Source of the DNA: Roseateles saccharophilus
Lineage (GTDB): Bacteria > Pseudomonadota > Gammaproteobacteria > Burkholderiales > Burkholderiaceae_C
Length of the DNA: 64,000 nt
Assembly: GCF_004342485.1 (NCBI RefSeq)
Contig: NZ_SMBU01000002.1
Span: 248,001 to 312,000, forward strand
Direction of reading: 5' to 3'
The notes beneath the pieces are model-generated. The model was given only the letters and a program-made list of their open reading frames with translations, made no database searches and was not told the origin of the DNA. How positions within the stretch are numbered: the first letter of the stretch is position 1; each line of letters begins with the position of its first letter. Positions 1 to 64,000 of this stretch are shown one piece after another. A program made the translations under genes and the position numbers.

Positions 1-230
1 TTCAGCGTCAGCTTGCCGAGCGCGCCCAGGTTGTCGGCCACGCGCTGCGCTTCGGTCAGCGCCTCCGGGAACTGGCCCAGGATGCGGCCGGCCACGGAGA
101 TGTCGCTGGTGACGACATCGATGCCCGCCTGCGCCGCGAAGGCCTGGACGACCGGCAGCAGCGAGGCAGTGGCCAGGCGGGGTGCTTCATCGGTCAGGGT
201 GTAAACGATCTGGGTCTTTTCGGCGGTCAT
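1..230 (-). CDS. icd: NADP-dependent isocitrate dehydrogenase, monomeric type (5' part only)
   Basis: Only the first ~76 codons lie in the window; the gene runs off the left edge. The reverse-strand ATG at 230 opens a protein starting MTAEKTQIVYTLTDEAPRLA, followed by a segment with DISVAGRILGQFPE and LTEAQRVADNLGALG. These match my memory of the N-terminus of the ~740-residue monomeric isocitrate dehydrogenase, which oxidatively decarboxylates isocitrate to 2-oxoglutarate with NADP+ in the cytoplasm. It is unrelated in fold detail to the dimeric Icd. A purine-rich GGAAGA lies upstream of the start. The active-site region is outside the window, so the assignment rests on the N-terminal signature alone. 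Confidence 0.85.
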   Translation of the reverse strand, partial: MTAEKTQIVYTLTDEAPRLATASLLPVVQAFAAQAGIDVVTSDISVAGRILGQFPEALTEAQRVADNLGALGKLTL

Positions 231-347
231 GAGGTCTTCCGGTAAAGGGGCAATCCGTGCGGCTGGATGCACCAGGCGCCAGCGCGCAGGGCATGAACTC
301 TAGCAAGCCACTCCAGCATTTGGCTGACGCGGCGGGCAGAAAGCGCA

Positions 348-377
348 AAGCCCCGCGGCCAGTGGCTCGCGGGGCTT
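348..377 (-). terminator. Intrinsic terminator-like hairpin after the cold-shock gene
   Basis: AAGCCCCGCG and CGCGGGGCTT form a perfect 10-bp inverted repeat around a 10-nt loop, 17 bp past the stop of the leftward cold-shock gene. The leftward side is followed by only a weak T stretch, so termination may be partial. Confidence 0.6.
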
Positions 378-394
378 CTCGGTCAGGAGGGGGC

Positions 395-637
395 TCAGGA
401 GGCCAGCGGCTGTGGCTCCATGCCGCGCGCGGCTTCCACAGGCGTGATGTTCTGCGCCAATTGCCCCTTGGGGCCTTGCACTAGATCAAACTGCACCTGA
501 CTGCCCTGTTTCAGCGTCCGGAATCCTTCCATCTGGATCGCCGAGAAATGGGCGAAGACGTCATCGCCGCCGGCTTCCGGCTCGATGAATCCAAAGCCCT
601 TGGCATCGTTGAACCACTTGACTTTGCCCAGCGCCAT
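395..637 (-). CDS. Cold-shock domain protein (CspA family)
   Basis: A single OB-fold cold-shock domain of about 80 residues. The RNA-binding motif KGFGFI (RNP1) and DVFAHFSAI (RNP2) are both visible after the opening [11 protein letters not shown]. Such proteins bind single-stranded RNA/DNA and melt mRNA structure in the cytoplasm. Two adjacent ATG codons exist, at 640 and 637; the second gives the family-typical MALGKVKWF start and has a GGAG 8 nt upstream. The frame is open further upstream to 712, but that extension would overlap the probable promoter and has no family support. The C-terminal tail ([15 protein letters not shown]) is slightly longer than in minimal Csp proteins. Monocistronic, with its own hairpin downstream. 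Confidence 0.9.
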
Positions 638-684
638 CATCTTGTCTCCGTTCTGTGTGGCTCCTCCCGAGGAGGCGGACGTGG

Positions 685-712
685 ATTCTGGTAGCGCAAT
701 AAAAAGCGTCAA
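685..712 (-). promoter_or_regulatory. Candidate sigma-70 promoter of the cold-shock gene
   Basis: On the reverse strand TTGACG (712-707) and CAGAAT (690-685) are separated by 16 bp. The resulting leader of about 35-40 nt carries a small CCTCC/GGAGG hairpin at 663-675, a plausible temperature-sensitive structure. Motif match only. Confidence 0.4.
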
Positions 713-830
713 TTCGGGACCTTCCCGGACGGGTTCACCCTAGACGGTGCCCCGGCTGCTTGCAATCCGGCCGGGTGTCGCCATCTGCCAGCGGTCGGCG
801 AGGGGATACCCCCGTCGATAGAATCGATCC

Positions 831-1207
831 ATGCCTGTGCTGTCCGTTTTTTCACCGCGAAACCAGTCGGCTCCGCCCCCGCCAGCACCGCCCCTGAAAC
901 CGGGCCGGGACGAAGGCGAGGGCGCGGTCGTCGTCGAGCGCCAGACCCAGAAGACCGAGCCGCCGCGGCTCTATCAGGTCCTGCTGCTGAACGACGATTT
1001 CACGCCGATGGAGTTCGTTGTCATGGTTCTGCAGGAATTTTTCCGGCATGACCTCGATACGGCGACGCAGATCATGCTCAAAATCCACCACGAGGGTCGC
1101 GGGGTCTGCGGTGTCTTCACCAAGGACGTCGCCGCGACCAAGGTGGAGCTGGTTTTGGCCGCCTCCCGGCGTGCCGGCCACCCCCTGCAGTGCATTATGG
1201 AGGCCGC

Positions 1208-1211
<4 letters not shown>
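831..1211 (+). CDS. clpS: ATP-dependent Clp protease adaptor ClpS
   Basis: 126 residues. The conserved ClpS core begins near residue 44 with [16 protein letters not shown] and continues through the helix holding VLQEFF and the [11 protein letters not shown] segment. ClpS binds the N-domain of ClpA and hands over N-end-rule substrates with bulky hydrophobic N-terminal residues; it also blocks SsrA-tagged substrate degradation. The N-terminal extension is Pro/Arg-rich and variable, as in the family. The stop overlaps the clpA start in ATGA (1208-1211), giving translational coupling and one operon. A TAGAAT element at 819-824 would place transcription start almost at the ATG. Confidence 0.96.
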
Positions 1212-3532
<2,321 letters not shown>

Positions 3533-3550
3533 CCACCGCCGCAAAACGGG

Positions 3551-3575
3551 AAGGGGCGCCTCGGCGTCCCTTTTT
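3551..3575 (+). terminator. Rho-independent terminator of clpSA
   Basis: GGGGCGCC-TC-GGCGTCCC hairpin followed by TTTTT, 19 bp after the clpA stop. It lies at the convergent junction with mtfA. Confidence 0.8.
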
Positions 3576-3580
3576 GCTTG

Positions 3581-4357
3581 TCAGCCCGCCGGGTCCTGCC
3601 TGAAGAAGCCGGCCAGCAGTTCGTACATCACCGGCTCCTCTACCCGCATCGCGGCTGGTGCGACGAAGAAGGCCTCCACGGCCACCGCGAAGAACTCTTC
3701 GACGGCTTCTGCACCATAGGGGTCGATCAATGTGTCCTCGCCGGCATCGATGCGCGCACAGAACTTCTCCCACTCGGCGTCGATGACGCCTATCCAGCGT
3801 TCTCGCTCAGCCGCGTCCAGCGGCGGCACGCCGTCGGCCAGGCCGTCGCGCATGTCGATCACATGCGCGAACTCGTGGATGACGACGTTGTAGACCGCGT
3901 CGGCTCCGAACTCCGCCGGGTCGTCACTGACGGCGATGGCCTGCCAGGCCAGCATCAGCGGTCCGCCTTCCATGGCCTCGCCGGCCAGCTCCTCGTCGTA
4001 TTCGTGGACGACACCATCCTCGTCCTCGAAGCGCCGCTGGGCGACGACCTCGCCCGCGTGCATGACGATGCCGACGAAGCCGTCATACCAGGCTAGGCCC
4101 AGCCGCAGCACCGGCAGGCAGGCCTGGGCCGCAACGGCCACGGCGACCTCGTCGGTCACCTCGAAGCCGGCGACGCCGTGGAATTCCTTGGTCGACAGGA
4201 AGAGGCTGCACAGGCGCCGCAGCTCGGCGAGGTCGTCCGTGCTGCGCTGGGCCAGGAAGGGGTAGCGCAGCAGCGTCAGCTGCCACAGCGGATCGGGGAT
4301 GGCGCGGCGCTCGACGGCGCGACGTTCGCGCCAGCTGCGCAGTGCTTTCAGGATCAC
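3581..4357 (-). CDS. mtfA: Zinc-dependent peptidase of the MtfA (DgsA anti-repressor) family
   Basis: 258 residues, close to the ~265 of E. coli MtfA. The zinc motif HEFAH lies near residue 160 in VIHEFAHVIDMRDG, and a later Glu-rich helix (AVEEFFAVAVEAFF) supplies the usual third-ligand region. MtfA is a cytosolic gluzincin-like peptidase that in enterobacteria binds the Mlc repressor; whether Mlc exists here is unknown. I chose the GTG at 4357 because it overlaps the lpxH stop (GTGA) and directly precedes the family-like N-terminus [13 protein letters not shown]; the frame is open further upstream but only antisense to lpxH-coding phase. Last gene of a five-gene leftward operon. Confidence 0.88.
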   Translation of the reverse strand: MILKALRSWRERRAVERRAIPDPLWQLTLLRYPFLAQRSTDDLAELRRLCSLFLSTKEFHGVAGFEVTDEVAVAVAAQACLPVLRLGLAWYDGFVGIVMHAGEVVAQRRFEDEDGVVHEYDEELAGEAMEGGPLMLAWQAIAVSDDPAEFGADAVYNVVIHEFAHVIDMRDGLADGVPPLDAAERERWIGVIDAEWEKFCARIDAGEDTLIDPYGAEAVEEFFAVAVEAFFVAPAAMRVEEPVMYELLAGFFRQDPAG

Positions 4358-5100
4358 AGCGGGATGCGTTGCAGGCCGGCGGGGGACAGGCGGATCACGT
4401 CGCCACGCGTCGGCATGCCATCGAAGTCCCAGTCGGACAGCACGACGCGCTTCCGGCCGTTGCCGAGGTCGTGCTCGGCCGGCCGGTGCGTATGGCCGTG
4501 GATCATGGTCTTCGCGCCGGCTTCGTCCAGCAATGCCCGGCACACGTCGGCATCGAGGTCGCTGGCCATCAGCTGCGCCGCCTGGGCTGCCCGGCTGCCC
4601 TCGCGCATCTGGCGGCCAAGTGCCTGGCGGGCCTCCAGCGGCTGTGCCAGCAACTCGGCCTGCCAGTGCGGCGAGCGCACCTGGTTGCGGAACAGCTGAT
4701 AGGCCGTATCGGCCAGGCATTGCGCGTCGCCGTGCACGAGCAGCCATTGCTGGCCGAAGGCGGCGAGCACCGTGGGGTCGGGCAGGGCGGTCATGCCGCA
4801 GGCGGCGAGCATGTCGGTGCCCAGCAGGAAGTCGCGGTTGCCATGCATGAAGAACAGGTCCAGCCGCTGGCTGGCGCTCTTCAGCATTACGGCGCAGCCT
4901 GCCTCGAAGGGCAGGTGGCGCGAGTCGTCGCCGACCCAGACCTCGAAGATGTCGCCGAGCAGCAGCACGGCCTGGGCGGGCGTCTCGGCGAGGTGCCGTT
5001 CGAGCCGGGCGAAGGTGCCCGGCGTGTCAGGCCCCAGGTGCAGGTCGGACAGCAGGTCGATCTGCTGCCACTGCTTCGGGGCCGTCAGCGTGTGGATCAA
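4354..5100 (-). CDS. lpxH: UDP-2,3-diacylglucosamine diphosphatase
   Basis: 248 residues of the calcineurin-like metallophosphoesterase fold. Metal-binding blocks in order: [31 protein letters not shown] and IHGHTHRPA. LpxH hydrolyses UDP-2,3-diacylglucosamine to lipid X plus UMP in lipid A synthesis at the inner face of the inner membrane. The start appears to be TTG at 5100, overlapping the ppiB stop as TTGA; no ATG or GTG lies between it and the first metal motif in a sensible position. Translation is therefore likely coupled to ppiB. Confidence 0.93.
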
Positions 5101-5594
5101 ACCTCGACGGCCTTCTCGATGACGACATCCTCGACCGGCACGTCGCCATGGCCGCCGCGACCGGCGGTCCTGCTCTTCTCGATCTTGTCGACCACGTCCT
5201 GGCCTTCGATGACCTTGCCGAACACGGCATAGCCCCAGCCCGACGGCGATTCGGACTTGAAGTCCAGGAAGCCGTTGTTCGTCGTGTTGATGAAGAACTG
5301 CGCCGTGGCCGAATGCGGCGCGTTGGTACGCGCCATCGCCAGCGTGTAGTGGGCGTTCTTCAGGCCGTTGTTGGCCTCGTTCTGGATCGGCGCCTCGGTG
5401 GACTTCTGCTTCATGCCGGGCTCGAAGCCGCCGCCCTGGATCATGAAGCCCTTGATGACGCGGTGGAAGACCGTGCCGTCATAGTGGCCGCTGCGGACGT
5501 ATTGCAGGAAGTTGGCGACCGACAGCGGCGCCTTCTCGGCGTCCAGTTCGATGAGGATGTCGCCGTGGTTGGTGGAGAGTTTGACTTGGCTCAT
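5097..5594 (-). CDS. ppiB: Peptidyl-prolyl cis-trans isomerase B, cytoplasmic cyclophilin
   Basis: 165 residues, no signal peptide. Cyclophilin signature with catalytic Arg in [13 protein letters not shown] (about residues 44-56) and the [10 protein letters not shown] segment. Catalyses cis-trans isomerization of X-Pro bonds in the cytoplasm. Starts in an ATGA overlap with ppiA and ends overlapping lpxH. Its neighbour ppiA is a clear paralogue, so the two arose by tandem duplication with one copy exported. Confidence 0.95.
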
Positions 5595-6151
5595 TTTTTG
5601 ACGGGCTCGACGAGAGCCTTGTTGATGAAGATGGGCTTGACCGGCAGGTTCTCGTGCATGCCGGCCGCTTTGGTTTCCACGGCGCGGATCCTGTCGACGA
5701 CGTCCATGCCGTCGACGACCTGGCCGAAGACGGCGTAGCCGCTCTTGGGGGTGTCGGGTTCGCCGTCGAGGAAGAGGTTGTCGACGACGTTGATGAAGAA
5801 CTGCGACGTCGCCGAGTTCGGGTCGCCCGTGCGGGCCATCGCCACGCTGCCGCGCAGGTTGGACAGGCCATTGTGCGATTCCAGCGGAATCGGCGCCTTG
5901 GTCGGGCGCTGGTTCAGCCTGGCGTCGTAGCCGCCGGTCTGCACCATGAAGTTGGCAATGACGCGGTGAAAGACCACGCCGTTGTAGTGGCCGGACTTCA
6001 CGTATTGCAGGAAGTTGGCCACCGTCCGAGGGGCCTTCTCGGCATCCAGCTCGATGCGGATGTCGCCCTCGCTCGTCTGCAGCTTGACGGTCTGGGCCGA
6101 TGTGGCGGCGGCGGCCAGCAGGGCGGCCAGGAACAATGCGGTCTTGGTCAT
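5591..6151 (-). CDS. ppiA: Peptidyl-prolyl cis-trans isomerase A, exported cyclophilin
   Basis: 186 residues. A Sec signal peptide ([20 protein letters not shown]) precedes a cyclophilin domain with [14 protein letters not shown] and [10 protein letters not shown]. The catalytic Arg of FHR is present. Likely a periplasmic proline isomerase assisting folding of exported proteins. It begins 7 bp after the TPR gene stop and overlaps ppiB by ATGA. Confidence 0.93.
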
Positions 6152-6158
6152 GCGGGGC

Positions 6159-6677
6159 TCAGCGGGTCTTGGCGGCGTCGCCGGTCAGCGCCAGCGTGCG
6201 GCTGATCTTGTTGGCCAGCGCCTCGCTGGGCGCCAGCGAGGCCTTCTGGGCGCGCTGGTAGGCGCGCAGCGCCAGACGCACCAGCACATCGCCCATGTTC
6301 TCCTGGGCCTGGGCGTGTTCGGGCTGCAGGCGCAGGGCCTGCTCCAGCGCGGCCTTGGCCTCGTCGAGTTGGCCGGCGGCGGCGTACAGCACGGCGAGGT
6401 TGTTGTAGGGGTCGGCCAGGTCGGGGAAGTCCTGGGTCAGGCCCGTGAATATGCGCACGGCCTGGGCGCGTTCGCCGAGCTCCATATGCATCACGCCGAG
6501 GGCGAAGCGCAGTTGCAGGTCGTCGGGCGTGCGCTTGAGCGCCTGCTCGATCTGGTCCACGGCCTGGGTTTTCTGGCCGGACAGCCACAGGCGCTGGGCG
6601 GTGGCCAGATCGTCGGCGCGGACCGGCCCGGCGGCTAGTGCGGCCAGCAGCATGAGGAGGGGGAGGGGCAGTCGCAT
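6159..6677 (-). CDS. Exported tetratricopeptide-repeat protein
   Basis: 172 residues with an N-terminal signal peptide ending near PVRA-DD. About three TPR units follow: residues ~25-58 (AQRLWLSGQKTQAVDQIEQA), ~60-92 and ~94-128 (PYNNLAVLYAAAGQLDEAKA), with the canonical small/large residue pattern. TPRs are protein-binding scaffolds; the partner here is unknown. It heads the operon with ppiA, ppiB, lpxH and mtfA, which suggests a role in envelope protein or lipopolysaccharide quality control, but that is inference. No other domain is visible. Confidence 0.85.
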   Translation of the reverse strand: MRLPLPLLMLLAALAAGPVRADDLATAQRLWLSGQKTQAVDQIEQALKRTPDDLQLRFALGVMHMELGERAQAVRIFTGLTQDFPDLADPYNNLAVLYAAAGQLDEAKAALEQALRLQPEHAQAQENMGDVLVRLALRAYQRAQKASLAPSEALANKISRTLALTGDAAKTR

Positions 6678-6735
6678 GAGGGTTGTAGCGGGGGGGCGGC
6701 GTCAGGGTCGGCCGCTATACTGATTTCATTCTATG

Positions 6736-6766
6736 AGCCCCGCCTGGGCTGACCCGGTGCGGGGCT
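6736..6766 (+). promoter_or_regulatory. GC-rich hairpin in the cysS leader
   Basis: AGCCCCGC and GCGGGGCT form a perfect 8-bp stem around a 15-nt loop, between a TATACT element (6716-6721) and the cysS start. Downstream bases are CTTCTTG rather than a true T-run, so it could be a weak attenuator or only a structured leader. Confidence 0.35.
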
Positions 6767-6809
6767 TCTTGTTGGTGGTCGCCTGCCAACGGTGCGCCTC
6801 TCTTTTCCC

Positions 6810-8180
6810 ATGCCCCTGCGCGTTTACAACTCCCTCAGCCGCAATCTCGAAGACTTCCAACCGCTCGTGCCGGGCCAGGTGCGCATGTACGTCTGCGGCA
6901 TCACGGTCTACGACCTCTGCCACATGGGGCATCTGCGCATGAACATGGCGTTCGACGTCATCTACCGCTGGCTGCGTGCCAGCGGCTTTGGCGTCACCTA
7001 TGTGCGCAACATCACCGACATCGACGACAAGATCATCAAGCGCGCCGTCGAGCGTGGCATCACGATCCGCCAGCTGACGCAGGAGATGAGCGCCGCGATG
7101 CATGAGGACTTCGCCGCGGTGGGCCTGCTGCGCCCCGACCACGAGCCGCGCGCGACCGAGTACGTGCCGCAGATGCTGTCGCTGATCGAGCGCCTGGAAG
7201 CGCGTGGCCTGGCCTATCGCGCCGAGGGCGGTGACGTGAACTACGCCGTGCGCAAGTTCGAAGGCTACGGCAAGCTCAGCGGCAAGAGCCTGGACGACCT
7301 GCGCGCCGGCGAGCGCGTGGCCGTGGACGACGGCAAGCTGGACCCGCTGGACTTCGTGCTCTGGAAGGCCGCCAAGGCCGAGGAGCCGGCCGACGCCAAA
7401 TGGGCCGCGCCCTTCGGCGAGGGCCGCCCGGGCTGGCACATCGAATGCTCGGCGATGAGCTGCGCGCTGCTGGGCGAGAGCTTCGACATCCACGGTGGCG
7501 GCGCGGACCTGCAGTTCCCCCACCACGAGAACGAGATCGCGCAGAGTCAGGGCGCCGGCTACCCGTTCGCGCGCTACTGGCTGCACAACGGCTTCCTGAA
7601 CGTCGACGGCGAGAAGATGTCCAAGAGCCTGGGCAATTTCTTCACCATCCGCGACGTGCTGCAGAAGTTCGACGGCGAGACGCTGCGCTTCTTCATGCTG
7701 CGCACGCACTACCGCCGCCCGTTCAACTTCAGCGACTCGCACCTGGAAGACGCCCGCACGGCGCTGACCCGCCTCTACACGGCGCTGGACGCCGTGCCGC
7801 CGGCCGATGTCGCCATCGACTGGAGCGAGCCCAGTGCCGCAGCCTTCAAGGCAGCGATGGACGAGGACTTCGGCACGCCCGGCGCCATCGCCGTGCTGTT
7901 TGACCTCGTCAACGAGGTCAACCGCGACCGCTCGCCGCAGCGTGCCGGCCTGCTGAAGGCCCTGGCCGGCGTGCTCGGCATCCTGCAGCAGGAGCCACGC
8001 GCCTATCTGCAGGGGGGCTCGGGCGACGATGCGGCTTGGATCGAGGAGCGCATCGCGGCCCGTGCGGCGGCCAAGGCCGCCAAGGATTTCGCCGGTGCCG
8101 ATGCGATCCGTGCCGAGCTGTCGGCCAAGGGCATCACGCTGAAGGACGGCTCGGGCGGCACGACCTGGGTGAAGAGCTGA
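6810..8180 (+). CDS. cysS: Cysteinyl-tRNA synthetase
   Basis: 456 residues, class I aminoacyl-tRNA synthetase. HIGH-type motif is HMGH near residue 38 within [17 protein letters not shown] is exact at about residue 268 ([11 protein letters not shown]). Zinc-site cysteines are visible in [10 protein letters not shown] and HIECSAMSC, with a downstream HHENE. Charges tRNA-Cys in the cytoplasm. The ATG at 6810 gives the usual MPLRVYNSL start; an upstream GTG at 6792 is less likely. It is divergent from the TPR operon and overlaps the following glycosylase gene (TGATG at 8178-8182). Confidence 0.97.
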
Positions 8181-8835
8181 TGGCGTCCAAGAGCCCCGTC
8201 GTGGCCACGCCTGAAGTGGTTGTGCCTCCTTATTGGGACGAGGCCTGCAAGCACCTCGCCAAGCGCGACCGGGTGATGAAGAAACTCATCCCCCAGTTCG
8301 GCGAGGCGCGCCTGCAAAGCCGCGGCGATGCCTTCGCGACGCTGGCGCGCTCCATCGTCGGCCAGCAGATCTCGGTCAAGGCCGCACAGTCGGTCTGGAA
8401 CCGCTGGATCGCGCTGTGCCCGAAGTTCCAGCCCGCCGGTGTGATGGCCCTGGGCGTCGAGGAGCAGCGTGCCGCCGGCCTGTCCGCGCGCAAGGTCGAA
8501 TACCTGCGCGACCTGGCCGAGCATTTCGATTCCGGCCAGGTGCATGTGCGTCAGTGGGCGCAGATGGACGACGAGGCCATCATTGAGGAACTGGTCGCCA
8601 TCCGCGGCATCGGCCGCTGGACGGCCGAGATGTTCCTGATCTTCCACCTGATGCGCCCCAATGTGATGCCGCTGGACGACGTCGGCCTGCTCAAGGGCAT
8701 CAGCCAGAACTACTTCTCCGGCGAGCCGGTCTCCCGCGCCGAGGCGCGCGAGGTCGGCGACGCCTGGGCTCCCTATCGATCCGTGGCCGTTTGGTACATT
8801 TGGCGCAGCCTCGATCCGCTACCCGTGGACTACTG

Positions 8836-8836
<1 letters not shown>
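8180..8836 (+). CDS. DNA-3-methyladenine glycosylase II (AlkA-like, HhH-GPD family)
   Basis: 218 residues. The HhH-GPD core includes [14 protein letters not shown], the helix-hairpin-helix [14 protein letters not shown], and PLDDVGL, where an Asp is the expected catalytic residue of AlkA-type enzymes. Excises alkylated purines to start base-excision repair. It lacks the N-terminal beta domain of E. coli AlkA, as in the shorter family members. The start overlaps the cysS stop by one base, and its own stop overlaps the accA start (TGATG), so translation is coupled on both sides. Confidence 0.9.
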
Positions 8837-9807
<971 letters not shown>

Positions 9808-11142
9808 TTGCGTAGCAGTCGCCTTCAGCGGCGGCCTCGATTCCACGGCGCTGCTGCATGCCACCGTCCGCGCGGCGGCAGGCGGGCAGCGTGTCATCGC
9901 CCTCCATGTCCATCACGGCCTGCAGTCGCAGGCCGACGACTGGGCCCTGCACTGCGAGCGCGTGGCGCGCGAGCTGGGTGCGGGCTTTGCCTGCGCGCGG
10001 CTGGACGGAGTCCCGGCGCGCGGCGACAGCGTCGAGGCCTGGGCGCGCGAGGGGCGGCATCTCGCGTTGCGCGACATGGCCGTCGCAGCCGGCGCCGACC
10101 TGCTGCTGTTGGCACACCACCGCCGGGACCAGGCGGAGACCTTCCTGCTGCAGGCCCTGCGCGGCGCCGGTGTGGCCGGCCTGGCCGGCATGCCGCGCAT
10201 GCAGTGGCGCGACGGTGTCTGCTGGGCGCGGCCCTGGCTGGATCGGCCCCGCGACCTGATCCGGGCCTATGCCGAACACCAGGGCCTGGGCTGGATCGAG
10301 GACCCGAGCAACGCCGACGCCCGCTACGCCCGCAACCGGCTGCGCCAGACGCTGTGGCCGGCCTTCCCGGCGGCCGAGTCCGGTCTCGCCCAGGCTGCGC
10401 GCTGGGCCCAGCAGGCTGTGGCGCTGGCGACGGAGGTCGCTGCCGAGGATCTGGCCCGCCTGGTCACGCGCGAGCGCCTGGACCTGGCCGCACTGGGCCG
10501 GCTGTCCCCCGCGCGGGCCAGCAATGCGCTGCGGGCCTGGCTGTCCGGGCACACGGCTGCGCCGGCCAGCCTGGTGGAGCGTCTGTTGTCCGAATGGCGA
10601 CGGGGCGCGACGCTGTCCTGGCCCGCGCCCGGCGGCGCGCTGCATGCCTACCGTGACGGCCTGTTCTGGGAGGCGGCGGGCGGCGGGTCACCGGCACCGT
10701 CGGTGCTCGACCTCAGCCGCCCGGGGCGTTATGACCAGCCCGGCTGGCGGGGCGCCTGGATCGTCGAGGCCGCGTCGCCTGGCATCGCGGTGCGGCGCCT
10801 GCAGCGGCTGACTCAGCGTGCCCGCGCTGGCGGCGAGCAATTCCAGCGCGCACCGGCCGCGGTGCCGCGCAGCCTGAAGAAGGCCTGCCAGGAGGCCGGT
10901 CTGCCGCCATGGCGGCGCGGCGGGCCGCTGCTGTTCGACGACGAAGCCGGGCTGCTTGCCGTCGCCGGCCTGGGCATGGATGCCCGTGCCTTCGCCGAAA
11001 AAGATGAGCCCCAGCTTGCCCTGCGTTGGCAGGAGGATTCAGCCTTGTTGCAGAGCGAAGGCGAAGGCGGGGTTGCCGCATAAAATCGGGGGTTTGCGAG
11101 CATGCCGTCCCGGCAGCTCCTTCTTCTGCCTTCGCGAAACAC

Positions 11143-12417
11143 ATGGCTCTGATCGTCCACAAGTACGGCGGCACCTCGATGGGGTCCACCGATCGCATCC
11201 GCAACGTGGCCAAGCGCGTCGCCAAATGGGTGCGCGCCGGCCACCAGATGGTGGTCGTGCCCTCGGCGATGAGCGGCGAAACCAACCGCCTGCTGGGCTT
11301 GGCCAAGGAGCTGACGCCGGCCAGCACCACGCCCGAGGTCATGCGTGAACTCGACATGATCGCCGCGACCGGCGAGCAGGTCTCGGTGGGCCTGCTGGCC
11401 ATCGCGCTGCAGGCCGAGGGCGTGCCCTCGGTCAGCTACACGGGCTGGCAGGTGCCGGTGCGCACCGACTCGTCCTACACCAAGGCCCGCATCGAAAGCA
11501 TCGACGACGTGCGCGTGCGCGAGGACCTGGCCGCCGGCAAGGTCGTCGTCATCGCCGGCTTCCAGGGCATCGACGAAGAGCAGAACATCACGACGCTGGG
11601 CCGTGGCGGCTCCGACACCTCGGCCGTGGCCATCGCCGCCGCGATGAAGGCCGACGAGTGCCTGATCTACACCGATGTGGACGGCGTCTACACGACCGAC
11701 CCGCGCATCGTGCCCGAGGCGCGCCGCCTGCACACCATCAGCTTCGAAGAGATGCTGGAGATGGCCTCGCTGGGCTCCAAGATCCTGCAGATCCGCTCGG
11801 TGGAGTTCGCCGGCAAGTACCGCGTGCCGCTGCGCGTGCTGTCCAGCTTCACGCCCTGGGACATCGACATCAACGAGGAAGCCAAGTCCGGCACCCTGAT
11901 CAGTTTTGAAGAGGACGAAAAAATGGAACAAGCCGTCGTGTCGGGCATTGCCTTCAACCGTGACGAGGCCAAGGTGACGCTGCTGGGCGTGCCCGACAAG
12001 CCCGGTATCGCCTTCCAGATCCTCGGTCCCGTGGCCGAGGCCAACATCGACATCGACGTCATCATCCAGAACGTCTCCCACGACGGCAAGACCGACTTCT
12101 CCTTCACCGTGCACCGCAACGACTACGCGCGCACGATGGACCTGCTGCAGAACAACGTCGGCCCGGCCACCAATGCCGCCAAGGTCGTCGGCGACCCCAA
12201 GATCTGCAAGGTCTCCATCGTCGGCATCGGCATGCGCTCGCATGTCGGCGTGGCCAGCAAGATGTTCCGCGCGCTGAGCGAGGAGGGCATCAACATCCAG
12301 ATGATCTCGACGAGCGAGATCAAGACCAGCGTCGTCATCGACGAGAAGTACATGGAACTGGCCGTGCGCGCGCTGCACAAGGCCTTCGATCTGGACCAGG
12401 AAGTTTCGGCGGCCTGA
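11143..12417 (+). CDS. lysC: Aspartate kinase
   Basis: 424 residues. N-terminal kinase domain begins MALIVHKYGGTSMGS and includes GRGGSDTSAVAIAAA and YTDVDGVYTTDPRI. Two tandem ACT domains follow (about residues 265-340 and 345-420) with VTLLGVPDKPGIAFQIL and VSIVGIGMRSHVGVASKMF, indicating feedback control by lysine and/or threonine. Catalyses the first step from aspartate to lysine, threonine and methionine. The ATG at 11143 gives the standard N-terminus. An alternative internal start for a regulatory beta subunit (MEQAVVSG near 11924) is present, as known in some organisms. No homoserine dehydrogenase fusion. Confidence 0.95.
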   Translation: MALIVHKYGGTSMGSTDRIRNVAKRVAKWVRAGHQMVVVPSAMSGETNRLLGLAKELTPASTTPEVMRELDMIAATGEQVSVGLLAIALQAEGVPSVSYTGWQVPVRTDSSYTKARIESIDDVRVREDLAAGKVVVIAGFQGIDEEQNITTLGRGGSDTSAVAIAAAMKADECLIYTDVDGVYTTDPRIVPEARRLHTISFEEMLEMASLGSKILQIRSVEFAGKYRVPLRVLSSFTPWDIDINEEAKSGTLISFEEDEKMEQAVVSGIAFNRDEAKVTLLGVPDKPGIAFQILGPVAEANIDIDVIIQNVSHDGKTDFSFTVHRNDYARTMDLLQNNVGPATNAAKVVGDPKICKVSIVGIGMRSHVGVASKMFRALSEEGINIQMISTSEIKTSVVIDEKYMELAVRALHKAFDLDQEVSAA

Positions 12418-12431
12418 GTTTTCGGAAGAGA

Positions 12432-12459
12432 CCGCGCATTCCTGGTATAGAATGCGCGG
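12432..12459 (+). promoter_or_regulatory. 10-bp inverted repeat enclosing the tRNA-Ser -10 element
   Basis: CCGCGCATTC and GAATGCGCGG are perfect inverted repeats around an 8-nt loop that contains the TATA of a TATAGAAT-like -10 box (12446-12453). It lies 8 bp before the tRNA and 15 bp after the lysC stop, so it may serve as lysC terminator, tRNA promoter, or both. Confidence 0.45.
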
Positions 12460-12466
12460 CTGTGCT

Positions 12467-12559
12467 GGAGTCGTGACCGAGTGGCCGAAGGTGCTCCCCT
12501 GCTAAGGGAGTATGTGGGCAAAACCTGCATCGAGGGTTCGAATCCCTCCGACTCCGCCA
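12467..12559 (+). tRNA. tRNA-Ser (anticodon GCU)
   Basis: 93 nt including an encoded CCA. Acceptor arms GGAGTCG and CGACTCC pair; the anticodon stem CTCCC/GGGAG encloses CTGCTAA with anticodon GCT; a long class II variable arm and the T-loop GGTTCGAATCC follow. Decodes AGC/AGU. Its 3' end directly precedes an integrase gene and is the probable attachment site of that element. Confidence 0.97.
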
Positions 12560-12605
12560 AAGATCAGTTCCGGGACGTCTTCTGAAGTCCCGCAAAGAAC
12601 GCGAA

Positions 12606-12639
12606 AAGCCCGTTTTCCTCAGTGGAGACGGGCTTTTTT
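12606..12639 (+). terminator. Rho-independent terminator behind tRNA-Ser
   Basis: AAGCCCGT/ACGGGCTT stem followed by TTTTTT. A second hairpin, CGGGAC/GTCCCG (12571-12592), lies between it and the tRNA. Confidence 0.8.
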
Positions 12640-12683
12640 GTTTCCGGACGTCCGTTGGCGTTCGTTGACAGCCTGCGATTCGC

Positions 12684-12725
12684 GGGGGTACGGTTGGGGG
12701 TACGTTGAAGACGGGCTGGGGGTAC
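12684..12725 (+). repeat. Three direct GGGGGTAC repeats, candidate integrase arm sites
   Basis: Exact GGGGGTAC copies start at 12684, 12696 and 12718, i.e. spacings of 12 and 22 bp, just before the integrase gene. Short direct repeats between attachment core and int are typical arm-type binding sites of P4-like integrases. Confidence 0.6.
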
Positions 12726-12756
12726 TTTCCTCCGGCAGCCTTTCGGAGGTGTCCTC

Positions 12757-13971
12757 ATGGCTCTGACCGATACCGCGATCAGGAAGCTCAGGCCCGCTGA
12801 CAAGCCGCTCAAGGTGAGCGACGAGCGAGGCCTGTACCTGCTGGTCAAGCCGCAGGGGGCGAAGCTCTGGCGATGGAAGTACCGCTTCCAGGGCAAGGAA
12901 AAGCTGATGGCCATCGGCGGCTATCCCGATGTCTCGCTTGCCCAGGCCCGTGAGAAGCGCGATGAGGGCCGCAAGCTGCTGGCCGCCGGCACTGATCCCA
13001 TGGACCAACGCCGCGAGGTGAAGGTCGCGCAGCGCATCGGCCTGGAAGACTCGTTTGAGGCCGTGGCTCGCAAATGGTGGGAGAGCTGGAAGATGGCTCG
13101 TTCAAGCCGCCACGCCGAGTATGTGCAGCGGCGGCTGGAAAGCGACGTGTTCCCCATCATCGGCCATCGCCCCATCGCTGAACTCGGGGCGGCCGAGTTG
13201 GTCGCGATGATGAAGCGCATCGAAGCGCGCGGCGCGCTGGACATCGCGAAGCGCTCCATGCAAACCTGTGGCCAGGTCTTCCGCTACGCCATCGCGCACG
13301 GGAAGGCCTCCCGCAATCCCGCCACCGACGTACGGCCGGGCGACGTCCTGCCCGCGCGCAAGAAGCAGAACTACGCCCGGGTCGACGCCAAAGAGCTGCC
13401 GGACCTGCTGCGCAAGATCGAGGTCTACCAGGGCGCATCCATCACGCGCATCGCCATGAAGCTGATGGCCATGACCTTCGTGCGCACCAGCGAGCTGATC
13501 GGCGCGAGGTGGGCGGAGTTCGACCTGGACGCAGGGCGTTGGGATATCCCGGCCGAGCGCATGAAGATGAAGACGCCGCACATCGTCCCGCTGTCTACCC
13601 AGGCCGTGACGCTGCTGCGGGCGCTGCACACCAGCACCGGCCGCAAGGCGATGCTGTTCCCAGGCGAGCGGGACCCGAAGAAACCCATGTCCAACAACAC
13701 CATCCTCAAGGCCTTGGAGCGCATGGGCTACAAGGGCCGGATGACGGGGCACGGTTTTCGGGGCATTGCCTCCACGCTGTTGCACGAGCAGGGGTTTGAC
13801 CACTCTCACATCGAGCTGCAGCTGGCTCACCAAGAGCGTGATGCCGTCTCGGCCAGCTACAACCATGCGCTGTACCTCACGCAGCGGGCCAGGATGATGC
13901 AGGCGTGGAGCGACTACCTTGACGCCAGCATTGCCGGCAACGTGGTACCTCTACGCAAGCTCACCGCTTGA
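12757..13971 (+). CDS. Tyrosine-type site-specific integrase, P4 family
   Basis: 404 residues. N-terminal arm-binding domain (DUF4102 type, about 1-90) opens MALTDTAIRKLRPADKPLKV and contains GLYLLVKPQGAKLWRWKYRF; a core-binding domain follows (about 100-190). In the catalytic domain I see Arg in FVRTSELIGARW (~242), HGFRG (~332), LAHQER and the nucleophile Tyr in ASYNHALY (~367), so the R-H-R-H-Y set looks intact. A strong GGAGG sits 7 nt before the ATG. It is placed 198 bp after the tRNA-Ser 3' end in the orientation usual for elements integrated in tRNA genes. Members of this family catalyse integration and excision of genomic islands. Confidence 0.95.
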   Translation: MALTDTAIRKLRPADKPLKVSDERGLYLLVKPQGAKLWRWKYRFQGKEKLMAIGGYPDVSLAQAREKRDEGRKLLAAGTDPMDQRREVKVAQRIGLEDSFEAVARKWWESWKMARSSRHAEYVQRRLESDVFPIIGHRPIAELGAAELVAMMKRIEARGALDIAKRSMQTCGQVFRYAIAHGKASRNPATDVRPGDVLPARKKQNYARVDAKELPDLLRKIEVYQGASITRIAMKLMAMTFVRTSELIGARWAEFDLDAGRWDIPAERMKMKTPHIVPLSTQAVTLLRALHTSTGRKAMLFPGERDPKKPMSNNTILKALERMGYKGRMTGHGFRGIASTLLHEQGFDHSHIELQLAHQERDAVSASYNHALYLTQRARMMQAWSDYLDASIAGNVVPLRKLTA

Positions 13972-14141
13972 TGGTCAGGCGTGGGGGCGTGTTTGCGCAC
14001 TAAGCGGCAAGCCCAACGCCGTCGGGTCAAACGGGATCCATGGCAACTGGGGGACGCATGAACGCCAGGTCAGATGTTCGTTGTCAGCTCTGGGTGCTGG
14101 GCGTCAATGTCGCTCAGGATGCCGACTAGGGGCGGCCCGGC

Positions 14142-14420
14142 TCAGTGCGTACGGGCACGAGCGGCCTCTCGCTGAACCGTGCTCCAGCTGGCGACGACAC
14201 CGGCTTCGGCGAGGGCCTCGCGGATCAGCTCTATCGAGTACCCCCCGGCGTGAAGCTGGCGAATCTGGTCGGCATAGGCCCTTACCTTGCGGGAGCGTCG
14301 CCCAGGCGGCTGCCTGGGGCGCGCATCAGGCGGCGTCGGCGCAGGCGTGGCGATCGACGACGGCTCGTCGTTGTCGTTGTCCAGTCCACGAAGGGTTGAC
14401 GCTGATGAAACTTGGTTCAC
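14142..14420 (-). CDS. Small putative DNA-binding protein of the mobilization remnant
   Basis: About 92 residues if the GTG at 14420 is used; the frame is open further upstream but runs antisense to the MobC-like gene. The N-terminal half is low-complexity, rich in Pro/Ala/Asp. The C-terminal half, RKVRAYADQIRQLHAGGYSI followed by ELIREALAEAGVVASWSTV, resembles a resolvase-like helix-turn-helix. It is divergent from the MobC-like gene, with the 11-bp repeat array directly upstream of its start, so it or MobC could bind that array. No family recognised with certainty; it may be decayed. Confidence 0.45.
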   Translation of the reverse strand: MNQVSSASTLRGLDNDNDEPSSIATPAPTPPDARPRQPPGRRSRKVRAYADQIRQLHAGGYSIELIREALAEAGVVASWSTVQREAARARTH

Positions 14421-14424
14421 TTCT

Positions 14425-14533
14425 GATCCGCTTTCGACCCACTTTGGACCCGGTTCCCATTCGGTTTCGACCCGGTATGGACCCGCGAGGACCCACTTGC
14501 GACCCGCTTGCCATTCGTTTTCGACCCGCTTGC
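14425..14533 (+). repeat. Array of GACCC repeats with 11-bp period
   Basis: GACCC (first copy GATCC) starts at 14425, 14436, 14447, 14469, 14480, 14490, 14501 and 14523. Spacings are 11, 11, 22, 11, 10, 11 and 22 bp. The two gaps of 22 are filled by variant units beginning CATTCG at 14458 and 14512, 54 bp apart, giving a five-unit superperiod. Unit consensus is about GACCCGCTTTC. Eleven is not a multiple of three, so the periodicity is not coding; it fits protein binding on one helix face. Confidence 0.75.
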
Positions 14534-14699
14534 TTTGATGTTGGTTCAGCCCCGAGCACTTGGTCGGGTGGCATTTGCCCTCGAATCCCCCGGCCTGAAG
14601 GCGTGGGATCGGGCCAATACTGGGTCTATAGGTGAGTGCAGAGATAGGCGGACTGCCGCCGATTTCACAAGCGCTCCGCGGCCTCCTTTCAGTCGCCTC

Positions 14700-15248
14700 A
14701 TGAACGTCTCTCCGCCAGACTTCGTCACCGTCGATATGCGCGGCCTGAAGGCCGCGCTGGTGGACTTTGCGAAGGCCAAGCGGACCTCCGTGTCCGTCGT
14801 CGTTCGCGATGCCGTCGCCCGCGAGCTTGGCGACGTCGCGGGCCATGCTGCCGGGCAACCGCACGCGCCCGGACCCGGACCGTGCTCGGATCGATGGGTG
14901 AAGCTCTCGATCCGCGTAACGCAGGCTGAGGCGGAGAGGATCGACGCCGGCGCGGGTGCGGCGCGCCTGTCCCGCGGTGCCTACTTGGTTGGTCTGGCCA
15001 ACGGCGTGCCGGTGCTGACGTCCGGCGGTAGTCGGGCCGAGATGATCATGTCGCTAGTCGCGTCCTGTGCCGAACTGTCTACGCTCAGCCGAAACGTTCA
15101 CCAGTTCATGGCGTTGCCGCAGGAGGGGAACGTGCAGCGTGCCCTGGAGTACCGCGGAACGCTGGATAGCTTGGCCGGCGATGTTCGCAAGCATCTGATG
15201 TTGTGCCCGTTGCCGGATGCCAGCCAAGGCTGCGTTGAACCGCCTTGA
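14700..15248 (+). CDS. MobC-like relaxosome accessory protein
   Basis: 182 residues. Residues ~70-120 show a ribbon-helix-helix pattern, WVKLSIRVTQAEAERIDAGA then LSRGAYLVGLANGVPV, followed by a helical tail with LSTLSRNVHQFMALPQEGNV. This layout is that of MobC/NikA-type proteins that bind near oriT and help the relaxase. Normally a relaxase gene follows at once; here the next gene is a GH27 glycosidase, so the module is truncated. The N-terminal ~65 residues contain a second short helix-rich segment. ATG at 14700 chosen as first plausible start after the repeat array. Function today is uncertain. Confidence 0.55.
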   Translation: MNVSPPDFVTVDMRGLKAALVDFAKAKRTSVSVVVRDAVARELGDVAGHAAGQPHAPGPGPCSDRWVKLSIRVTQAEAERIDAGAGAARLSRGAYLVGLANGVPVLTSGGSRAEMIMSLVASCAELSTLSRNVHQFMALPQEGNVQRALEYRGTLDSLAGDVRKHLMLCPLPDASQGCVEPP

Positions 15249-15266
15249 CGCGCCGCCCTCGTCGAT

Positions 15267-15300
15267 ATGTCAAAACTGACATGGGTTGCGTTGAAAACGC
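15267..15300 (+). promoter_or_regulatory. Two palindromes upstream of the rightward GH27 gene
   Basis: ATGTCA-AAAC-TGACAT (15267-15282) and GCGTT-GAA-AACGC (15288-15300) lie back to back, 68 bp before the GH27 start. Both look like dimeric repressor operators. Neither resembles the TGGTC palindromes at the other end of the locus, so a different regulator may act here. Confidence 0.4.
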
Positions 15301-15367
15301 CATTGGATGGTTTGGGCGGAAAGTCGTACACCGCTGGCCTGCCCCCATCGAGACACGACAACCTCCC

Positions 15368-16717
15368 ATGCCCTTGAATCGCAGGAACCTGATTGGCTCC
15401 GGTCTAGTCAGTATCGCGGCGTCGACTCTGCCCGCCCAAGCCGCCTCCACCGCATCGGCGCCCGCCAAGGGCCTGCTGGCGTCCACCCCGCCGATGGGCT
15501 GGAACAGCTGGAACAGCTTCGCCACCACCATCAACGAGGCCCAGGCCCGCGAGACCGCCCGCGTCATGGCGGACAAGCTGCTGCCGTCCGGCTACAACGT
15601 CTTCACCATCGACATCCAGTGGTACGAGCCCGGCGCGTCGAGCTACGCCTACAGCGCCAACCCTGAGCCGGCCATGGACGGTCACGGCCGGCTGGTTCCT
15701 GCAGTGAACCGCTTCCCGTCCGCTGCCGATGGCTGCGGCTTCGCCCCGCTGGCGGCCGACGTGCATGCCATGGGCCTGAAGTTCGGCATCCACCTGATGC
15801 GCGGCATCCCGCGTCTGGCCGTCCAGCGCAACCTGCCCATCCTGGGCACGCCCCATCGCGCCGCCGACATCGCCGACACCACCAGCGTCTGCACCTGGAA
15901 CCCCGACATGTACGGCGTGGACATGCGCAAGCCCGGCGCGCAGGCCTACTACGACAGCGTCTTCGCGCTCTACGCCTCGTGGGGCGTGGATTTCATCAAG
16001 ATGGACGACATGAGCCGCCCCTACGACGCCCATGCGTCGGAGATCGAGGCCGCCCACCGCGCCATCGCCCGCACCGGGCGTCCAATGGTCCTCAGCCTGT
16101 CGCCCGGCGAGACGCCGGTGAGCCGTGCCGAGCATGTGCGCCGGTATGCGCAGATGTGGCGCATCTCCGACGACTTCTGGGACGAGTGGCCCATGCTGGA
16201 GGCGCAATTCACCCGCCTGGAGAACTGGAACCCCTGGCGCCAGCCGGGCGCCTGGCCCGACCCCGACATGCTGCCGCTGGGCCGCCTGGCCCTTGGCGAG
16301 CGCGACACCCGCTTCACGCCCGACGAGCAGCGCACGCTGATGACGCTGTGGGCCATCACTCGCGCGCCGCTGATCATGGGTGGTGACCTGCGCCATCTGG
16401 ACGACGCGACGCTGGCGCTGCTGACCAACCCCGAGATGCTGGCCGTCGACCAGGCGAGCACCGACAACCGGCCGCATTTTGTCGAGGACTTCGTGCGCAT
16501 CTGGTCGGCACGCCCTGCCGACGGCAAGGGTCGCTACCTCGCGCTGTTCAACCCGTCGGACAAGCCGCGCGAGGTCGGCATCGCGCTGCGGGACCTGGGG
16601 CTGGACGGCACGTTGCCGGTGCGCGACCTGTGGGCCCGACGGCCCCTGGCCGCGGTGGCCGGGCGTTTCGTCCAGCAACTGCCGCCGCATGGCGCCGGCC
16701 TCTACCGGCTCGGCTGA
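15368..16717 (+). CDS. GH27-family glycosidase (alpha-galactosidase-like), divergent member
   Basis: 449 residues. The start MPLNRRNLIGSGLVSIAAST is a twin-Arg-like signal peptide. The mature protein opens STPPMGWNSWNSF, the GH27 hallmark. The nucleophile Asp is expected in FIKMDDMSRPY and the acid/base Asp in RISDDFWDEW; the usual KYDWC-type motif is therefore altered. GH27 enzymes release alpha-D-galactose or beta-L-arabinopyranose with retention. It differs clearly from the two close GH27 paralogues at 24280 and 27916 and is the only locus gene read rightward, facing the two-component genes tail to tail. Substrate cannot be fixed from sequence. Confidence 0.85.
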   Translation: MPLNRRNLIGSGLVSIAASTLPAQAASTASAPAKGLLASTPPMGWNSWNSFATTINEAQARETARVMADKLLPSGYNVFTIDIQWYEPGASSYAYSANPEPAMDGHGRLVPAVNRFPSAADGCGFAPLAADVHAMGLKFGIHLMRGIPRLAVQRNLPILGTPHRAADIADTTSVCTWNPDMYGVDMRKPGAQAYYDSVFALYASWGVDFIKMDDMSRPYDAHASEIEAAHRAIARTGRPMVLSLSPGETPVSRAEHVRRYAQMWRISDDFWDEWPMLEAQFTRLENWNPWRQPGAWPDPDMLPLGRLALGERDTRFTPDEQRTLMTLWAITRAPLIMGGDLRHLDDATLALLTNPEMLAVDQASTDNRPHFVEDFVRIWSARPADGKGRYLALFNPSDKPREVGIALRDLGLDGTLPVRDLWARRPLAAVAGRFVQQLPPHGAGLYRLG

Positions 16718-16728
16718 CGGGTCAGCCG
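16711..16728. terminator. Hairpin at the convergent end of GH27 and the response regulator
   Basis: CGGCTGAC-GG-GTCAGCCG is a perfect 8-bp inverted repeat spanning the GH27 stop codon, followed rightward by a pyrimidine-rich stretch without a clean T-run. Weak bidirectional terminator at best. Confidence 0.35.
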
Positions 16729-16764
16729 CCTTCTCGCTTCGCCGCCGCGGCCGGAGCCGGCACG

Positions 16765-17523
16765 CTACATCGGCTTGAAGCGCGGCTGGAAGCTCTGGCT
16801 GACCTGCAGCCGGGTCCGGCCGTCCTTCAGCAGCACGTCCATGCCGCCAAGGTGGCGCTCGACGCGTGCCACCTGTGCGAGGTTGACGACGACGGCGCGG
16901 TGGATCTGCCAGAACTGACCGGGGTCGATCTGGGCCAGCAGCTCGCGCAGGGACAGGCGCAGCAGGAACTCGCCGTCGGCCGTGATCGCACAGGTGTATT
17001 TGTTGTCGCTGCGGAAATGGCTCACGTCGGCCACCATCACCAGGTGCAGCCGGTCGGCCTGCGAGGCCTGCAGCCAGCGCAGCGGCGCGGCCGGCGCGGC
17101 CGCAGGCAGTGCGGGCGGGGCCCATTGCTGCAGCCAGCGCGCCAGCTCCGCCGGGGGCAGCAGCAGCCGCTGCTGCAGGCGCACCAGCGTCTCCCGCAGC
17201 CTCTCGGTGGACAAGGGCTTGAGCAGATAGTCCACCGCGCCCTGGTCGAAGGCGGCCAGGGCGTGCGCGTCGTAGGCGGTGACGAAGACGACGTGGCACA
17301 GGCCCTTGATGTGCCGCGCCAGCTGCAGGCCGTCCAGCCCCGGCAGACGGATGTCGACGAAGACGATGTCGGGCCGCAGCTCCAGCACCAGGGCCAGGCC
17401 GCGCTCGCCGTCCTCGGCCTCGGCCAGCAGCTGCGGCTCAGGCCAGAGCTCGGCCAGGCCCTCGCGCAGGCGCTGGCGGGGCAGGGCCTCGTCCTCGATC
17501 AGCAGGGCGGTGGGATTCTTCAT
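16765..17523 (-). CDS. LytTR-family response regulator
   Basis: 252 residues. Receiver domain (about 1-120) with acidic IEDE near the start, phospho-acceptor Asp57 in FVDIRLPG, conserved Thr in VTAYD and Lys in LLKPL. LytTR DNA-binding domain (about 150-250) with HFRSDNKYTCAITADGEFLL and FWQIHRAVVVNLAQVARVE. Such regulators bind direct-repeat operators and control few, often adjacent, genes. ATG at 17523 overlaps the kinase stop (ATGA), so the pair is one translational unit, placed at the distal end of the long glycosidase array. Confidence 0.93.
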   Translation of the reverse strand: MKNPTALLIEDEALPRQRLREGLAELWPEPQLLAEAEDGERGLALVLELRPDIVFVDIRLPGLDGLQLARHIKGLCHVVFVTAYDAHALAAFDQGAVDYLLKPLSTERLRETLVRLQQRLLLPPAELARWLQQWAPPALPAAAPAAPLRWLQASQADRLHLVMVADVSHFRSDNKYTCAITADGEFLLRLSLRELLAQIDPGQFWQIHRAVVVNLAQVARVERHLGGMDVLLKDGRTRLQVSQSFQPRFKPM

Positions 17524-18500
17524 GAGGGGGCGGGCAGTTCGATGCGGGCGCTGACGCCGCCTTCGTCGCGCTGCTGCAGGATCAGGCGGGCTTCTCCGGC
17601 GTAGAGGCTGGCCAGGCGGTCGCGCACATTGGCCAGACCCACGCCCTGGCCCGCGGTGGCACTGCCGGGCTGCAGGCCCGCGCCGCTGTCGCGGACCTCC
17701 AGCACCAGCCGCCCGGCCTCGCGGAGCGCCTGCACGTCGATGCACCCGCCCCGCGGCAGGGGCTCGATGCCGTGGCGCACGGCGTTCTCCACCAGGGTCA
17801 GCAGCATCATGGGCGGCACGGCGTCGGCCTCGCAGCCGGGCTGCGCCTGAACGTGCACCTGCAGGCGGGCACCCAGGCGCGTGCCCATCACCGTCAGATA
17901 GGCGCGCGCCAGGGCCAGCTCACGCTCGACAGTGGACAGCGGCTCGCGCATGGAGGGCAAAGCCAGACGCAGATAGTCGTGCAGCTCGCCGAGAAATCGC
18001 TCGGCCGTGGCCGGCTGGCTGCGGATGAGCTGCTGCAGGCTGGCCAGCGCGTTGAACAGGAAATGCGGCTCGACCTGGGCCTGCAGGGCCTTCAGCTCGG
18101 ACACGCTGACCTGGCGCGACAGCTCGGCCATGGCCGCCGCCTGCTCGGCCTGGGCCAGGCGCAGGGCCACGGCCTGCTCCTCGCGCCAGCGCCACCAGCG
18201 CAGCGGCAGGTGCATCAGCAGCGCGAAGGCAAAGGCCGGCAGCGCGGCGCGCAGCGTATCGAACAGGCTGGGGATCGGTGGAGGCCAGAGCGCCACCCCC
18301 AGCCATGCGCCGCCGGCCGCCGCCAGCAGTACGCCCAACGGCCACCATCGCCAGGGCAGCACCAGCCAGGCGGCGCTGTAGGCCAGCCACAGCTGGGCAG
18401 CGACCGTCGGCCAGCGCGCGTTCGGCCATTGCCAGCGCAGCAGCGCCCAGGCCGCCCAGAACAGCAGGGCGGGCGGCAGAGCCTTGCGCAGTGCGAGCAT
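17520..18500 (-). CDS. Sensor histidine kinase, LytS/YpdA type (His_kinase PF06580-like)
   Basis: 326 residues. About four transmembrane helices occupy residues 1-105, with no periplasmic domain of note. A coiled linker leads to the phospho-acceptor motif QVEPHFLFNALASLQ, with His near residue 146. The ATP-binding domain shows MMLLTLVENAVRHGIEP (N box) and DSGAGL plus GQGVGLANVRDRL (G boxes). Partner of the LytTR regulator that overlaps it. Lies only 6 bp behind the secreted-protein gene at 18507, so it is probably co-transcribed with the carbohydrate genes. The lack of an extracellular domain suggests sensing inside the membrane or through a partner. Confidence 0.93.
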   Translation of the reverse strand: MLALRKALPPALLFWAAWALLRWQWPNARWPTVAAQLWLAYSAAWLVLPWRWWPLGVLLAAAGGAWLGVALWPPPIPSLFDTLRAALPAFAFALLMHLPLRWWRWREEQAVALRLAQAEQAAAMAELSRQVSVSELKALQAQVEPHFLFNALASLQQLIRSQPATAERFLGELHDYLRLALPSMREPLSTVERELALARAYLTVMGTRLGARLQVHVQAQPGCEADAVPPMMLLTLVENAVRHGIEPLPRGGCIDVQALREAGRLVLEVRDSGAGLQPGSATAGQGVGLANVRDRLASLYAGEARLILQQRDEGGVSARIELPAPS

Positions 18501-18506
18501 GGCAGC

Positions 18507-19184
18507 TCAGTCCAGCGCGGGGTTCTGCAGCGGCGCGGGCGGGTACCTGCGCGACTGGGCGTTGGTCCAGGCCAGCGTGCGGCGGATCTCCGGCAGGTCG
18601 ATGCCGAGGCGCGTCGTGGTCGGTGCCACCTCGGGGCCGACGATCTCGAAGTGCAGGTCGCGCGCCCAGACCTGGCCTTCGCCGGTCAGGGCCAGTCCGA
18701 AGTCGATGCGCGGCGTGTCGGCCGGCACGTCCAGCACGACGCTGACCTCATGCCAGCCGCCGTCGGCCGGCACGGCCGTGCCCGGCGGCACCTGCTTTTC
18801 CGCGCCGGGCCGGGCGCCCATGAGGCCGGCCAGTTGGCCCGGGTCGCCCTCACCGAGAAAGAGGCCTGCCCAGCCACGCAGCGACTCGGCCTTCAGCTGG
18901 CCGCTGAAGCACACGCGCTTGCCGCCGTAGCCGGTGACCGATTGCTCGGCCACGCCGAAGCTCATCGGGCTCATGGGGACGGTCGTTCCGACGGAATGGA
19001 CCGTCAGGCTGGGCGTGCCGCCGGCCTCGCTGGCGGGGTCGATGCCGATCTCGTAGCCGCCCACAGGGCTCGAGGCGGGCGGCGACGAGAAGACGAACCA
19101 GCCCGCGGGTACGCGAAGGCCGGCGGCGCTGACGCTGAGCACCACGGCGGCCAGCGGGGCGATCAGGAGGATGCGGTAGTTCAT
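18507..19184 (-). CDS. Secreted jelly-roll-like protein of unknown function, copy 1
   Basis: 225 residues with a Sec signal peptide (MNYRILLIAPLAAVVLSVSA). The body is all-beta and contains YEIGIDPASEAGG, GYGGKRVCFSGQLKAESLRG, WHEVSVVLDVPADTPRIDFG and GQVWARDLHFEIVG. I recall this pattern from a widespread uncharacterised domain also found as an accessory part of some bacterial transcription regulators, where GKRVRFSAWVR and GWAGLWMRVDG-like segments recur. That fold would be compatible with carbohydrate binding. Paralogous to the next gene at 19222, 37 bp away, and 6 bp before the histidine kinase. Could be a periplasmic sugar sensor or binding protein; no catalytic motif seen. Confidence 0.75.
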   Translation of the reverse strand: MNYRILLIAPLAAVVLSVSAAGLRVPAGWFVFSSPPASSPVGGYEIGIDPASEAGGTPSLTVHSVGTTVPMSPMSFGVAEQSVTGYGGKRVCFSGQLKAESLRGWAGLFLGEGDPGQLAGLMGARPGAEKQVPPGTAVPADGGWHEVSVVLDVPADTPRIDFGLALTGEGQVWARDLHFEIVGPEVAPTTTRLGIDLPEIRRTLAWTNAQSRRYPPAPLQNPALD

Positions 19185-19221
19185 GTCGAATGTCCTTGGC
19201 GTGGGTGACGTGGTCGCGGGT

Positions 19222-19899
19222 TCATTGCAGCGACAGGTTCTGCGGCGGGCTTGGTGGCTGGTTGCGAAGCTGCTCGCGGAACTGTTTCTGAGCCGCCCCC
19301 AGCCACACCCTGAAGGCCGCGGCTGCTTCCACGCCGAAGCGCTGGGTCGTCAGCGGTACGTCCTCCCCAACGGTTTCGAGCTTCACGCCCCGGGCCCAGA
19401 CCTGGCCGCTGCCCACCAGGGCCAGCCCGACGCTGATCGCGCCACTGCCGTCGTCGGCCGGGATGTCGGCCACCACGCTCACGTCGCACCAGTCAGGGCA
19501 GCCGGCCGCGCCGAGCGGCGGCACCTCATCGAACTCTGGCGCCAGGTACGACAGAAAGAGCAGCTGGTAGCTCGAGGCGACCACGATGCCACCCCAGCCG
19601 TCCGCGGCGGCCGACTTCACCTGCGCGGAGAAGCGCACGCGCTTGCCGGCATAGCCGGGCACGAACTGGCTGATGCTGCCGGCCTCGTGCGCCGCGCGCT
19701 TGCCGATGGACCTGACGGTCAGTGCGCGCTGACCGCTGGTCTCGGTCTCGGGCGCGACGCCGGCCTCGTGCGTGGCGCCGCTGGGCCAGGCATAGCTGGC
19801 GCCGGCAATCCAATTGGAGGGCTGGCGCAGCTTGTCAGCGCCGCTGGCGCTGAGGGCCAGCGCTGCCAGCGGGATGGCGAGGAGGGAGCGGTAGTCCAT
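19222..19899 (-). CDS. Secreted jelly-roll-like protein of unknown function, copy 2
   Basis: 225 residues, exactly the length of its neighbour at 18507. Signal peptide MDYRSLLAIPLAALALSASG, then HEAGVAPETETSG, GYAGKRVRFSAQVKSAAADG, GWGGIVVASSYQLLF, DVSVVADIPADDGS and GQVWARGVKLETVGEDVPLT. The order of blocks is the same as in copy 1, but the middle loop differs most, as expected if ligand specificity diverged. The C-terminal ~30 residues form a charged helix ending PPSPPQNLSLQ; copy 1 ends similarly with PPAPLQNPALD. No enzyme motif. Located between the GH29 gene and copy 1. Confidence 0.75.
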   Translation of the reverse strand: MDYRSLLAIPLAALALSASGADKLRQPSNWIAGASYAWPSGATHEAGVAPETETSGQRALTVRSIGKRAAHEAGSISQFVPGYAGKRVRFSAQVKSAAADGWGGIVVASSYQLLFLSYLAPEFDEVPPLGAAGCPDWCDVSVVADIPADDGSGAISVGLALVGSGQVWARGVKLETVGEDVPLTTQRFGVEAAAAFRVWLGAAQKQFREQLRNQPPSPPQNLSLQ

Positions 19900-20054
19900 G
19901 GCTTCATACTTTCGGAGTGGGGATGGCCGGCAGTCTGGTGGCGATGGCCTTGCGCTGCCCTGGCGATGCGACCGGCCAGCCCGGCGGCGGACAAGCCAGG
20001 CCCTGTAGCGACGAAGGCCTCAGCCGGCGCGGCGGTCGTGTCGGGCTTGGCCGC

Positions 20055-21395
20055 TCACCGCGGGTCCGCGGCTGTGCTGATCTCCAGTACGGTGACCGGC
20101 TCGCCGCGCTGCGCAACGGGCACCGAGAGGGTCAGCCCTTGCGGCCCGTCGCGCCAGGCCACTTCGTCGCCCGACAGGTTGCGTACGCCCGTCACCCGCT
20201 TCGGCAGCGCGGGCAGGTGCAGCTCGTCGCCGGGCCAGCGTTGCACGAAAAGGTAGAGCTTGTCGCCGCGCTGCGTCATGCCGTAGACGCCGTCCGCCGG
20301 CTGCAGCGGGCCTGGCCGCGTGTCGTAGACGGCCTGCCCGTAGCGCTGCAGCCAGCGCCCCACGCCGCGCAGCGTCTCGCTCTGCTTGGGCGGCACGACG
20401 CCGTCGGCATCGGGGCCGAGGTTGACGAGCAGATTGCCGTTGCGTACGACGGCGTTGACCAACTGGGTCACCACCTGGTCAGCGGTCTTGACCTGGCCCT
20501 CGGGCACGTAGCCCCAGGCGCCGTTGATGGAGAAGGTCTTCTCCCAGGGCCGCGCGCGGATGGGGCCGCCGATCGGCGCATCGCCTTCCTCGGTGTCGAA
20601 GTCGCCCTGCCAGCCCGAGCGCGGGTTGATGACGACCTGGGGCTGCAGCTTGCGCACGATGCGGTTGAGCCTGTCCGGCTCCCAGAACCAGGCGGCGTCG
20701 GCGTCGCTGCCCTGGTGGGCCAGCCAGCCGCCGTCGTACCAGAGGACGTCGATGCGGCCGTACTGGCTCATCAGTTCCTGGATCTGGCCATAGGTCTGCT
20801 GCTTGAACTCGCGTGCGTTTTCCGGCATCTCCCTGGGGTGGAAATAGGCCGGGAAGCGCCAGTCCAGCGGCGAGTAGTAGAGGCCCACGCGCAGGCCGTG
20901 GCGGCGCACCGCCTGCACCCAGGGGGCGACGAGGTCGCGCTTGGCGGCCGAGTGCGGCGCATCGAACTGGCCCCAGCTGGCCTTGCTGGCGAACAGCGAG
21001 AAGCCGTCGTGGTGGCGGGCGGTCAGCACCATGTAGCGGGCGCCGCCGTCGGCGGCCAGCTGGGCCCAGGCGTCGGGGTCGTAGTGCTGCGGGTTGAAGC
21101 GCTCGGCCAGCTTGGCGTATTCGGCCGCCGGCACCTTGTCGTTGAACATATGCCACTCGCCCTTGGCGGGGATGGCGTAGAGGCCCCAGTGCACGAAGAC
21201 GCCGAACTTGGCGTCACGCCACCAGGCCATGTCCTGGGCCGGCAGCAGCAGGTCGGGGGCCAGTGTCGGGTCGGCGTTGGCGCTCTTGGTGGCCGAGCGT
21301 TGCTCGTCGCTGGGCTGGGGCTCCGCGGCGCGCGCGCTGCTGCCGAGCAGGCTGCAGGCGAGGGCGCAAAGGGTGAGGAGGCGGGAAGGCTTCAT
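20055..21395 (-). CDS. Alpha-L-fucosidase, GH29
   Basis: 446 residues with signal peptide ending SSARA-AE. The GH29 barrel shows DAKFGVFVHWGLYAIPAKGE, YMVLTARHHDGFSLF and the nucleophile region RIDVLWYDGGW (Asp near residue 221). Near the barrel end, VRNGNLLVNLGPDADG is the family-typical closing motif, followed by a small C-terminal beta domain. Hydrolyses terminal alpha-L-fucosyl residues with retention, likely in the periplasm. In a xyloglucan context it would act on fucosylated side chains or fragments. Starts 14 bp behind the GH2 stop. Confidence 0.9.
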   Translation of the reverse strand: MKPSRLLTLCALACSLLGSSARAAEPQPSDEQRSATKSANADPTLAPDLLLPAQDMAWWRDAKFGVFVHWGLYAIPAKGEWHMFNDKVPAAEYAKLAERFNPQHYDPDAWAQLAADGGARYMVLTARHHDGFSLFASKASWGQFDAPHSAAKRDLVAPWVQAVRRHGLRVGLYYSPLDWRFPAYFHPREMPENAREFKQQTYGQIQELMSQYGRIDVLWYDGGWLAHQGSDADAAWFWEPDRLNRIVRKLQPQVVINPRSGWQGDFDTEEGDAPIGGPIRARPWEKTFSINGAWGYVPEGQVKTADQVVTQLVNAVVRNGNLLVNLGPDADGVVPPKQSETLRGVGRWLQRYGQAVYDTRPGPLQPADGVYGMTQRGDKLYLFVQRWPGDELHLPALPKRVTGVRNLSGDEVAWRDGPQGLTLSVPVAQRGEPVTVLEISTAADPR

Positions 21396-21409
21396 GGATT
21401 GCTCGTGGT

Positions 21410-24265
21410 TCAGGGGGGCGTGATGTCGAAGGCCAGTTCGGCCGGCGCCAGCCCGTCGCCGATGGCGCGCAGCGTTGCACGGCCGGCTTCGCCGGTGGAC
21501 TGCAGGATGAGCTGGGCCTGGCCGTTGAAGACGCTGCGCTGCCAGGGCCCGGCGGGCGTGGTGATGCGCAGCGTGGCCCAGCGGCGGCCGGACTGGGCGG
21601 CGTCGAACAGCGCGCGCGTGCCGCCGGCGGGCGTCGGGAAGACCAGGGACAGCGTCACTTCCGTGTCGGCCGGCTCAAGGTCGAAGGCGGCCATGCCGGC
21701 TTCCTGGCGCAGCTTCACTTCGCGACCGTCCAGGTATACGCGCGTGCCGAGCGCGACGTCGCCGATGAACAGCATCAGGCGCTGGCCGGCCGGGGCATGG
21801 CGGCTGAGCCGGGCCTGCACGAGGTTCCACGCGCGGTCGGCCGGCTGCTGCTCGGGCGGTGTCCAGGCGAAGGGGTCGCGCCAGCCGGCGTCGCTGGTGT
21901 CGGCCAGCAGCGCCGCGGCGTCCTCGGGACGCTCGATGCCGCGGTGGCGCCAGCCGGTGGCAGCGGCATAACGGTGCAGTTCGGTGGGCTTGTCGGCTTC
22001 ATGAGAGCCGGGGTCGCCATTGCCCATGCCGATGAGGCGCATGGGCCCCGTCGTCTCGAAGGCGATGCGCTGGCCGGCGGTCGGTACGACGCGGCCCTCG
22101 CGGTCGACGACGGTCACGCGCACCAGCGCCACGTCGTCGCCGCCCGCGCGCAGCTTGGCTCGGTCCGCGCTCAGGCCCACGGCGTTGCCATCGCCGGTGG
22201 TGGCCACGGTTTCGGTGGCGACGAGCTGGCCGGAGCGGTAGCCGCGCGCGGTCAGGTTGCCGGGTTCATAGGGCACGCTCCATTGCAGGTGGCCGTAGCG
22301 CTGCAGCGCCTGGCGGCCCAGCGAGCGGCCGTTGAGCAGCAGCTCGACCTCGTCGGTGTTGGCATAGGCGCGCACATCGATGGGCTGGCCCTCGCGACCC
22401 GGCCAATTCCAGTGCGGCAACAGGTGCACCATGGGCTCGGCCGTCCACGCGGCCTTCAGGTAGTAGCCGCTGTCCTTCGGCGCGCCGGTCGTGTCGAGCA
22501 TGCCGAACTGCGACGAGATGGCGGGCCAGCCGAAGGGTGTGGTCTCGCCGCGGTAGTCGAAGCCGGTCCACACGAACATGCCGGCCAGGAAGGGGCGTTC
22601 GGCGTTGAAGCGCCAGCCCTCCTCGATGGAAGCGGTGTAGGGCGGTCCCGTGCGCTTGTCGTAGGCCGCGATGTGCACGCGCGCCGGATCGTCGGCGTAG
22701 GCGCCGCGCGTGGCGTGGGTGGCACCTTCCTCGGTGACGACCATGGGCCGGTCGGGGAAGCGGCGGTGCATGGCGTCGATGTCGTGCTGGCCCTTGTAGT
22801 TGAAGCCGATCACCTGCGAGCCGACGGACGTGCCCTCGGCATAGCCGGAGCTGGACGCGGCCTGCGTGGCCGGCCGCGTCGGGTCGAGGCGGCGCACGAT
22901 GGCCTGCATCTCGCGGGTCAGCCGGGTGCCGATCTCGCTGTTCTCGATGGCCCATTCCTCGTTGCCCACCGACCAGAGGATGACGGACGGGTGGTTGCGG
23001 CCGCCTCGCACCATGCGCTCCAGCTCGCTGCGGATCTGCGGGGCGGTGCCCATCATGCGGTGCTCGTCGAGGACGAGGATGCCAAGGCGATCACAGGCCT
23101 CCAGCAGCTCGGGCGTGGCCGGGTTGTGCGACGAGCGGATGGCGTTGACGCCGATGGCCTTGAGCATTCTCAGCCGCGCCTCGTGCATGCCGTCGGGCAG
23201 GGCGACGCCGAGGCCGGCATGGTCCTGGTGGTTGTTGACGCCCTGCAGCTTGACGTGCTGGCCGTTGAGGAAGAAGCCCTGGTTGGCGTCGAAGCGAATC
23301 GTGCGGATGCCGAAGGGCGTGTCGACGCGGTCGACGACCTCGCCGCCGCGCTTGACCAGGGTGGTCAGCGTGTAGCGCTGCGGCGTTTCCAGCGACCAGA
23401 GCTGCGGCGACTTCACGCGAAGTTGGGCGGCCACATCCAGGCTTGCGTCGGCGGCCACGCGGCGGGTCGGCACGCTGGCGCGGGCGACGATGCGGCCAGC
23501 CGGGTCGCGCAGCTCGTGCTCCAGTGCGAAGCTCTCGTCCGCCTTGCCGTCGTTGCGCACCGTTGTGTCAACCGCCACGTCGGCGCGGTCGCTGTCGACG
23601 CTGGCGCGAACGAAACTGCCCAGCGGCGCCACATGCAGCGGCCCGGTCTGCGTCAGCCAGACATGGCGGTAGATGCCGGCACCTTCGTACCACCAGCCTT
23701 CCTGGGTCGTCGCGTCCACGCGTACCGCGACGACGTTGCGACCGCCGAAGTTCAAGTAGTCGCTGATGTCGACCTGGAAGCCGGAATAGCCGCTGGCCTC
23801 GTGGTGCAGATAGTGGCCGTTGACCCAGACGACGCTGTCCCGGAACACGCCGTCGAACTCCAGCACGATGCGCCGGCCGCGCGCGGCCGGCGGGATGTCC
23901 AGCTCGCGGCGGTACCAGCCGACGCTGTTCTCGGGGAAGCCGCGTCCAACCGCCTTCATGCCATGCTGGGAGCTGCCGCGCTCGCTGAACGGCAACTCCA
24001 CCGCCCAGTCGTGCGGCAGGTCGACGCGGCGCCAGGGCCTGTCCTCGAAGTCCGCCGCGGCGGGGCCGTCGCCGAAGCCGGCCTTGCCGAAGAAGAAGGG
24101 GCGCAGGCCATGGTCGAAGTCCTGGGCGGGGGCGGTGGCATGGCCGAGCGCGAAGCGCCAGCCGTCGTCGATGCGGCTGCGCTGGCGCGGTGCGTCGGCG
24201 GCGGAAGCGCTGCCCACGGCCATGAGCCACGCGATGGTCAAAGGGAAGAGAAGGCTGGGTCGCAT
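21410..24265 (-). CDS. Beta-galactosidase-like GH2 glycosidase with C-terminal beta domains
   Basis: 951 residues. Signal peptide MRPSLLFPLTIAWLMAVGSA, then the GH2 sugar-binding domain (RIDDGWRFALGHA, LPHDWAVELPF), Ig-like domain, and the TIM barrel (GVNNHQDHAGLGVALPDG, ILWSVGNEEWAIE). The acid/base Glu of GNEE is near residue 437 and the nucleophile Glu in MVVTEEGATHATRG near residue 511. After ~600 come DUF4982-like and further beta domains. Related proteins are exo-beta-galactosidases. Here it probably removes beta-galactose from side chains, parallel to GH35 and GH42 in the same locus. ATG at 24265 selected because it opens the signal peptide. Confidence 0.88.
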   Translation of the reverse strand: MRPSLLFPLTIAWLMAVGSASAADAPRQRSRIDDGWRFALGHATAPAQDFDHGLRPFFFGKAGFGDGPAAADFEDRPWRRVDLPHDWAVELPFSERGSSQHGMKAVGRGFPENSVGWYRRELDIPPAARGRRIVLEFDGVFRDSVVWVNGHYLHHEASGYSGFQVDISDYLNFGGRNVVAVRVDATTQEGWWYEGAGIYRHVWLTQTGPLHVAPLGSFVRASVDSDRADVAVDTTVRNDGKADESFALEHELRDPAGRIVARASVPTRRVAADASLDVAAQLRVKSPQLWSLETPQRYTLTTLVKRGGEVVDRVDTPFGIRTIRFDANQGFFLNGQHVKLQGVNNHQDHAGLGVALPDGMHEARLRMLKAIGVNAIRSSHNPATPELLEACDRLGILVLDEHRMMGTAPQIRSELERMVRGGRNHPSVILWSVGNEEWAIENSEIGTRLTREMQAIVRRLDPTRPATQAASSSGYAEGTSVGSQVIGFNYKGQHDIDAMHRRFPDRPMVVTEEGATHATRGAYADDPARVHIAAYDKRTGPPYTASIEEGWRFNAERPFLAGMFVWTGFDYRGETTPFGWPAISSQFGMLDTTGAPKDSGYYLKAAWTAEPMVHLLPHWNWPGREGQPIDVRAYANTDEVELLLNGRSLGRQALQRYGHLQWSVPYEPGNLTARGYRSGQLVATETVATTGDGNAVGLSADRAKLRAGGDDVALVRVTVVDREGRVVPTAGQRIAFETTGPMRLIGMGNGDPGSHEADKPTELHRYAAATGWRHRGIERPEDAAALLADTSDAGWRDPFAWTPPEQQPADRAWNLVQARLSRHAPAGQRLMLFIGDVALGTRVYLDGREVKLRQEAGMAAFDLEPADTEVTLSLVFPTPAGGTRALFDAAQSGRRWATLRITTPAGPWQRSVFNGQAQLILQSTGEAGRATLRAIGDGLAPAELAFDITPP

Positions 24266-24279
24266 CCTGTGCCTCGTGT

Positions 24280-25488
24280 TCAGCGTTGCGGCGCGACGCG
24301 CACCATGACCACGCCATGCGGGGCCACCTTGCTGCCGTAGCTGCCGCTGACGTTCTTCGTGAGCTTCTTGCTCCACAGGTCCCTGACTTCCGCCTTCTGG
24401 CCGGCGGGCAGGCCCAGGCTGTCCCAGCTCAGCTTCATGTCGACCGGCGTCTTGCCGCGGTTGAACAGCACGGCCGCGAACTCGCCGCCCTGCAGTGGGC
24501 GTACCCAGACTTCGAGCTCGCCTTCCTTCCACATGCGGCGGCCCGGCTTGCCCAGCGGGTCCTGGTCGACGGCGATGACGTCCTTGTTGGTCAGGATGCG
24601 CAGGGTGTCGGCGTCCATCCTGGACAGGTCGTTGCCGGCGATCAGCGGCGCGGCCAGCATGGCCCACAGCGAGAAGTGCGACTCGTACTCGGTCGTCGTC
24701 ATGCCGCCGTTGCCCACCTCCAGCATGTCAGGGTCGTTCCAGGCGTTCGGTGCCGCGTAGGACCACAACTCGGCCTGCCGGTCGAGGATGTTCACCACGC
24801 CGAGCGGCCATGGCTCCTTGTTGTCCCAGAGATCGCCGATGTCCGGGGTTGTGCGCCAGAGATGGCCCAGCGGTGGAGCCCAGTGCACGGGCTGGTGGTC
24901 GCCCCATTCGCAGATCGACAGCACGATGTCGCGGCCCGACTCGCGCAGGGCCTTGGCCATGATGGTGTAGGCGGCCTCGGCGTTGCGGGGGCCGGTGTGG
25001 CACCAGTCGTACTTCAGGTAGTCCACGCCCCATTTGGCGTACTGGCGTGCGTCCTGGAACTCATGGCCAGCGCTGCCGGGGCGGCCCGCGCAGGTCAGCG
25101 AGCCGGCGTCCGAATAGAGGCCGAACTTCAATCCCTTGGAGTGCACGTAGTCGGCCAGCGCCCTGATGCCCGACGGGAAGCGCTCGGGGTCGGCCAGGAT
25201 GTTGCCGTCGGCGTCGCGGCTTGTCTGCCAGCAGTCGTCGATGACGATGTACTGGAAGCCGGCGTCCTTCATGCCGGACGAGGCCATGGCGTCGGCCTGC
25301 TGGCGGATCAGCTGCTCTGACACATTGCAGGCGAACTTGTTCCAGGAATTCCAGCCCATCGGCGCTGTGGGCGCGATGTTGGGCTTGGGCGCGTCGAGTT
25401 TGAGCGTCTCGTGGGCGTGGGCGGCGCCTGCAGCGATACAGCCGAGCAGCGCGATGGCGTGCATGGCGCGTCGGAGAAAGGGGGGCAT
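24280..25488 (-). CDS. Alpha-galactosidase-like GH27 glycosidase, paralogue A
   Basis: 402 residues. Signal peptide, then AHETLKLDAPKPNIAPTAPM, GWNSWNKFACNVSEQLIRQQ, and the typical IDDCWQTSRDADG. Nucleophile Asp in YLKYDWCHTG (~160); acid/base Asp expected in RTTPDIGDLWDN; WNDPDMLEVGNGG also present. A small C-terminal beta-sandwich follows (~320-402). Start at 25488 preferred over 25518: it has AGGA 8 nt upstream and gives exactly the length of the paralogue at 27916. Retaining exo-enzyme for alpha-D-galactose, or for beta-L-arabinopyranose as in some GH27 members. Nearly identical over most positions to the 27916 gene. Confidence 0.92.
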   Translation of the reverse strand: MPPFLRRAMHAIALLGCIAAGAAHAHETLKLDAPKPNIAPTAPMGWNSWNKFACNVSEQLIRQQADAMASSGMKDAGFQYIVIDDCWQTSRDADGNILADPERFPSGIRALADYVHSKGLKFGLYSDAGSLTCAGRPGSAGHEFQDARQYAKWGVDYLKYDWCHTGPRNAEAAYTIMAKALRESGRDIVLSICEWGDHQPVHWAPPLGHLWRTTPDIGDLWDNKEPWPLGVVNILDRQAELWSYAAPNAWNDPDMLEVGNGGMTTTEYESHFSLWAMLAAPLIAGNDLSRMDADTLRILTNKDVIAVDQDPLGKPGRRMWKEGELEVWVRPLQGGEFAAVLFNRGKTPVDMKLSWDSLGLPAGQKAEVRDLWSKKLTKNVSGSYGSKVAPHGVVMVRVAPQR

Positions 25489-25507
25489 GCGGATGATCCT
25501 CGGGAAG

Positions 25508-26950
25508 TTATGGTCCAAGCTGTAGGGGCGAATTCAGGTCGGTGCCGAAAGCGGTGAACTCCCACACGCCGGGGACTCCGGACGTTATGGCAACGCGCAG
25601 GTAGCGCGCCACCACCGGGGCTTCCACGACATGCGGCGACCGCACCGACGGCGCGGTTTCGGCGCCCATCAGCTTCCAGTCCCGTGCATCCAGCGAGTAC
25701 TCCAGCCGGTAGGCATGTCCGCCTGTTGGCATGACGAAAAACAGTTCTACCCGCTCAAGTCGCGTGGCCTGGCGCAGGTCCAGCGTCAGGGTCGGCACCG
25801 CGTCGCTGGTATCTGCCATCCAGCGCGAACCGTTGGAGCCATCGATGGCGAAACGGGGATCGAAGGCTTCAGTGCGATCCAGCGATACCAGTGCCCGCGG
25901 CACCACACGGCTGGGAGGTCGTGTCGAACTGGCGGACGCGATGGCATGGGCAGCCAGGTTGGGCTTGAGTGGTCCGAAATTTCGCAGCGCGCCGACGCCC
26001 TGCATCGAGACACTGACTGGACGTATCGTGCCGTCCGGGTTGAATCGCAGCGGGTCGGCGTAGATCTGCCTCGTCGTGCCGCCGCGGCCGAACTCCAGAT
26101 AGACCAGATACCAGTCGTCTGTTCCCCGTGGATTGACGACGCAGCCGTGCCCTGGCCCATAGACGCCGGCCTCGAGGTTGGAGACGGCGACGAGGTCCTG
26201 CTCGGGGGCCTCCCAGGGGCCCAGGGCCGAGCTGCGGCTCATCATGTAGGCGTAGCGGTAGTTCTCGTGCCCCTCCAGGGTGTAGAGGTAGTAGTAGATG
26301 CCGCGGCGCTTGAACAGCAGCGGGCCCTCGGAGTAGCCCTGGCGCTTGGTTGGCACCGCGGTGGCTTCGCCGTCGATGGCCGAGAGATCGGGCTTGAGCC
26401 GGGCGATGCCCCGCTGGGCCCAGACCATGTAGACGCTGCCGTCGTCATCGGTGAAGGTCTGCGCATCGATGGGCTTGCCCACCGGCAGCGTCATGGCCGC
26501 CAGGCCTGCGGCCCGGTTGACGGGCCGGCCGTCGGGCTGGGTGTAGGGACCGGCGGGCGTAGGCGCCACGACGTGGCTGACGTGCTCGTCCAGAGTCGGG
26601 AACAGATGGAACACGCCTCCCCTGGCCACCGGTTCGCTGGGCGCCCAGTACTTCGCATCGAAGCCGGGCGAGAAGATTGATCCTTCGAAGTGCCAGTGCA
26701 GGAAGTCTTTCGACTGCCAGACCACCGGCTTGCCGGCGGAGGCAAGGTCGGCGCCAACGCCGTCCGTCGTGGCAAAGAGGTAGAAGGTCCCATCGATCTC
26801 GGCGATGGAGGGATCGGCCACCAGATCCGGCACCAGGGGCTGGCCGAAGGGTTGGGCGGGCTTGGGCGCAGGCTGCTGCGCGGCGGCCACCAGGCAATGC
26901 ATGGCCAGCGCCAGGTACTGCAGTGTCCGAAGAGCTGAGGAGGGTTTCAT
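25508..26950 (-). CDS. GH43-type glycosidase with C-terminal discoidin-like (CBM32-type) domain
   Basis: 480 residues with a signal peptide. A five-bladed beta-propeller occupies about 30-325: base Asp in VPDLVADPSIAEIDG, second Asp in GKPIDAQTFTDDDGSVY, acid Glu in QGYSEGPLLFKRRG. Residues ~335-470 form a F5/F8 type C-like module (FAIDGSNGSRWMADTSDAV, LDLRQATRLERVELFF, YLRVAI) that probably binds galactose-type sugars. GH43 enzymes include alpha-L-arabinofuranosidases and beta-xylosidases; either activity suits decorated xyloglucan. ATGA overlap with the upstream GH43-like gene implies coupled translation and perhaps joint action. Confidence 0.85.
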   Translation of the reverse strand: MKPSSALRTLQYLALAMHCLVAAAQQPAPKPAQPFGQPLVPDLVADPSIAEIDGTFYLFATTDGVGADLASAGKPVVWQSKDFLHWHFEGSIFSPGFDAKYWAPSEPVARGGVFHLFPTLDEHVSHVVAPTPAGPYTQPDGRPVNRAAGLAAMTLPVGKPIDAQTFTDDDGSVYMVWAQRGIARLKPDLSAIDGEATAVPTKRQGYSEGPLLFKRRGIYYYLYTLEGHENYRYAYMMSRSSALGPWEAPEQDLVAVSNLEAGVYGPGHGCVVNPRGTDDWYLVYLEFGRGGTTRQIYADPLRFNPDGTIRPVSVSMQGVGALRNFGPLKPNLAAHAIASASSTRPPSRVVPRALVSLDRTEAFDPRFAIDGSNGSRWMADTSDAVPTLTLDLRQATRLERVELFFVMPTGGHAYRLEYSLDARDWKLMGAETAPSVRSPHVVEAPVVARYLRVAITSGVPGVWEFTAFGTDLNSPLQLGP

Positions 26951-27900
26951 GCGCGGCGCAGGGCCTCGTACAGGCTCTCGTCAATCGGGAACACGCTGCC
27001 ATGGCTGGCACCTGCGGGCAGGCGGACCTGCGCGCTGGCGTCGCGCCAGGTCTTGAAGTCGCGTGTCGCGGCGGCCTCGAAACGGTTGTCGCGATAGCTG
27101 TCGAACAGCACGATGGTCTCGCTGCCGCGCTGGAAGGCGGCAGGCCCCTCGACCCACGACCGCGTGAAGGGCCGGGAGACGGGGCCGAACGGCCCCAGCG
27201 GCGTCCTGGCTTCGCACCACTGCAGCCACTTGTGCTCGGGCTTCAGGCGCTCGTCTTTGAAGATCATGCGCAGCTTGCCGCCGCTGCGGTGGAAGGTCGC
27301 ATCGATGACGCTGTAGCCCGGGTCGAACAGCAGCTGCGCCGGCGTGAAGCTCTGGAAGTCGCGGGTGCGGGTGCAGAAGATGCGGTGGTTGTAGTCATCC
27401 TCCGATGTGCCCGCTGAATCGCTGAAGCGGCCGCGCACGGTGCTGGACCAGAAGATGACGAACTCCCTCCTGTCGGTGTCGAAGACGATCTCCGGCGCCC
27501 AGACGTTGCGGGTTCCGGGCACGTCGGCCATCACGGGCAGTGCCACCTGGGCTTCCCAGTTCAGCAGGTCACGCGAACGGGCATAGCCGACAGTGACACC
27601 TTCCCAGGCAGTGGTCCAGACCGCGTGAAACCACGGGCCTGCCGGATCCTTCAGGATGCACGGGTCACGCAGCAGCCGGTTCTCGCCCACCGTGGGCAGC
27701 AGGACGGGCTCGTCTGCCTGCACCGGCTCGAAGGCCAGGCCGTCGGCACTGACCGCCAGTCGCAGGCCCGGGTGGCCTTCGTCCCGGTTCTTGAAATAAC
27801 CGAAGGCCCAGCGTTCGGCTCGCACCGCAGCCGCAGGCAGGCACGGCAGCAGGCCTGCCGCCAGTGCCGCGCCCATCAGTTGACGACGGTCAGGATTCAT
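26947..27900 (-). CDS. GH43-like five-bladed propeller protein
   Basis: 317 residues with a Tat-like N-terminus (MNPDRRQLMGAALAAGLLPC). Propeller motifs: RLLRDPCILKDPAGPW with a likely base Asp, NVWAPEIVFDTDRREFVIFW, GYSVIDATFHRSGGKLRMIF and SWVEGPAAFQRGSETIV with a likely acid Glu. The pattern fits clan GH-F (GH43); the subfamily is not recognised and a GH117-like or other propeller cannot be excluded. Catalytic domain only, no binding module. It is flanked by GH27 paralogues on both sides together with the other GH43 gene. Exported; probable exo-acting arabinosidase or galactosidase, by context only. Confidence 0.72.
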   Translation of the reverse strand: MNPDRRQLMGAALAAGLLPCLPAAAVRAERWAFGYFKNRDEGHPGLRLAVSADGLAFEPVQADEPVLLPTVGENRLLRDPCILKDPAGPWFHAVWTTAWEGVTVGYARSRDLLNWEAQVALPVMADVPGTRNVWAPEIVFDTDRREFVIFWSSTVRGRFSDSAGTSEDDYNHRIFCTRTRDFQSFTPAQLLFDPGYSVIDATFHRSGGKLRMIFKDERLKPEHKWLQWCEARTPLGPFGPVSRPFTRSWVEGPAAFQRGSETIVLFDSYRDNRFEAAATRDFKTWRDASAQVRLPAGASHGSVFPIDESLYEALRRA

Positions 27901-27915
27901 CGAGATGCAGCCCTA

Positions 27916-29124
27916 TCACCGGACCGGCGTGATACGCACCATGACCACGCCATGCGGGGCCACCTTGCTTGCGTAGCTGCCGCTGACGTTCTTCGTGAGC
28001 TTCTTGCTCCACAGGTCCTTCACGTCGACCTTGCGGTCGGCGGGCAGGCCCAGGCGATCCCAGCTCAGCTTCATGTCGGCCGCTGCCTTGCCGCGGTTGA
28101 ACAGCACGGCCGCGAACTCGCCGCCCTGCAGCGGACGCACCCAGACCTCGATTTCGCCTTCCTTCAGGGCACGGTGGCCCTGCTTGCCCAGCGGGTCCTG
28201 GTCGATGGCGATGACGTCCTTGTTGGTCAGGATGCGCAGCGTGTCGGCGTCCATCTTGGACAGGTCGTTGCCGGCGATCAGCGGTGCCGCCAGCATGGCC
28301 CACAGCGAGAAGTGCGACTCGTACTCGGTGGTCGTCATGCCGCCGTTGCCCACTTCCAGCATGTCCGGGTCGTTCCAGGCGTTGGGGCTGGCGGCGGCCG
28401 AGCGCTCGACCTGCATGTCCAGGATGTTGGTCATGCCAGACGACCAGTCCTTCTGGCCTTCCCAGGCGTCGTAGATGTCGCCGGTGGTGCGCCACAGATG
28501 GCCAATAGGCGCTGCCCAGCGCTCGGGCTGGTTGTTGCCCCATTCGCAGATGGACAGCACGATGTCTCGGCCCGACTCACGCAGGGCCTTGGCCATGATG
28601 GTGTAGGCCGCCTCGGCGTTGCGGGTGCCGGTGTTGCACCAGTCGTACTTGAGATAGTCCACGCCCCACTTGGCGTACTGGCGCGCATCCTGGAACTCAT
28701 GGCCGGCGCTGCCGGGTCGGCCTCCGCAGGTCAGCGAGCCGGCGTCGGAATAAAGGCCGAACTTCAGGCCCTTGCTGTGGATGTAGTCGGCCAGCGCCTT
28801 GATGCCCGACGGGAAGCGTTCGGGGTCGGCCTGGATGTTGCCGTCGGCATCGCGGCTCTTCTGCCAGCAGTCGTCGATGACGATGTACTGGTAGCCCGCG
28901 TCCTTCATGCCGGAGGCAGCCATGGCGTCAGCCTGCTGGCGGAGCAGCTGCTCGCTGACGTTGCAGGCGAACTTGTTCCAGGAGTTCCAGCCCATGGGCG
29001 GGGTGGGCGCGATATTGGGCTTGGGTGCGTCGAGCTTGAGCGTCTCGTGGGCATGGGCTGGTGCTGCGGCCACGAGGCAGAGCAGGGCGAGCGCGTGCGC
29101 CACGCGTTGGATGAATGGGTGCAT
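27916..29124 (-). CDS. Alpha-galactosidase-like GH27 glycosidase, paralogue B
   Basis: 402 residues, same length and architecture as the 24280 gene. Signal peptide ending APAHA, then HETLKLDAPKPNIAPTPPMG, nucleophile Asp in YLKYDWCNTG, GNDLSKMDADTLRILTNKDV and a C-terminal beta-sandwich ending VAPHGVVMVRITPVR. Differences from copy A cluster around the substrate pocket side loops, e.g. GHLWRTTGDIYDAWEGQKDW against TTPDIGDLWDNKEPW, and SAAASPNAW against SYAAPNAW. That could mean distinct substrate preference (alpha-Gal versus beta-L-Arap). The two copies form long direct repeats around the two GH43-type genes. Confidence 0.92.
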   Translation of the reverse strand: MHPFIQRVAHALALLCLVAAAPAHAHETLKLDAPKPNIAPTPPMGWNSWNKFACNVSEQLLRQQADAMAASGMKDAGYQYIVIDDCWQKSRDADGNIQADPERFPSGIKALADYIHSKGLKFGLYSDAGSLTCGGRPGSAGHEFQDARQYAKWGVDYLKYDWCNTGTRNAEAAYTIMAKALRESGRDIVLSICEWGNNQPERWAAPIGHLWRTTGDIYDAWEGQKDWSSGMTNILDMQVERSAAASPNAWNDPDMLEVGNGGMTTTEYESHFSLWAMLAAPLIAGNDLSKMDADTLRILTNKDVIAIDQDPLGKQGHRALKEGEIEVWVRPLQGGEFAAVLFNRGKAAADMKLSWDRLGLPADRKVDVKDLWSKKLTKNVSGSYASKVAPHGVVMVRITPVR

Positions 29125-29169
29125 GTGCAGGTTTCCGTTGAGTTGCGATGGCAGGAGGAGGCGATGGGC

Positions 29170-31131
29170 TCAGCGGCCGTAGCGGCGGCCGGCCGATTCG
29201 AGCGGCCAGTCGTCGGTGCGCAGCGGTGTCAGCGGCAGGCCGTCGCCGCCGACGACGTTGGCTTCGCTGGCGTTGTTGACCCAGGCATAGCGTGCTGCGA
29301 CCGGGGCCGGCACGGCGGGGCTGCTCAGCACGATGCGGTCGCCGTCGAGGCGTGCCTCGGCCGGCACCCAGCGGCGGTCGGCGCCGGCGACGAAGAAGCC
29401 GCGCGGCGCCTCGCCGCTGCGGGCGGTGCGCAGGCCGCCGACGGTGGTGTCGAAGCGCAGCTCGAACTCGCTGCCCCTGGCGGCGTGGCCGCTCAGGCGT
29501 GGGCCCGTGGCAGGCGCGGCACGCAACCCCAGCTCGTGCATGGCGAGCCCGGCCAGGCGCTGGCCCACGGTGCGCTTGTTGCGCGGATGGATGTCGACCG
29601 CGTCGCCCACGTCGATGGCCGTCGCCATGCCGGTGTGGGGCAGGGTCAGGGCCGCGGCCTGGCTGGCACGCAGCTCGGCCCAGCCATTGCCGTCGGGCCG
29701 GTTGTCGGCCAGCGGGAACCAGGACGCCAGCTGTACGAAGAAGAAGGGAAGCTTGGGGTCGCCGAACTGGCCGCGCCAGTCCTGGATGAGGCGCTTGAAG
29801 CCATCGGCGTAGGCCGCCGCGCGGCCGGCGTTCTCCTCGCCCTGGTACCACAGCACGCCGCGCACCGACAGGCCTTGCAGCGGCGCGATGAGGCCGTTGT
29901 GGCCCAGGGCCGGGGCGTTGTTGGCGACGGGGCCGGCGGTCATCTGCAGCTTTTCGACACGAGCCTTCCAGGCACCAACGAGAGGTACGGGGCCGGCAGC
30001 CGTGTCCAGACGCAGGTCGGCGGCCTCGCCGTAGATGCCACCGCCACCGCCGGTGTCGGTCACGCGCACGGCGATCCAGTTGTTCCCGGCGCGCAGCAGT
30101 CCAGCGGGCAGCGCGTAGTGGCGCGGCATTTCCCAGCCGCACTGGCCCCCGACCTTGCGGCCGTTGACCCAGACCTCGTCGCAGTCATCCACCTTGGCCA
30201 GGTGCAGTTCGGCCGCGCCGGCGGCCTGAGCGGCGTTCAGCTCGACGCGCTTGCGCATCCAGACCACGCCGTCCACGTCGGGCAGGCCCTGGCCTTCCCA
30301 GACGCCGGGCGCGTTGAGGGTGGGCCAGTCGGCGTCGATGTCCGCAGCGGTGGACCAGCCCGAGGCGTCCACGCCCTCCAGCGGCAGGCCCTTTTGCCAG
30401 GCCACGACACGTGGCAGCAGGCGCTGCGCCAGCGCGTTGCCGAAGGCCGCGTTGTCGGCCGGCAGGGCACGCACCGTGGGGGCGAGGTCGGGGTCGCGCA
30501 AGGCGGCCTCGCGGCTCATCCAGGTCTCCAGCATGGAGCCGCCCCAGGCGGTGTTGATGAGCCCGATGGGCACACCCTGCACGGCCTGCAACTGCTTCGC
30601 GAAGTGGTAGCCCACGGCGCTGAACTCGCCCACCTTGCCGGGCTCGGCGACGACCCAGGCGGCCGGCGCGATCTCGGCCTCGGGCTTGACGCTGGCGCGC
30701 AGCGGCACGCGCAGATGGCGCAGCTGGGCGTTCTGTGGCGAGACCACCTCCTGCGGGCCGGTGTCGGTGTTGGCCAGTGGCCATTCCATGTTGGACTGGC
30801 CGCCCAGCAGCCAGACGTCGCCGATCAGGATGTCGTTGAGCACGACGGTCTGGTCGCCCCTGACCAGCAGGCGGTGCGGGCCGCCGGCCGGCAGCGGCGC
30901 CAGCTGCACACGCCAGCGGCCGTCGGCACCGACGCGGGCAGTGCCGCTGCGGCCGCCCAGTTCGATGCTCAGCGTCTTGCCGGGCGTGGCCTGGCCCCAG
31001 AGGTTCAGCGGGCGGTCGCGCTGCAGCACCATGTGCTCGCCGAAGACTTCGGACAGGCGCACGTCGGCCTGGGCGGTGGCGGCCAGCAGGGCCAGGATCA
31101 GGGGCAGGGCAGTCTTCTTCATTGGTGTCAT
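29170..31131 (-). CDS. Acetylesterase of the sialate/xyloglucan O-acetylesterase type (CE20-like)
   Basis: 653 residues with a signal peptide. The SGNH core is split: the Ser block WLLGGQSNMEWPLA (Ser near 114), Gly in NTAWGGSMLETW, Asn-containing LWYQGEENAG, and the catalytic DIHPRNKRTVGQRL near 514. Between about 265 and 390 a jelly-roll insertion is visible (DGVVWMRKRVEL, DDCDEVWVNGRKVGG). The same split layout occurs in CE20, the family I know from a Xanthomonas xyloglucan acetylesterase. Predicted role: removal of O-acetyl groups from galactosyl side chains before beta-galactosidases act. Two near starts, ATG 31131 and ATG 31122, neither with a clear ribosome site. Confidence 0.82.
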   Translation of the reverse strand: MTPMKKTALPLILALLAATAQADVRLSEVFGEHMVLQRDRPLNLWGQATPGKTLSIELGGRSGTARVGADGRWRVQLAPLPAGGPHRLLVRGDQTVVLNDILIGDVWLLGGQSNMEWPLANTDTGPQEVVSPQNAQLRHLRVPLRASVKPEAEIAPAAWVVAEPGKVGEFSAVGYHFAKQLQAVQGVPIGLINTAWGGSMLETWMSREAALRDPDLAPTVRALPADNAAFGNALAQRLLPRVVAWQKGLPLEGVDASGWSTAADIDADWPTLNAPGVWEGQGLPDVDGVVWMRKRVELNAAQAAGAAELHLAKVDDCDEVWVNGRKVGGQCGWEMPRHYALPAGLLRAGNNWIAVRVTDTGGGGGIYGEAADLRLDTAAGPVPLVGAWKARVEKLQMTAGPVANNAPALGHNGLIAPLQGLSVRGVLWYQGEENAGRAAAYADGFKRLIQDWRGQFGDPKLPFFFVQLASWFPLADNRPDGNGWAELRASQAAALTLPHTGMATAIDVGDAVDIHPRNKRTVGQRLAGLAMHELGLRAAPATGPRLSGHAARGSEFELRFDTTVGGLRTARSGEAPRGFFVAGADRRWVPAEARLDGDRIVLSSPAVPAPVAARYAWVNNASEANVVGGDGLPLTPLRTDDWPLESAGRRYGR

Positions 31132-31148
31132 GTCAATTGGTTTTGTGG

Positions 31149-33200
31149 TTAGTTCCGTTGTTCGAGCAATTCAACGCCGCGCGCCTCCAGGCTTAGGGTC
31201 TTGTCCCAGTGCTGGCCGCCGAGCACGCCCTGCATCGCCCCGTCAATGGCGATGTCGACCGGCGCGTTGTTGGTGTTGACGTAGAGCACGCGGCCGCTAA
31301 CGGCGCGGGCGAACACGCCGTCCGGCGTCTTGGGGCCGGGCTCGATGCCGACGCTGGCGTAGAGCTGGCGCAGCAGCGGCCGCATGATCTGCGGCTGGGC
31401 CGGCGTGGCGAGGTAGTAGGCGCGGCCCTTGCCGAAGCGGTTGACGGTGAGGGCCGGCGGGCGGCCATCGAGGTCGCTGAAATGGCTCAGCACCTCGGCG
31501 GTGGACGGCTCCAGCACCTCGAAGTGCTCGATCGTGCCCTTGACCTCTTCGTCGCCGATCTTGAACGTGCCCGCGGCGTCGTAGAACTCGTTGGTCCGCA
31601 GGCCGAAGACGTCGGTCAACCCGCCCGGCAGCGGCGTGGCGTGCCACTGGTTGTTGTCGTTCACCTTGGCTGACTGCGCTGTCATGATGGCCGTGCCACC
31701 GTCGGCGACGAAACGTCGCAGCGCTTCGGTCGAGGCCTCGTCCAGCAGGTACAGGCCCGGCACGATGATGAGGCGGTAGCGGCTCAGGTCTTCGTAGGAG
31801 AGCTTGATGACTGCGACGTCGACGTTGTCCTTCAGCAGCGGCTCGAAGGCGCCAAGGGCCTGCTTCAGATAGGGCGTCTTCAGGTACTGGCGCGACGTGT
31901 TGCTGGGGCCGTTGGCGCTGTAGGCGGCGGTGTTTTCGAACGAATAGGCGATGGCCACCTTGGGCTCGACGCTGCGCGGGAAGCCGCGCTTTTCGAGCTT
32001 GGCGTAGTCGGCGGCGATGCGGGCCCATTCTCCGAGCTTCCACGAGGGCCGGTCATCGTGGTCGATGAGGCCCATCAGCGCCTGCTCCTCGCCGCCGAGG
32101 TGGCTGTTGAAGGTCCAGGCCAGCGCGGCCTGGCCGCCCATCAGCAGCACGAAGTGGGCCCACATCCGCGACCAGCCCCTGCTGCCGTAGGAGCCGCCGC
32201 CGCCGGCGGCGAACTCGTTGAACCATGTGGGCGTCGTCATGCCGCCCTTGATGAGGGTGGCCTCCCATCCGCCGCCGACGGCGTCGCCGGCATAGAAGCC
32301 CATGGCGCCGAAGGTCGTGTGCCGGCGGTAGCTGCCGAGGAAGTCGAAGCCCTTGCGGCCGGACCAGTCCCAGTAGTTGGACAGTACGGGCTTGCCGGGC
32401 GTGTTCCTGCGGCGCACGGCCTCCAGGTCGTCGAGGGTGGCGATCGTCAGGTCCGACCAGAAGCGCCGCAGGTCCAGGTAGCGCTCGGCCGGGCCGGGGC
32501 CATCGGCGTAGGGCAGGCGCACCTCGTCCCAGTTGCCGACGCGGCGCGACCAGCGCTGGGTGGCCCAGGCCTTGTTCAGGGCCTCGACGCTGCCGTAGCG
32601 CTTCTTCAGCCATTGCACGAAGCGCTTGCGGTCGGCCTCGGAGTAGGACATGAAGCCGTTGCCGATCTCGTTGTCATAGCCCACGGCCAGCAGGGCGGGA
32701 TGCTTGGCGTAGCGCTTGGTCAGCGTGTCGGCCATGCGGACGGCCAGGCGCCGGTAGTCCGGATCGCCGATGTTGTCCATGTAGCGCTCGGCCGGGGCCA
32801 GGCGCGTGCCGGCCTGATTGACGATGTCCACGCCGGGGTACTTCTGGTGCAGCCACATGGGCGCCGGCAGGCCGGGGATGTCCAGGATGACCCGGATGCC
32901 GGCGGCCTGCATTTCGTTCATCACCGCGTCGAAGTGCTTGAACTCGAACTTGCCTTCGGCGGGCTCGAAGTAGTCCCAGGACAGGTCGCCCATACGCACG
33001 ACCTTGAAGCCGGACTGCTTCATCAACGCGACGTCGCGCCTGACCTGCTCGAGGCTGCGGTCGACGGGCTGGTAGCAGGTGCCGGCGAAGAGCTGGCCAG
33101 CCCCTGGCCAGTCGGGGTGACCTTCGGTGGTTTGGGCCAGGGCGGGGTTGAGCGCAGCCAGGGCCAGCGTGCAGGCAAGAAGCGTTCTATTCAGTTTCAT
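31149..33200 (-). CDS. Beta-galactosidase, GH42
   Basis: 683 residues with signal peptide ending NPALA. GH42 barrel: FAGTCYQPVDRSLEQVRRDV, RMGDLSWDYFEPAEGKFEF, acid/base Glu in VGYDNEIGNGF (~176), nucleophile Glu probably in TPTWFNEFAAG (~328). A Rossmann-like trimerization domain follows (about 430-610, VDVAVIKLSYEDLSRYRLII, GGTAIMTAQSA) and a small C-terminal beta domain. Most GH42 enzymes are cytoplasmic; a clear signal peptide is less usual. ATG at 33200 preferred over the TTG two codons earlier. Starts 2 bp after the GH31 stop. Confidence 0.88.
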   Translation of the reverse strand: MKLNRTLLACTLALAALNPALAQTTEGHPDWPGAGQLFAGTCYQPVDRSLEQVRRDVALMKQSGFKVVRMGDLSWDYFEPAEGKFEFKHFDAVMNEMQAAGIRVILDIPGLPAPMWLHQKYPGVDIVNQAGTRLAPAERYMDNIGDPDYRRLAVRMADTLTKRYAKHPALLAVGYDNEIGNGFMSYSEADRKRFVQWLKKRYGSVEALNKAWATQRWSRRVGNWDEVRLPYADGPGPAERYLDLRRFWSDLTIATLDDLEAVRRRNTPGKPVLSNYWDWSGRKGFDFLGSYRRHTTFGAMGFYAGDAVGGGWEATLIKGGMTTPTWFNEFAAGGGGSYGSRGWSRMWAHFVLLMGGQAALAWTFNSHLGGEEQALMGLIDHDDRPSWKLGEWARIAADYAKLEKRGFPRSVEPKVAIAYSFENTAAYSANGPSNTSRQYLKTPYLKQALGAFEPLLKDNVDVAVIKLSYEDLSRYRLIIVPGLYLLDEASTEALRRFVADGGTAIMTAQSAKVNDNNQWHATPLPGGLTDVFGLRTNEFYDAAGTFKIGDEEVKGTIEHFEVLEPSTAEVLSHFSDLDGRPPALTVNRFGKGRAYYLATPAQPQIMRPLLRQLYASVGIEPGPKTPDGVFARAVSGRVLYVNTNNAPVDIAIDGAMQGVLGGQHWDKTLSLEARGVELLEQRN

Positions 33201-33202
33201 GA

Positions 33203-35866
33203 TCAAAGCCGGATCTCGGCGGCGCGGCCGGTGTAGACCACTTCCTGAAGTGGCGCGGACTGCAGCGGCGGCTGGCCGGGGGCGACGCGATGCAGCCTGA
33301 AGCGTCGCGTCTTCAACATGCCGTCGAAGCGCCCGCGACGCGACGCCAGCCGCAGCACGCCGCGCTGGTCGTCCCAGCTCAGGCGGATCACGCTGGCCCC
33401 GCCCTTCTCGTAGGCGTAGTCCAGGCCGCCGTCCTCGTAGAGGTCGAAAGTGCCGTCGCGGCCCGGCACGATGTACAGGTCGATGAGTTCGCCGGTGGCC
33501 TCGGCGGTGGACTGCAGCACCGGCCCCAGCGGCAGGATGCTGCCGGCGCGCAGGTGCAGCGGGATGCGCTCCAACGGCGACGGCACCTCGTGCGTGCGGC
33601 CACCGGCGCGGCGCTCCCCCGTCCAGAAATCGACCCAGCCGCCGGTGGATTGCGGCAGGTAGACCGGCCAGCTCGACACGTCGGGCGCCACGACCGGCGC
33701 CACATGCAGCGCGCGGCCGAACAGATAGCTGTGCGCCTGGTCCAGCGCCTGCGTGTCATTCGGGAAGTCGAACACCAGCGGTCGCATGATGGGCGCGCCC
33801 TTGGCATGCACCTCGTGGGCGACGCTATATAGATAGGGCAGCAGCCTGTAGCGCAGCTCCAGGTACTGGCGGGCCACCGCCTCCACCGTGTCGCCATAAC
33901 GCCAGAACTCGGTGTCGGTCATGTAGCCGTGCACGCGCTGCAGCGGCAGGAAGGTCGCGTACTGGAACCAGCGCAGAAAGCGCTCGTGATAGGCCTTGTC
34001 GGTGTATTGGCCGTCACCCGGGCGGAAGAAGCCGCCGGCGTCGACTGTCCAGTAGGCATAGCCGGCGGCGGCCATGTTGAGGCCGGCGGGGATCTGCCGC
34101 TTCAGCGTGTCCCAGTCGTTACCGACGTCGCCCGACCAGGTGGCCGAGGCATGGCGCTGCTGCCCCGGGAAGGCCGAGCGCGTGAGGATCATCACCCGCT
34201 GGTTGGGCAGGGCTTGGCGTTGGCCTTCGTAGACGGTGCGGGTGACGTGCCACGGATAGGCCAGGCGCACGCGCTCGCCACGTCCGGCGGCCGTGCGCCG
34301 GCCCGCGAGGTCGTCGTTCTCGGGCTCGGTCGCGTCCTGCCACCAGGCGTCGATGCCGAGCTTGAGCAGGCGCTCGCGCTGGTGGCTCCAGTAGAAGGTG
34401 GCGGCCTTGGGGTCGAAGAAGTCGACCCAGTCGGTCCCGTCGATGTAGTGGCGCGCAGCCGCCGTGGCGCGGCCGAGTTCGGTGTCGCGCGCGATCCTGG
34501 CCCACACCGACAGCATGAACCGGCCGTTCAAGTCGTGCACGTCGCGCATCAGGGCCGCGGGGTCGGGGTAGTGGGCCTCGTCGAAGCGCATCGCGTTCCA
34601 GCCGTGGCGGCCCCAGTACTGCCAGTCCTGCACCATCACGTCGACCGGCAGCTTGCGGCGGCGGAACTCGCGCAGCGTGTCGACGATCTCTTCGGAGGAA
34701 TGGAAACGCTCGCGGCAGTGGATGTAGCCATAGGCCCAGCGCGGCATCATCGGCGTGGCGCCGGAGATCTCGCGGTAGCCCTCGAACACCTCGTCGGCGC
34801 TGGGGCCGGCAATGACGACGTAGTCGATGGCGTCGGCCACCAGCGAGCGCCAGGTCGTGCGGGCGTGCGCGGGGCCGAAGTGCAGCGACGGCTTGTCCTG
34901 CTCGTCGGCGTTCACGCGCACGTGGTGCTCGCCCGCCGGCAGGTCCACGACAAAGCCGACCGTCGGCGGTAGCCAGAGGTTGGCCATCTCGACGCAGGGC
35001 TTGCCGTCGATCTCCACCGAGTGGCGTGAGCCCATGGCGCGGCCCACGTCCAGCAGGAAGGCGAAACGGCCGGCCGCCTCGGTGCGGAAGCTGCCTTCGA
35101 AGCGCACGCCCTTGCGCTCGACCTGGGCATTGCCGGTCGTGGTCGTCACGTCCACCAGCTCGGCCTTGCCGTTGGCGCCCGCGCGGGTCAACGCCACCCG
35201 TTGCTCGGGTGGGTTCAGCTCGGCCATGCCGTTGTTGTGCCAGAGCAGGCCGTAGCCGCGGCTGGACAGCATGAAGGGCAGGCTGATCTGTGTGTTCACC
35301 TGCGTCAGGCGGCGCGGGAAGCCACGCAGGTCCATGGCGCCGTCCTGGAAGCAGCCGGTGCCGTAGAGCCGCTCGCCCGCCGGCGACTCGAAGGCCTGCT
35401 CGGCGACGTAGACCAGCTCCTCGCCGAGCTTGGACGGCGTCAGGCGCCGGCCGCCCGGCGCCTCTTCCAGGAGCAGCGCGCCCTTGCGGTCGAAGAAACG
35501 CAGCGCCCCGTTGCCGTTGTCGACCTCGCAGCGGATGGCTGGCAGCGCGAGACCCGTGGTGGCCGCTCCCGGCGTCTGCTGCATGGGCGGCGGCGTGCGG
35601 CCAGGCAGCAGCGCGAAGCTGGCCGGCGGCTCTTGCATCGCGGTCTGCGGGGGCCGGACGCGCACGCGCATGGCCCGCTCGCTCAGCGCGCTGATCGTCA
35701 GCCTGCCCTGCGGCGTGGCCAGGGCCCATTCGGCAACGTGCGATGGCAGCGCCGCCGAGCCGCTGGCACCGGTTCCCGCTGCGGCGGCCAGCGGCGTGGC
35801 GGCCCCGGCCAACGCGGCCTGCAGGGCCTTGCGCCGCGACAGCGAGCTGTCCTTCTTGGAGTTCAT
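33203..35866 (-). CDS. Alpha-xylosidase-type GH31, copy 1
   Basis: 887 residues, Tat-like signal (SRRKALQAALAGAATPLAAA). N-terminal beta-sandwich (~45-370) is interrupted at about 222-342 by an extra carbohydrate-binding-like beta module (SRHSVEIDGKPCVEMANLWL, LPAGEHHVRVNADEQ). Barrel: nucleophile Asp511 in IDAWWQDATEPEND and acid/base Asp580 in ATWSGDVGNDW; VMVQDWQYWGRHGWN is the -1/+1 site region. C-terminal beta domains complete the fold. Removes the non-reducing-end alpha-xylosyl residue of xyloglucan oligosaccharides, a step needed before beta-glucosidase acts. An insertion at the same place occurs as a PA14 module in the Cellvibrio xyloglucan alpha-xylosidase, as I recall. Confidence 0.88.
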   Translation of the reverse strand: MNSKKDSSLSRRKALQAALAGAATPLAAAAGTGASGSAALPSHVAEWALATPQGRLTISALSERAMRVRVRPPQTAMQEPPASFALLPGRTPPPMQQTPGAATTGLALPAIRCEVDNGNGALRFFDRKGALLLEEAPGGRRLTPSKLGEELVYVAEQAFESPAGERLYGTGCFQDGAMDLRGFPRRLTQVNTQISLPFMLSSRGYGLLWHNNGMAELNPPEQRVALTRAGANGKAELVDVTTTTGNAQVERKGVRFEGSFRTEAAGRFAFLLDVGRAMGSRHSVEIDGKPCVEMANLWLPPTVGFVVDLPAGEHHVRVNADEQDKPSLHFGPAHARTTWRSLVADAIDYVVIAGPSADEVFEGYREISGATPMMPRWAYGYIHCRERFHSSEEIVDTLREFRRRKLPVDVMVQDWQYWGRHGWNAMRFDEAHYPDPAALMRDVHDLNGRFMLSVWARIARDTELGRATAAARHYIDGTDWVDFFDPKAATFYWSHQRERLLKLGIDAWWQDATEPENDDLAGRRTAAGRGERVRLAYPWHVTRTVYEGQRQALPNQRVMILTRSAFPGQQRHASATWSGDVGNDWDTLKRQIPAGLNMAAAGYAYWTVDAGGFFRPGDGQYTDKAYHERFLRWFQYATFLPLQRVHGYMTDTEFWRYGDTVEAVARQYLELRYRLLPYLYSVAHEVHAKGAPIMRPLVFDFPNDTQALDQAHSYLFGRALHVAPVVAPDVSSWPVYLPQSTGGWVDFWTGERRAGGRTHEVPSPLERIPLHLRAGSILPLGPVLQSTAEATGELIDLYIVPGRDGTFDLYEDGGLDYAYEKGGASVIRLSWDDQRGVLRLASRRGRFDGMLKTRRFRLHRVAPGQPPLQSAPLQEVVYTGRAAEIRL

Positions 35867-38811
35867 GGCGCGAACCGGAGCTCCACGGCTTTGCCTTGGT
35901 AGTCCACGGTGCGGGCCTGCTCGGCCTGGCCGGGTACGGCCATCAGCCGCACATTGAGCGTGCGACGTGTCAACAGGCCGGGGTAGTGGCCCTGCCTGGC
36001 GTCGACGTGCAGCGTGCGGCGCGCGTCGTCCCAGCGCAGTGTGGTCGTGGCGCGTTCGCCGCGCTCGTAGCGGTAGGTCTCGCCGTCGTCCTCGTAGAGC
36101 GTGAAGCGCCCATCGGCGCCGGGGTAGATGCGGATCTCCCAGGGGGCGTCGGGGCTCTGGCCGGCGTACTCCACCACCGGGCCCAGCGGCACGATGGCAC
36201 CGGCGCGTACGAAGAGGGGGAACTCGTCGAGCGCATAGCTGCGCTCGACGCTGCGGCCGCCTGCATGGCGCTCGCCGGTCCAGAAGTCGAACCAGTCGCT
36301 GCTCGCAGGCAGCAGCGTCGCCTGGCGCGGGTCGGGCTTGGGTTGCGCCGCCAGCGTGCGCAACTGGCCGGGCGTGCGCCAGGCCAGGCGCAGCACGCGG
36401 CCGCCGCCGGCCTGGAAGTAGTCGATGCGCAACTTGAGCACCTGGCCTTCGCGCAGCGCCAGGCGGTGGCTGTTGAACCGCGCGCCGCCGACGGCCCAGT
36501 CGTCCACGACGAGCTGGTCGTCCAGCCAGAGCCGGAAGCCGTCGTCGCCCTCGACGCCGATCTCGTGCTCGCCGCTCTCCGATGCCGTGAGGGTGCCGGT
36601 CCAGCGCGCGGAGAAGTTGTTCAGGCTGGCAAGGCCCGGCGGGATGCTGCCCAGCGGCGGGTCGGGCCAGCGGTGGTCGATGACGGTGTCGACGGTGCGG
36701 CTGGCCGGCTTCTCGAAGGCCATGCCCTCGAAGTACTCCAGCACCAGGCCGGCCTGACCATCGGGCGTGCGCAGCTGGGTCGGCGGCACGGTGGCGGGCG
36801 GCGGCAGCTCCGGGTGGAATATGGGCCGCGTGATCGGCTGCACCAGGAAGGCGGGGCCGAACATATAGGTGTCGTCGAGCTTGCGCAGCGCCGGCTGGTC
36901 GGGGAAGTCCATCGCCAGGCCGCGCATCATGATGTAGCCCTCCTGCGTGCTGCGCCAGGCCAGGCTGTAGAGGTAAGGCAGCAGCTGGTAGCGCAGCCGG
37001 GCCGCGCCCAGCAGCGATCCATAGACCTCGGGGTCCAGGGTCTTGAAGAGGTAGGGTTCGCGTTCGACGTTGGTGCCGTGGATGCGGTAGACCGGGTTGA
37101 AGATGCCGAACTGGTTCCAGCGGGCATACAGCTCGCGCCAGGCCGGGTTGCGCTCGCCGCCGGCGTAGTTGACGAAGAAGCCGCCGGTGTCCTGGGACCA
37201 GTAGGGCAGGCCGGCCATGCCGACGTTCAGGCCACCGGCGATCTGCTGCCGCAGCACGGCCCAGGAGGCCGTGGTGTCGCCGGACCAGGGCAGGGCCGCG
37301 TAGCGCTGCTGCCCGGCCCAGGCCGAGCGCGTGAGGGTCAGGGCGCGTTTGCCGCCCGGGCCGGCGGCGCGCTGGCCTTCGTAGACGCCGCGCGTCGTCA
37401 CCAGGCTGTAGACATTGAGGTAGCGCGTGAAGTCGCCCAGCGCGTTGCGGCCCAGCCGCTTGATGTCGGCCTCGACCTCGCCGGGATCGTGGGCGGCGCC
37501 GCCCACCTCGACCTCGGTGCCGTCCATCCACAGCGCATCGACGCCGACGTCCAGCAGGCCTCGCTTGACGTGCTTGAAGTAGATGCGCCGGCCTTCGGGG
37601 CTGAAGGCGTCGTAGATGCGGGCCTTCTTGGAGATCCAGTGCAGCGGCTCGAAGCGCAGTTGCTTGGCGTCCAGTTCGCGGGCCAGCGCCGTGTCGTTGC
37701 CGATGGAAGGCCAGATGGACACCATCAGCTGGGTGTGCAGCTTCGTGTGCAGCTCGCGCGTCATCGCGGCGGGATCGGGGTAGCGTTCGCGGTCCCAGAC
37801 CATGCCGCTCCACTGGCCGTCCCATTCGGGACCATTGGGGCCGTCCTTCTCGCCACCCCAGTACTGCCAGTCCTGCACGATGGTGTCGAGCGGGATGTGT
37901 TCCGCACGGAAGCGCCGCACGACCTCCAGCAACTGCTGCTGCGTCTGGTAGCGTTCCTTGCTCATGTAGAGGCCGAAGGCGGCCTTGGGGAACATGGGCG
38001 CAGCCCCAGTGAGCGTGCGGTAGCCAGCCATCACGCCGTCCATGTCGGCCCCGGCGACGACGTAGTAGTCGGCCCCGGCGGGCGCGCTCTCGGCGCGGAA
38101 GCTGGCGCCCTGCGGCCCGTCGCTGAAGCTCATCTTGGAGTACACGTCCCACAGCAGGCCCCAGCGCCGCGTGGAGACCATGAAGGGCACGACGATGCCG
38201 ATGTTGGTCTGCACCATCAGCACCTCGCGGCCGCGATAGTCCATATAGGGCTCGTTGTACTGGCCGAGGCCGTAGAGCGATTCGTCGGGCGTCAGCGTGA
38301 AGGTCTGCGCGAGCCTGTAGGTCGGGCTGCCGTCGATGTCGACGCGCTTCAGCTCGGTGGGCGCGGTGTCGCGTTCGCGCAGCAGCAGCCGCCCATCGGC
38401 GCCGGAAAAGGCGAGGGCGCCGCTGCGCTTGTCCACCGACACGCGCAGCCCGAGGGCTGACAGCGTGAGGCGGTCCTTGGCGTCATCCACGTCGATGGCG
38501 ACCGGCCTTGCACGGGCCACGACCACCAGGCTGGGCTGGGTGGTGCAGGCCTCGCCCAGATGGGCCGTCACGCGCACCAGGCCGTGGCCGTAGAACAGCA
38601 GGCTCTTGGTCAGCCCGCCGACACGGAACTGCAGGCCTTCGGCCACGCGCCGCCAGGCGAAGCCGTCGGGGCCGGCATCCATCGGCAGGGCCCGCATCTG
38701 CCCGGCAGCGTCCAGGGCTGTCGGTGCGCCGGAGGCCGCGAAGGCCGGCGCAGGGAACATGGCCGCAGCCGGGGTACTGGCCATCAGGCCCACAAGGTCA
38801 CGACGTTTCAT
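35863..38811 (-). CDS. GH31 glycosidase with PA14 module, copy 2
   Basis: 982 residues, signal peptide with MKRRDLVGLMASTPAAAMFP. Barrel: TIVQDWQYWGGEKDGPNGPE, nucleophile Asp430 in VDALWMDGTEVEVG, acid/base Asp512 in LPWSGDTTASW. A PA14 domain lies at about 685-816 (LVLEYFEGMAFEKPASRTVD, GVEGDDGFRLWLDDQLVVDD), i.e. after the barrel rather than inside the N-domain as in copy 1. Likely alpha-xylosidase; the different module position suggests a distinct chain length or decoration. Its stop overlaps the copy 1 start (ATGA), so both are made together. Confidence 0.88.
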   Translation of the reverse strand: MKRRDLVGLMASTPAAAMFPAPAFAASGAPTALDAAGQMRALPMDAGPDGFAWRRVAEGLQFRVGGLTKSLLFYGHGLVRVTAHLGEACTTQPSLVVVARARPVAIDVDDAKDRLTLSALGLRVSVDKRSGALAFSGADGRLLLRERDTAPTELKRVDIDGSPTYRLAQTFTLTPDESLYGLGQYNEPYMDYRGREVLMVQTNIGIVVPFMVSTRRWGLLWDVYSKMSFSDGPQGASFRAESAPAGADYYVVAGADMDGVMAGYRTLTGAAPMFPKAAFGLYMSKERYQTQQQLLEVVRRFRAEHIPLDTIVQDWQYWGGEKDGPNGPEWDGQWSGMVWDRERYPDPAAMTRELHTKLHTQLMVSIWPSIGNDTALARELDAKQLRFEPLHWISKKARIYDAFSPEGRRIYFKHVKRGLLDVGVDALWMDGTEVEVGGAAHDPGEVEADIKRLGRNALGDFTRYLNVYSLVTTRGVYEGQRAAGPGGKRALTLTRSAWAGQQRYAALPWSGDTTASWAVLRQQIAGGLNVGMAGLPYWSQDTGGFFVNYAGGERNPAWRELYARWNQFGIFNPVYRIHGTNVEREPYLFKTLDPEVYGSLLGAARLRYQLLPYLYSLAWRSTQEGYIMMRGLAMDFPDQPALRKLDDTYMFGPAFLVQPITRPIFHPELPPPATVPPTQLRTPDGQAGLVLEYFEGMAFEKPASRTVDTVIDHRWPDPPLGSIPPGLASLNNFSARWTGTLTASESGEHEIGVEGDDGFRLWLDDQLVVDDWAVGGARFNSHRLALREGQVLKLRIDYFQAGGGRVLRLAWRTPGQLRTLAAQPKPDPRQATLLPASSDWFDFWTGERHAGGRSVERSYALDEFPLFVRAGAIVPLGPVVEYAGQSPDAPWEIRIYPGADGRFTLYEDDGETYRYERGERATTTLRWDDARRTLHVDARQGHYPGLLTRRTLNVRLMAVPGQAEQARTVDYQGKAVELRFAP

Positions 38812-38855
38812 TCAGGGATCTCTGGATTCAGGTTGGGGCCCCGGGGGGCTGTCTT

Positions 38856-41516
38856 TCAAAACGGTGGCAGGTCCGCGCGCCCGGACACCTGGACCTTGAG
38901 CATCTGTCCCGGGGCGCGGTGCCCAGTGGCCGCGACCACCGGTTGCCCGCCACCGACCCACAGCGTCATCGGTCCCGCCTCCACCACGCGCCGGCCATCG
39001 GCCTGGACCACGCTCAACGCTTTGGCGTCCAGGTTGAAACTGATGCGGCGCGACTCTCCGGCGCGCAGCACGACGCGCTTGAAGGCAACGAGGGTGCGCT
39101 CCGGTGCCAGGGCGTCCGAGCGCCGGGCATAGACCTGCACCACCTCGGCCGCCTCGTGCGGGCCTTCGTTCTTCAACAGCACGGACAGCTGCGTGCCCTG
39201 ACCGGCGGGCACGCGCTTGTGGGCCAGCCTGGCCTGGGCATAGGCAAAGCGTGCATAGCCCAGGCCGTGGCCGAACGGGAATTCGGCCTCGCCCTTGAAC
39301 CAGCGGTAGGTTCGCCCCTGCATGCCGTAGTCGTTGAATGGCGGCAACTGGTCGACCGAGAGGTAGAAGGTCAGTGGCAGCCGGCCTGAAGGGCTGAAGT
39401 CGCCCGCCAGCAGTTCGGCCACGGCCTGGCCGCCTTCGCCGCCGGGATACCAGGCCTGCACGATGGCCGCGGCTTGCTGAATGCCGGCGCCGAAAGCCAT
39501 CGGGCTGCCGCTGAAGTTGACCAGCACCAGCGGGCGGCCCAGTGCCGCCAGGCGCTCCAGCAAGCGCCGCTGCGGCGCCGGCAGGTCGATCTGCGTGCGG
39601 TCGCCGCCGGAGAAGCCGGGGGCCAGCACTGTCATTTCTTCGCCCTCAAGCTCCCAGGTCAAGCCGCTGGCGAACACCACCAGGTCCGCGTCGCGCGCGG
39701 CAGCGAGGGCCGCCTCGTCGCTGGCGCCGGGGCGGCTCCACTGCAGGCGCTGCTCGCCGTCCCAGCCGGTCTGCAGCGCCTCGACCCGCACGGCGTAGGT
39801 CTGGCCCGCCTTCAGCGTCACGCCGCGGGTGCTGGTGGGCCAGGCGAGGTCCCACAGGTCGACCACCAGTTCGCCATCGATCCAGATTCGGTAGCCGCGA
39901 TTGCCCTTCAGACGGAGCAGGTGCTCGCCACTCTCGCCAGCGCGCAGGAAGCCGGTCCAGCGCGCCGATTCTTGGCGGTCATGGGCATTGGGCCAGCCCC
40001 ACTTGAACATGGCCTGCGGTGCGATGGCCGCCGAACTGGGCGCCCCTTCCAGCCTGGTGTTGGCAAAGCGCTCGAAGTTCAGGCCGGTGAGGGTGCAGCC
40101 GGCATCGACGCACAGATTGGCTGCCGGCAGGTCTTCCAACGGCGGTGCCACCCAACCGGTACCCTCGACAAAGCCGATGCGGGCTCCGGGGAAGCGCGCC
40201 TTCAGACCGGCCAGCAGGGTGACCGGCTTGGACGGCGTGCCGTTGTAGTTGCCCACCAGGGCATCCACGCTGTCGGCATTCGGACCGATCACGGCAATGC
40301 GCCGGGGCGCGGCCTTGAGCGGCAACACGCCATCGTTCTTCAGCAGCACCAGTGAGCGGCGCGCCGTCTCGAGGTTGAGCGCGCGGTGGGCCGGGGTGTC
40401 GAAGTCGCGCGCCGTGATTTCGGGGAAGGGCCGCTGCCCCGCTGCTGCGAGCAGTCCGAGCCGCAGCCGCACGTCGAACAGGCGCTGCAGCGCACGGTCG
40501 AGTTCGGGCTCGCTCAGCAGTCCTTGCTGTACGGCGGCCACGGTGGTGGCTGACTGGGCGGTCTTGTTGCCGCCGAAATCGCAGATGACATCTGTGCCGG
40601 CCCGAACGGCCACGGCCACGGCTTCCCCGGGTGTCTTCACGTAGTGGTGGGCCGAGTCCAAGTGGATGTCGGCCACGGCGCCGCAGTCGGAGACCACATG
40701 GCCCTGGAACTTCCATTCGTCGCGCAGATAGTGCTGCAGCAAGGGCTGATTTGCGCAGGCGGGCACGCCGTCTACCGCGTTGTAGGCGCACATGACCGAT
40801 TCGGCTCGGCCTTCGTTGACGGCCGCATGGAAGGCCGGCAGGTAGGTGTCCACCAGATCCCGAGGCGCGACTTTGACGTCCTCCTTGTGGCGGTTTGCCT
40901 CCGGGCCGCTGTGAACGGCGAAGTGCTTGACCGCGGCCGACACTCGAGGCCGGTCCGGATCCGGACCCTGCAGCCCCTGGATGAAGGCGACACCCATGCG
41001 AGAGGTCAGGTAGGGGTCTTCGCCATAGGTCTCCTGGCCGCGGCCCCAGCGCGGGTCGCGGAAGATGTTGACGTTGGGCGACCACACCGTGAGGCCGCGG
41101 TACAGGCCCGACGAGCCGTCGGCGCCGACCGTGTTCAGGAACTTGGCACGGAACTCGGTGCCGATGACCTTGCCCACGCGTTGCACGAGCGGCGTGTCCC
41201 AGGTCGCCGCCAGGGCGATGGCCTGAGGGAACACGGTCGCCACGTCGGCACGCGCCACGCCATGTAGACCCTCGCTCCACCAGTTGTAGGCCGGGATGCC
41301 CAGGCGTGGGATGGCCGGCGAGTCGTGCTGCAGCTGGCTGGCCTTCTCGGCCAGCGTCATCTGCGCCACCAGGGCCTGGGCCTGCTGCATCGAGGGCGTC
41401 AGCGGGGCGGCCGCGGCAGCGGTGACGAGCGACAAGGTCAGGGCGGCCAACTCGACGCCGGCCACCGCGCGCACAAAGCTGCGGCGGCCGGGTTGGGCAG
41501 GTGTCTTGGGGCTCAT
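38856..41516 (-). CDS. GH3 beta-glucosidase/beta-xylosidase with PA14 insertion
   Basis: 886 residues. Tat-like signal (GRRSFVRAVAGVELAALTLS). GH3 N-domain: NWWSEGLHGVARADVATVFP, KHFAVHSGPEANRH and nucleophile Asp near 275 in VVSDCGAVADIH. A PA14 module (about 510-615: WTGFLRAGESGEHLLRLKGN, RGYRIWIDGELVVDLWDLAW) splits the second alpha/beta domain; a C-terminal Fn3-like domain closes it. The WWSEGLHGV and TVFPQAIALAATWD blocks are shared by plant-type beta-xylosidases and bacterial beta-glucosidases, so both are possible. In this locus beta-glucosidase action on trimmed xyloglucan oligosaccharides is the more useful role. Begins one base after the GH74 stop. Confidence 0.88.
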   Translation of the reverse strand: MSPKTPAQPGRRSFVRAVAGVELAALTLSLVTAAAAAPLTPSMQQAQALVAQMTLAEKASQLQHDSPAIPRLGIPAYNWWSEGLHGVARADVATVFPQAIALAATWDTPLVQRVGKVIGTEFRAKFLNTVGADGSSGLYRGLTVWSPNVNIFRDPRWGRGQETYGEDPYLTSRMGVAFIQGLQGPDPDRPRVSAAVKHFAVHSGPEANRHKEDVKVAPRDLVDTYLPAFHAAVNEGRAESVMCAYNAVDGVPACANQPLLQHYLRDEWKFQGHVVSDCGAVADIHLDSAHHYVKTPGEAVAVAVRAGTDVICDFGGNKTAQSATTVAAVQQGLLSEPELDRALQRLFDVRLRLGLLAAAGQRPFPEITARDFDTPAHRALNLETARRSLVLLKNDGVLPLKAAPRRIAVIGPNADSVDALVGNYNGTPSKPVTLLAGLKARFPGARIGFVEGTGWVAPPLEDLPAANLCVDAGCTLTGLNFERFANTRLEGAPSSAAIAPQAMFKWGWPNAHDRQESARWTGFLRAGESGEHLLRLKGNRGYRIWIDGELVVDLWDLAWPTSTRGVTLKAGQTYAVRVEALQTGWDGEQRLQWSRPGASDEAALAAARDADLVVFASGLTWELEGEEMTVLAPGFSGGDRTQIDLPAPQRRLLERLAALGRPLVLVNFSGSPMAFGAGIQQAAAIVQAWYPGGEGGQAVAELLAGDFSPSGRLPLTFYLSVDQLPPFNDYGMQGRTYRWFKGEAEFPFGHGLGYARFAYAQARLAHKRVPAGQGTQLSVLLKNEGPHEAAEVVQVYARRSDALAPERTLVAFKRVVLRAGESRRISFNLDAKALSVVQADGRRVVEAGPMTLWVGGGQPVVAATGHRAPGQMLKVQVSGRADLPPF

Positions 41517-41517
41517 C

Positions 41518-43869
41518 TCAGTTGCTGTACAGCAGGCCCCGGCCCGTGCCGCTGACGTAGATGCGCCCATAGACGCTTTGGTCGGCCGCCAGCACGCCGA
41601 TGCCGCCGAACTGGTGGGCGTCGTCATTGAAGCGCGTCCAGGTCGTGCCGCCGTCGTCGGAGCGGTAGACGCCCCACACGCCGCCCCTGACGCCCACGAC
41701 GTAGACCGCTGCCGAGTAGGTGGCGCCAGGCGCTGCCTTGCCCAGGGCGATCAAACTGGCGCCCGACAGGCCGTTGGCGGAAGCGAAGCCGGTGAGCTGG
41801 GTCCAGGTCGCGCCCGAATCCACCGAGTGGTAGACGGTGTTTCCATCCGCCACCCAGAGGTCGCCCTCGACATTGGGGTTGACCGCCATATAGGTCGCGC
41901 CCCAGTCGTTCTTCGCCATACCCGCCGAAACGGAGCCTGGGCTCAATGTGAAGGTATGGCCGCCGTCCGTCGAGACGTAGACCTTGCCCTGCTCGTTGCT
42001 CCACGTGGCACCGCCGGAGTCGAAGGCATAGACCTTGTTGGGGTTCTTGCGGTCAGCTGCCAGGCGATAGCCACGTCCCCAACCCTGGCCGACGACAGCC
42101 AATGCCGGCAGATTCGTTGCCGTCCAACTTGCACCACTGTCCGTGGAGTAGGACGGCACCGAGTTGGCCGGGGACCAGATGACGTTGTTGCGGGACGGGA
42201 CCGCGACGCTGGCCTGGCCGCCGGTGTTTGCTGCCGCGCCGGCGGGCAGGGTGGCGAAATTCGCCCAGGTCTTGCCGCCATCGCCCGACCAATAGCCGAC
42301 GGCGGCGCCGGTCGAGTTGATGACGCCGCCGCCCGCGATGTAGAGCGGATCAGACCAATCCATGTCGGCAGCGTTGCCGTTGCTCCAACCGGTGCCGGGA
42401 TTCAGCGTCGGCTTGGTCGAGAGATCCGTATCGACCCACAGGCCCACGTCACCCGCACTGTTGAGGAACTTGTAGGGGGCGCCAGCCGGTGCTGCAGCCA
42501 CGGACAGGGTGGCGGTCTCCTCGAAGCCTTCAATGTCGCCGTGCCAGCTGGGCGTGGCCGAGGAGGCGTTGGTGGTCTCCATGATGCCGCCGCCATGCAC
42601 ATGCAGGACGTGATCGCGGTTGGCTGGGTCGATCTCGACATCGTCGACCCAGCCGGAAGCGGTTTCGCCGGGGTTCAGCGCCTCGATTTCACGCCAGGTC
42701 TTGCCGGCGTCGTCGGACAGCTGGACGATCTGCTGGCCGTTCCAGTTACCCCAGGAGTTGGTCACGCCGAGCGCGATGCGCGTCGTCGCGCCGCTGCCCT
42801 GAACCGACACGCCGCCAAGGCCGAAGTTGGTTCCGCCGTTGGGATCCTCGCTCTTGAGCAGGGTCCAGGTCGTGCCGTCGAACTTGTAGAGGCGGCCGGG
42901 GCCCCCGGCACCGGGGCCAGCGTCCTTGGTGAAGACCACGTAGAACACGCCATCGGCGGCACGCACCATGTGCGGAATATGCATGCCGGTAACCGGCGTG
43001 GTCACGGGGGTCCAGGTGGTGCCGGCGTCGGTGGACCGGTACAGGCTTGAAGTCAGGCTTGCCGCGCTGACGTAGTCGGGCGAGATGGCGGCATAGAGGG
43101 ACGGGGTGGCCGTGCCGCTGCCCTTGGTGCCGGTGTCGTAGAGGACCACGGAAACGCCATTGCCGTAGCCCTGGGCTCCCGTCATCGTCACGGGCGAGAG
43201 CGAGGTGACCTGGGCCCAGGTCTTGCCCGAGTCGGCGCTCTTCCACAGGCCGGCCTGGCGCGAGCCAAAGAACAGCGTCGTGGGCTTGTTGGGGTCCACC
43301 GCCAGGCGCTCGCCCAATGCCCGGCCGGGGTTGTTGCCACCGAGTGCGAATGGCACGTCAACGTGGGTCCAATGGTCGCCCCGGTCGCTGGACAGGTACA
43401 ACCGGCCGTTGCCCTCGAAGGTGTACATGCCGGCGGCCATGTAGACGAGCTGGTCGTTGTTCGGGTCCAGGGCGATGCTCTCGATGCCGTGGAAGCGGGC
43501 CTCGCCACCTCCGAAACCCAGGCCGTCGGTGATGGGCGTCCACGACTTGGTCGCCGGGTTCCAGCGGTAGGCGCCACCGATGTCGGTGCGGGCGTACAGC
43601 AGGTTGGGGGTGGTCGGATGGAAGATCAGACCGGTGACATAGCCGCCGCCGCCGAACTTCACGCTCGTCCAGGTCGCGGCAGCTGTGGGAGGCGGCGGAG
43701 GCGGGGGCGTCCCGCCGCCGCCGGAGGGCGGGGGAGGAGGAGGCGTCCCGCTGCCGGAGGGCGAGGGCGGGGGCGTCGGGGCCCCGCCACCGCCGCCACC
43801 GCCACCGCAGCCCGCCAAAATCGTGGCGGCAACAAGGGAAAGCGCGGTGAGTTGCTTGCTGAACTTCAT
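41518..43869 (-). CDS. Endo-xyloglucanase GH74, lipoprotein
   Basis: 783 residues. Signal peptide with lipobox LAGC, followed by a Gly run and a long Pro/Gly/Ser linker (residues ~21-63), so the enzyme is probably lipid-anchored and held away from the membrane. Two seven-bladed beta-propellers follow with repeated BNR-like motifs (STDAGTTWTPV, SDDAGKTWREI, STDGGHTFTLS). Catalytic Asp in LLYARTDIGGAYRW (~94) and Asp in GWVDDVEIDPANRDH (~405) are conserved. GH74 cleaves the xyloglucan backbone with inversion. No carbohydrate-binding module. It is clearly homologous along the whole catalytic region to the GH74 at 49447 but differs in anchoring and N-terminal module. Confidence 0.94.
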   Translation of the reverse strand: MKFSKQLTALSLVAATILAGCGGGGGGGGAPTPPPSPSGSGTPPPPPPSGGGGTPPPPPPPTAAATWTSVKFGGGGYVTGLIFHPTTPNLLYARTDIGGAYRWNPATKSWTPITDGLGFGGGEARFHGIESIALDPNNDQLVYMAAGMYTFEGNGRLYLSSDRGDHWTHVDVPFALGGNNPGRALGERLAVDPNKPTTLFFGSRQAGLWKSADSGKTWAQVTSLSPVTMTGAQGYGNGVSVVLYDTGTKGSGTATPSLYAAISPDYVSAASLTSSLYRSTDAGTTWTPVTTPVTGMHIPHMVRAADGVFYVVFTKDAGPGAGGPGRLYKFDGTTWTLLKSEDPNGGTNFGLGGVSVQGSGATTRIALGVTNSWGNWNGQQIVQLSDDAGKTWREIEALNPGETASGWVDDVEIDPANRDHVLHVHGGGIMETTNASSATPSWHGDIEGFEETATLSVAAAPAGAPYKFLNSAGDVGLWVDTDLSTKPTLNPGTGWSNGNAADMDWSDPLYIAGGGVINSTGAAVGYWSGDGGKTWANFATLPAGAAANTGGQASVAVPSRNNVIWSPANSVPSYSTDSGASWTATNLPALAVVGQGWGRGYRLAADRKNPNKVYAFDSGGATWSNEQGKVYVSTDGGHTFTLSPGSVSAGMAKNDWGATYMAVNPNVEGDLWVADGNTVYHSVDSGATWTQLTGFASANGLSGASLIALGKAAPGATYSAAVYVVGVRGGVWGVYRSDDGGTTWTRFNDDAHQFGGIGVLAADQSVYGRIYVSGTGRGLLYSN

Positions 43870-43909
43870 GGGAAGACCGGTCTGGGTTCGTGGTTTTGCG
43901 GCGACGTAA

Positions 43910-45823
43910 TCAAGGGGCGGTGATGGGCTCCAGCACGACCGCGGCGCCGCCGGCCGCGGCGAGCGACAGGCTGAGCACGTCCTTGGAGGTCACCGTGCGT
44001 TGCGTGCGCTGCACCTGGCGCGCGCCTTCGCCGTCCTGCCAGATCGTGGCCTTCCAGTGGCCGGGCGGCAGGAAGGTGAGCGAGACCTTCTCGGCGCGCG
44101 CCTGGTCGCTCGTCATCGCGCCGAGATACCAGGTCTTGCCCTGGCGACGCGCCAGCACGATGTCCTCACCCGGCTCGCCCTGGATGAAGCGGGTCTCGTC
44201 CCAGGCCGTGGGCACGCGCTTGATGAAGTCGAAGCCGGCCTCGCCGCGGTAGGCCGAGGGGTCATCCGAGACCATCTGCAGCGGGCTGTCGTAGACGACG
44301 TACATCGCCAGCGTCTGGCCGCGTGTGTTCTGCACCAGGGGCATCTCCGCGCGCACCTCGAAGGTCGCGGGCGTGGCGTTGCGGAAGCCGCCGGGCGTGT
44401 AGTCCATGGGCCCGGTCAGCATGCGGGTGTAGGGCAGCATCAAGTTGTGCCTCGGCGTCACACGCCGGTCCATCTTGCTCCACTCGGCGCCGAGCACGCC
44501 CTCCTGGGTGATGAAGTTGGGATAGGTGCGCTGCAGGCCGGCCGGCACGTAGGCGCCATGCAGGTCCAGCAGCAGGTGGCGCCTGGCGGTGGCGGCGGCG
44601 GCGCGGTGGTAGAAGTCCACCACCTGCTGGTCGTCGCGGTTCATGAAGTCGACCTTGATGCCTTTGATGCCCCAGCGGACGTAGGTGTCCAGCACCTCGT
44701 CCATGCGTGCGTCCAGATGCACCCAGTGAACCCACAACAGCAGGCTCACGTCCTTGGCCTGGGCGTACCGCACGAGTTCGGGCATGTCGATGCCGTCGGC
44801 CGGGCGGGTGATGTCGGTCTTGGGGTCGGCGTTGCAGCAGCCGCTCGGTCCCGAGGCCCAGTTGGCGTCGATGAGGTAGTAGGGGAAGCCGGACTCGGCG
44901 GCGAAGTCGATGAAGCGCTTGTAGGCCGCCATGTCGGGCTTCATGCCCACCAACGGGCCGGACCACCAGTCCCACGCTGCCTTGCCAGGCTTGACCCAGC
45001 TGAAATCGCCCGCCGGTGCCGGGTTGAGGTTGCCGACCAGCTGGTTCTCGATGAGCTTGCCGGCCTGGTCGGCCACCATGACGGCGCGCCAGGCGGTCGT
45101 CAGCCCGCCCGTCGAGACGTAGGCAGGGCCCTGGCGGCCGGGCACGCCGGACAACTGAACGCGCAGCGCGTCGCCCTCGCGCCGGAACGACGCGCCGGTA
45201 TAGGCCTGCAGGTGAGCCTGCGTGATGGCGTAGTGGGTGCGGCCGGACGGCGTGGCGCAGACGACGGGGACGTCATAGGCAGCGTCGGCCTTGAGCTGCG
45301 AGACGCGCTGGCGCTCGAACTGGACCTCGTGGGCACCATCGAGCGGGCTGATGAGGCAGGACGGGTCGCCGGCCGGCACGAAGGCCGTGCGCTCGCTGCG
45401 CAGCTTGACCCCGTCCGTACCTTCGATCCGGTAGCGGAAGGCCACGCCTTCGTCGTAGGCGCGTGCGTCGATGAAGACGCGCCGCCCGCCGCTCGCCTCG
45501 CGGAAGCCCAGAGTCGTGGCGACATAGTGGTCGCGCGCAGTCGCCGCCTTGGTTGCGACGAGAGGAATGACGTGGTCTTCCCGCGTGTCCTGGCGCGACT
45601 CCAGCTTCAACAGTCCGAAGGCGGGTTGGTCGTCCAGTTCCAGGCCCAGGGGCGAGGGTGCGATGACGGTCTCGCCCTTGCGGACGACGCTGAAGCTGCT
45701 GGCGTCGTCGGCGATGCGCAGCAGGGTTTGGCCGTCGGGAGAGACGATGACGAGGTCTGCCGCCTGCGCGCCGGCGGCGGCCAGGGCGAGGACGGCCGTG
45801 GCGATGCGATGGGTCTTTTCCAT
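43910..45823 (-). CDS. GH97 glycosidase, retaining alpha-galactosidase type
   Basis: 637 residues with signal peptide ending AGAQA. N-terminal GH97 beta-sandwich (VSPDGQTLLRIADDASSFSV, SPLGLELDDQ), then the barrel with AAWDWWSGPLVGMKPDMAAY, YYLIDANWASG, and IKGIKVDFMNRDDQQVVDFY. The Asp of KVDFM (~391) matches the nucleophile of the retaining branch of the family, not the Glu base of the inverting alpha-glucosidase branch. NFITQEGVLGAEWSKMD and the C-terminal VSLTFLPPGHWKATIWQDG domain are typical. Calcium-dependent exo-enzyme for alpha-D-galactose or beta-L-arabinopyranose. Exported. Confidence 0.88.
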   Translation of the reverse strand: MEKTHRIATAVLALAAAGAQAADLVIVSPDGQTLLRIADDASSFSVVRKGETVIAPSPLGLELDDQPAFGLLKLESRQDTREDHVIPLVATKAATARDHYVATTLGFREASGGRRVFIDARAYDEGVAFRYRIEGTDGVKLRSERTAFVPAGDPSCLISPLDGAHEVQFERQRVSQLKADAAYDVPVVCATPSGRTHYAITQAHLQAYTGASFRREGDALRVQLSGVPGRQGPAYVSTGGLTTAWRAVMVADQAGKLIENQLVGNLNPAPAGDFSWVKPGKAAWDWWSGPLVGMKPDMAAYKRFIDFAAESGFPYYLIDANWASGPSGCCNADPKTDITRPADGIDMPELVRYAQAKDVSLLLWVHWVHLDARMDEVLDTYVRWGIKGIKVDFMNRDDQQVVDFYHRAAAATARRHLLLDLHGAYVPAGLQRTYPNFITQEGVLGAEWSKMDRRVTPRHNLMLPYTRMLTGPMDYTPGGFRNATPATFEVRAEMPLVQNTRGQTLAMYVVYDSPLQMVSDDPSAYRGEAGFDFIKRVPTAWDETRFIQGEPGEDIVLARRQGKTWYLGAMTSDQARAEKVSLTFLPPGHWKATIWQDGEGARQVQRTQRTVTSKDVLSLSLAAAGGAAVVLEPITAP

Positions 45824-45852
45824 TCTTACTGTCTGTTTTGTGGGGGCGGTCT

Positions 45853-47505
45853 TCAGGCCACGCCGGCGCCGCGGATCTTCACGGCGACGGCGGGTGAACC
45901 GGCCAGGCCTTCGGGGAGCTTGATCTCCAGGCCGCGGGGCGTGCGCTTGAAGCTCAGGCTGTCGTTCGAGCCCACGGCCTCGATGTGGTCGATGGCGCCC
46001 GGTGCGACGGCCGAGTCCTGAGCCAGGCTGCGGATGCGCATCACGCCGTCGCGCGGCCAGCCCAGCGCGATCGCGTAGAGGGCGTTACCCTTGGTGGTGA
46101 AGCGGATGTCCTCGGCCGTCAGCGCCTTGGATGCGCCTTCGCTGAACATGCCGCCGCCAACCTTGGTCGGGCCTTCTCCGAACGTGCGCCACGGCCGCGT
46201 GCCGTAGATGGCCTCGCCGTTGCGCACCATCCAGGCGGCGATGTCCTCGAGGATCTTGCGCTCGTCGGAGTCGATGGTGCCGTCGCCGCGCAGTGGCACC
46301 GACAGCAGCAGGTTGCCGTTCTTGGAGACGATGTCGCAGAGGCGGTGGATGACGGTGCCGGCCGGCTTGTACTGGTGGTTCTCGAAGATGCCGCGGCTGT
46401 AGTGCCAGTCGCCCAGGCAGGTGTCAGTCTGCCAGGGCAGGGGTTCGATGTTCTCGCGAAAGCCCCGCTCCACGTCCTCGACCAGGGCGGGGCGCCATTC
46501 GTCGGGCATCACCTTGCCGTTGACCACGGCTTCCAGCTTGCCGCCGTTCCAGGCCATGCTGGCGTTATAGAAGTGGGCGGTGATGTCGAGGCCGGCCTGG
46601 CCCAGGGGTAGGGTCGTGTTGTCGAAATAGACCAGGTCGGGGCGGTAGCTGTCGATGAGGTCGCGGCAGCGCAGGAACCATTGGCGCGTGAAGGCCGGGT
46701 TGTGCAGCGGCGGCTTCTCGTCCCAGTGGGCAGTCTGCTCCTGCTGCCAGGCTTCGACGCTGCGGATCGTCTTGAAGCCATCGGGCATGACGATGTTGCG
46801 GCCGGTGTAGAGGTCCTGCGGGTCCAGGCCTTCCCACCACTGGCCCTTGCCGTCGGCCTTGGTCAGGTGGAAGGCGTCGTAGCGCTGGCCGGCGTAGGGG
46901 CCTTCGGGGTCGTAGCCGTAGGCGGGCTGGAACCAATGCCAGGCATGGGCGCTGTGGTTGCTGACGCCGAAGCGCAGGCCGCGCTTACGGGCGGCCTTCT
47001 CCCAGATGCCGATGAGGTCCTTCTTGGGTCCCACGCGCACGGTGTTCCAGCCGTGGTACTTGGAGTTGTAGTTGTCCTGGTTGTCGTGGTGGTTGGCCAG
47101 GGCGACGAAGTACTTGGCGCCGGCCTTCACATACAGGTCCAGCAGCGCGTCGGGGTCCCAGTTCTCGGCTCGCCAGAGGTTCTGGATCTCCATGAAGCCG
47201 GCCTTGGTGGGATGGCCGTAGGTCCGCACGTGATGGTCGTACTGCCAGTTGCCCTGGATGTACATGCGCCGGGCGTACCAGTCGCCCATCTCCGGCACGC
47301 ACTGCGCGCTCCAGTGGGCCCAGATGCCGAACTTGGCGTCGCGGAACCAGTCGGGGGTGCGGTAGTTCTCGACGAGGGAGTCCCATGTGGGCTGGAAGGC
47401 CGCCGGCGCGGCTCGGGCGCCCGTCAGGCCGGTGGCGCCCGCGGAGGCCGCTGCGGCGCTGAGGAAAGAGCGGCGGGTCCAGGGGAGGGCAGAGTTTGCA
47501 GTCAT
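45853..47505 (-). CDS. Alpha-L-fucosidase-like GH29, copy 2
   Basis: 550 residues, Tat-like signal (TRRSFLSAAAASAGATG). Barrel motifs: DAKFGIWAHWSAQCVPEMGD, KYFVALANHHDNQDNYNSKY, and nucleophile region RPDLVYFDNTTLPLG (Asp ~292). Closing motif SKNGNLLLSVPLRGDGTIDS is typical. A C-terminal beta domain follows with a jelly-roll pattern. It differs strongly from the GH29 at 20055 (DHHVRTYGHPTKAGFMEIQN insertion, NHHDN in place of RHHDG), so it belongs to another branch and may act on alpha-1,3/1,4-fucose or on alpha-L-galactose-like residues. ATG at 47505 chosen as start of the signal peptide. Confidence 0.87.
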   Translation of the reverse strand: MTANSALPWTRRSFLSAAAASAGATGLTGARAAPAAFQPTWDSLVENYRTPDWFRDAKFGIWAHWSAQCVPEMGDWYARRMYIQGNWQYDHHVRTYGHPTKAGFMEIQNLWRAENWDPDALLDLYVKAGAKYFVALANHHDNQDNYNSKYHGWNTVRVGPKKDLIGIWEKAARKRGLRFGVSNHSAHAWHWFQPAYGYDPEGPYAGQRYDAFHLTKADGKGQWWEGLDPQDLYTGRNIVMPDGFKTIRSVEAWQQEQTAHWDEKPPLHNPAFTRQWFLRCRDLIDSYRPDLVYFDNTTLPLGQAGLDITAHFYNASMAWNGGKLEAVVNGKVMPDEWRPALVEDVERGFRENIEPLPWQTDTCLGDWHYSRGIFENHQYKPAGTVIHRLCDIVSKNGNLLLSVPLRGDGTIDSDERKILEDIAAWMVRNGEAIYGTRPWRTFGEGPTKVGGGMFSEGASKALTAEDIRFTTKGNALYAIALGWPRDGVMRIRSLAQDSAVAPGAIDHIEAVGSNDSLSFKRTPRGLEIKLPEGLAGSPAVAVKIRGAGVA

Positions 47506-47525
47506 GGCAGTCACGAAGGAAAAGT

Positions 47526-47551
47526 GCGCGGGAGGCGTTGGCGTCCCGCGC
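47526..47551 (-). terminator. Hairpin between the GH5 and GH29 genes
   Basis: GCGCGGGA/TCCCGCGC form an 8-bp stem with 10-nt loop, followed leftward by ACTTTTCC. It lies in a 135-bp gap, one of the largest in the array, and may cause partial termination so that distal genes are expressed less. Confidence 0.45.
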
Positions 47552-47640
47552 TTGGGAAAAGTGCGGGCGCCGGGCCCGCTGTTCACTGGACGCTGTCGAG
47601 AGAGGTGGCGAACGTCGCCAGGGCCCCCTCGAACGATCCA

Positions 47641-49281
47641 TCACTTGGTGGCGTTGACGATGGTGCTGATCTCGTCGGGCGTCTTCACCGCGCCGGTGAC
47701 GCGGTCGATCATCTCGCCCGTGTCCCACCACATCGGCACCAGGCCATGCAGCCAGGCCGAACGCGTGACGTACTGGGCCCAGGCCTTGCGGTACGGGGCC
47801 ATGCCCGGGTAGGCCGGCTTGAGGTAGGCACCGTACTCACCCATGAGCACCGGTACGCCCTGGTCGACGAAGCGCGTCTTCATCTTCTGGAACTCCGCGT
47901 CGACGTAGGGCTCGTCGGCCCAGGTCTCGGTGGGGTTGGTGGCGGTGGCGCCCCACTGCCACATCGTGCTGTTGCCGTTGATCGTGAAGTCGTAGGGGTC
48001 GTAGTAGTGGATCTCGAAGAACAGGCGGTTGGCGATGGTGTCCGCAGGCAGCACCGCGGAAGCGTAGGAGATGTCAATGTTGGTCTCGTAGGCCTGTGCA
48101 ACGAGATGGCGCTTGGCGTTGTTGCCGCCGGTGGCTCGCACCGCGTTCACGAATACCTGGTTGTAGCCGTTCTGGACGCTCAGCCATTCCGGGTCCTTGG
48201 GCGCACCCCAGACCGTGTTCTGCTTGCCGACCTCGTTCATGGCGGCGAACAACAGGTAGTCGTCGTAGTCCTTGAAGTTGTTGGCGATCTGCGTCCAAAG
48301 CTTGGTCAGCCGGGCGTTGTTGGCCGGCTGGGCGGCATAGGTGGTGTCGTCCAGCCAGCCGCCCTCGTGGTGCAGGTTCATGACGACGTAGAGGCCGGCG
48401 TTGCGGGCGTACTTGACGACCTGGGTGACGCGGGCCATCCACACGGGGTCGATGTTGTCGTTGGCGTCGACGTGCGGCGTCCAGGTGACGGGCAGGCGGA
48501 TGCTCTTGAAGCCGGCGCTCTTGATGCCGTTCATCAGGGCCTGGTTGATCAGCGGCTGGCCCCATGAAGTTTCGGTGGGCGTTGCGTCCAGCGTGTTGCC
48601 GATGTTCCAGCCAGGCGACATCTCCTTGGACATCTGCATGCTGGTGATGTTGCGCATCGGGCCGGCGATGCCGATGGAGAACTGCTGCAGTGACTTGGCG
48701 CCGCAGGCGTTGGTGTAGGTGGCCGTGGCCGTGCAGGCGGCGGTGGGCCGGACGGTCTGCTCACGAGCGCCGCCGGCGGTGCCGCAGCCGTTCCAGCTCC
48801 ACATGCCGCCAGACACCGGCTGTGGGCCCAGGATGGCCGCATCGCCGGCGCTGACGGAGGCGGAGGCGGTCTGCGTCCAGATGCCGTTGACGTTGATATT
48901 GGGCGTCAAGGCCGTGGGTGCGCAGTTGCCGCCGCTGCTGGCCGTGGCCGGACCGGAGTTGTAGCTGCCGACGGGCGTCATGAACCGGACCCAGTACCAG
49001 TAGGGCGTGCCGGTGCTGGCAGAGGCGTCCGAATAGCTGGTGGCCGTCTTGGCCAGGCTGGCGATGCGGCTTCGGTCGCTGGCATTGGCGGTGGCGCTGC
49101 GATACACCTCCAGGCCGTTGACGGCACCGCTGATGGTCCAGTTCAGCTGCACCTGGCCGGCAGCGCCGTTGGCCACCAGGCAGACGGTGGTGCCGCCGCC
49201 GCTGCCGCAATTCTGGGCCTGGGCAGCCGTGCCCGCACCGGCACCCAGGGCCAGCAGCAGGGTCGACAAAAGCAGTCTCAT
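47641..49281 (-). CDS. GH5 endo-glucanase/xyloglucanase (subfamily 4-like) with two N-terminal modules
   Basis: 546 residues. Signal peptide, then an Fn3-like domain (about 30-115), then a Cys-containing beta module (about 120-205: LTPNINVNGIWTQTASASVS, MWSWNGCGTAGGAREQT) that is also present in the GH74 at 49447. The catalytic domain begins at PGWNIGNTLDATPTETSWGQ, a GH5_4-like signature; acid/base Glu in FAAMNEVGKQ (~348), nucleophile Glu in VLMGEYGAYLK (~479). GH5_4 includes many endo-xyloglucanases, so it would complement GH74. The ATG at 49281 is preceded by AAAGG at good distance; the TTG five codons earlier is rejected. Confidence 0.9.
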   Translation of the reverse strand: MRLLLSTLLLALGAGAGTAAQAQNCGSGGGTTVCLVANGAAGQVQLNWTISGAVNGLEVYRSATANASDRSRIASLAKTATSYSDASASTGTPYWYWVRFMTPVGSYNSGPATASSGGNCAPTALTPNINVNGIWTQTASASVSAGDAAILGPQPVSGGMWSWNGCGTAGGAREQTVRPTAACTATATYTNACGAKSLQQFSIGIAGPMRNITSMQMSKEMSPGWNIGNTLDATPTETSWGQPLINQALMNGIKSAGFKSIRLPVTWTPHVDANDNIDPVWMARVTQVVKYARNAGLYVVMNLHHEGGWLDDTTYAAQPANNARLTKLWTQIANNFKDYDDYLLFAAMNEVGKQNTVWGAPKDPEWLSVQNGYNQVFVNAVRATGGNNAKRHLVAQAYETNIDISYASAVLPADTIANRLFFEIHYYDPYDFTINGNSTMWQWGATATNPTETWADEPYVDAEFQKMKTRFVDQGVPVLMGEYGAYLKPAYPGMAPYRKAWAQYVTRSAWLHGLVPMWWDTGEMIDRVTGAVKTPDEISTIVNATK

Positions 49282-49309
49282 GGTTTTACCTTTCAAGTTT
49301 TGTTGAAGG

Positions 49310-49343
49310 GCTCGGCCGGTTGTCTACTCCGGTGACGAGCGTT
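49310..49343 (-). promoter_or_regulatory. Conserved leader stem-loop, copy A (before GH5)
   Basis: On the leftward mRNA GCTCG pairs with CGAGC, and an inner CCGG pairs with CCGG around a nine-base loop AGTAGACAA. 31 of 33 bases match copy B at 51981-52013; the two differences fall in the loop and in a bulge. The 3' side lies about 30 nt before the start codon. Confidence 0.55.
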
Positions 49344-49446
49344 GTAGTTGGTCGGCTCGGGGCTAGGACGCGGCCTCCGCGACGACGCGTGACTTGGGCC
49401 GAGAGGCCGGCGCCGTGAGTTGCGCGCCAGGCCCCGAGTCAGGAAC

Positions 49447-51957
49447 TCAATTGCTGTAGTTCACGCCACGGCAACTGCCGCCGACATAGACGCGACCGTA
49501 GGTGGCCTGGTCGGCGGTCATCACGCCCACGCCGCCCCACTGGTGGGCGTCGTCGTTGTGACGCACCCAGGTGCTGCCGCCGTCGTCCGAGCGCCATATG
49601 CCCCAGACGCCGTTGTTGATACCCACCACGTAGACCGCAGCCGTGGCCGTCGAGCCGGGCTTGGGCTTGCCCAGCGTAACGATGCTGGCGCCCGCCACCA
49701 GAGGGCCGTCCCAATCGTTGCGCCCTGTCCCCCAATTCGGCGCGAAGGCGCTCAGCTTGGTCCAGCTCGCGCCCGAATCGACAGAGTGGTAGAGGGCCAG
49801 GCCGTCGGCCACCCAGAGGTCGCCTTCGACATAGGGATTCACCGCCATCGACGAGGCGCCGAAGGGTGCGAAGCGCATGTTGGCGTTCACCGAGCCCTGG
49901 CTCAACGTGAAGTTGTGGCCGCCGTCCGTCGAGACATAGACCTTGGCCTGCTTATAGGTCCACCAGGCGCCGCCCGAGTCGTAGGCATAGACCTTGTTCG
50001 GGTTCTTGCGGTCGGCGACGAGGCGGTAGCTGCTGGGGATGCTGGTTTGCGTGGGCGCCGGCAGGTTGGTGGCCGTCCAGCTGGCACCGTTGTTGGTGGT
50101 GTAGGAGGGAATCGTGTTGCCCGGCGCCCAGACCACGTTGTTGCGTGCTGTGACGACCAGGTTGGATTCCGCACCCGTGTTGCTGGTGGCGCCCGCCGGG
50201 AGTGTGCTGAGCGACGCCCAGGTCTGGCCGCTGTTGCCGGACCAGTGGCCGATGCCGAGAGCGCTGCCGTCCGGGTTGTTGATCCGGCCGTTCGCGACGA
50301 TGTAGGTCGGGTCGGACCAGGCCATGTCGGCGGAGTTGCCGTTGCTCCAGGACTTGTAAGGGCTCAGCGTTGGCGCGGTCGAGAGATTGGTGTAGATCCA
50401 GGTGCCGACGTCGCCGGAACTGTTGAGCAAGGTGTAGGAGGCGCCAGCCGGTGGGGCCTTCAGGGACAGCGTGCAGGTCTCTTCCAGGCCGTTGACCGCG
50501 CTGCTCCAGGTGGGCGCAGACGCGGAGGCGTTTCGGGTCTCGATGATGCCGCCGCCGTGGACGTGCAGGATACGGTCACGGTTGAAGGGGTCGATCTCGA
50601 GGTCGTCGACCCAACCACGGGCGGTGACGCCGGGCGTCCCGTCTTCAATCTCGCGCCAGTTACGGCCGCCGTCGTCGGACAGTTGCACGAGCTGCTGACC
50701 GGCGTTCCAGGCGCCGCTCACGCCCACCGCAATGCGCGCGGTCGACCCGCTTCCATAGACGGACAGGCCGCCGAAGCCGCCGGAGTCGCTGCTCTTGAGC
50801 AGTGTCCAGTTGCTGCCGTCGAACTTGTAGAGGCGTGCGGGACCGCTGTCGCCAGGCCCTGCACCCTGGGTGAACGCGAAGTAGTACATGCCGTCCGCTG
50901 CGCGCACTGTGTGCGGGACGTGATAGCCCGACACCGGCGTCGTGACTGGCGTCCAGGTGGCACCGCCGTTGACGGACTTGTACAGGTTGGAGCTCAGGCT
51001 CGCTGCCGTGACGTAGTCCGGCGCGATGGTGGCGTACATGATCCAGGTGGTGGCGCCGCCCCCGACATTCGAGTTGTCGAAGATCAGTTGCTCGACGCCC
51101 ATGACCTGGCCGCCCAGGTTGTTGATCTGGGTCTGGGTCAAGACCGTGGATGACAGCGAGGTCTGGCTCCAGGTCTGGCCTGAGTCCGAGCTCTTCCACA
51201 GGCCGGCGGTGCGCGAGGCGTAGAACAGGATGGTCGGATTGGTGGGGTCGACGGCCAGGCGCTCGCCGATGGCGCGGCCGTTGTTGTTGCCGCCCGCCGA
51301 GAACGGCAGGTTGACGGAGGTCCAGCTGTTGCCGCGGTTGTTGGAGATGTACAGCTTGGCGGTGGGGTTGGCCGAGATGGACATGTCGGCGACCATGTAG
51401 ACGCGCTGGTCGTTGGTCGGGTCCACGGCGATGCTCTCGACGCCGCGGTACTGGCCCTCGGTCACGCCCAGGCCATCGCTCAACGGGATCCAGGACGAGG
51501 TGCCGACATTCCAGCGATATGCGCCGCCGACGTCGGTGCGGGCGTACAGGACATCCTGCGTCTTCGGATGGAAGATGAGGCCCGGGACGTAGCCGCCGCC
51601 GCCCCACTTGACGTTGGCCCAGATGCCGACGCCGATGTTGAAGGCTTGGGTGCTCTTGGCGCCGCAGCTGTTGGTGTAGGTGGCCGTCGCCGTGCAGGCG
51701 CCGGCGGGCGAGATGGTTTGCTCGCGCGAGGCCCCGACGGTGCCGCAGCCACTCCAGCTCCAGGAGCCGCCGGAGGTCGGCTGCGGGCCGAGGATGGCGG
51801 AAGCGCCGGTCTTGATGGTGGCGGACGATGTCTGCGTCCAGGTGCCGTTGACGTTGATGTACGGCGTGATGGCCGTCGGCGTGCAGGTCTGCGCGATGGC
51901 TGGCAAGGCGCCGCTTGCCGCGAGGGCGAGCATCAGGGGTCCCAACTTCAGTCTCAT
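49447..51957 (-). CDS. Endo-xyloglucanase GH74, secreted, with N-terminal accessory module
   Basis: 836 residues. Ordinary Sec signal peptide (MRLKLGPLMLALAASGALPA) without lipobox Cys. Residues ~24-110 are the same Cys-containing module as in the GH5 enzyme (ITPYINVNGTWTQTSSATIK, SWSWSGCGTVGASREQT). Two seven-bladed propellers follow; catalytic Asp residues are in VLYARTDVGGAYRW (~140) and GWVDDLEIDPFNRDR (~449). Conserved propeller motifs include SSDSGQTWSQT, SVNGGATWTPV, SDDGGRNWREI. Endo-acting, inverting xyloglucan backbone hydrolase, presumably extracellular. Leader shares a stem-loop and the ATG-proximal sequence with the GH5 gene. Confidence 0.94.
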   Translation of the reverse strand: MRLKLGPLMLALAASGALPAIAQTCTPTAITPYINVNGTWTQTSSATIKTGASAILGPQPTSGGSWSWSGCGTVGASREQTISPAGACTATATYTNSCGAKSTQAFNIGVGIWANVKWGGGGYVPGLIFHPKTQDVLYARTDVGGAYRWNVGTSSWIPLSDGLGVTEGQYRGVESIAVDPTNDQRVYMVADMSISANPTAKLYISNNRGNSWTSVNLPFSAGGNNNGRAIGERLAVDPTNPTILFYASRTAGLWKSSDSGQTWSQTSLSSTVLTQTQINNLGGQVMGVEQLIFDNSNVGGGATTWIMYATIAPDYVTAASLSSNLYKSVNGGATWTPVTTPVSGYHVPHTVRAADGMYYFAFTQGAGPGDSGPARLYKFDGSNWTLLKSSDSGGFGGLSVYGSGSTARIAVGVSGAWNAGQQLVQLSDDGGRNWREIEDGTPGVTARGWVDDLEIDPFNRDRILHVHGGGIIETRNASASAPTWSSAVNGLEETCTLSLKAPPAGASYTLLNSSGDVGTWIYTNLSTAPTLSPYKSWSNGNSADMAWSDPTYIVANGRINNPDGSALGIGHWSGNSGQTWASLSTLPAGATSNTGAESNLVVTARNNVVWAPGNTIPSYTTNNGASWTATNLPAPTQTSIPSSYRLVADRKNPNKVYAYDSGGAWWTYKQAKVYVSTDGGHNFTLSQGSVNANMRFAPFGASSMAVNPYVEGDLWVADGLALYHSVDSGASWTKLSAFAPNWGTGRNDWDGPLVAGASIVTLGKPKPGSTATAAVYVVGINNGVWGIWRSDDGGSTWVRHNDDAHQWGGVGVMTADQATYGRVYVGGSCRGVNYSN

Positions 51958-51979
51958 GGTTCTACCTTTCAGCGAAGGT

Positions 51980-52013
51980 GCTCGGCCGGTTGTCTCCTCC
52001 GGTCACGAGCGTT
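51980..52013 (-). promoter_or_regulatory. Conserved leader stem-loop, copy B (before GH74)
   Basis: Counterpart of the element at 49310-49343, with loop AGGAGACAA and bulge change G to C. The loop contains AGGAGA, which looks like a ribosome-binding sequence although the real start has its own AAAGG closer by. Distance to the start codon is about 25 nt. Confidence 0.55.
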
Positions 52014-52027
52014 ATGGGGAGACCGGC

Positions 52028-53554
52028 TCAGGGCCTGGGCACGATCTCGACGACAACGACGGACTTCGGCGGCAGGTCCAGCAGCCCCGACGAGGCGGCG
52101 GCGTAGGGCGCGGGCGCAACGGCCTGCGGCTGCTGGAAGGTGTTGTGGGCGTCCATGGACTGTGCGGTCAGCACGCGGCCGCGGGCGCTGCCTGTCAGAT
52201 TGGTGGCGACTCGGGCCGGGTGGCTGGGGTCGAGGTTGACCAGGGCCAGCAGCAGCTTGCCGTCGGGCGCGCGTGCCGCGCTGGCGTGGACCGCGGGGAG
52301 CTCGACATCACCTGTGCGGAAGACGGGCGCGTCGAGCTTGATGGCCAGCGGCGTGGCGCCGCGAAAAGGCTTGTAGAGGTCGAAGGCGTGATAGGTGGGC
52401 GTCAGCACCATCTTGTCGCCTTCGGTCAGCACCATGCTCTGCAGCACGTTGACCATCTGGGCGATGTTGGCCATCTTCACGCGATCGGTGTGGCGATGGA
52501 AGATGTTGAAGGACACCGCCGCCAGCACGGCATCGCGAAGCGTGTTCTGCTGGAAGAGGGCGCTCGCGCCGGGCGGCGTGTCGTACCAGGTGCCCCATTC
52601 ATCGACGTAGAGCGCCACCCGCTTGTCCGGGTCGTGCTTGTCCATGATGCGCTTGATCGCCTCGATGCGGCCGTCCATGCCGAGCGCCGACTTCAGCGTG
52701 CGCGCCCAGGCGCCGGCGTCGAAGCCGGTGGCATCGCCGTGCCGGGTCCAGTTGTCGGGCAGCGAGTAGTAGTGCAGCGTGAACGCGTCCATATGCCTGG
52801 CTGAACGCGACATCAGCACCTCGACACGGTGGTCGTCGCCCTCGCCGTCGCCCGAGGCGACGCGCGTGACGCCCTTCAGGAACGTGGCGTACTGGTTGTG
52901 GAGGTCGGATTGGTACTCGGGCCGCATGCTGCCGCCGCAGCCGAAGCTCTCGTTGCCGACGCCGAAGTACTTCAGCTTCCAGGGCTTGTCGCGGCCGTTG
53001 CGGCGGCGCTCCTGGGTCAGAGCCGAGTTTTCGCCAGCGGTGATGTACTCGATCCACTGGGCCATGGCCCGCGGCGGCATGGAGCCCATGTTGCCGGACA
53101 GGTAGGCCTCGCTGTCCAGCTGTTCCACGAGGTCCATGAACTCGTGCGTGCCGACGCGGTTGGTCTCCAGGCCGCCCCACCAGATGTTGCGGCGCGCGGG
53201 CCGCTTGGCCGGATCGCCGATGCCGTCGCGCCAGTCGTAGTCGTCGGCGAAGCAGCCGCCGGGCCAGCGCATCACGGGAATGCCGACGCGACGCAATGCC
53301 TGAACCACGTCGTTGCGCCAGCCGCGTGTATTGGGGATGCTGGATTCCGGCCCGACCCAGAGACCGTCGTAGACCCCCCTGCCGAGGTGCTCGACGAAGT
53401 GGCCGTAGACCGTCGGTTCGATGCGAGGGGAGGGCTCGTCAAGCGATACGGCCAGGCGTGCCTGGGTCGCCTGGGCGGACGCCAGCGTGGCGGCGCAGAG
53501 GGCGAATGCCGCGACCAGGGCTTTGGCGGCGAGGGAGTTGATGCGGAGTGTCAT
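52028..53554 (-). CDS. Alpha-L-arabinofuranosidase, GH51
   Basis: 508 residues with signal peptide ending ATLASA. GH51 core: EPTVYGHFVEHLGRGVYDGL, MRWPGGCFADDYDWRDGIG, WWGGLETNRVGTHEFM, acid/base Glu in KYFGVGNESFGCGG (~200), nucleophile Glu in LYVDEWGTWYD (~319). A C-terminal beta domain ends SGLLDLPPKSVVVVEI. Releases terminal alpha-L-arabinofuranose, here likely from arabinosylated (solanaceous-type) xyloglucan. GH51 enzymes are often intracellular; this one has an export signal. The start overlaps the GH43 stop (ATGA), pointing to coordinated arabinose removal. Confidence 0.93.
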   Translation of the reverse strand: MTLRINSLAAKALVAAFALCAATLASAQATQARLAVSLDEPSPRIEPTVYGHFVEHLGRGVYDGLWVGPESSIPNTRGWRNDVVQALRRVGIPVMRWPGGCFADDYDWRDGIGDPAKRPARRNIWWGGLETNRVGTHEFMDLVEQLDSEAYLSGNMGSMPPRAMAQWIEYITAGENSALTQERRRNGRDKPWKLKYFGVGNESFGCGGSMRPEYQSDLHNQYATFLKGVTRVASGDGEGDDHRVEVLMSRSARHMDAFTLHYYSLPDNWTRHGDATGFDAGAWARTLKSALGMDGRIEAIKRIMDKHDPDKRVALYVDEWGTWYDTPPGASALFQQNTLRDAVLAAVSFNIFHRHTDRVKMANIAQMVNVLQSMVLTEGDKMVLTPTYHAFDLYKPFRGATPLAIKLDAPVFRTGDVELPAVHASAARAPDGKLLLALVNLDPSHPARVATNLTGSARGRVLTAQSMDAHNTFQQPQAVAPAPYAAASSGLLDLPPKSVVVVEIVPRP

Positions 53555-55089
53555 GCGTCGAGGCTTTGGTAGCTGAAATGCCGGAACCGCACTTCGCCCG
53601 GGCCGGCTGCGAACAGGGCCGGGCGCAGGCTCAGCAGGGCGCCGAGTCCGTTCTGGTGAAGGGTCGAGATGTCGCGCAGCCAGGGGTTCTGCGTCCAGGG
53701 GCCGTCGCTGGCAGCGTGGTGGAAGCTGACGAGGTGGCGCCTGTGGGTCATGCGCAGGCGGTGGTGGCGGCCCTGCGTGGGCTGCCGCATCCAGCGGTGT
53801 TCCTGGCCGTAGCTGTAGGTATGCACCAGGCCGTCGCCGATGCCTATGCCCACGAAGCCGCGGGTGTCGTGGAAGAGGGCGAGGCCAGCCTGGACGGTGC
53901 CGTCGAGCTCGAAGTCGAGCTCCGCCACATAGCTGTGGTCGCCGACCCGGCAAGTCAGCGGCGAACAGTCGTGCGGCCCGCTGCCCTTGCCGCGCAGCAG
54001 GAGGCCGTCGTCGGCATAGCGCGCGCGAAGCAGCTCTCCAGGCCCTGCATCGAAGAAACTCCATTGCAGGCCGAGCCGGTTCTGCCTGAAGTCGTCCGAA
54101 AGCGGTTGCGCAGGGTGGTCGCCGCAGCCTCCGCGTGGCTTGCGCATCGGCCGGTCGAGCCGCGCGCCAACGGTGCGGAACCAGCCATCGCGGGTCCACT
54201 CGATGGGTTGCAGCAGGGTCTGGCGGCCGAGTGTCCGATAGCCGTGCTCGTGGCCGTGGCAGGCCATCCACCAGTCGCCGCCGGGGCCTTCCACCAGGCT
54301 GACGCGGCCACCGGTGCACCAGGGGGCGTCCGCGTCTCCTGCCGAGGCGATCGGATTGAAGGGGCAGTCCTCCCAGGGCCCGAAAACCGAGCGTGACTTC
54401 GCCACGGCAAGCACATGGCCTTCCGACGTGGCGAGCGCCGAGATCATGTAGAAGAACTCGCCGCGGCGGAGCAGCCTCGGGCCCTCGGACACCGGCAGGT
54501 CCGTGCCGCGTTCGCGCTGCTGCTGGCCGATCCTGTGCGCAAACTGAAGTTCGCCATGGGTGGCCAGGCCGTCATCGGAGAGTTCGATGCGGCGCGCGCC
54601 GTTGACGAACAGGTGGCGCCGCCCGTCCTCGCCGACGACGTGGCTGGGATCGAGGCAGCCGTCCAGGCCCAGGTCGAGGGGCGGGCTCCACGGGCCGCGG
54701 ATGTCCTCGGCATGGATGACGTAGATCGCGCTGCGACGGCCCTGCAGCACGGGGAGGTAGACGAAGTAGCGGCCACCGTGCCTGACCAGGTCCATGGCCG
54801 AGACGCTGCCCAGGGGCTGGGTCAGCGCAGCCGTGATGGGCGTCCAGTTCACGAGGTCGCGCGAATGGCAGATCAGGACGCCGGGGCAGGACTGCAGCGA
54901 CGAGGCCGTCATGTAGTAGTCGGGCCCGTCCTTCAGCAGGGTCGGGTCGGGGTGGTCGCCGGCCACGATGGGATTGCAGAAGCTGCCGTCGCCGCGGTCA
55001 GGCTGGCGCGAGCCGCCGCCGTCGCGCTGCACTTGCAGAGTGACGGTCGAGAGCGGCGCGGGCTGCAACAGCGGCGAAGAAGGCGTCAT
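53551..55089 (-). CDS. GH43 arabinofuranosidase/xylosidase with C-terminal lectin-like domain
   Basis: 512 residues and no visible signal peptide (MTPSSPLLQPAPLSTVTLQV start). Propeller: FCNPIVAGDHPDPTLLKDGP with base Asp, LGLDGCLDPSHVVGEDGRRH with the second Asp, and DLPVSEGPRLLRRGEFFYMI with the acid Glu. After ~320 comes a concanavalin-like beta-sandwich (LSDDFRQNRLGLQWSFFD, GLALFHDTRGFVGIGIG) as in GH43 enzymes acting on xylan or arabinose side chains. In Bacteroides xyloglucan loci, GH43 enzymes of this layout are arabinofuranosidases. Missing signal is odd among secreted neighbours; it may be cytoplasmic or start elsewhere. Confidence 0.88.
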   Translation of the reverse strand: MTPSSPLLQPAPLSTVTLQVQRDGGGSRQPDRGDGSFCNPIVAGDHPDPTLLKDGPDYYMTASSLQSCPGVLICHSRDLVNWTPITAALTQPLGSVSAMDLVRHGGRYFVYLPVLQGRRSAIYVIHAEDIRGPWSPPLDLGLDGCLDPSHVVGEDGRRHLFVNGARRIELSDDGLATHGELQFAHRIGQQQRERGTDLPVSEGPRLLRRGEFFYMISALATSEGHVLAVAKSRSVFGPWEDCPFNPIASAGDADAPWCTGGRVSLVEGPGGDWWMACHGHEHGYRTLGRQTLLQPIEWTRDGWFRTVGARLDRPMRKPRGGCGDHPAQPLSDDFRQNRLGLQWSFFDAGPGELLRARYADDGLLLRGKGSGPHDCSPLTCRVGDHSYVAELDFELDGTVQAGLALFHDTRGFVGIGIGDGLVHTYSYGQEHRWMRQPTQGRHHRLRMTHRRHLVSFHHAASDGPWTQNPWLRDISTLHQNGLGALLSLRPALFAAGPGEVRFRHFSYQSLDA

Positions 55090-57542
55090 GCACCCGTCCC
55101 GAAATCGGCGGGTGCCACGCGGGCGCGGCCCTGGGCGTCCAGTCGCAGCGCCAGGCGTCGCCCGCGGCAGCGCAGCGCGACGCTGGCGTGCGCAGGCCCG
55201 CGCAGCTGCAGCCGGCGCAGCCGCCCGTCCTGCCAGTCGACGTCCACCTCCACGCCGCCATGGGCCCGCACGCCATGCAGGCGCCCCTGGGGCCAGGCCT
55301 TGGGCAGGGCGGCCAGCAGGTGGATCTCACCACCCCATGACTGCACGATCATGTCCAGGATGGCCGCCGCGCCGCCGAAGTTGCCGTCGATCTGGAAGGG
55401 CGGGTGGGCGTCGAACATATTGGGGTAGGTACGCGCCGGCCCGAGCAGCCCCTGCAGGATCTTGTAGGCGCGCTCGCCATCGCCCAGGCGGGTCCACAGC
55501 GCCAGCCGCCAGGCCGTGGCCCAGCCAGTGCTCTCGTCGCCGCGGGCGTTCAGCGTCACGCGCGCGGCCTGGGCCAGTTCGGGTGTGTCGCGCACGTTGA
55601 CCTGCTCGCTGGGGTAGACGGCGTAGAGGTGGGAGACGTGGCGATGGCGCTGGTCGGCAGCGCCCGCGTCCCAGTCCTCCAGCCATTCCTGCAGCTGGCC
55701 CTGCGCGCCGATGCGGTCGGCCGGCAGGCGCTCGCGCGCCTGGCGCACGGTTTGCGAGAAGGCCGTGTCCACCGGGCCCAGCTGCTGCTGCGCCGCCAGC
55801 GTCGCGTCGAAGAGGTCGCGCAGGATCTGGCGGTCCATCGCCGGCCCGGCGCACAGGGCCACGCCGGCGTGATGCTCGTTCTCGGGCGACAGCGAGGGCG
55901 ACGTGACCAGGCCGTGGCCTTGCGAGTCCTGGATCAGCGTGTCGAGGAAGAACTCCGTGGCGCCGACGAAAAGCGGCACCAGGCGCCGCAGCAGGGCCTG
56001 GTCGGGCTGGTACTGGAACTGCTGCCACAGCGTCGTGCAGAGCCAGGCGCCGCCCATGGGCCACATGCCCCACAGCGGGCCGTCGATGGGGGCCGTGGCC
56101 CGCCACAGGTCGGTGTTGTGATGGGCCATCCAGCCGCGCGCGCCGTAGCTGTCGCGGGCGGTGCGGGCGCCGGTGACGGCCAGGTCCTCGACCATCTTCA
56201 GCAGCGGCTCAAGACATTCGCCGAGATTGGCCGGCCCCGCGGGCCAGTAGTTCATCTCGGTGTTGATGTTGATCGTGTACTTGCCTTCCCACGGCGGGTG
56301 CAGGACTTCGTTCCACAGCCCCTGCAGATTGGCCGGCTGGCTGCCCGGCCGCGACGACGACATCAGCAGATAGCGCGCGTACTGGACGTACATTGCCGTG
56401 AGCGCGGCGTCGGGCTGCTGCGGCACGTCCTGGATGCGGGCGTTGGTCGGGCGTGCATTGGCCTCATGGCCGCCGAGGTCGATGTGCAGGCGGCGGAACA
56501 GCGCGCGGTGGGCCTTGACGTGGTCGTCGCGCAGCCGGGCGAAGGGCTTGCGCGCGGCCATCGTGGTGTGCTGGCGCACGGTCGCGACCGGGTCGCCGCC
56601 TGTGTCCTGGTAGTTGACATAGCTGGTCTCGCCGGCCACCAGCAGCGTCAGCCGGCGTGATCCCCGCACGCGCAGCTGGTCGCCGATGGCCTCGATCTGC
56701 CCGTCGCCCGCCGCCTGCACGCGCAGCGCGTAGCGCAGCTGGCCCGCGATGCCGAAGGCAGACACATTGCGGCCCTCGATCAGCAGCGCGTCGCTGCCAT
56801 CGGCGCGGACCGTCAGCGCGGCCGGCCGCTTCTCGGCATGGAGGGATTCGCGATGATCCCAGGGCGCGCCGACGTAGACCACGCCGTGGGCGTCGTACTT
56901 CGTGTCGCCGAAGCCGCCGTAGGGCTGGTAGTCGGGGTGGCGATAACCGAGGTCCAGGTTGATCACGCCGTCGCCCACGACCTCCAGGCGGATCACGGTC
57001 ACCTGGTCGGGTTCGCTACAGAAGGCCTCCCGCTGGTGGCGTGCGCTGCCGTCGAAGAAGCTGGTCAGCGCGATGGCGCTGTCGAGGTCGAGGCTGCGGT
57101 GGTAGCGCGCCGCGCCTTTGAGGCCGGGGAAGTCCAGCAGCAGGTCACCTGCGCCGCTGAAGGGCATCTGCTTGATCGGCCGGCCCATCAACGCCTCGGA
57201 GGTCAGCTCGTTGGCCTCCTTCCAGCGCTGCTGGGCTATCAGCTGGCGCACTTGGGGCAGGGCGTCGCGGAACTTGGGGTTGTCCGCGACGTAGGGGCCG
57301 CCGCCGTAAAGCGTGTCGATGTTGAACTGCAGGCGCTCCTGCGCCGCCCGGCCGAAGACCATGGTGCCCAGACGGCCGTTTCCCAAGGGGAGGGCTTCGA
57401 TCCAGGGGCCGGCGGGTTGGTCGTACCAGAGTGTGAGCGCGTCGTCGGCCAGGCGCGCGGCGCCGCTGCGCGCAAAGGCGGGCAGGGCGGACAGGCTGCA
57501 GGCCAGCGTGCTGCCGACGATGAAGCTGCGGCGGGTGCTCAT
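55086..57542 (-). CDS. GH95 alpha-L-fucosidase (alpha-1,2) or alpha-L-galactosidase
   Basis: 818 residues, Tat-like signal (MSTRRSFIVGSTLACSLSAL). N-terminal beta domain with LWYDQPAGPWIEALPLGNGR, then the (alpha/alpha)6 barrel. Catalytic set by comparison with the Bifidobacterium enzyme AfcA: Asn425/Asn427 in TININTEMNYW, Glu554 in TSPSLSPENEH, Asp719 in FQIDGNFGG; all present. Inverting hydrolase that removes Fuc-alpha-1,2-Gal, the terminal unit of the F side chain of xyloglucan. Length fits the family. ATG 57542 overlaps the SGNH gene stop (ATGA) and its own stop overlaps the GH43 start. Confidence 0.94.
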   Translation of the reverse strand: MSTRRSFIVGSTLACSLSALPAFARSGAARLADDALTLWYDQPAGPWIEALPLGNGRLGTMVFGRAAQERLQFNIDTLYGGGPYVADNPKFRDALPQVRQLIAQQRWKEANELTSEALMGRPIKQMPFSGAGDLLLDFPGLKGAARYHRSLDLDSAIALTSFFDGSARHQREAFCSEPDQVTVIRLEVVGDGVINLDLGYRHPDYQPYGGFGDTKYDAHGVVYVGAPWDHRESLHAEKRPAALTVRADGSDALLIEGRNVSAFGIAGQLRYALRVQAAGDGQIEAIGDQLRVRGSRRLTLLVAGETSYVNYQDTGGDPVATVRQHTTMAARKPFARLRDDHVKAHRALFRRLHIDLGGHEANARPTNARIQDVPQQPDAALTAMYVQYARYLLMSSSRPGSQPANLQGLWNEVLHPPWEGKYTININTEMNYWPAGPANLGECLEPLLKMVEDLAVTGARTARDSYGARGWMAHHNTDLWRATAPIDGPLWGMWPMGGAWLCTTLWQQFQYQPDQALLRRLVPLFVGATEFFLDTLIQDSQGHGLVTSPSLSPENEHHAGVALCAGPAMDRQILRDLFDATLAAQQQLGPVDTAFSQTVRQARERLPADRIGAQGQLQEWLEDWDAGAADQRHRHVSHLYAVYPSEQVNVRDTPELAQAARVTLNARGDESTGWATAWRLALWTRLGDGERAYKILQGLLGPARTYPNMFDAHPPFQIDGNFGGAAAILDMIVQSWGGEIHLLAALPKAWPQGRLHGVRAHGGVEVDVDWQDGRLRRLQLRGPAHASVALRCRGRRLALRLDAQGRARVAPADFGTGA

Positions 57543-58837
57543 CGCGCCACCCCCATCAGCTGCTGCAGCGTCGGTGCCATGGCGCGCTGCCAGATCTCGT
57601 AGCCGCGCTCGTTGGGATGCAGCAGGTCGGGCATGACCTCCTTGCTGAGCGTGCCGTCGGGTTGAAGCAGGGCCGCGCCGATGTCCAGGAAGTGGATCTG
57701 GCGGCCGTCGGCATAGCCCTGGATGATCTGGTTGACGCGCTGGTTGATGCCGCGCAAGAAGTCGTCGGGCTTCTCGCCACGCGGGAAGATGGCTAGCAGC
57801 AGGACCTGCGCGTTTGGCAAGCGCCGGCGGATCTCGTCGAGCAGACGCTTGATGCCGGCGGCCGTGGTCTCGGGGTTCTCGGCGCGGTGGCCGCTGTTGT
57901 TGGTGCCGATCATCAGCACGACGGCCTTGGGTGCGAGGCCATCGATCTCGCCATGCTGCAGGCGCCACAGCGCGTTCTCAGTGCGGTCACCGCCGAAGCC
58001 CAGCGCCAGCCCGTGGAGGGGGGCGAAATGACGCTGCCAGACCTCGCGGCCCTCCTTCTCCCAGCCCTGGGTGATGGAGTCGCCGATGAAGACGACTTCG
58101 GGCGGCGTGCCGGCGGCGAGGAGCTGGCGCTTCTCTTCCAGCTTCTGCTCGTGGCGAGGCTTCCACCAGTCGATGGACCAGGACTCGTTGAGCATGGCCG
58201 GCGTGACCGACTCGCTGCGGTAGTCGGGGCAGGCCAGGCCCGGCACGGACGCGCGGGTCAGGCGCACATTGGCGACGCTGACGCGACCGCTGCCGGTGCC
58301 TTCGAGCCCAAAGGGCAGGGTGACGGCGGAAAAGTCGGCCCCCTCGCGGGCGAAGCAGCTCATGGACAGGGCCACGTGCTGCCAGCCCTTGCCGGCCCAG
58401 CCGCGAGCCGGCTCAAGGAGGTTGACGGCGCGCTCGCAGCCGGCGCCGCAACCCAGCTTCACGCTCACGCCGCCCTGCGCGAGCACGCCGACGTCGAGGT
58501 CGAATTCCAGCATGCCGTCGGCGTAGGGGCGCAGGTCGAGCGGCTTGCGGCTTTCGATGCGGAGCATGGACTGCCACAGGTCGCGCCATTCGAAGGTCAG
58601 TGCATCGCGCCGGCCGGCGCCGACGTGGGCGCTGGCGCCTGCGAAGGCGTTGCCGCCATGGTCGGCCTTGGGTGCCGGCGCGACGACGCCGTCGCTGGTC
58701 AGCTCGGCCTGGGCTTCCCAGTGGCCGACGGTGACGCGCCAGGCGTCGGTCGGGGCGGGCAGGATGACGAGGTCCTGGGCATGTGCCAGAACGGTGGCGG
58801 CAAGCAAGGCGGATGCGATGAGGTTGCGGTACTGCAT
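57539..58837 (-). CDS. SGNH/GDSL esterase with N-terminal ExoP-type galactose-binding domain
   Basis: 432 residues with signal peptide MQYRNLIASALLAATVLAHA. Residues ~25-200 resemble the galactose-binding-like domain seen at the C-terminus of ExoP-type GH3 glucanases (AWRVTVGHWEAQAELTSDGV). The SGNH domain (~215-430) shows FIGDSITQGWEKEG (Ser ~254), GFGGDRTENALWRL, LMIGTNNSG and the Asp/His block DLLHPNERG. It belongs to the PAF-acetylhydrolase-like group that includes carbohydrate acetylesterases. Probable second deacetylase of the locus, perhaps acting on glucose- or arabinose-linked acetyls, as in solanaceous xyloglucan; that is inference. Confidence 0.85.
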   Translation of the reverse strand: MQYRNLIASALLAATVLAHAQDLVILPAPTDAWRVTVGHWEAQAELTSDGVVAPAPKADHGGNAFAGASAHVGAGRRDALTFEWRDLWQSMLRIESRKPLDLRPYADGMLEFDLDVGVLAQGGVSVKLGCGAGCERAVNLLEPARGWAGKGWQHVALSMSCFAREGADFSAVTLPFGLEGTGSGRVSVANVRLTRASVPGLACPDYRSESVTPAMLNESWSIDWWKPRHEQKLEEKRQLLAAGTPPEVVFIGDSITQGWEKEGREVWQRHFAPLHGLALGFGGDRTENALWRLQHGEIDGLAPKAVVLMIGTNNSGHRAENPETTAAGIKRLLDEIRRRLPNAQVLLLAIFPRGEKPDDFLRGINQRVNQIIQGYADGRQIHFLDIGAALLQPDGTLSKEVMPDLLHPNERGYEIWQRAMAPTLQQLMGVAR

Positions 58838-58855
58838 GGAAGCGATGGGAGGGGG

Positions 58856-60511
58856 TCAGCGGTAGCGGCCCAGCTTGACCTTGATGACGCGCGGATTGGC
58901 CGTGAAGTTCAGGCCCCAGTCGACCTGATCGCCGTTCCAGCGGCGCTCCATGACCCACTGGCCGTCGGGGCCGAAGCGGCCTTCCTCGACGTGGTCGATG
59001 AGCACCCTGCCGCTGGCCTCGGCGTCGTCGATGCGCACGCGCGCCTGCTGGCCGACGAGGATGAATTCGTCGTCGCCGAGCTGGGCAATGGCCACGCCGC
59101 CGGAGGGCGTCGCGGCATGGGCGGGCAGCTCTTTCTGATTGCCAGGCCATTCGCGCTCGCCGAACTGCCACTGGCCGAAGGTCACGTGGGCCTTCCAGCC
59201 CTTCATCGCGACGAACTGGTCGGCATGGTCGTCGGGCTCGGCGACGCCATGAGTGCGGCCTTCGTAGGCCCAGCGTGCCCACTGGCGCTGCATGGGCCGG
59301 AAGGCGGCATAGACCCTGGCGAAGGGCTCGATCATGCCCTTGTCGCTGGCCTTGGCGCCGAGGGGGAAGTTGGCGTAGTCGAAGTAGTCGATGCCGAAGG
59401 GCGCTACACCCAGGCTGCCGCGACCGAGGATTTGATAAACGTAGCGGGCGTATGCGGCGGCGTTGCCGAGTTCGGGCACCCACAGCGGGTTGTCGGCGCG
59501 CTGAAACTTGTCCAGATGTGCTGCGACCTTGACCGACTCGGGGTGATAGATGTCCGGGCCGACGATGTCGATATGGGGCGCGACGGCCTTGTAGATGTCG
59601 ATGACGTCGTAGGTCGGGCCGCCGCTGGCGAAGTCCTTGTTCCAGGGCTTGGGCGGCTGCTCCAGCGGGTCGCGCAGTGCGTTGTTGACGTACATCGGCA
59701 GGTTGTGCACGGCGCGGCCGGCCCTGGCGATCTCCTCGATGTAGCGGGCGATGGCCCAGGCATGGAAATACTCGTCGGCGTAGTCACCATAGACCTCGCG
59801 CCAGCTGCCCGAGCTCTTGGCCACCGGCTTCTTGCGGGCCAGGACCGCGGCCGGTACTGGTTGCTCGAAGGCAGCTTGTGCGGCCTTGCCGAAGTCGCGC
59901 GCCAGGCCGAAGGTGCCGACCTCGTTTTCCACCTGCACCATCAGCACGGTGTGCTGATGGTCATCCACCCGCTTCAGATGCGTCATCAGCGCGGTGAAGG
60001 CGCGCTTGTCGGCATGGAGCGTCGCCTCGCCGAAGGGGGACAGGCAATAGCTGTCCTTGCCGGTCGCGTCGACCATGCGCGGGAAGCGCCGGTTGTCGAA
60101 CTTGACCCAGGCCGGTGTGTATTGGGGGCTGGTGTTCTTCCAGGTGCCGAACCACAGCAGCACGACGCGCACCTGATGCTCGCGCGCCTGCTTCAGCAGG
60201 GTGTCGATGAAGGAAAAGTCGAAGCGGCCCTCGACCGGCTCGATCTGCTCCCAGGCCACCGGCACCTCGACTGTGTTGGCGTGGATGTCGGCGATGGCGG
60301 GCCAGACCTTGTCCAGGGCCTTGGGATAGTTGCTGGAGTTGTGGACCTGGGCGCCGAGGATGGTGAAGGGCTGGCCGTCGACGAGCAGGGCGTGGCGGTC
60401 TCCCTCGTGTACGAGCTGTGGACGCTCTGCCGGCGCGGCGACGGCGAGGGTCCACGGGAACAGGAGAACCAGCGCCGCCATGCGAAGGCGGTTGGAGCGA
60501 AGCTTGGGCAT
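58856..60511 (-). CDS. Beta-galactosidase GH35 (DUF5597 type)
   Basis: 551 residues with signal peptide ending LAVAAPA. Barrel: [37 protein letters not shown], acid/base Glu in [12 protein letters not shown] (~194), nucleophile Glu in [10 protein letters not shown] (~344). The C-terminal domain ([20 protein letters not shown]) is the DUF5597 type. The same layout occurs in the Cellvibrio xyloglucan-locus beta-galactosidase Bgl35A, which removes galactose from L side chains. First glycosidase after the TonB receptor; a 12-bp hairpin lies just before its start and no clear ribosome-binding site is visible. Confidence 0.92.
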
Positions 60512-60522
60512 AAGTCGGCGTG

Positions 60523-60548
60523 CCCGTCCGCGCCGTGGCGCGGACGGG
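60523..60548 (-). promoter_or_regulatory. Perfect 12-bp hairpin between the TonB receptor and GH35 genes
   Basis: CCCGTCCGCGCC and GGCGCGGACGGG are exact inverted repeats separated by 2 nt. No T-run follows in the leftward direction, so it is more likely an mRNA-stabilising or processing structure than a terminator. It ends 11 nt before the GH35 ATG. Confidence 0.6.
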
Positions 60549-60557
60549 GAAGAAGGC

Positions 60558-63500
60558 TCAGAACGAATAGCGCATTTGCACGGTGTAGCGCCGGCCGGTG
60601 TAGAAGGCCGACCTTTGCATCAGGCCGATACCCTGCTGCATGTACTGCTTGTACAGGGCATCGTTGAGGTTCTGCGCTTCGAACGAGACGCCGAGGTCGT
60701 CGTTGACCTTGTAGTGAACGCCCATGTCGACCTGGCCGTAGGCTCCGCCCCAGGTCGGCAGCGAGAAGTTCGACGAGAACGGCTTCTTGTAGTTCGGGCT
60801 GTTGGGGTTGTAGTCCCAGCCGTTGCCGAAGTCGTCGTTCGTGCCGAAGGCATTGGCCGCCTGCAGGTACTTCGAGCGCCAGCTGTAGGCAATGCGTGCC
60901 GAGAGCGGACCGTAGTCGTAGAGCAGGGCGAGGTTGAACGCCCTGCGCGACATGCCCGGCAACGGCAGGTTGCCGATGACGTGGCCGTTGGTGTCGCAGC
61001 CGTAGAGATTGCGCGCCAGCTCCGTTTCGACCGTGCCCCGCGGCGTGCACCACTCGAGGTTGATCTTGTCGTACATGGTCATGGTGCTGTCGATGAGGGT
61101 GACGTTGCCCGACACCCCAAAGCCCGACAGCCAACCCGGCAGCTTGTCGAAGTACTGCTGGTAACCCACCTCGATGCCGCGCGTCTTGCCCTTGGCGCCA
61201 TTGACGGGCGCGGTGATCGCGAAGTCATGCGGCTGGCCGCTAGTGTCCGAGACCCGGTAGTAGCCCGTCTGGCCAATGACGACGTCCCTGAGCTGCTTGT
61301 CGAACACCGCCACCGTGAAAGAACTGGTCGGGCCGAAGTAATACTCCGCCGTCAGGTCGAGGTTGTTCGACTTGACGGGCTTGAGCATGGGGTTGCCCCG
61401 GGCCGACCCGGTGTAGGAGATCGAGTCGACCACCGTGTGGCCGCTGGCATCCTGGTGCGTCTGCACGGTCTGAGAGATCGTCGTGTAGGCCTGCATCTGG
61501 TACAGGTCCGGCCGGGAAACACCCTTGGACAGCGCCATGCGGTATTGCAGCTTGTCGTTTGCCTTCATGCGAAGGTTCAGGCTGGGCAAGACGCTGGAGT
61601 AGGCGTTGTGGAAAGTTTGCAGCTCGGCCTTGGGTTCGAGTACGGGCACGCCGGGGTTCTGCTGGTAGTTCGGCACCGTGAGGATGGTGTTGCCCACCGC
61701 GTCGGCCTGCGTATAGACCGCGCGAACGCCCACGTTGCCGTCCACCGGATAGGCAAGGTCGTCGAAGCTGAAGCGCAGCTGGCCGTAGACCGCCTGGGTG
61801 CGTTCGTTCTGCTCGTTGCGGCCCTTGTCGTCGCCGTATTGGGCCGGGTTCCAGTGGGCCCAGCAGGGGCTGACCTGGCAGACCAGGTCGGCATAGCCGT
61901 GGACTTTCTTGAAACCGGCGTCGTTGAGCAGGTTCATGTCCGGCACGACGATGGGCGCCGGCATCGGACCCTTGCCGTTGAAGAAATTGTTGAAAGGCTG
62001 GATGTGGGTGTCGCCCTTGAAGCGCGGGTCACTCATCCAGGCGAGCTGGCTGAACGGCTGCCATCCATCCTTGCCCACGGCCCACGGCTGCGTGATCTGC
62101 GCCCACTCGGAGTCGTGTGTCGACTGGGTGATTGCACCGCGATGGGTCAGTCGGAAGCCGAAGCGCAGGTCGTTGAGCACCGCGTCGTCGAAGTTCAGCT
62201 TGCCATCGACGCGCCACGCGGTTTCGCTGGCCGTCGCATGGTCCCGGTGCTCCTGGGCGGAGCCCCAGTAGTAGTTGCTCGCGTCAGCGAGGAAGGCACG
62301 GTCAGCGGCGTCGAAATTGAAGCTGGGCGTCGACGTCGTGAAATCGACCTGCTGCTTGGGCATCCAGCCGCCGGTGCCGATCAGGTAGTCGGTGCCGTCG
62401 CTGATGGCCTTGATGTGCTGAAGGTCGGAGCGCAGAGTCAGGCTGGGCGACACCTTCGCGGTGATGTTCCAGGCGATGTCCCGGGTGTCCGCCGTGCGGC
62501 CGGCGTGACGCGAAAGGGTGGCAAAGCCCAGGCCGTGGATGGCCCCGCCGGGCGCGCCGTCCCCCGGGGCCCGGAGCGTCCCGGTCAACAGCGCGTCATT
62601 GGCGTCGAAGGTGGCGCCGGGGTCGAGCGTGATTTGGGTGTTGGTGCCGCCCACGGACATGCCGTTTTCCCGCGTGTCCATCTTGTACTTCGAGCGGAAG
62701 TAGGTGAGCGAGGACGAGACGTCGTTCTTGCGCCACTGCAGCGCGCCGTATAGGCCATCGCGCGTGCGGTCGAAGTCGCTTGCGCTCCAGGAGCCGCCCT
62801 TGCTGATCCAGCGCAGCTTGCCGCTGGTGTCGCCGATGAGGGCATCGGTGCGCGGGTAATACGGCTCGACGAACACGCCGTTGGCGCGCGTGGCGATCTT
62901 GGAGTGCGCGATGTCGAGCAGGGCGCCGATCTCGCCCAGGTCGGTCTTCCAGCGGTTGGACACCAGTCCCGAGAACGACGGCTCGGCCTTGCCGCCGCGC
63001 AGTTGCTGGCGCGAGGTCTCGGCGGAGAAGGCCCCCTTGAACCCCTTGAAGTCGAAGGGCAGGGCGGTTCGCAGGTTCACCAGGCCGCCGATGGCGCCTT
63101 CGACCTGTTCCGCCGACGGGTTCTTGTAGACGTCGACGCCGGCCATCAGCTCGGGCGGCACGTCCTCGAAGCTCAGCGAGCGCCCGCCATTGGCGGAGAA
63201 GGAGTCGCGGCCGTTCAGTTCGGAACGCACGTAGCTCAGGCCGCGCACACTCACGCCGGTGCCCTCGGCGGCGAAGTGCATGACGCCATCGCCGACGCCC
63301 TGTTGGGGATCGGCGCGGTTCAGCGTGCGGTCGATGCTGACGCCGGCGATGCGTTGCAGCACCTCGGTGACGGATTTGTCGGGCAGCTTGCCGATGTCGT
63401 CCGCGACGATGGAGTCGACGACCTCGTCGGAGTTCTGCTTGATCTTCTGGGCCGATTGCAGCGCCGCGCGCTGGCCGCTGACGATGACGGTCTCGATCTT

Positions 63501-63632
63501 TTGCGGTTTGGCTTCGGCCGCCGAGGCGGCGGAGGCTGGCGCCGGGGCGGCCTGGCCCCAGGCCACGCCGGTGCAGAGCAGGGCCGCTTGTGCAGCGGCC
63601 AGCGAGATGGCGGTTCTGCGATGCTTGTTCAC
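60558..63632 (-). CDS. TonB-dependent outer-membrane receptor, carbohydrate type
   Basis: 1024 residues. Start is a GTG with AAAGGAG 6 nt upstream (63632); the frame is open upstream but without a ribosome site. Signal peptide ends near GVAWGQ. A TonB-box-like IETVIVSG leads into the plug ([40 protein letters not shown]), the signature of the Xanthomonas/Caulobacter receptor family TIGR01782. The beta-barrel ends with the C-terminal Phe of VQMRYSF, needed for outer-membrane assembly. Predicted to import xyloglucan oligosaccharides. First gene of the leftward array; TGGTC palindromes lie upstream. Confidence 0.93.
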
Positions 63633-63765
63633 TGTGTCTCCTTTGAAGCTCTCTAGGGCTCTTTGACAGGGATCCGGCTCGGTGGCCGAAAGGGCAGGTC
63701 GGCGATCGCTTCCCGGTCGGGGCGCGTTGGCAGCGCTGTCAATGCGCACGCAAAAGTAAGGTCGC

Positions 63766-63776
63766 TGGTCAAACCA
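63766..63776. promoter_or_regulatory. GntR-type operator 1
   Basis: TGGTCAAACCA, an imperfect palindrome of the FadR-subfamily type. It overlaps a TTGACC that could be the -35 box of the TonB receptor gene, consistent with repression. Confidence 0.55.
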
Positions 63777-63809
63777 ATTCGGTCTTGCCACTTTGCCATA
63801 GGTCGATAG

Positions 63810-63820
63810 TGGTCAGACCA
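63810..63820. promoter_or_regulatory. GntR-type operator 2
   Basis: TGGTCAGACCA, a perfect palindrome around a central base, 44 bp from operator 1 (about four helical turns) in the divergent intergenic region. Confidence 0.65.
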
Positions 63821-63862
63821 GTGCATACCCCAATACGGTGATTTAAGCTTTGACGAGGTAAC

Positions 63863-63934
63863 ATGAAAAAAGGGCCGCGTGGTTGCGATACCATTTGGTC
63901 AGTCCAATTGTTGGGAGCTCAGCGGCATGTCTAG
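63863..63934 (+). CDS. Possible 23-codon leader ORF before the GntR gene
   Basis: ATG at 63863 with GAGG 5 nt upstream opens a 23-residue frame (MKKGPRGCDTIWSVQLLGAQ...) that stops at TAG 63932-63934, overlapping the GntR start by 8 bp. It contains operator 3. It could be a translational leader or chance. Confidence 0.25.
   Translation: MKKGPRGCDTIWSVQLLGAQRHV
63896..63906. promoter_or_regulatory. GntR-type operator 3
   Basis: TGGTCAGTCCA, one mismatch from the perfect palindrome, 86 bp from operator 2 and 21 bp before the regulator start, a position suited to autorepression. Confidence 0.5.
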
Positions 63935-64000
63935 CCATCACCGTGCCAGCGAATCGCGCAGGCAATATCAGTTGGTCGCCGACAGAATCCGGGCCCTGAT
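63927..64000 (+). CDS. GntR-family transcriptional regulator (5' end only)
   Basis: The window ends 24 codons into the gene. The start MSSHHRASESRRQYQLVADR followed by IRALI is the usual lead into a GntR winged helix (pattern YxxVAxxIRxLI). A GGAG lies 9 nt upstream of the ATG. It is divergent from the TonB receptor and the intergenic region has three TGGTC palindromes of the kind bound by FadR-subfamily regulators. Likely local repressor relieved by a xyloglucan-derived sugar or sugar acid. Subfamily and ligand domain lie outside the window. Confidence 0.7.
   Translation, partial: MSSHHRASESRRQYQLVADRIRAL

Follow-up and report, generated by a model that had tools for sequence, protein, structure and literature searches.

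The gene array considered here lies in a 64,000-nt stretch of DNA (the window, in whose numbering positions are given) and raises two questions: which polysaccharide it serves, and what controls it.

A minus-strand array of carbohydrate-active enzyme genes

Between 16765 and 63632 we found a run of 26 consecutive minus-strand genes that covers 45,996 of the 46,868 bp (98%). The intergenic gaps are below 50 bp in 21 of 25 cases, the four larger ones being 70, 135, 155 and 165 bp, and the chosen reading frames are backed by high third-position GC. The initial annotation had described this leftward array with gaps mostly under 50 bp or ATGA overlaps, and the array is real; its figure of 25 genes is not, since its own list sums to 26. 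Pfam agreed with its family names for nearly every family, and the large number of enzymes was borne out (21, plus one TonB receptor). With 26 same-strand genes, 21 carbohydrate-active enzymes and rearranged homologous arrays in sister genomes, the arrangement did not plausibly arise by chance. The receptor and the enzymes, from the front of the array, are:

60558–63632, minus: TonB-dependent receptor of 1024 aa that opens the array, with a GTG start (PF00593/PF07715)
58856–60511, minus: GH35 beta-galactosidase (PDB neighbours 3u7v, 7kmn, 8fa4, 5jaw/4d1i (Bgl35A))
57539–58837, minus: SGNH/GDSL esterase with Exop_C galactose-binding-like domain (Pfam)
55086–57542, minus: GH95 alpha-L-fucosidase type (PF22124, 538 bits)
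53551–55089, minus: GH43, by eye with no obvious signal peptide (PF04616, 217 bits)
52028–53554, minus: GH51 alpha-L-arabinofuranosidase type (PF06964)
49447–51957, minus: GH74 (b), presumed endo-xyloglucanase (Sortilin-type repeat profile)
47641–49281, minus: GH5, presumed endo-xyloglucanase (top PDB match 3zmr, E 5.1e-76)
45853–47505, minus: GH29 alpha-L-fucosidase type (b) (Pfam)
43910–45823, minus: GH97, retaining alpha-galactosidase group (top PDB matches 3a24, 5e1q)
41518–43869, minus: GH74 (a), presumed endo-xyloglucanase (Sortilin/BNR profiles)
38856–41516, minus: GH3 with PA14 insert, beta-glucosidase or beta-xylosidase type (Pfam)
35863–38811, minus: GH31 alpha-xylosidase relative with C-terminal-side PA14 (Pfam order; alignment to 7kmp/5jou)
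33203–35866, minus: GH31 alpha-xylosidase relative (a) (top PDB matches 5jou BoGH31A, 7kmp, 2xvg Xyl31A)
31149–33200, minus: GH42 beta-galactosidase type (Pfam)
29170–31131, minus: CE20-type acetylesterase (top PDB matches 7kmm (E 2.9e-142), 9h4u, 9ega)
27916–29124, minus: GH27 (b), alpha-galactosidase type (top PDB matches 6f4c, 1uas)
26947–27900, minus: BT_3657-like putative arabinosidase (PF22847, 29.5 bits)
25508–26950, minus: GH43 with F5/8-type (CBM32-like) domain (Pfam)
24280–25488, minus: GH27 (a) (Pfam; 83% identity to GH27 (b))
21410–24265, minus: GH2 beta-galactosidase, GalA type (NF041462, 1059 bits, cut-off 900)
20055–21395, minus: GH29 alpha-L-fucosidase type (a) (Pfam)

The receptor scored 584 bits against TIGR01782 (cut-off 310). 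The GH35 assignment, at 33 bits against PF01301, is made firm by its PDB neighbours (E to 1.9e-179), and that of GH51 leans mainly on the C-terminal domain (148.9 bits). Scores fell under the cut-off for GH3 against the NF041776 xylosidase (808 bits, cut-off 1250), for GH97 against NF053844 (423 bits, cut-off 800) and for the product of 26947–27900 against NF052546 (62 bits, cut-off 500). The last protein matches the BT_3657-like N-terminal domain only (29.5 bits against a cut-off of 27); its gene is the second of the two previously called GH43-type, and 25508–26950 is GH43 on its Pfam match.

The two genes with Sortilin/BNR profiles, which we take to be GH74, encode proteins of 59.5% identity, and the 3zmr match of GH5 is presumably BoGH5A. 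GH74 (b) and GH5 have in common an N-terminal module of ∼94 aa (69.8% over 86 aa). This module gave a weak PTN_MK_C match (E 0.0097, in eight of 11 members), a single PDB profile match (E 0.17) and a model with a weak likeness to Ig/PKD folds (top Foldseek E 0.008). In the GH31 protein of 35863–38811, Pfam places the PA14 domain C-terminal of the barrel rather than N-terminal. GH31 (a) overlaps the preceding gene by ATGA (start read by eye); xyloglucan-type GH31 alpha-xylosidases carry PA14 between the N-terminal domain and the barrel, and GH31 (a) aligns over this region of BoGH31A, although Pfam shows no PA14 there. The 21 enzymes, one of them the alpha-xylosidase relative with the shifted PA14 domain, may be an enzyme source for complex xyloglucans.

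Xyloglucan as the probable main substrate

GH31, GH35 and GH95 enzymes stand in one cluster with a TonB-dependent receptor, as in proteobacterial xyloglucan loci, and the Xanthomonas-type combination of GH74 and CE20 lies within the same cluster. The sequence comparisons support reading 20055–63632 as a large xyloglucan utilization locus of the Xanthomonas/Cellvibrio type; xyloglucan had been proposed as the substrate before, and the profiles and PDB neighbours back it. The family identities come directly from these comparisons, and localisation and activity are predictions. The polymer would be cut by GH74 and GH5, and the oligosaccharides would be imported through the TonB receptor. Their breakdown would fall to the CE20 and SGNH esterases, GH95 and GH29 fucosidases, GH35, GH42 and GH2 beta-galactosidases, GH51 and GH43 arabinosidases, GH31 alpha-xylosidases and GH3.

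The locus does not appear to be a Bacteroidota-type PUL with a SusC/SusD pair: no SusD-like lipoprotein gene was found beside the TonB receptor, the SusD profile matching nothing among the 26 genes or the scanned next genes beyond the receptor. A Pfam profile search found no inner-membrane transporter among the 26 genes, and a promoter/terminator scan of 15000–34000 gave no excess over chance.

Published loci are compared here as described in the available portions of the cited papers. The Xanthomonas XyGUL (Vieira 2021, PMC8245568) likewise clusters a TonB receptor, GH74, GH31, GH35, GH95 and a CE20-type esterase, and the top PDB match of CE20 here, 7kmm, is a further likeness to it. Its make-up is two receptors, four GH and a single esterase, whereas the array here has one receptor and 21 enzymes; the additions are GH5, GH3, two GH29, GH51, GH43, GH2, GH42, two GH27, GH97 and a linked GntR pair. 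Those portions report no beta-glucosidase gene in the Xanthomonas locus, and the main text as available does not contain the term 'GntR'. The Cellvibrio japonicus XyGUL (Larsbrink 2014, PMC4285296) resembles the present array in joining a TonB receptor to GH31, GH35 and GH95 exo-enzymes, which are placed in the periplasm. It differs in consisting of four genes, described in that portion without an endo-xyloglucanase, beta-glucosidase or regulator, and the xyloglucan-sensing proteins of the organism are there called unknown. An endo-xyloglucanase, exo-enzymes and a TonB receptor are also combined in the Bacteroides ovatus XyGUL (PMC4285296, PMC4967831). GH5 and GH31 (a) here match B. ovatus 3zmr and BoGH31A best. 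The B. ovatus XyGUL also has proteins that bind at the cell surface and is regulated by a hybrid two-component system; none of these was found in this array.

The genus includes Pelomonas sp. Root1444 (G156), and Pelomonas is a betaproteobacterium. The betaproteobacterial host was correctly named in the initial annotation. As to its being unusual, co-localised endo-xyloglucanases in individual Pelomonas and Massilia strains are already in print, in one sentence (PMC11892949, available portion). Gene content, regulator and operator are absent from that passage.

The alpha-galactosidase genes

Three alpha-galactosidases (two GH27 and GH97) stand outside the usual xyloglucan list, a misfit that the initial annotation overlooked; such enzymes are unexpected for common xyloglucans. 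The array might be composite, a xyloglucan core with a co-transcribed second module (both GH27, GH97, GH43-CBM32, the BT_3657-like gene, GH2 and GH42) for arabinogalactan or pectic side chains, directed at another plant glycan whose chains end in alpha-galactose or arabinopyranose. GH97 and GH27 do match alpha-galactosidases, most of 20055–27900 is little shared with sister loci, and among the named GH95 loci, taken as the best 80 of 561, just three show so much as a weak GH27 or GH97 match. However, GH97 and GH27 (b) are mixed among GH74, GH31 or CE20 genes in G299, both loci of G156 and G030, and among the Pfam families of the array none is specific to galactan or mannan backbones. We regard a composite array as a possible but rather unlikely explanation.

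A GntR pair and predicted phased operators at the front of the locus

At the right edge of the window, just outside the interval of the initial annotation and missed there, are a GntR gene pair and its predicted operators:

63766–63820, strandless: three predicted GntR-type operator palindromes with a CTTTGCCA box at 63791
63879–64000, plus, running past the window end: first of two divergent FadR-type (FCD) GntR genes (PF00392 and PF07729)

The two genes lie at L009:3879–4661 and 4755–5489, the second wholly beyond the window, and show the GntR winged helix and FCD domain that define the FadR subfamily. The palindromes are at 63766, 63780 and 63810, in steps of 14 and 30 bp, the copy at 63780 with two mismatches. 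Palindromes fitting the printed motif of the subfamily, TKGT/ACMA with GT and AC set 3 nt apart (PMC4494728), were found near the locus and operon promoters. DgoR, ExuR and LldR share with the GntR pair the FCD-type domain and this palindrome and spacing, and in the available part of that paper such regulators have acids as effectors; here, unlike there, three phased sites are combined with a CTTTGCCA box and the target is a polysaccharide locus.

In this genome and in G299, G300, G303, G030, G304 and G311, 227–889 bp separate the GntR orthologues from the first stretch of homology to the locus. The operator cluster is kept in the seven genomes with GntR near the locus, with steps of 14–15 and 30–32 bp, a conservation that is partly inherited because the genomes carrying the sites are related. 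Two one-mismatch sites ∼31 bp apart precede GH35 on contig C27 of G156 (by eye), with no GntR listed beside them. No such site lies closer than 600 bp to the TonB gene of a second, older-looking locus (C13), and the palindrome TGGTCNGACCA is not over-represented genome-wide (four places in the own genome versus 11 for the reversed-pattern control).

From seven GntR gaps and the promoter of an operon on contig C47 of the same genome we derived the composite pattern CTTTGCCA-N9-16-GGTnnnACC and searched 20 genus genomes. It occurred at 20 places in eight genomes, eight of these by construction because the pattern was drawn from those promoters; the reversed control gave nine places over the 20 genomes. 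Nine of the 12 places outside the derivation set are at locus or operon promoters. By position, nine of the 20 lie in the gap beside GntR (eight facing a GH35, GH95 or TonB gene and one an SGNH gene), six before an ABC/lactonase operon, two at 700–870 bp before GH74 matches and three elsewhere. In the own genome of 5.77 Mb the two places are the gap between GntR and the locus and the region before the C47 operon. The pattern was present in eight of nine genomes with a GntR relative of ≥50% identity, a line of our own choosing, and in none of the other 11, relatedness being ignored in these tests. TGGTC[A/T]GACCA sites numbered 21 in the nine genomes and three in the 11 others, while C/G-centred sites (12 versus seven) had no clear link; these counts are partly circular because the composite and A/T-centred forms were chosen after viewing the promoters.

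The C47 operon has genes for an ABC importer, an aldo/keto reductase, a fuconolactonase-like hydrolase and dehydrogenases. C47 and C2, the contig of the window, are separate, and operons of this type lie 3.5–14.4 kb from the locus in four relatives (G299, G303, G156 C33 and G311). The sole strong family match of the lactonase is the L-fucono-1,5-lactonase profile at 222 bits, where 400 would be required, and the matches of the reductase go no further than family level, so that fucose is best described as the likely substrate and the operon probably handles L-fucose oxidation.

Operator sites and linkage are features of the genomes themselves, and binding by GntR is predicted from them. We have fairly good confidence that the GntR pair controls the xyloglucan locus from its front end, in one regulon with the probable L-fucose oxidation operon, and that the inducer is an L-fucose-derived acid. 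Fucose would be freed from the polymer by GH95 and GH29 and oxidised to L-fuconate or its 2-keto-3-deoxy product, and either acid could lift GntR repression, giving positive feedback. The pair might instead answer another sugar acid (e.g. galactonate or xylonate), the C47-type operon handling that sugar. Transporter profiles in C47 do indicate several sugars (allose, ribose, xylose and arabinose), none above cut-off, and the operon has two further dehydrogenases; the below-cut-off lactonase match and the three fucosidase-type genes in the array point to fucose instead, and we consider another acid unlikely.

A literature search found no published description of this regulon and none joining xyloglucan utilization, the GntR family and fucose. 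The GntR pair with its mapped predicted operators is a concrete candidate for the sensing question left open in Cellvibrio. If the fucose-acid regulon is correct, these bacteria would sense xyloglucan via one end sugar, as with the fucose-responsive factor reported in the fungus Trichoderma (PMC12370193, available portion). A bolder proposal, to which we give a slim chance, is that the fucose-derived acid, paired FadR-type GntR and phased three-site operator are the missing inducer logic of a proteobacterial xyloglucan locus and that the recurring GH27 and GH97 reveal an undescribed alpha-galactosyl (or beta-L-arabinopyranosyl) end in the xyloglucans of some plants.

The two-component cassette at the far end

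Four further genes complete the minus-strand run:

19222–19899, minus: U2, jelly-roll protein that begins with a hydrophobic helix, cassette gene 1
18507–19184, minus: U1, U2 paralogue (38%), cassette gene 2
17520–18500, minus: LytS-type histidine kinase, cassette gene 3 (PF06580, PF02518)
16765–17523, minus: LytTR response regulator, cassette gene 4 (PF00072, PF04397)

Pfam gave nothing usable for U1 and U2 (two single-member matches, both above E 0.1). The AlphaFold2 model of U2 had a mean pLDDT of 85.7, and Foldseek found it CBM4/16-like among other jelly rolls.

The two-component system and the two secreted proteins had been counted as members of the locus. That assignment is rejected, the cassette lying away from such a locus in eight of the 10 genomes with a U2-U1 pair: in six, cassette and close locus are on separate contigs (in draft assemblies), and two (G309 and G314) have just a distant GH95. 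It is very doubtful that the LytS/LytTR system and the jelly-roll proteins act as the xyloglucan sensor. In favour, the cassette is directly downstream of the locus on the same strand here and in G299, CBM4/CBM16 folds are among those that the U2 model resembles, and in G303 (one of 10 genomes) the cassette has a perfect GntR-type operator in front. Against it, besides the eight genomes above, a diverged form of the U-kinase-regulator group occurs in G302 and G312 with no locus beside it, and a 155-bp gap separates cassette and array here. The GntR pair appears the better regulator candidate. As part of the front-controlled regulon reading, and with the same fairly good confidence in the whole, we regard the cassette as a separate unit that is adjacent to the locus by happenstance. 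U matches also occur in G307, G310 and G313. Among relatives the surroundings of the cassette are of at least three different kinds, none of which is matched by the 6 kb that follow it here.

Relatives of the locus and its left flank

A check for synteny among genus relatives, suggested earlier, did find homologous but rearranged arrays, namely in the sister species G299, G156 (C28 and C33) and G030. Within the genus, the locus has a modular make-up. GH95 relatives of 81–84% identity are present in seven genus genomes, and GH74 in 26 of 299 family genomes, weak partial matches counted in. A first single-protein scan of the genome contigs had found no relative. The left neighbour, outside the locus and missed before, is:

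12467–13971, plus: tRNA-Ser(GCT) at 12467–12559, then tyrosine integrase at 12757–13971

The whole array is possibly carried by a mobile island. No exact copy of the tRNA 3′ end as a direct repeat was found in C2:232001–323922, the contig ending 12 kb past the window. A position of the locus beside tRNA-Ser and the integrase was observed in this genome only. The lysC-tRNA-Ser stretch is present in 20 of 20 genus genomes, whereas the close locus of seven relatives is on a contig other than that of the stretch or, in the case of G156 C28, ∼180 kb away from it. A neighbour of this tRNA in G309 maps to another contig of the present genome (C58).

Gene content of the array

An initial annotation from the sequence had described 16765-63632 as a one-direction run of 25 genes with gaps mostly under 50 bp. 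Reading frames were picked by third-position GC, and start sites by signal peptide and overlap. The single direction and close packing held: all genes lie on the minus strand, 98% of the stretch is covered and 21 of the 25 gaps are below 50 bp. The count rose to 26 genes, and the array includes 21 enzymes. From the promoter end, the Pfam assignments are:

20055-63632, minus strand, probable xyloglucan utilization locus: TonB receptor, GH35, SGNH esterase, GH95, GH43, GH51, GH74, GH5, GH29, GH97, GH74, GH3+PA14, GH31+PA14, GH31, GH42, CE20-type esterase, GH27, BT_3657-like, GH43+F5/8, GH27, GH2, GH29
16765-19899, minus strand, far-end cassette: U2, U1 (paralogous, predicted jelly-roll proteins), histidine kinase, LytTR regulator

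The two GH27 genes (24280-25488 and 27916-29124) are 83% identical and lie on either side of the GH43/BT_3657-like pair; judged by sequence, they are a duplication of fairly recent date.

The far-end cassette is a unit distinct from the xyloglucan locus. The four genes are present in ten genomes (the source genome, G156, G299, G303, G030, G300, G304, G311, G309 and G314), with a diverged, single-U form in G302 and G312. They adjoin a xyloglucan locus only in the source genome and G299, and the two-component system and U1/U2, which had been counted as locus members, were rejected as such because the cassette stands apart in the other eight. In six of those eight the close locus is on a different contig; G309 and G314 contain nothing closer than GH95 relatives at 54% identity or lower. 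The predicted U2 fold is a jelly roll (mean pLDDT 85.7); its structural matches include CBM4/CBM16 among many other proteins of this fold, the best at E 1.5e-6 with a query TM-score of 0.45.

Substrate

The proposed substrate was supported by PDB comparison, in which the closest solved relatives of the GH31, GH35, CE20 and GH5 enzymes are, by sequence, xyloglucan enzymes. BoGH31A, 7kmp and Xyl31A lead for both GH31 proteins, in different rank orders; the 3u7v, 7kmn and Bgl35A groups lead for GH35; 7kmm, which we take to be a Xanthomonas acetylesterase, for the CE20-type esterase; and 3zmr, presumably BoGH5A, for GH5. Both GH31 proteins retain DWQYW, aligned with DWSYW in 7kmp. GH31-PA14 (35863-38811), an alpha-xylosidase relative, lacks the region corresponding to the N-terminal PA14 domain of 7kmp, its PA14 being placed between the catalytic and C-terminal parts, not on the N-terminal side. 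A Verrucomicrobia bin (L199) has a 64% relative, clustered with GH29 and GH95 in a single locus. GH97 and GH27b group with alpha-galactosidases, for which (GH97/GH27) we know of no role in common xyloglucans.

GH74b and GH5 share an unnamed N-terminal module of ~94 aa (51613-51894; 48667-48927). It has a conserved Cys and a WSWSGCG motif, was matched in seven of 299 family genomes (one match weak) and could represent a novel module for binding or anchoring.

Relatives of the locus

Described xyloglucan loci include those of Xanthomonas and Cellvibrio. A synteny search, as the initial annotation had suggested, found the array gene set in other orders within the genus:

G299, C2:104479-138075, reordered counterpart
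G156 (Pelomonas sp. Root1444), C28:868855-898431 and C33:26491-53413, reordered counterparts
G030, split over two short contigs, C9 and C10, reordered counterpart

The source genome carries a second, smaller xyloglucan-type locus (C13:10494-28207; L137, L138) with the order TonB-GH35-GH74-GH95-SGNH-GH43-GH5, 32-66% identical to the array gene by gene. It has no GntR operator within 600 bp ahead of its TonB gene and is possibly the older copy within the genus. Counterparts occur in G156 (C23), G030 (C5) and G303 (C4), the latter two without a GH74 match.

A GH74 match appeared in 26 of the 299 genomes sampled across the family, several of these matches being weak; in eight regions fetched from outside the genus no other window gene was found, except a GH5 match (28-30%) in two. 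In Aquabacterium terrae (L160), TonB, GH35, SGNH, GH95, GH43, GH51, GH5 and GH29 follow the array's order with 43-81% identity. CE20, GH35, GH31 and GH95 occur together in seven of the best 80 of 561 named GH95 loci (L188, L190, L208, L216, L221, L230 and L238), with Xanthomonas, Lysobacter, Pseudoxanthomonas, Luteimonas or Lysobacterales given in their titles. A search of open-access literature, covering listings and selected passages, turned up no account of this gene set; PMC11892949 refers to Pelomonas clusters in a single sentence.

Genomic position

The left flank contains a tRNA-Ser, an integrase and a GH27-like gene:

12467-13971, tRNA-Ser(GCT) and tyrosine integrase
15245-16717, plus strand, third GH27-like gene, convergent with the array

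The integrase has a 97% copy on C26 of the source genome. Related integrase genes occur at the same tRNA in relatives, with an internal stop in G308 and spanning 266 of 404 residues in G300, and several kinds of sequence follow the tRNA among the 14 genus genomes readable there. The site is an integration hotspot. The array's present position looks recent, because the lysC-tRNA-Ser stretch is found in 20/20 genus genomes, yet in the seven relatives that carry a close locus, that locus is never beside this tRNA. No island boundary was found in a search around the array. The ORF preceding the GH27-like gene gave a NikA-like mobilization protein match below the cut-off.

Putative operators and a proposed fucose link

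Two FCD-type GntR genes lie immediately right of the TonB start, in the opposite direction to the array. In seven genomes, the orthologues and the first stretch of homology to the locus are 227-889 bp apart; in G156, one is within the C28 locus and one 11 kb from the C33 locus. Of the palindromes in the GntR-TonB gap, those at 63766 and 63810 are perfect and the one at 63780 has two mismatches. In each of the seven genomes the gap contains three sites, stepped by 14-15 and 30-32 bp, and TGGCAAAGTGGC is common to all seven gaps. Per 46.9 kb, a Markov model of the array predicts 0.2 perfect sites, or 9.9 when up to one mismatch is allowed; the array has one and 13. The sole perfect in-array match (57418) is inside the GH95 coding sequence, and comparable matches lie inside GH95 genes of five relatives.

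The palindrome TGGTCNGACCA occurs at four places in the source genome:

GntR-TonB gap
3.3 kb further, ahead of a halogenase-like gene (L009:7077)
ahead of the C47 operon
C12

Its reversed control occurs 11 times, so these sites are notable by place, not number. The composite pattern (box-N9-16-GGTnnnACC) is found in the source genome only in the GntR-TonB gap and on C47, and across the genus at 20 places confined to 8 of 20 genomes; a reversed control gave nine matches over the 20 genomes. Seventeen of these places fall into three groups: nine are beside GntR, six precede a C47-type operon and two lie 700-870 bp ahead of a GH74 match. The other three are G299 C12, G304 C14 and G156 C27, the last with no GntR orthologue listed adjacent. 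The pattern was derived from eight of its own 20 places; of the 12 outside that set, nine are at locus or operon promoters.

The C47 operon encodes an ABC ATPase, permease, binding protein, aldo/keto reductase, fuconolactonase-like hydrolase, zinc dehydrogenase and mannitol/tagaturonate-type dehydrogenase. In G299, G303, G156 and G311, a C47-type operon and the locus share a contig, 3.5-14.4 kb apart; among these the aldo/keto reductase is listed only in G299 and G156, and an overlap filter may hide it in G303 and G311. TGGTnnnACCA precedes the operon perfectly in the source genome, G299, G156 and G311, and with one mismatch in G303. Palindromes built this way are bound by FadR-subfamily regulators, whose effectors are acids (PMC4494728). 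From the regulon sites, the C47 operon and that acid response, we infer that the likeliest inducer is L-fuconate or an acid formed further along fucose oxidation. No GntR/fucose regulon over a xyloglucan locus was described in the open-access listings and passages covered.

Beyond the GntR pair (L009:5513-15794, past the right end of the window) are two tryptophan-halogenase-like genes, with operator-like sites ahead of the first. The region also encodes a second TonB receptor, a PfkB kinase and a PA14 protein. Halogenase and TonB genes are retained near the locus in several relatives.
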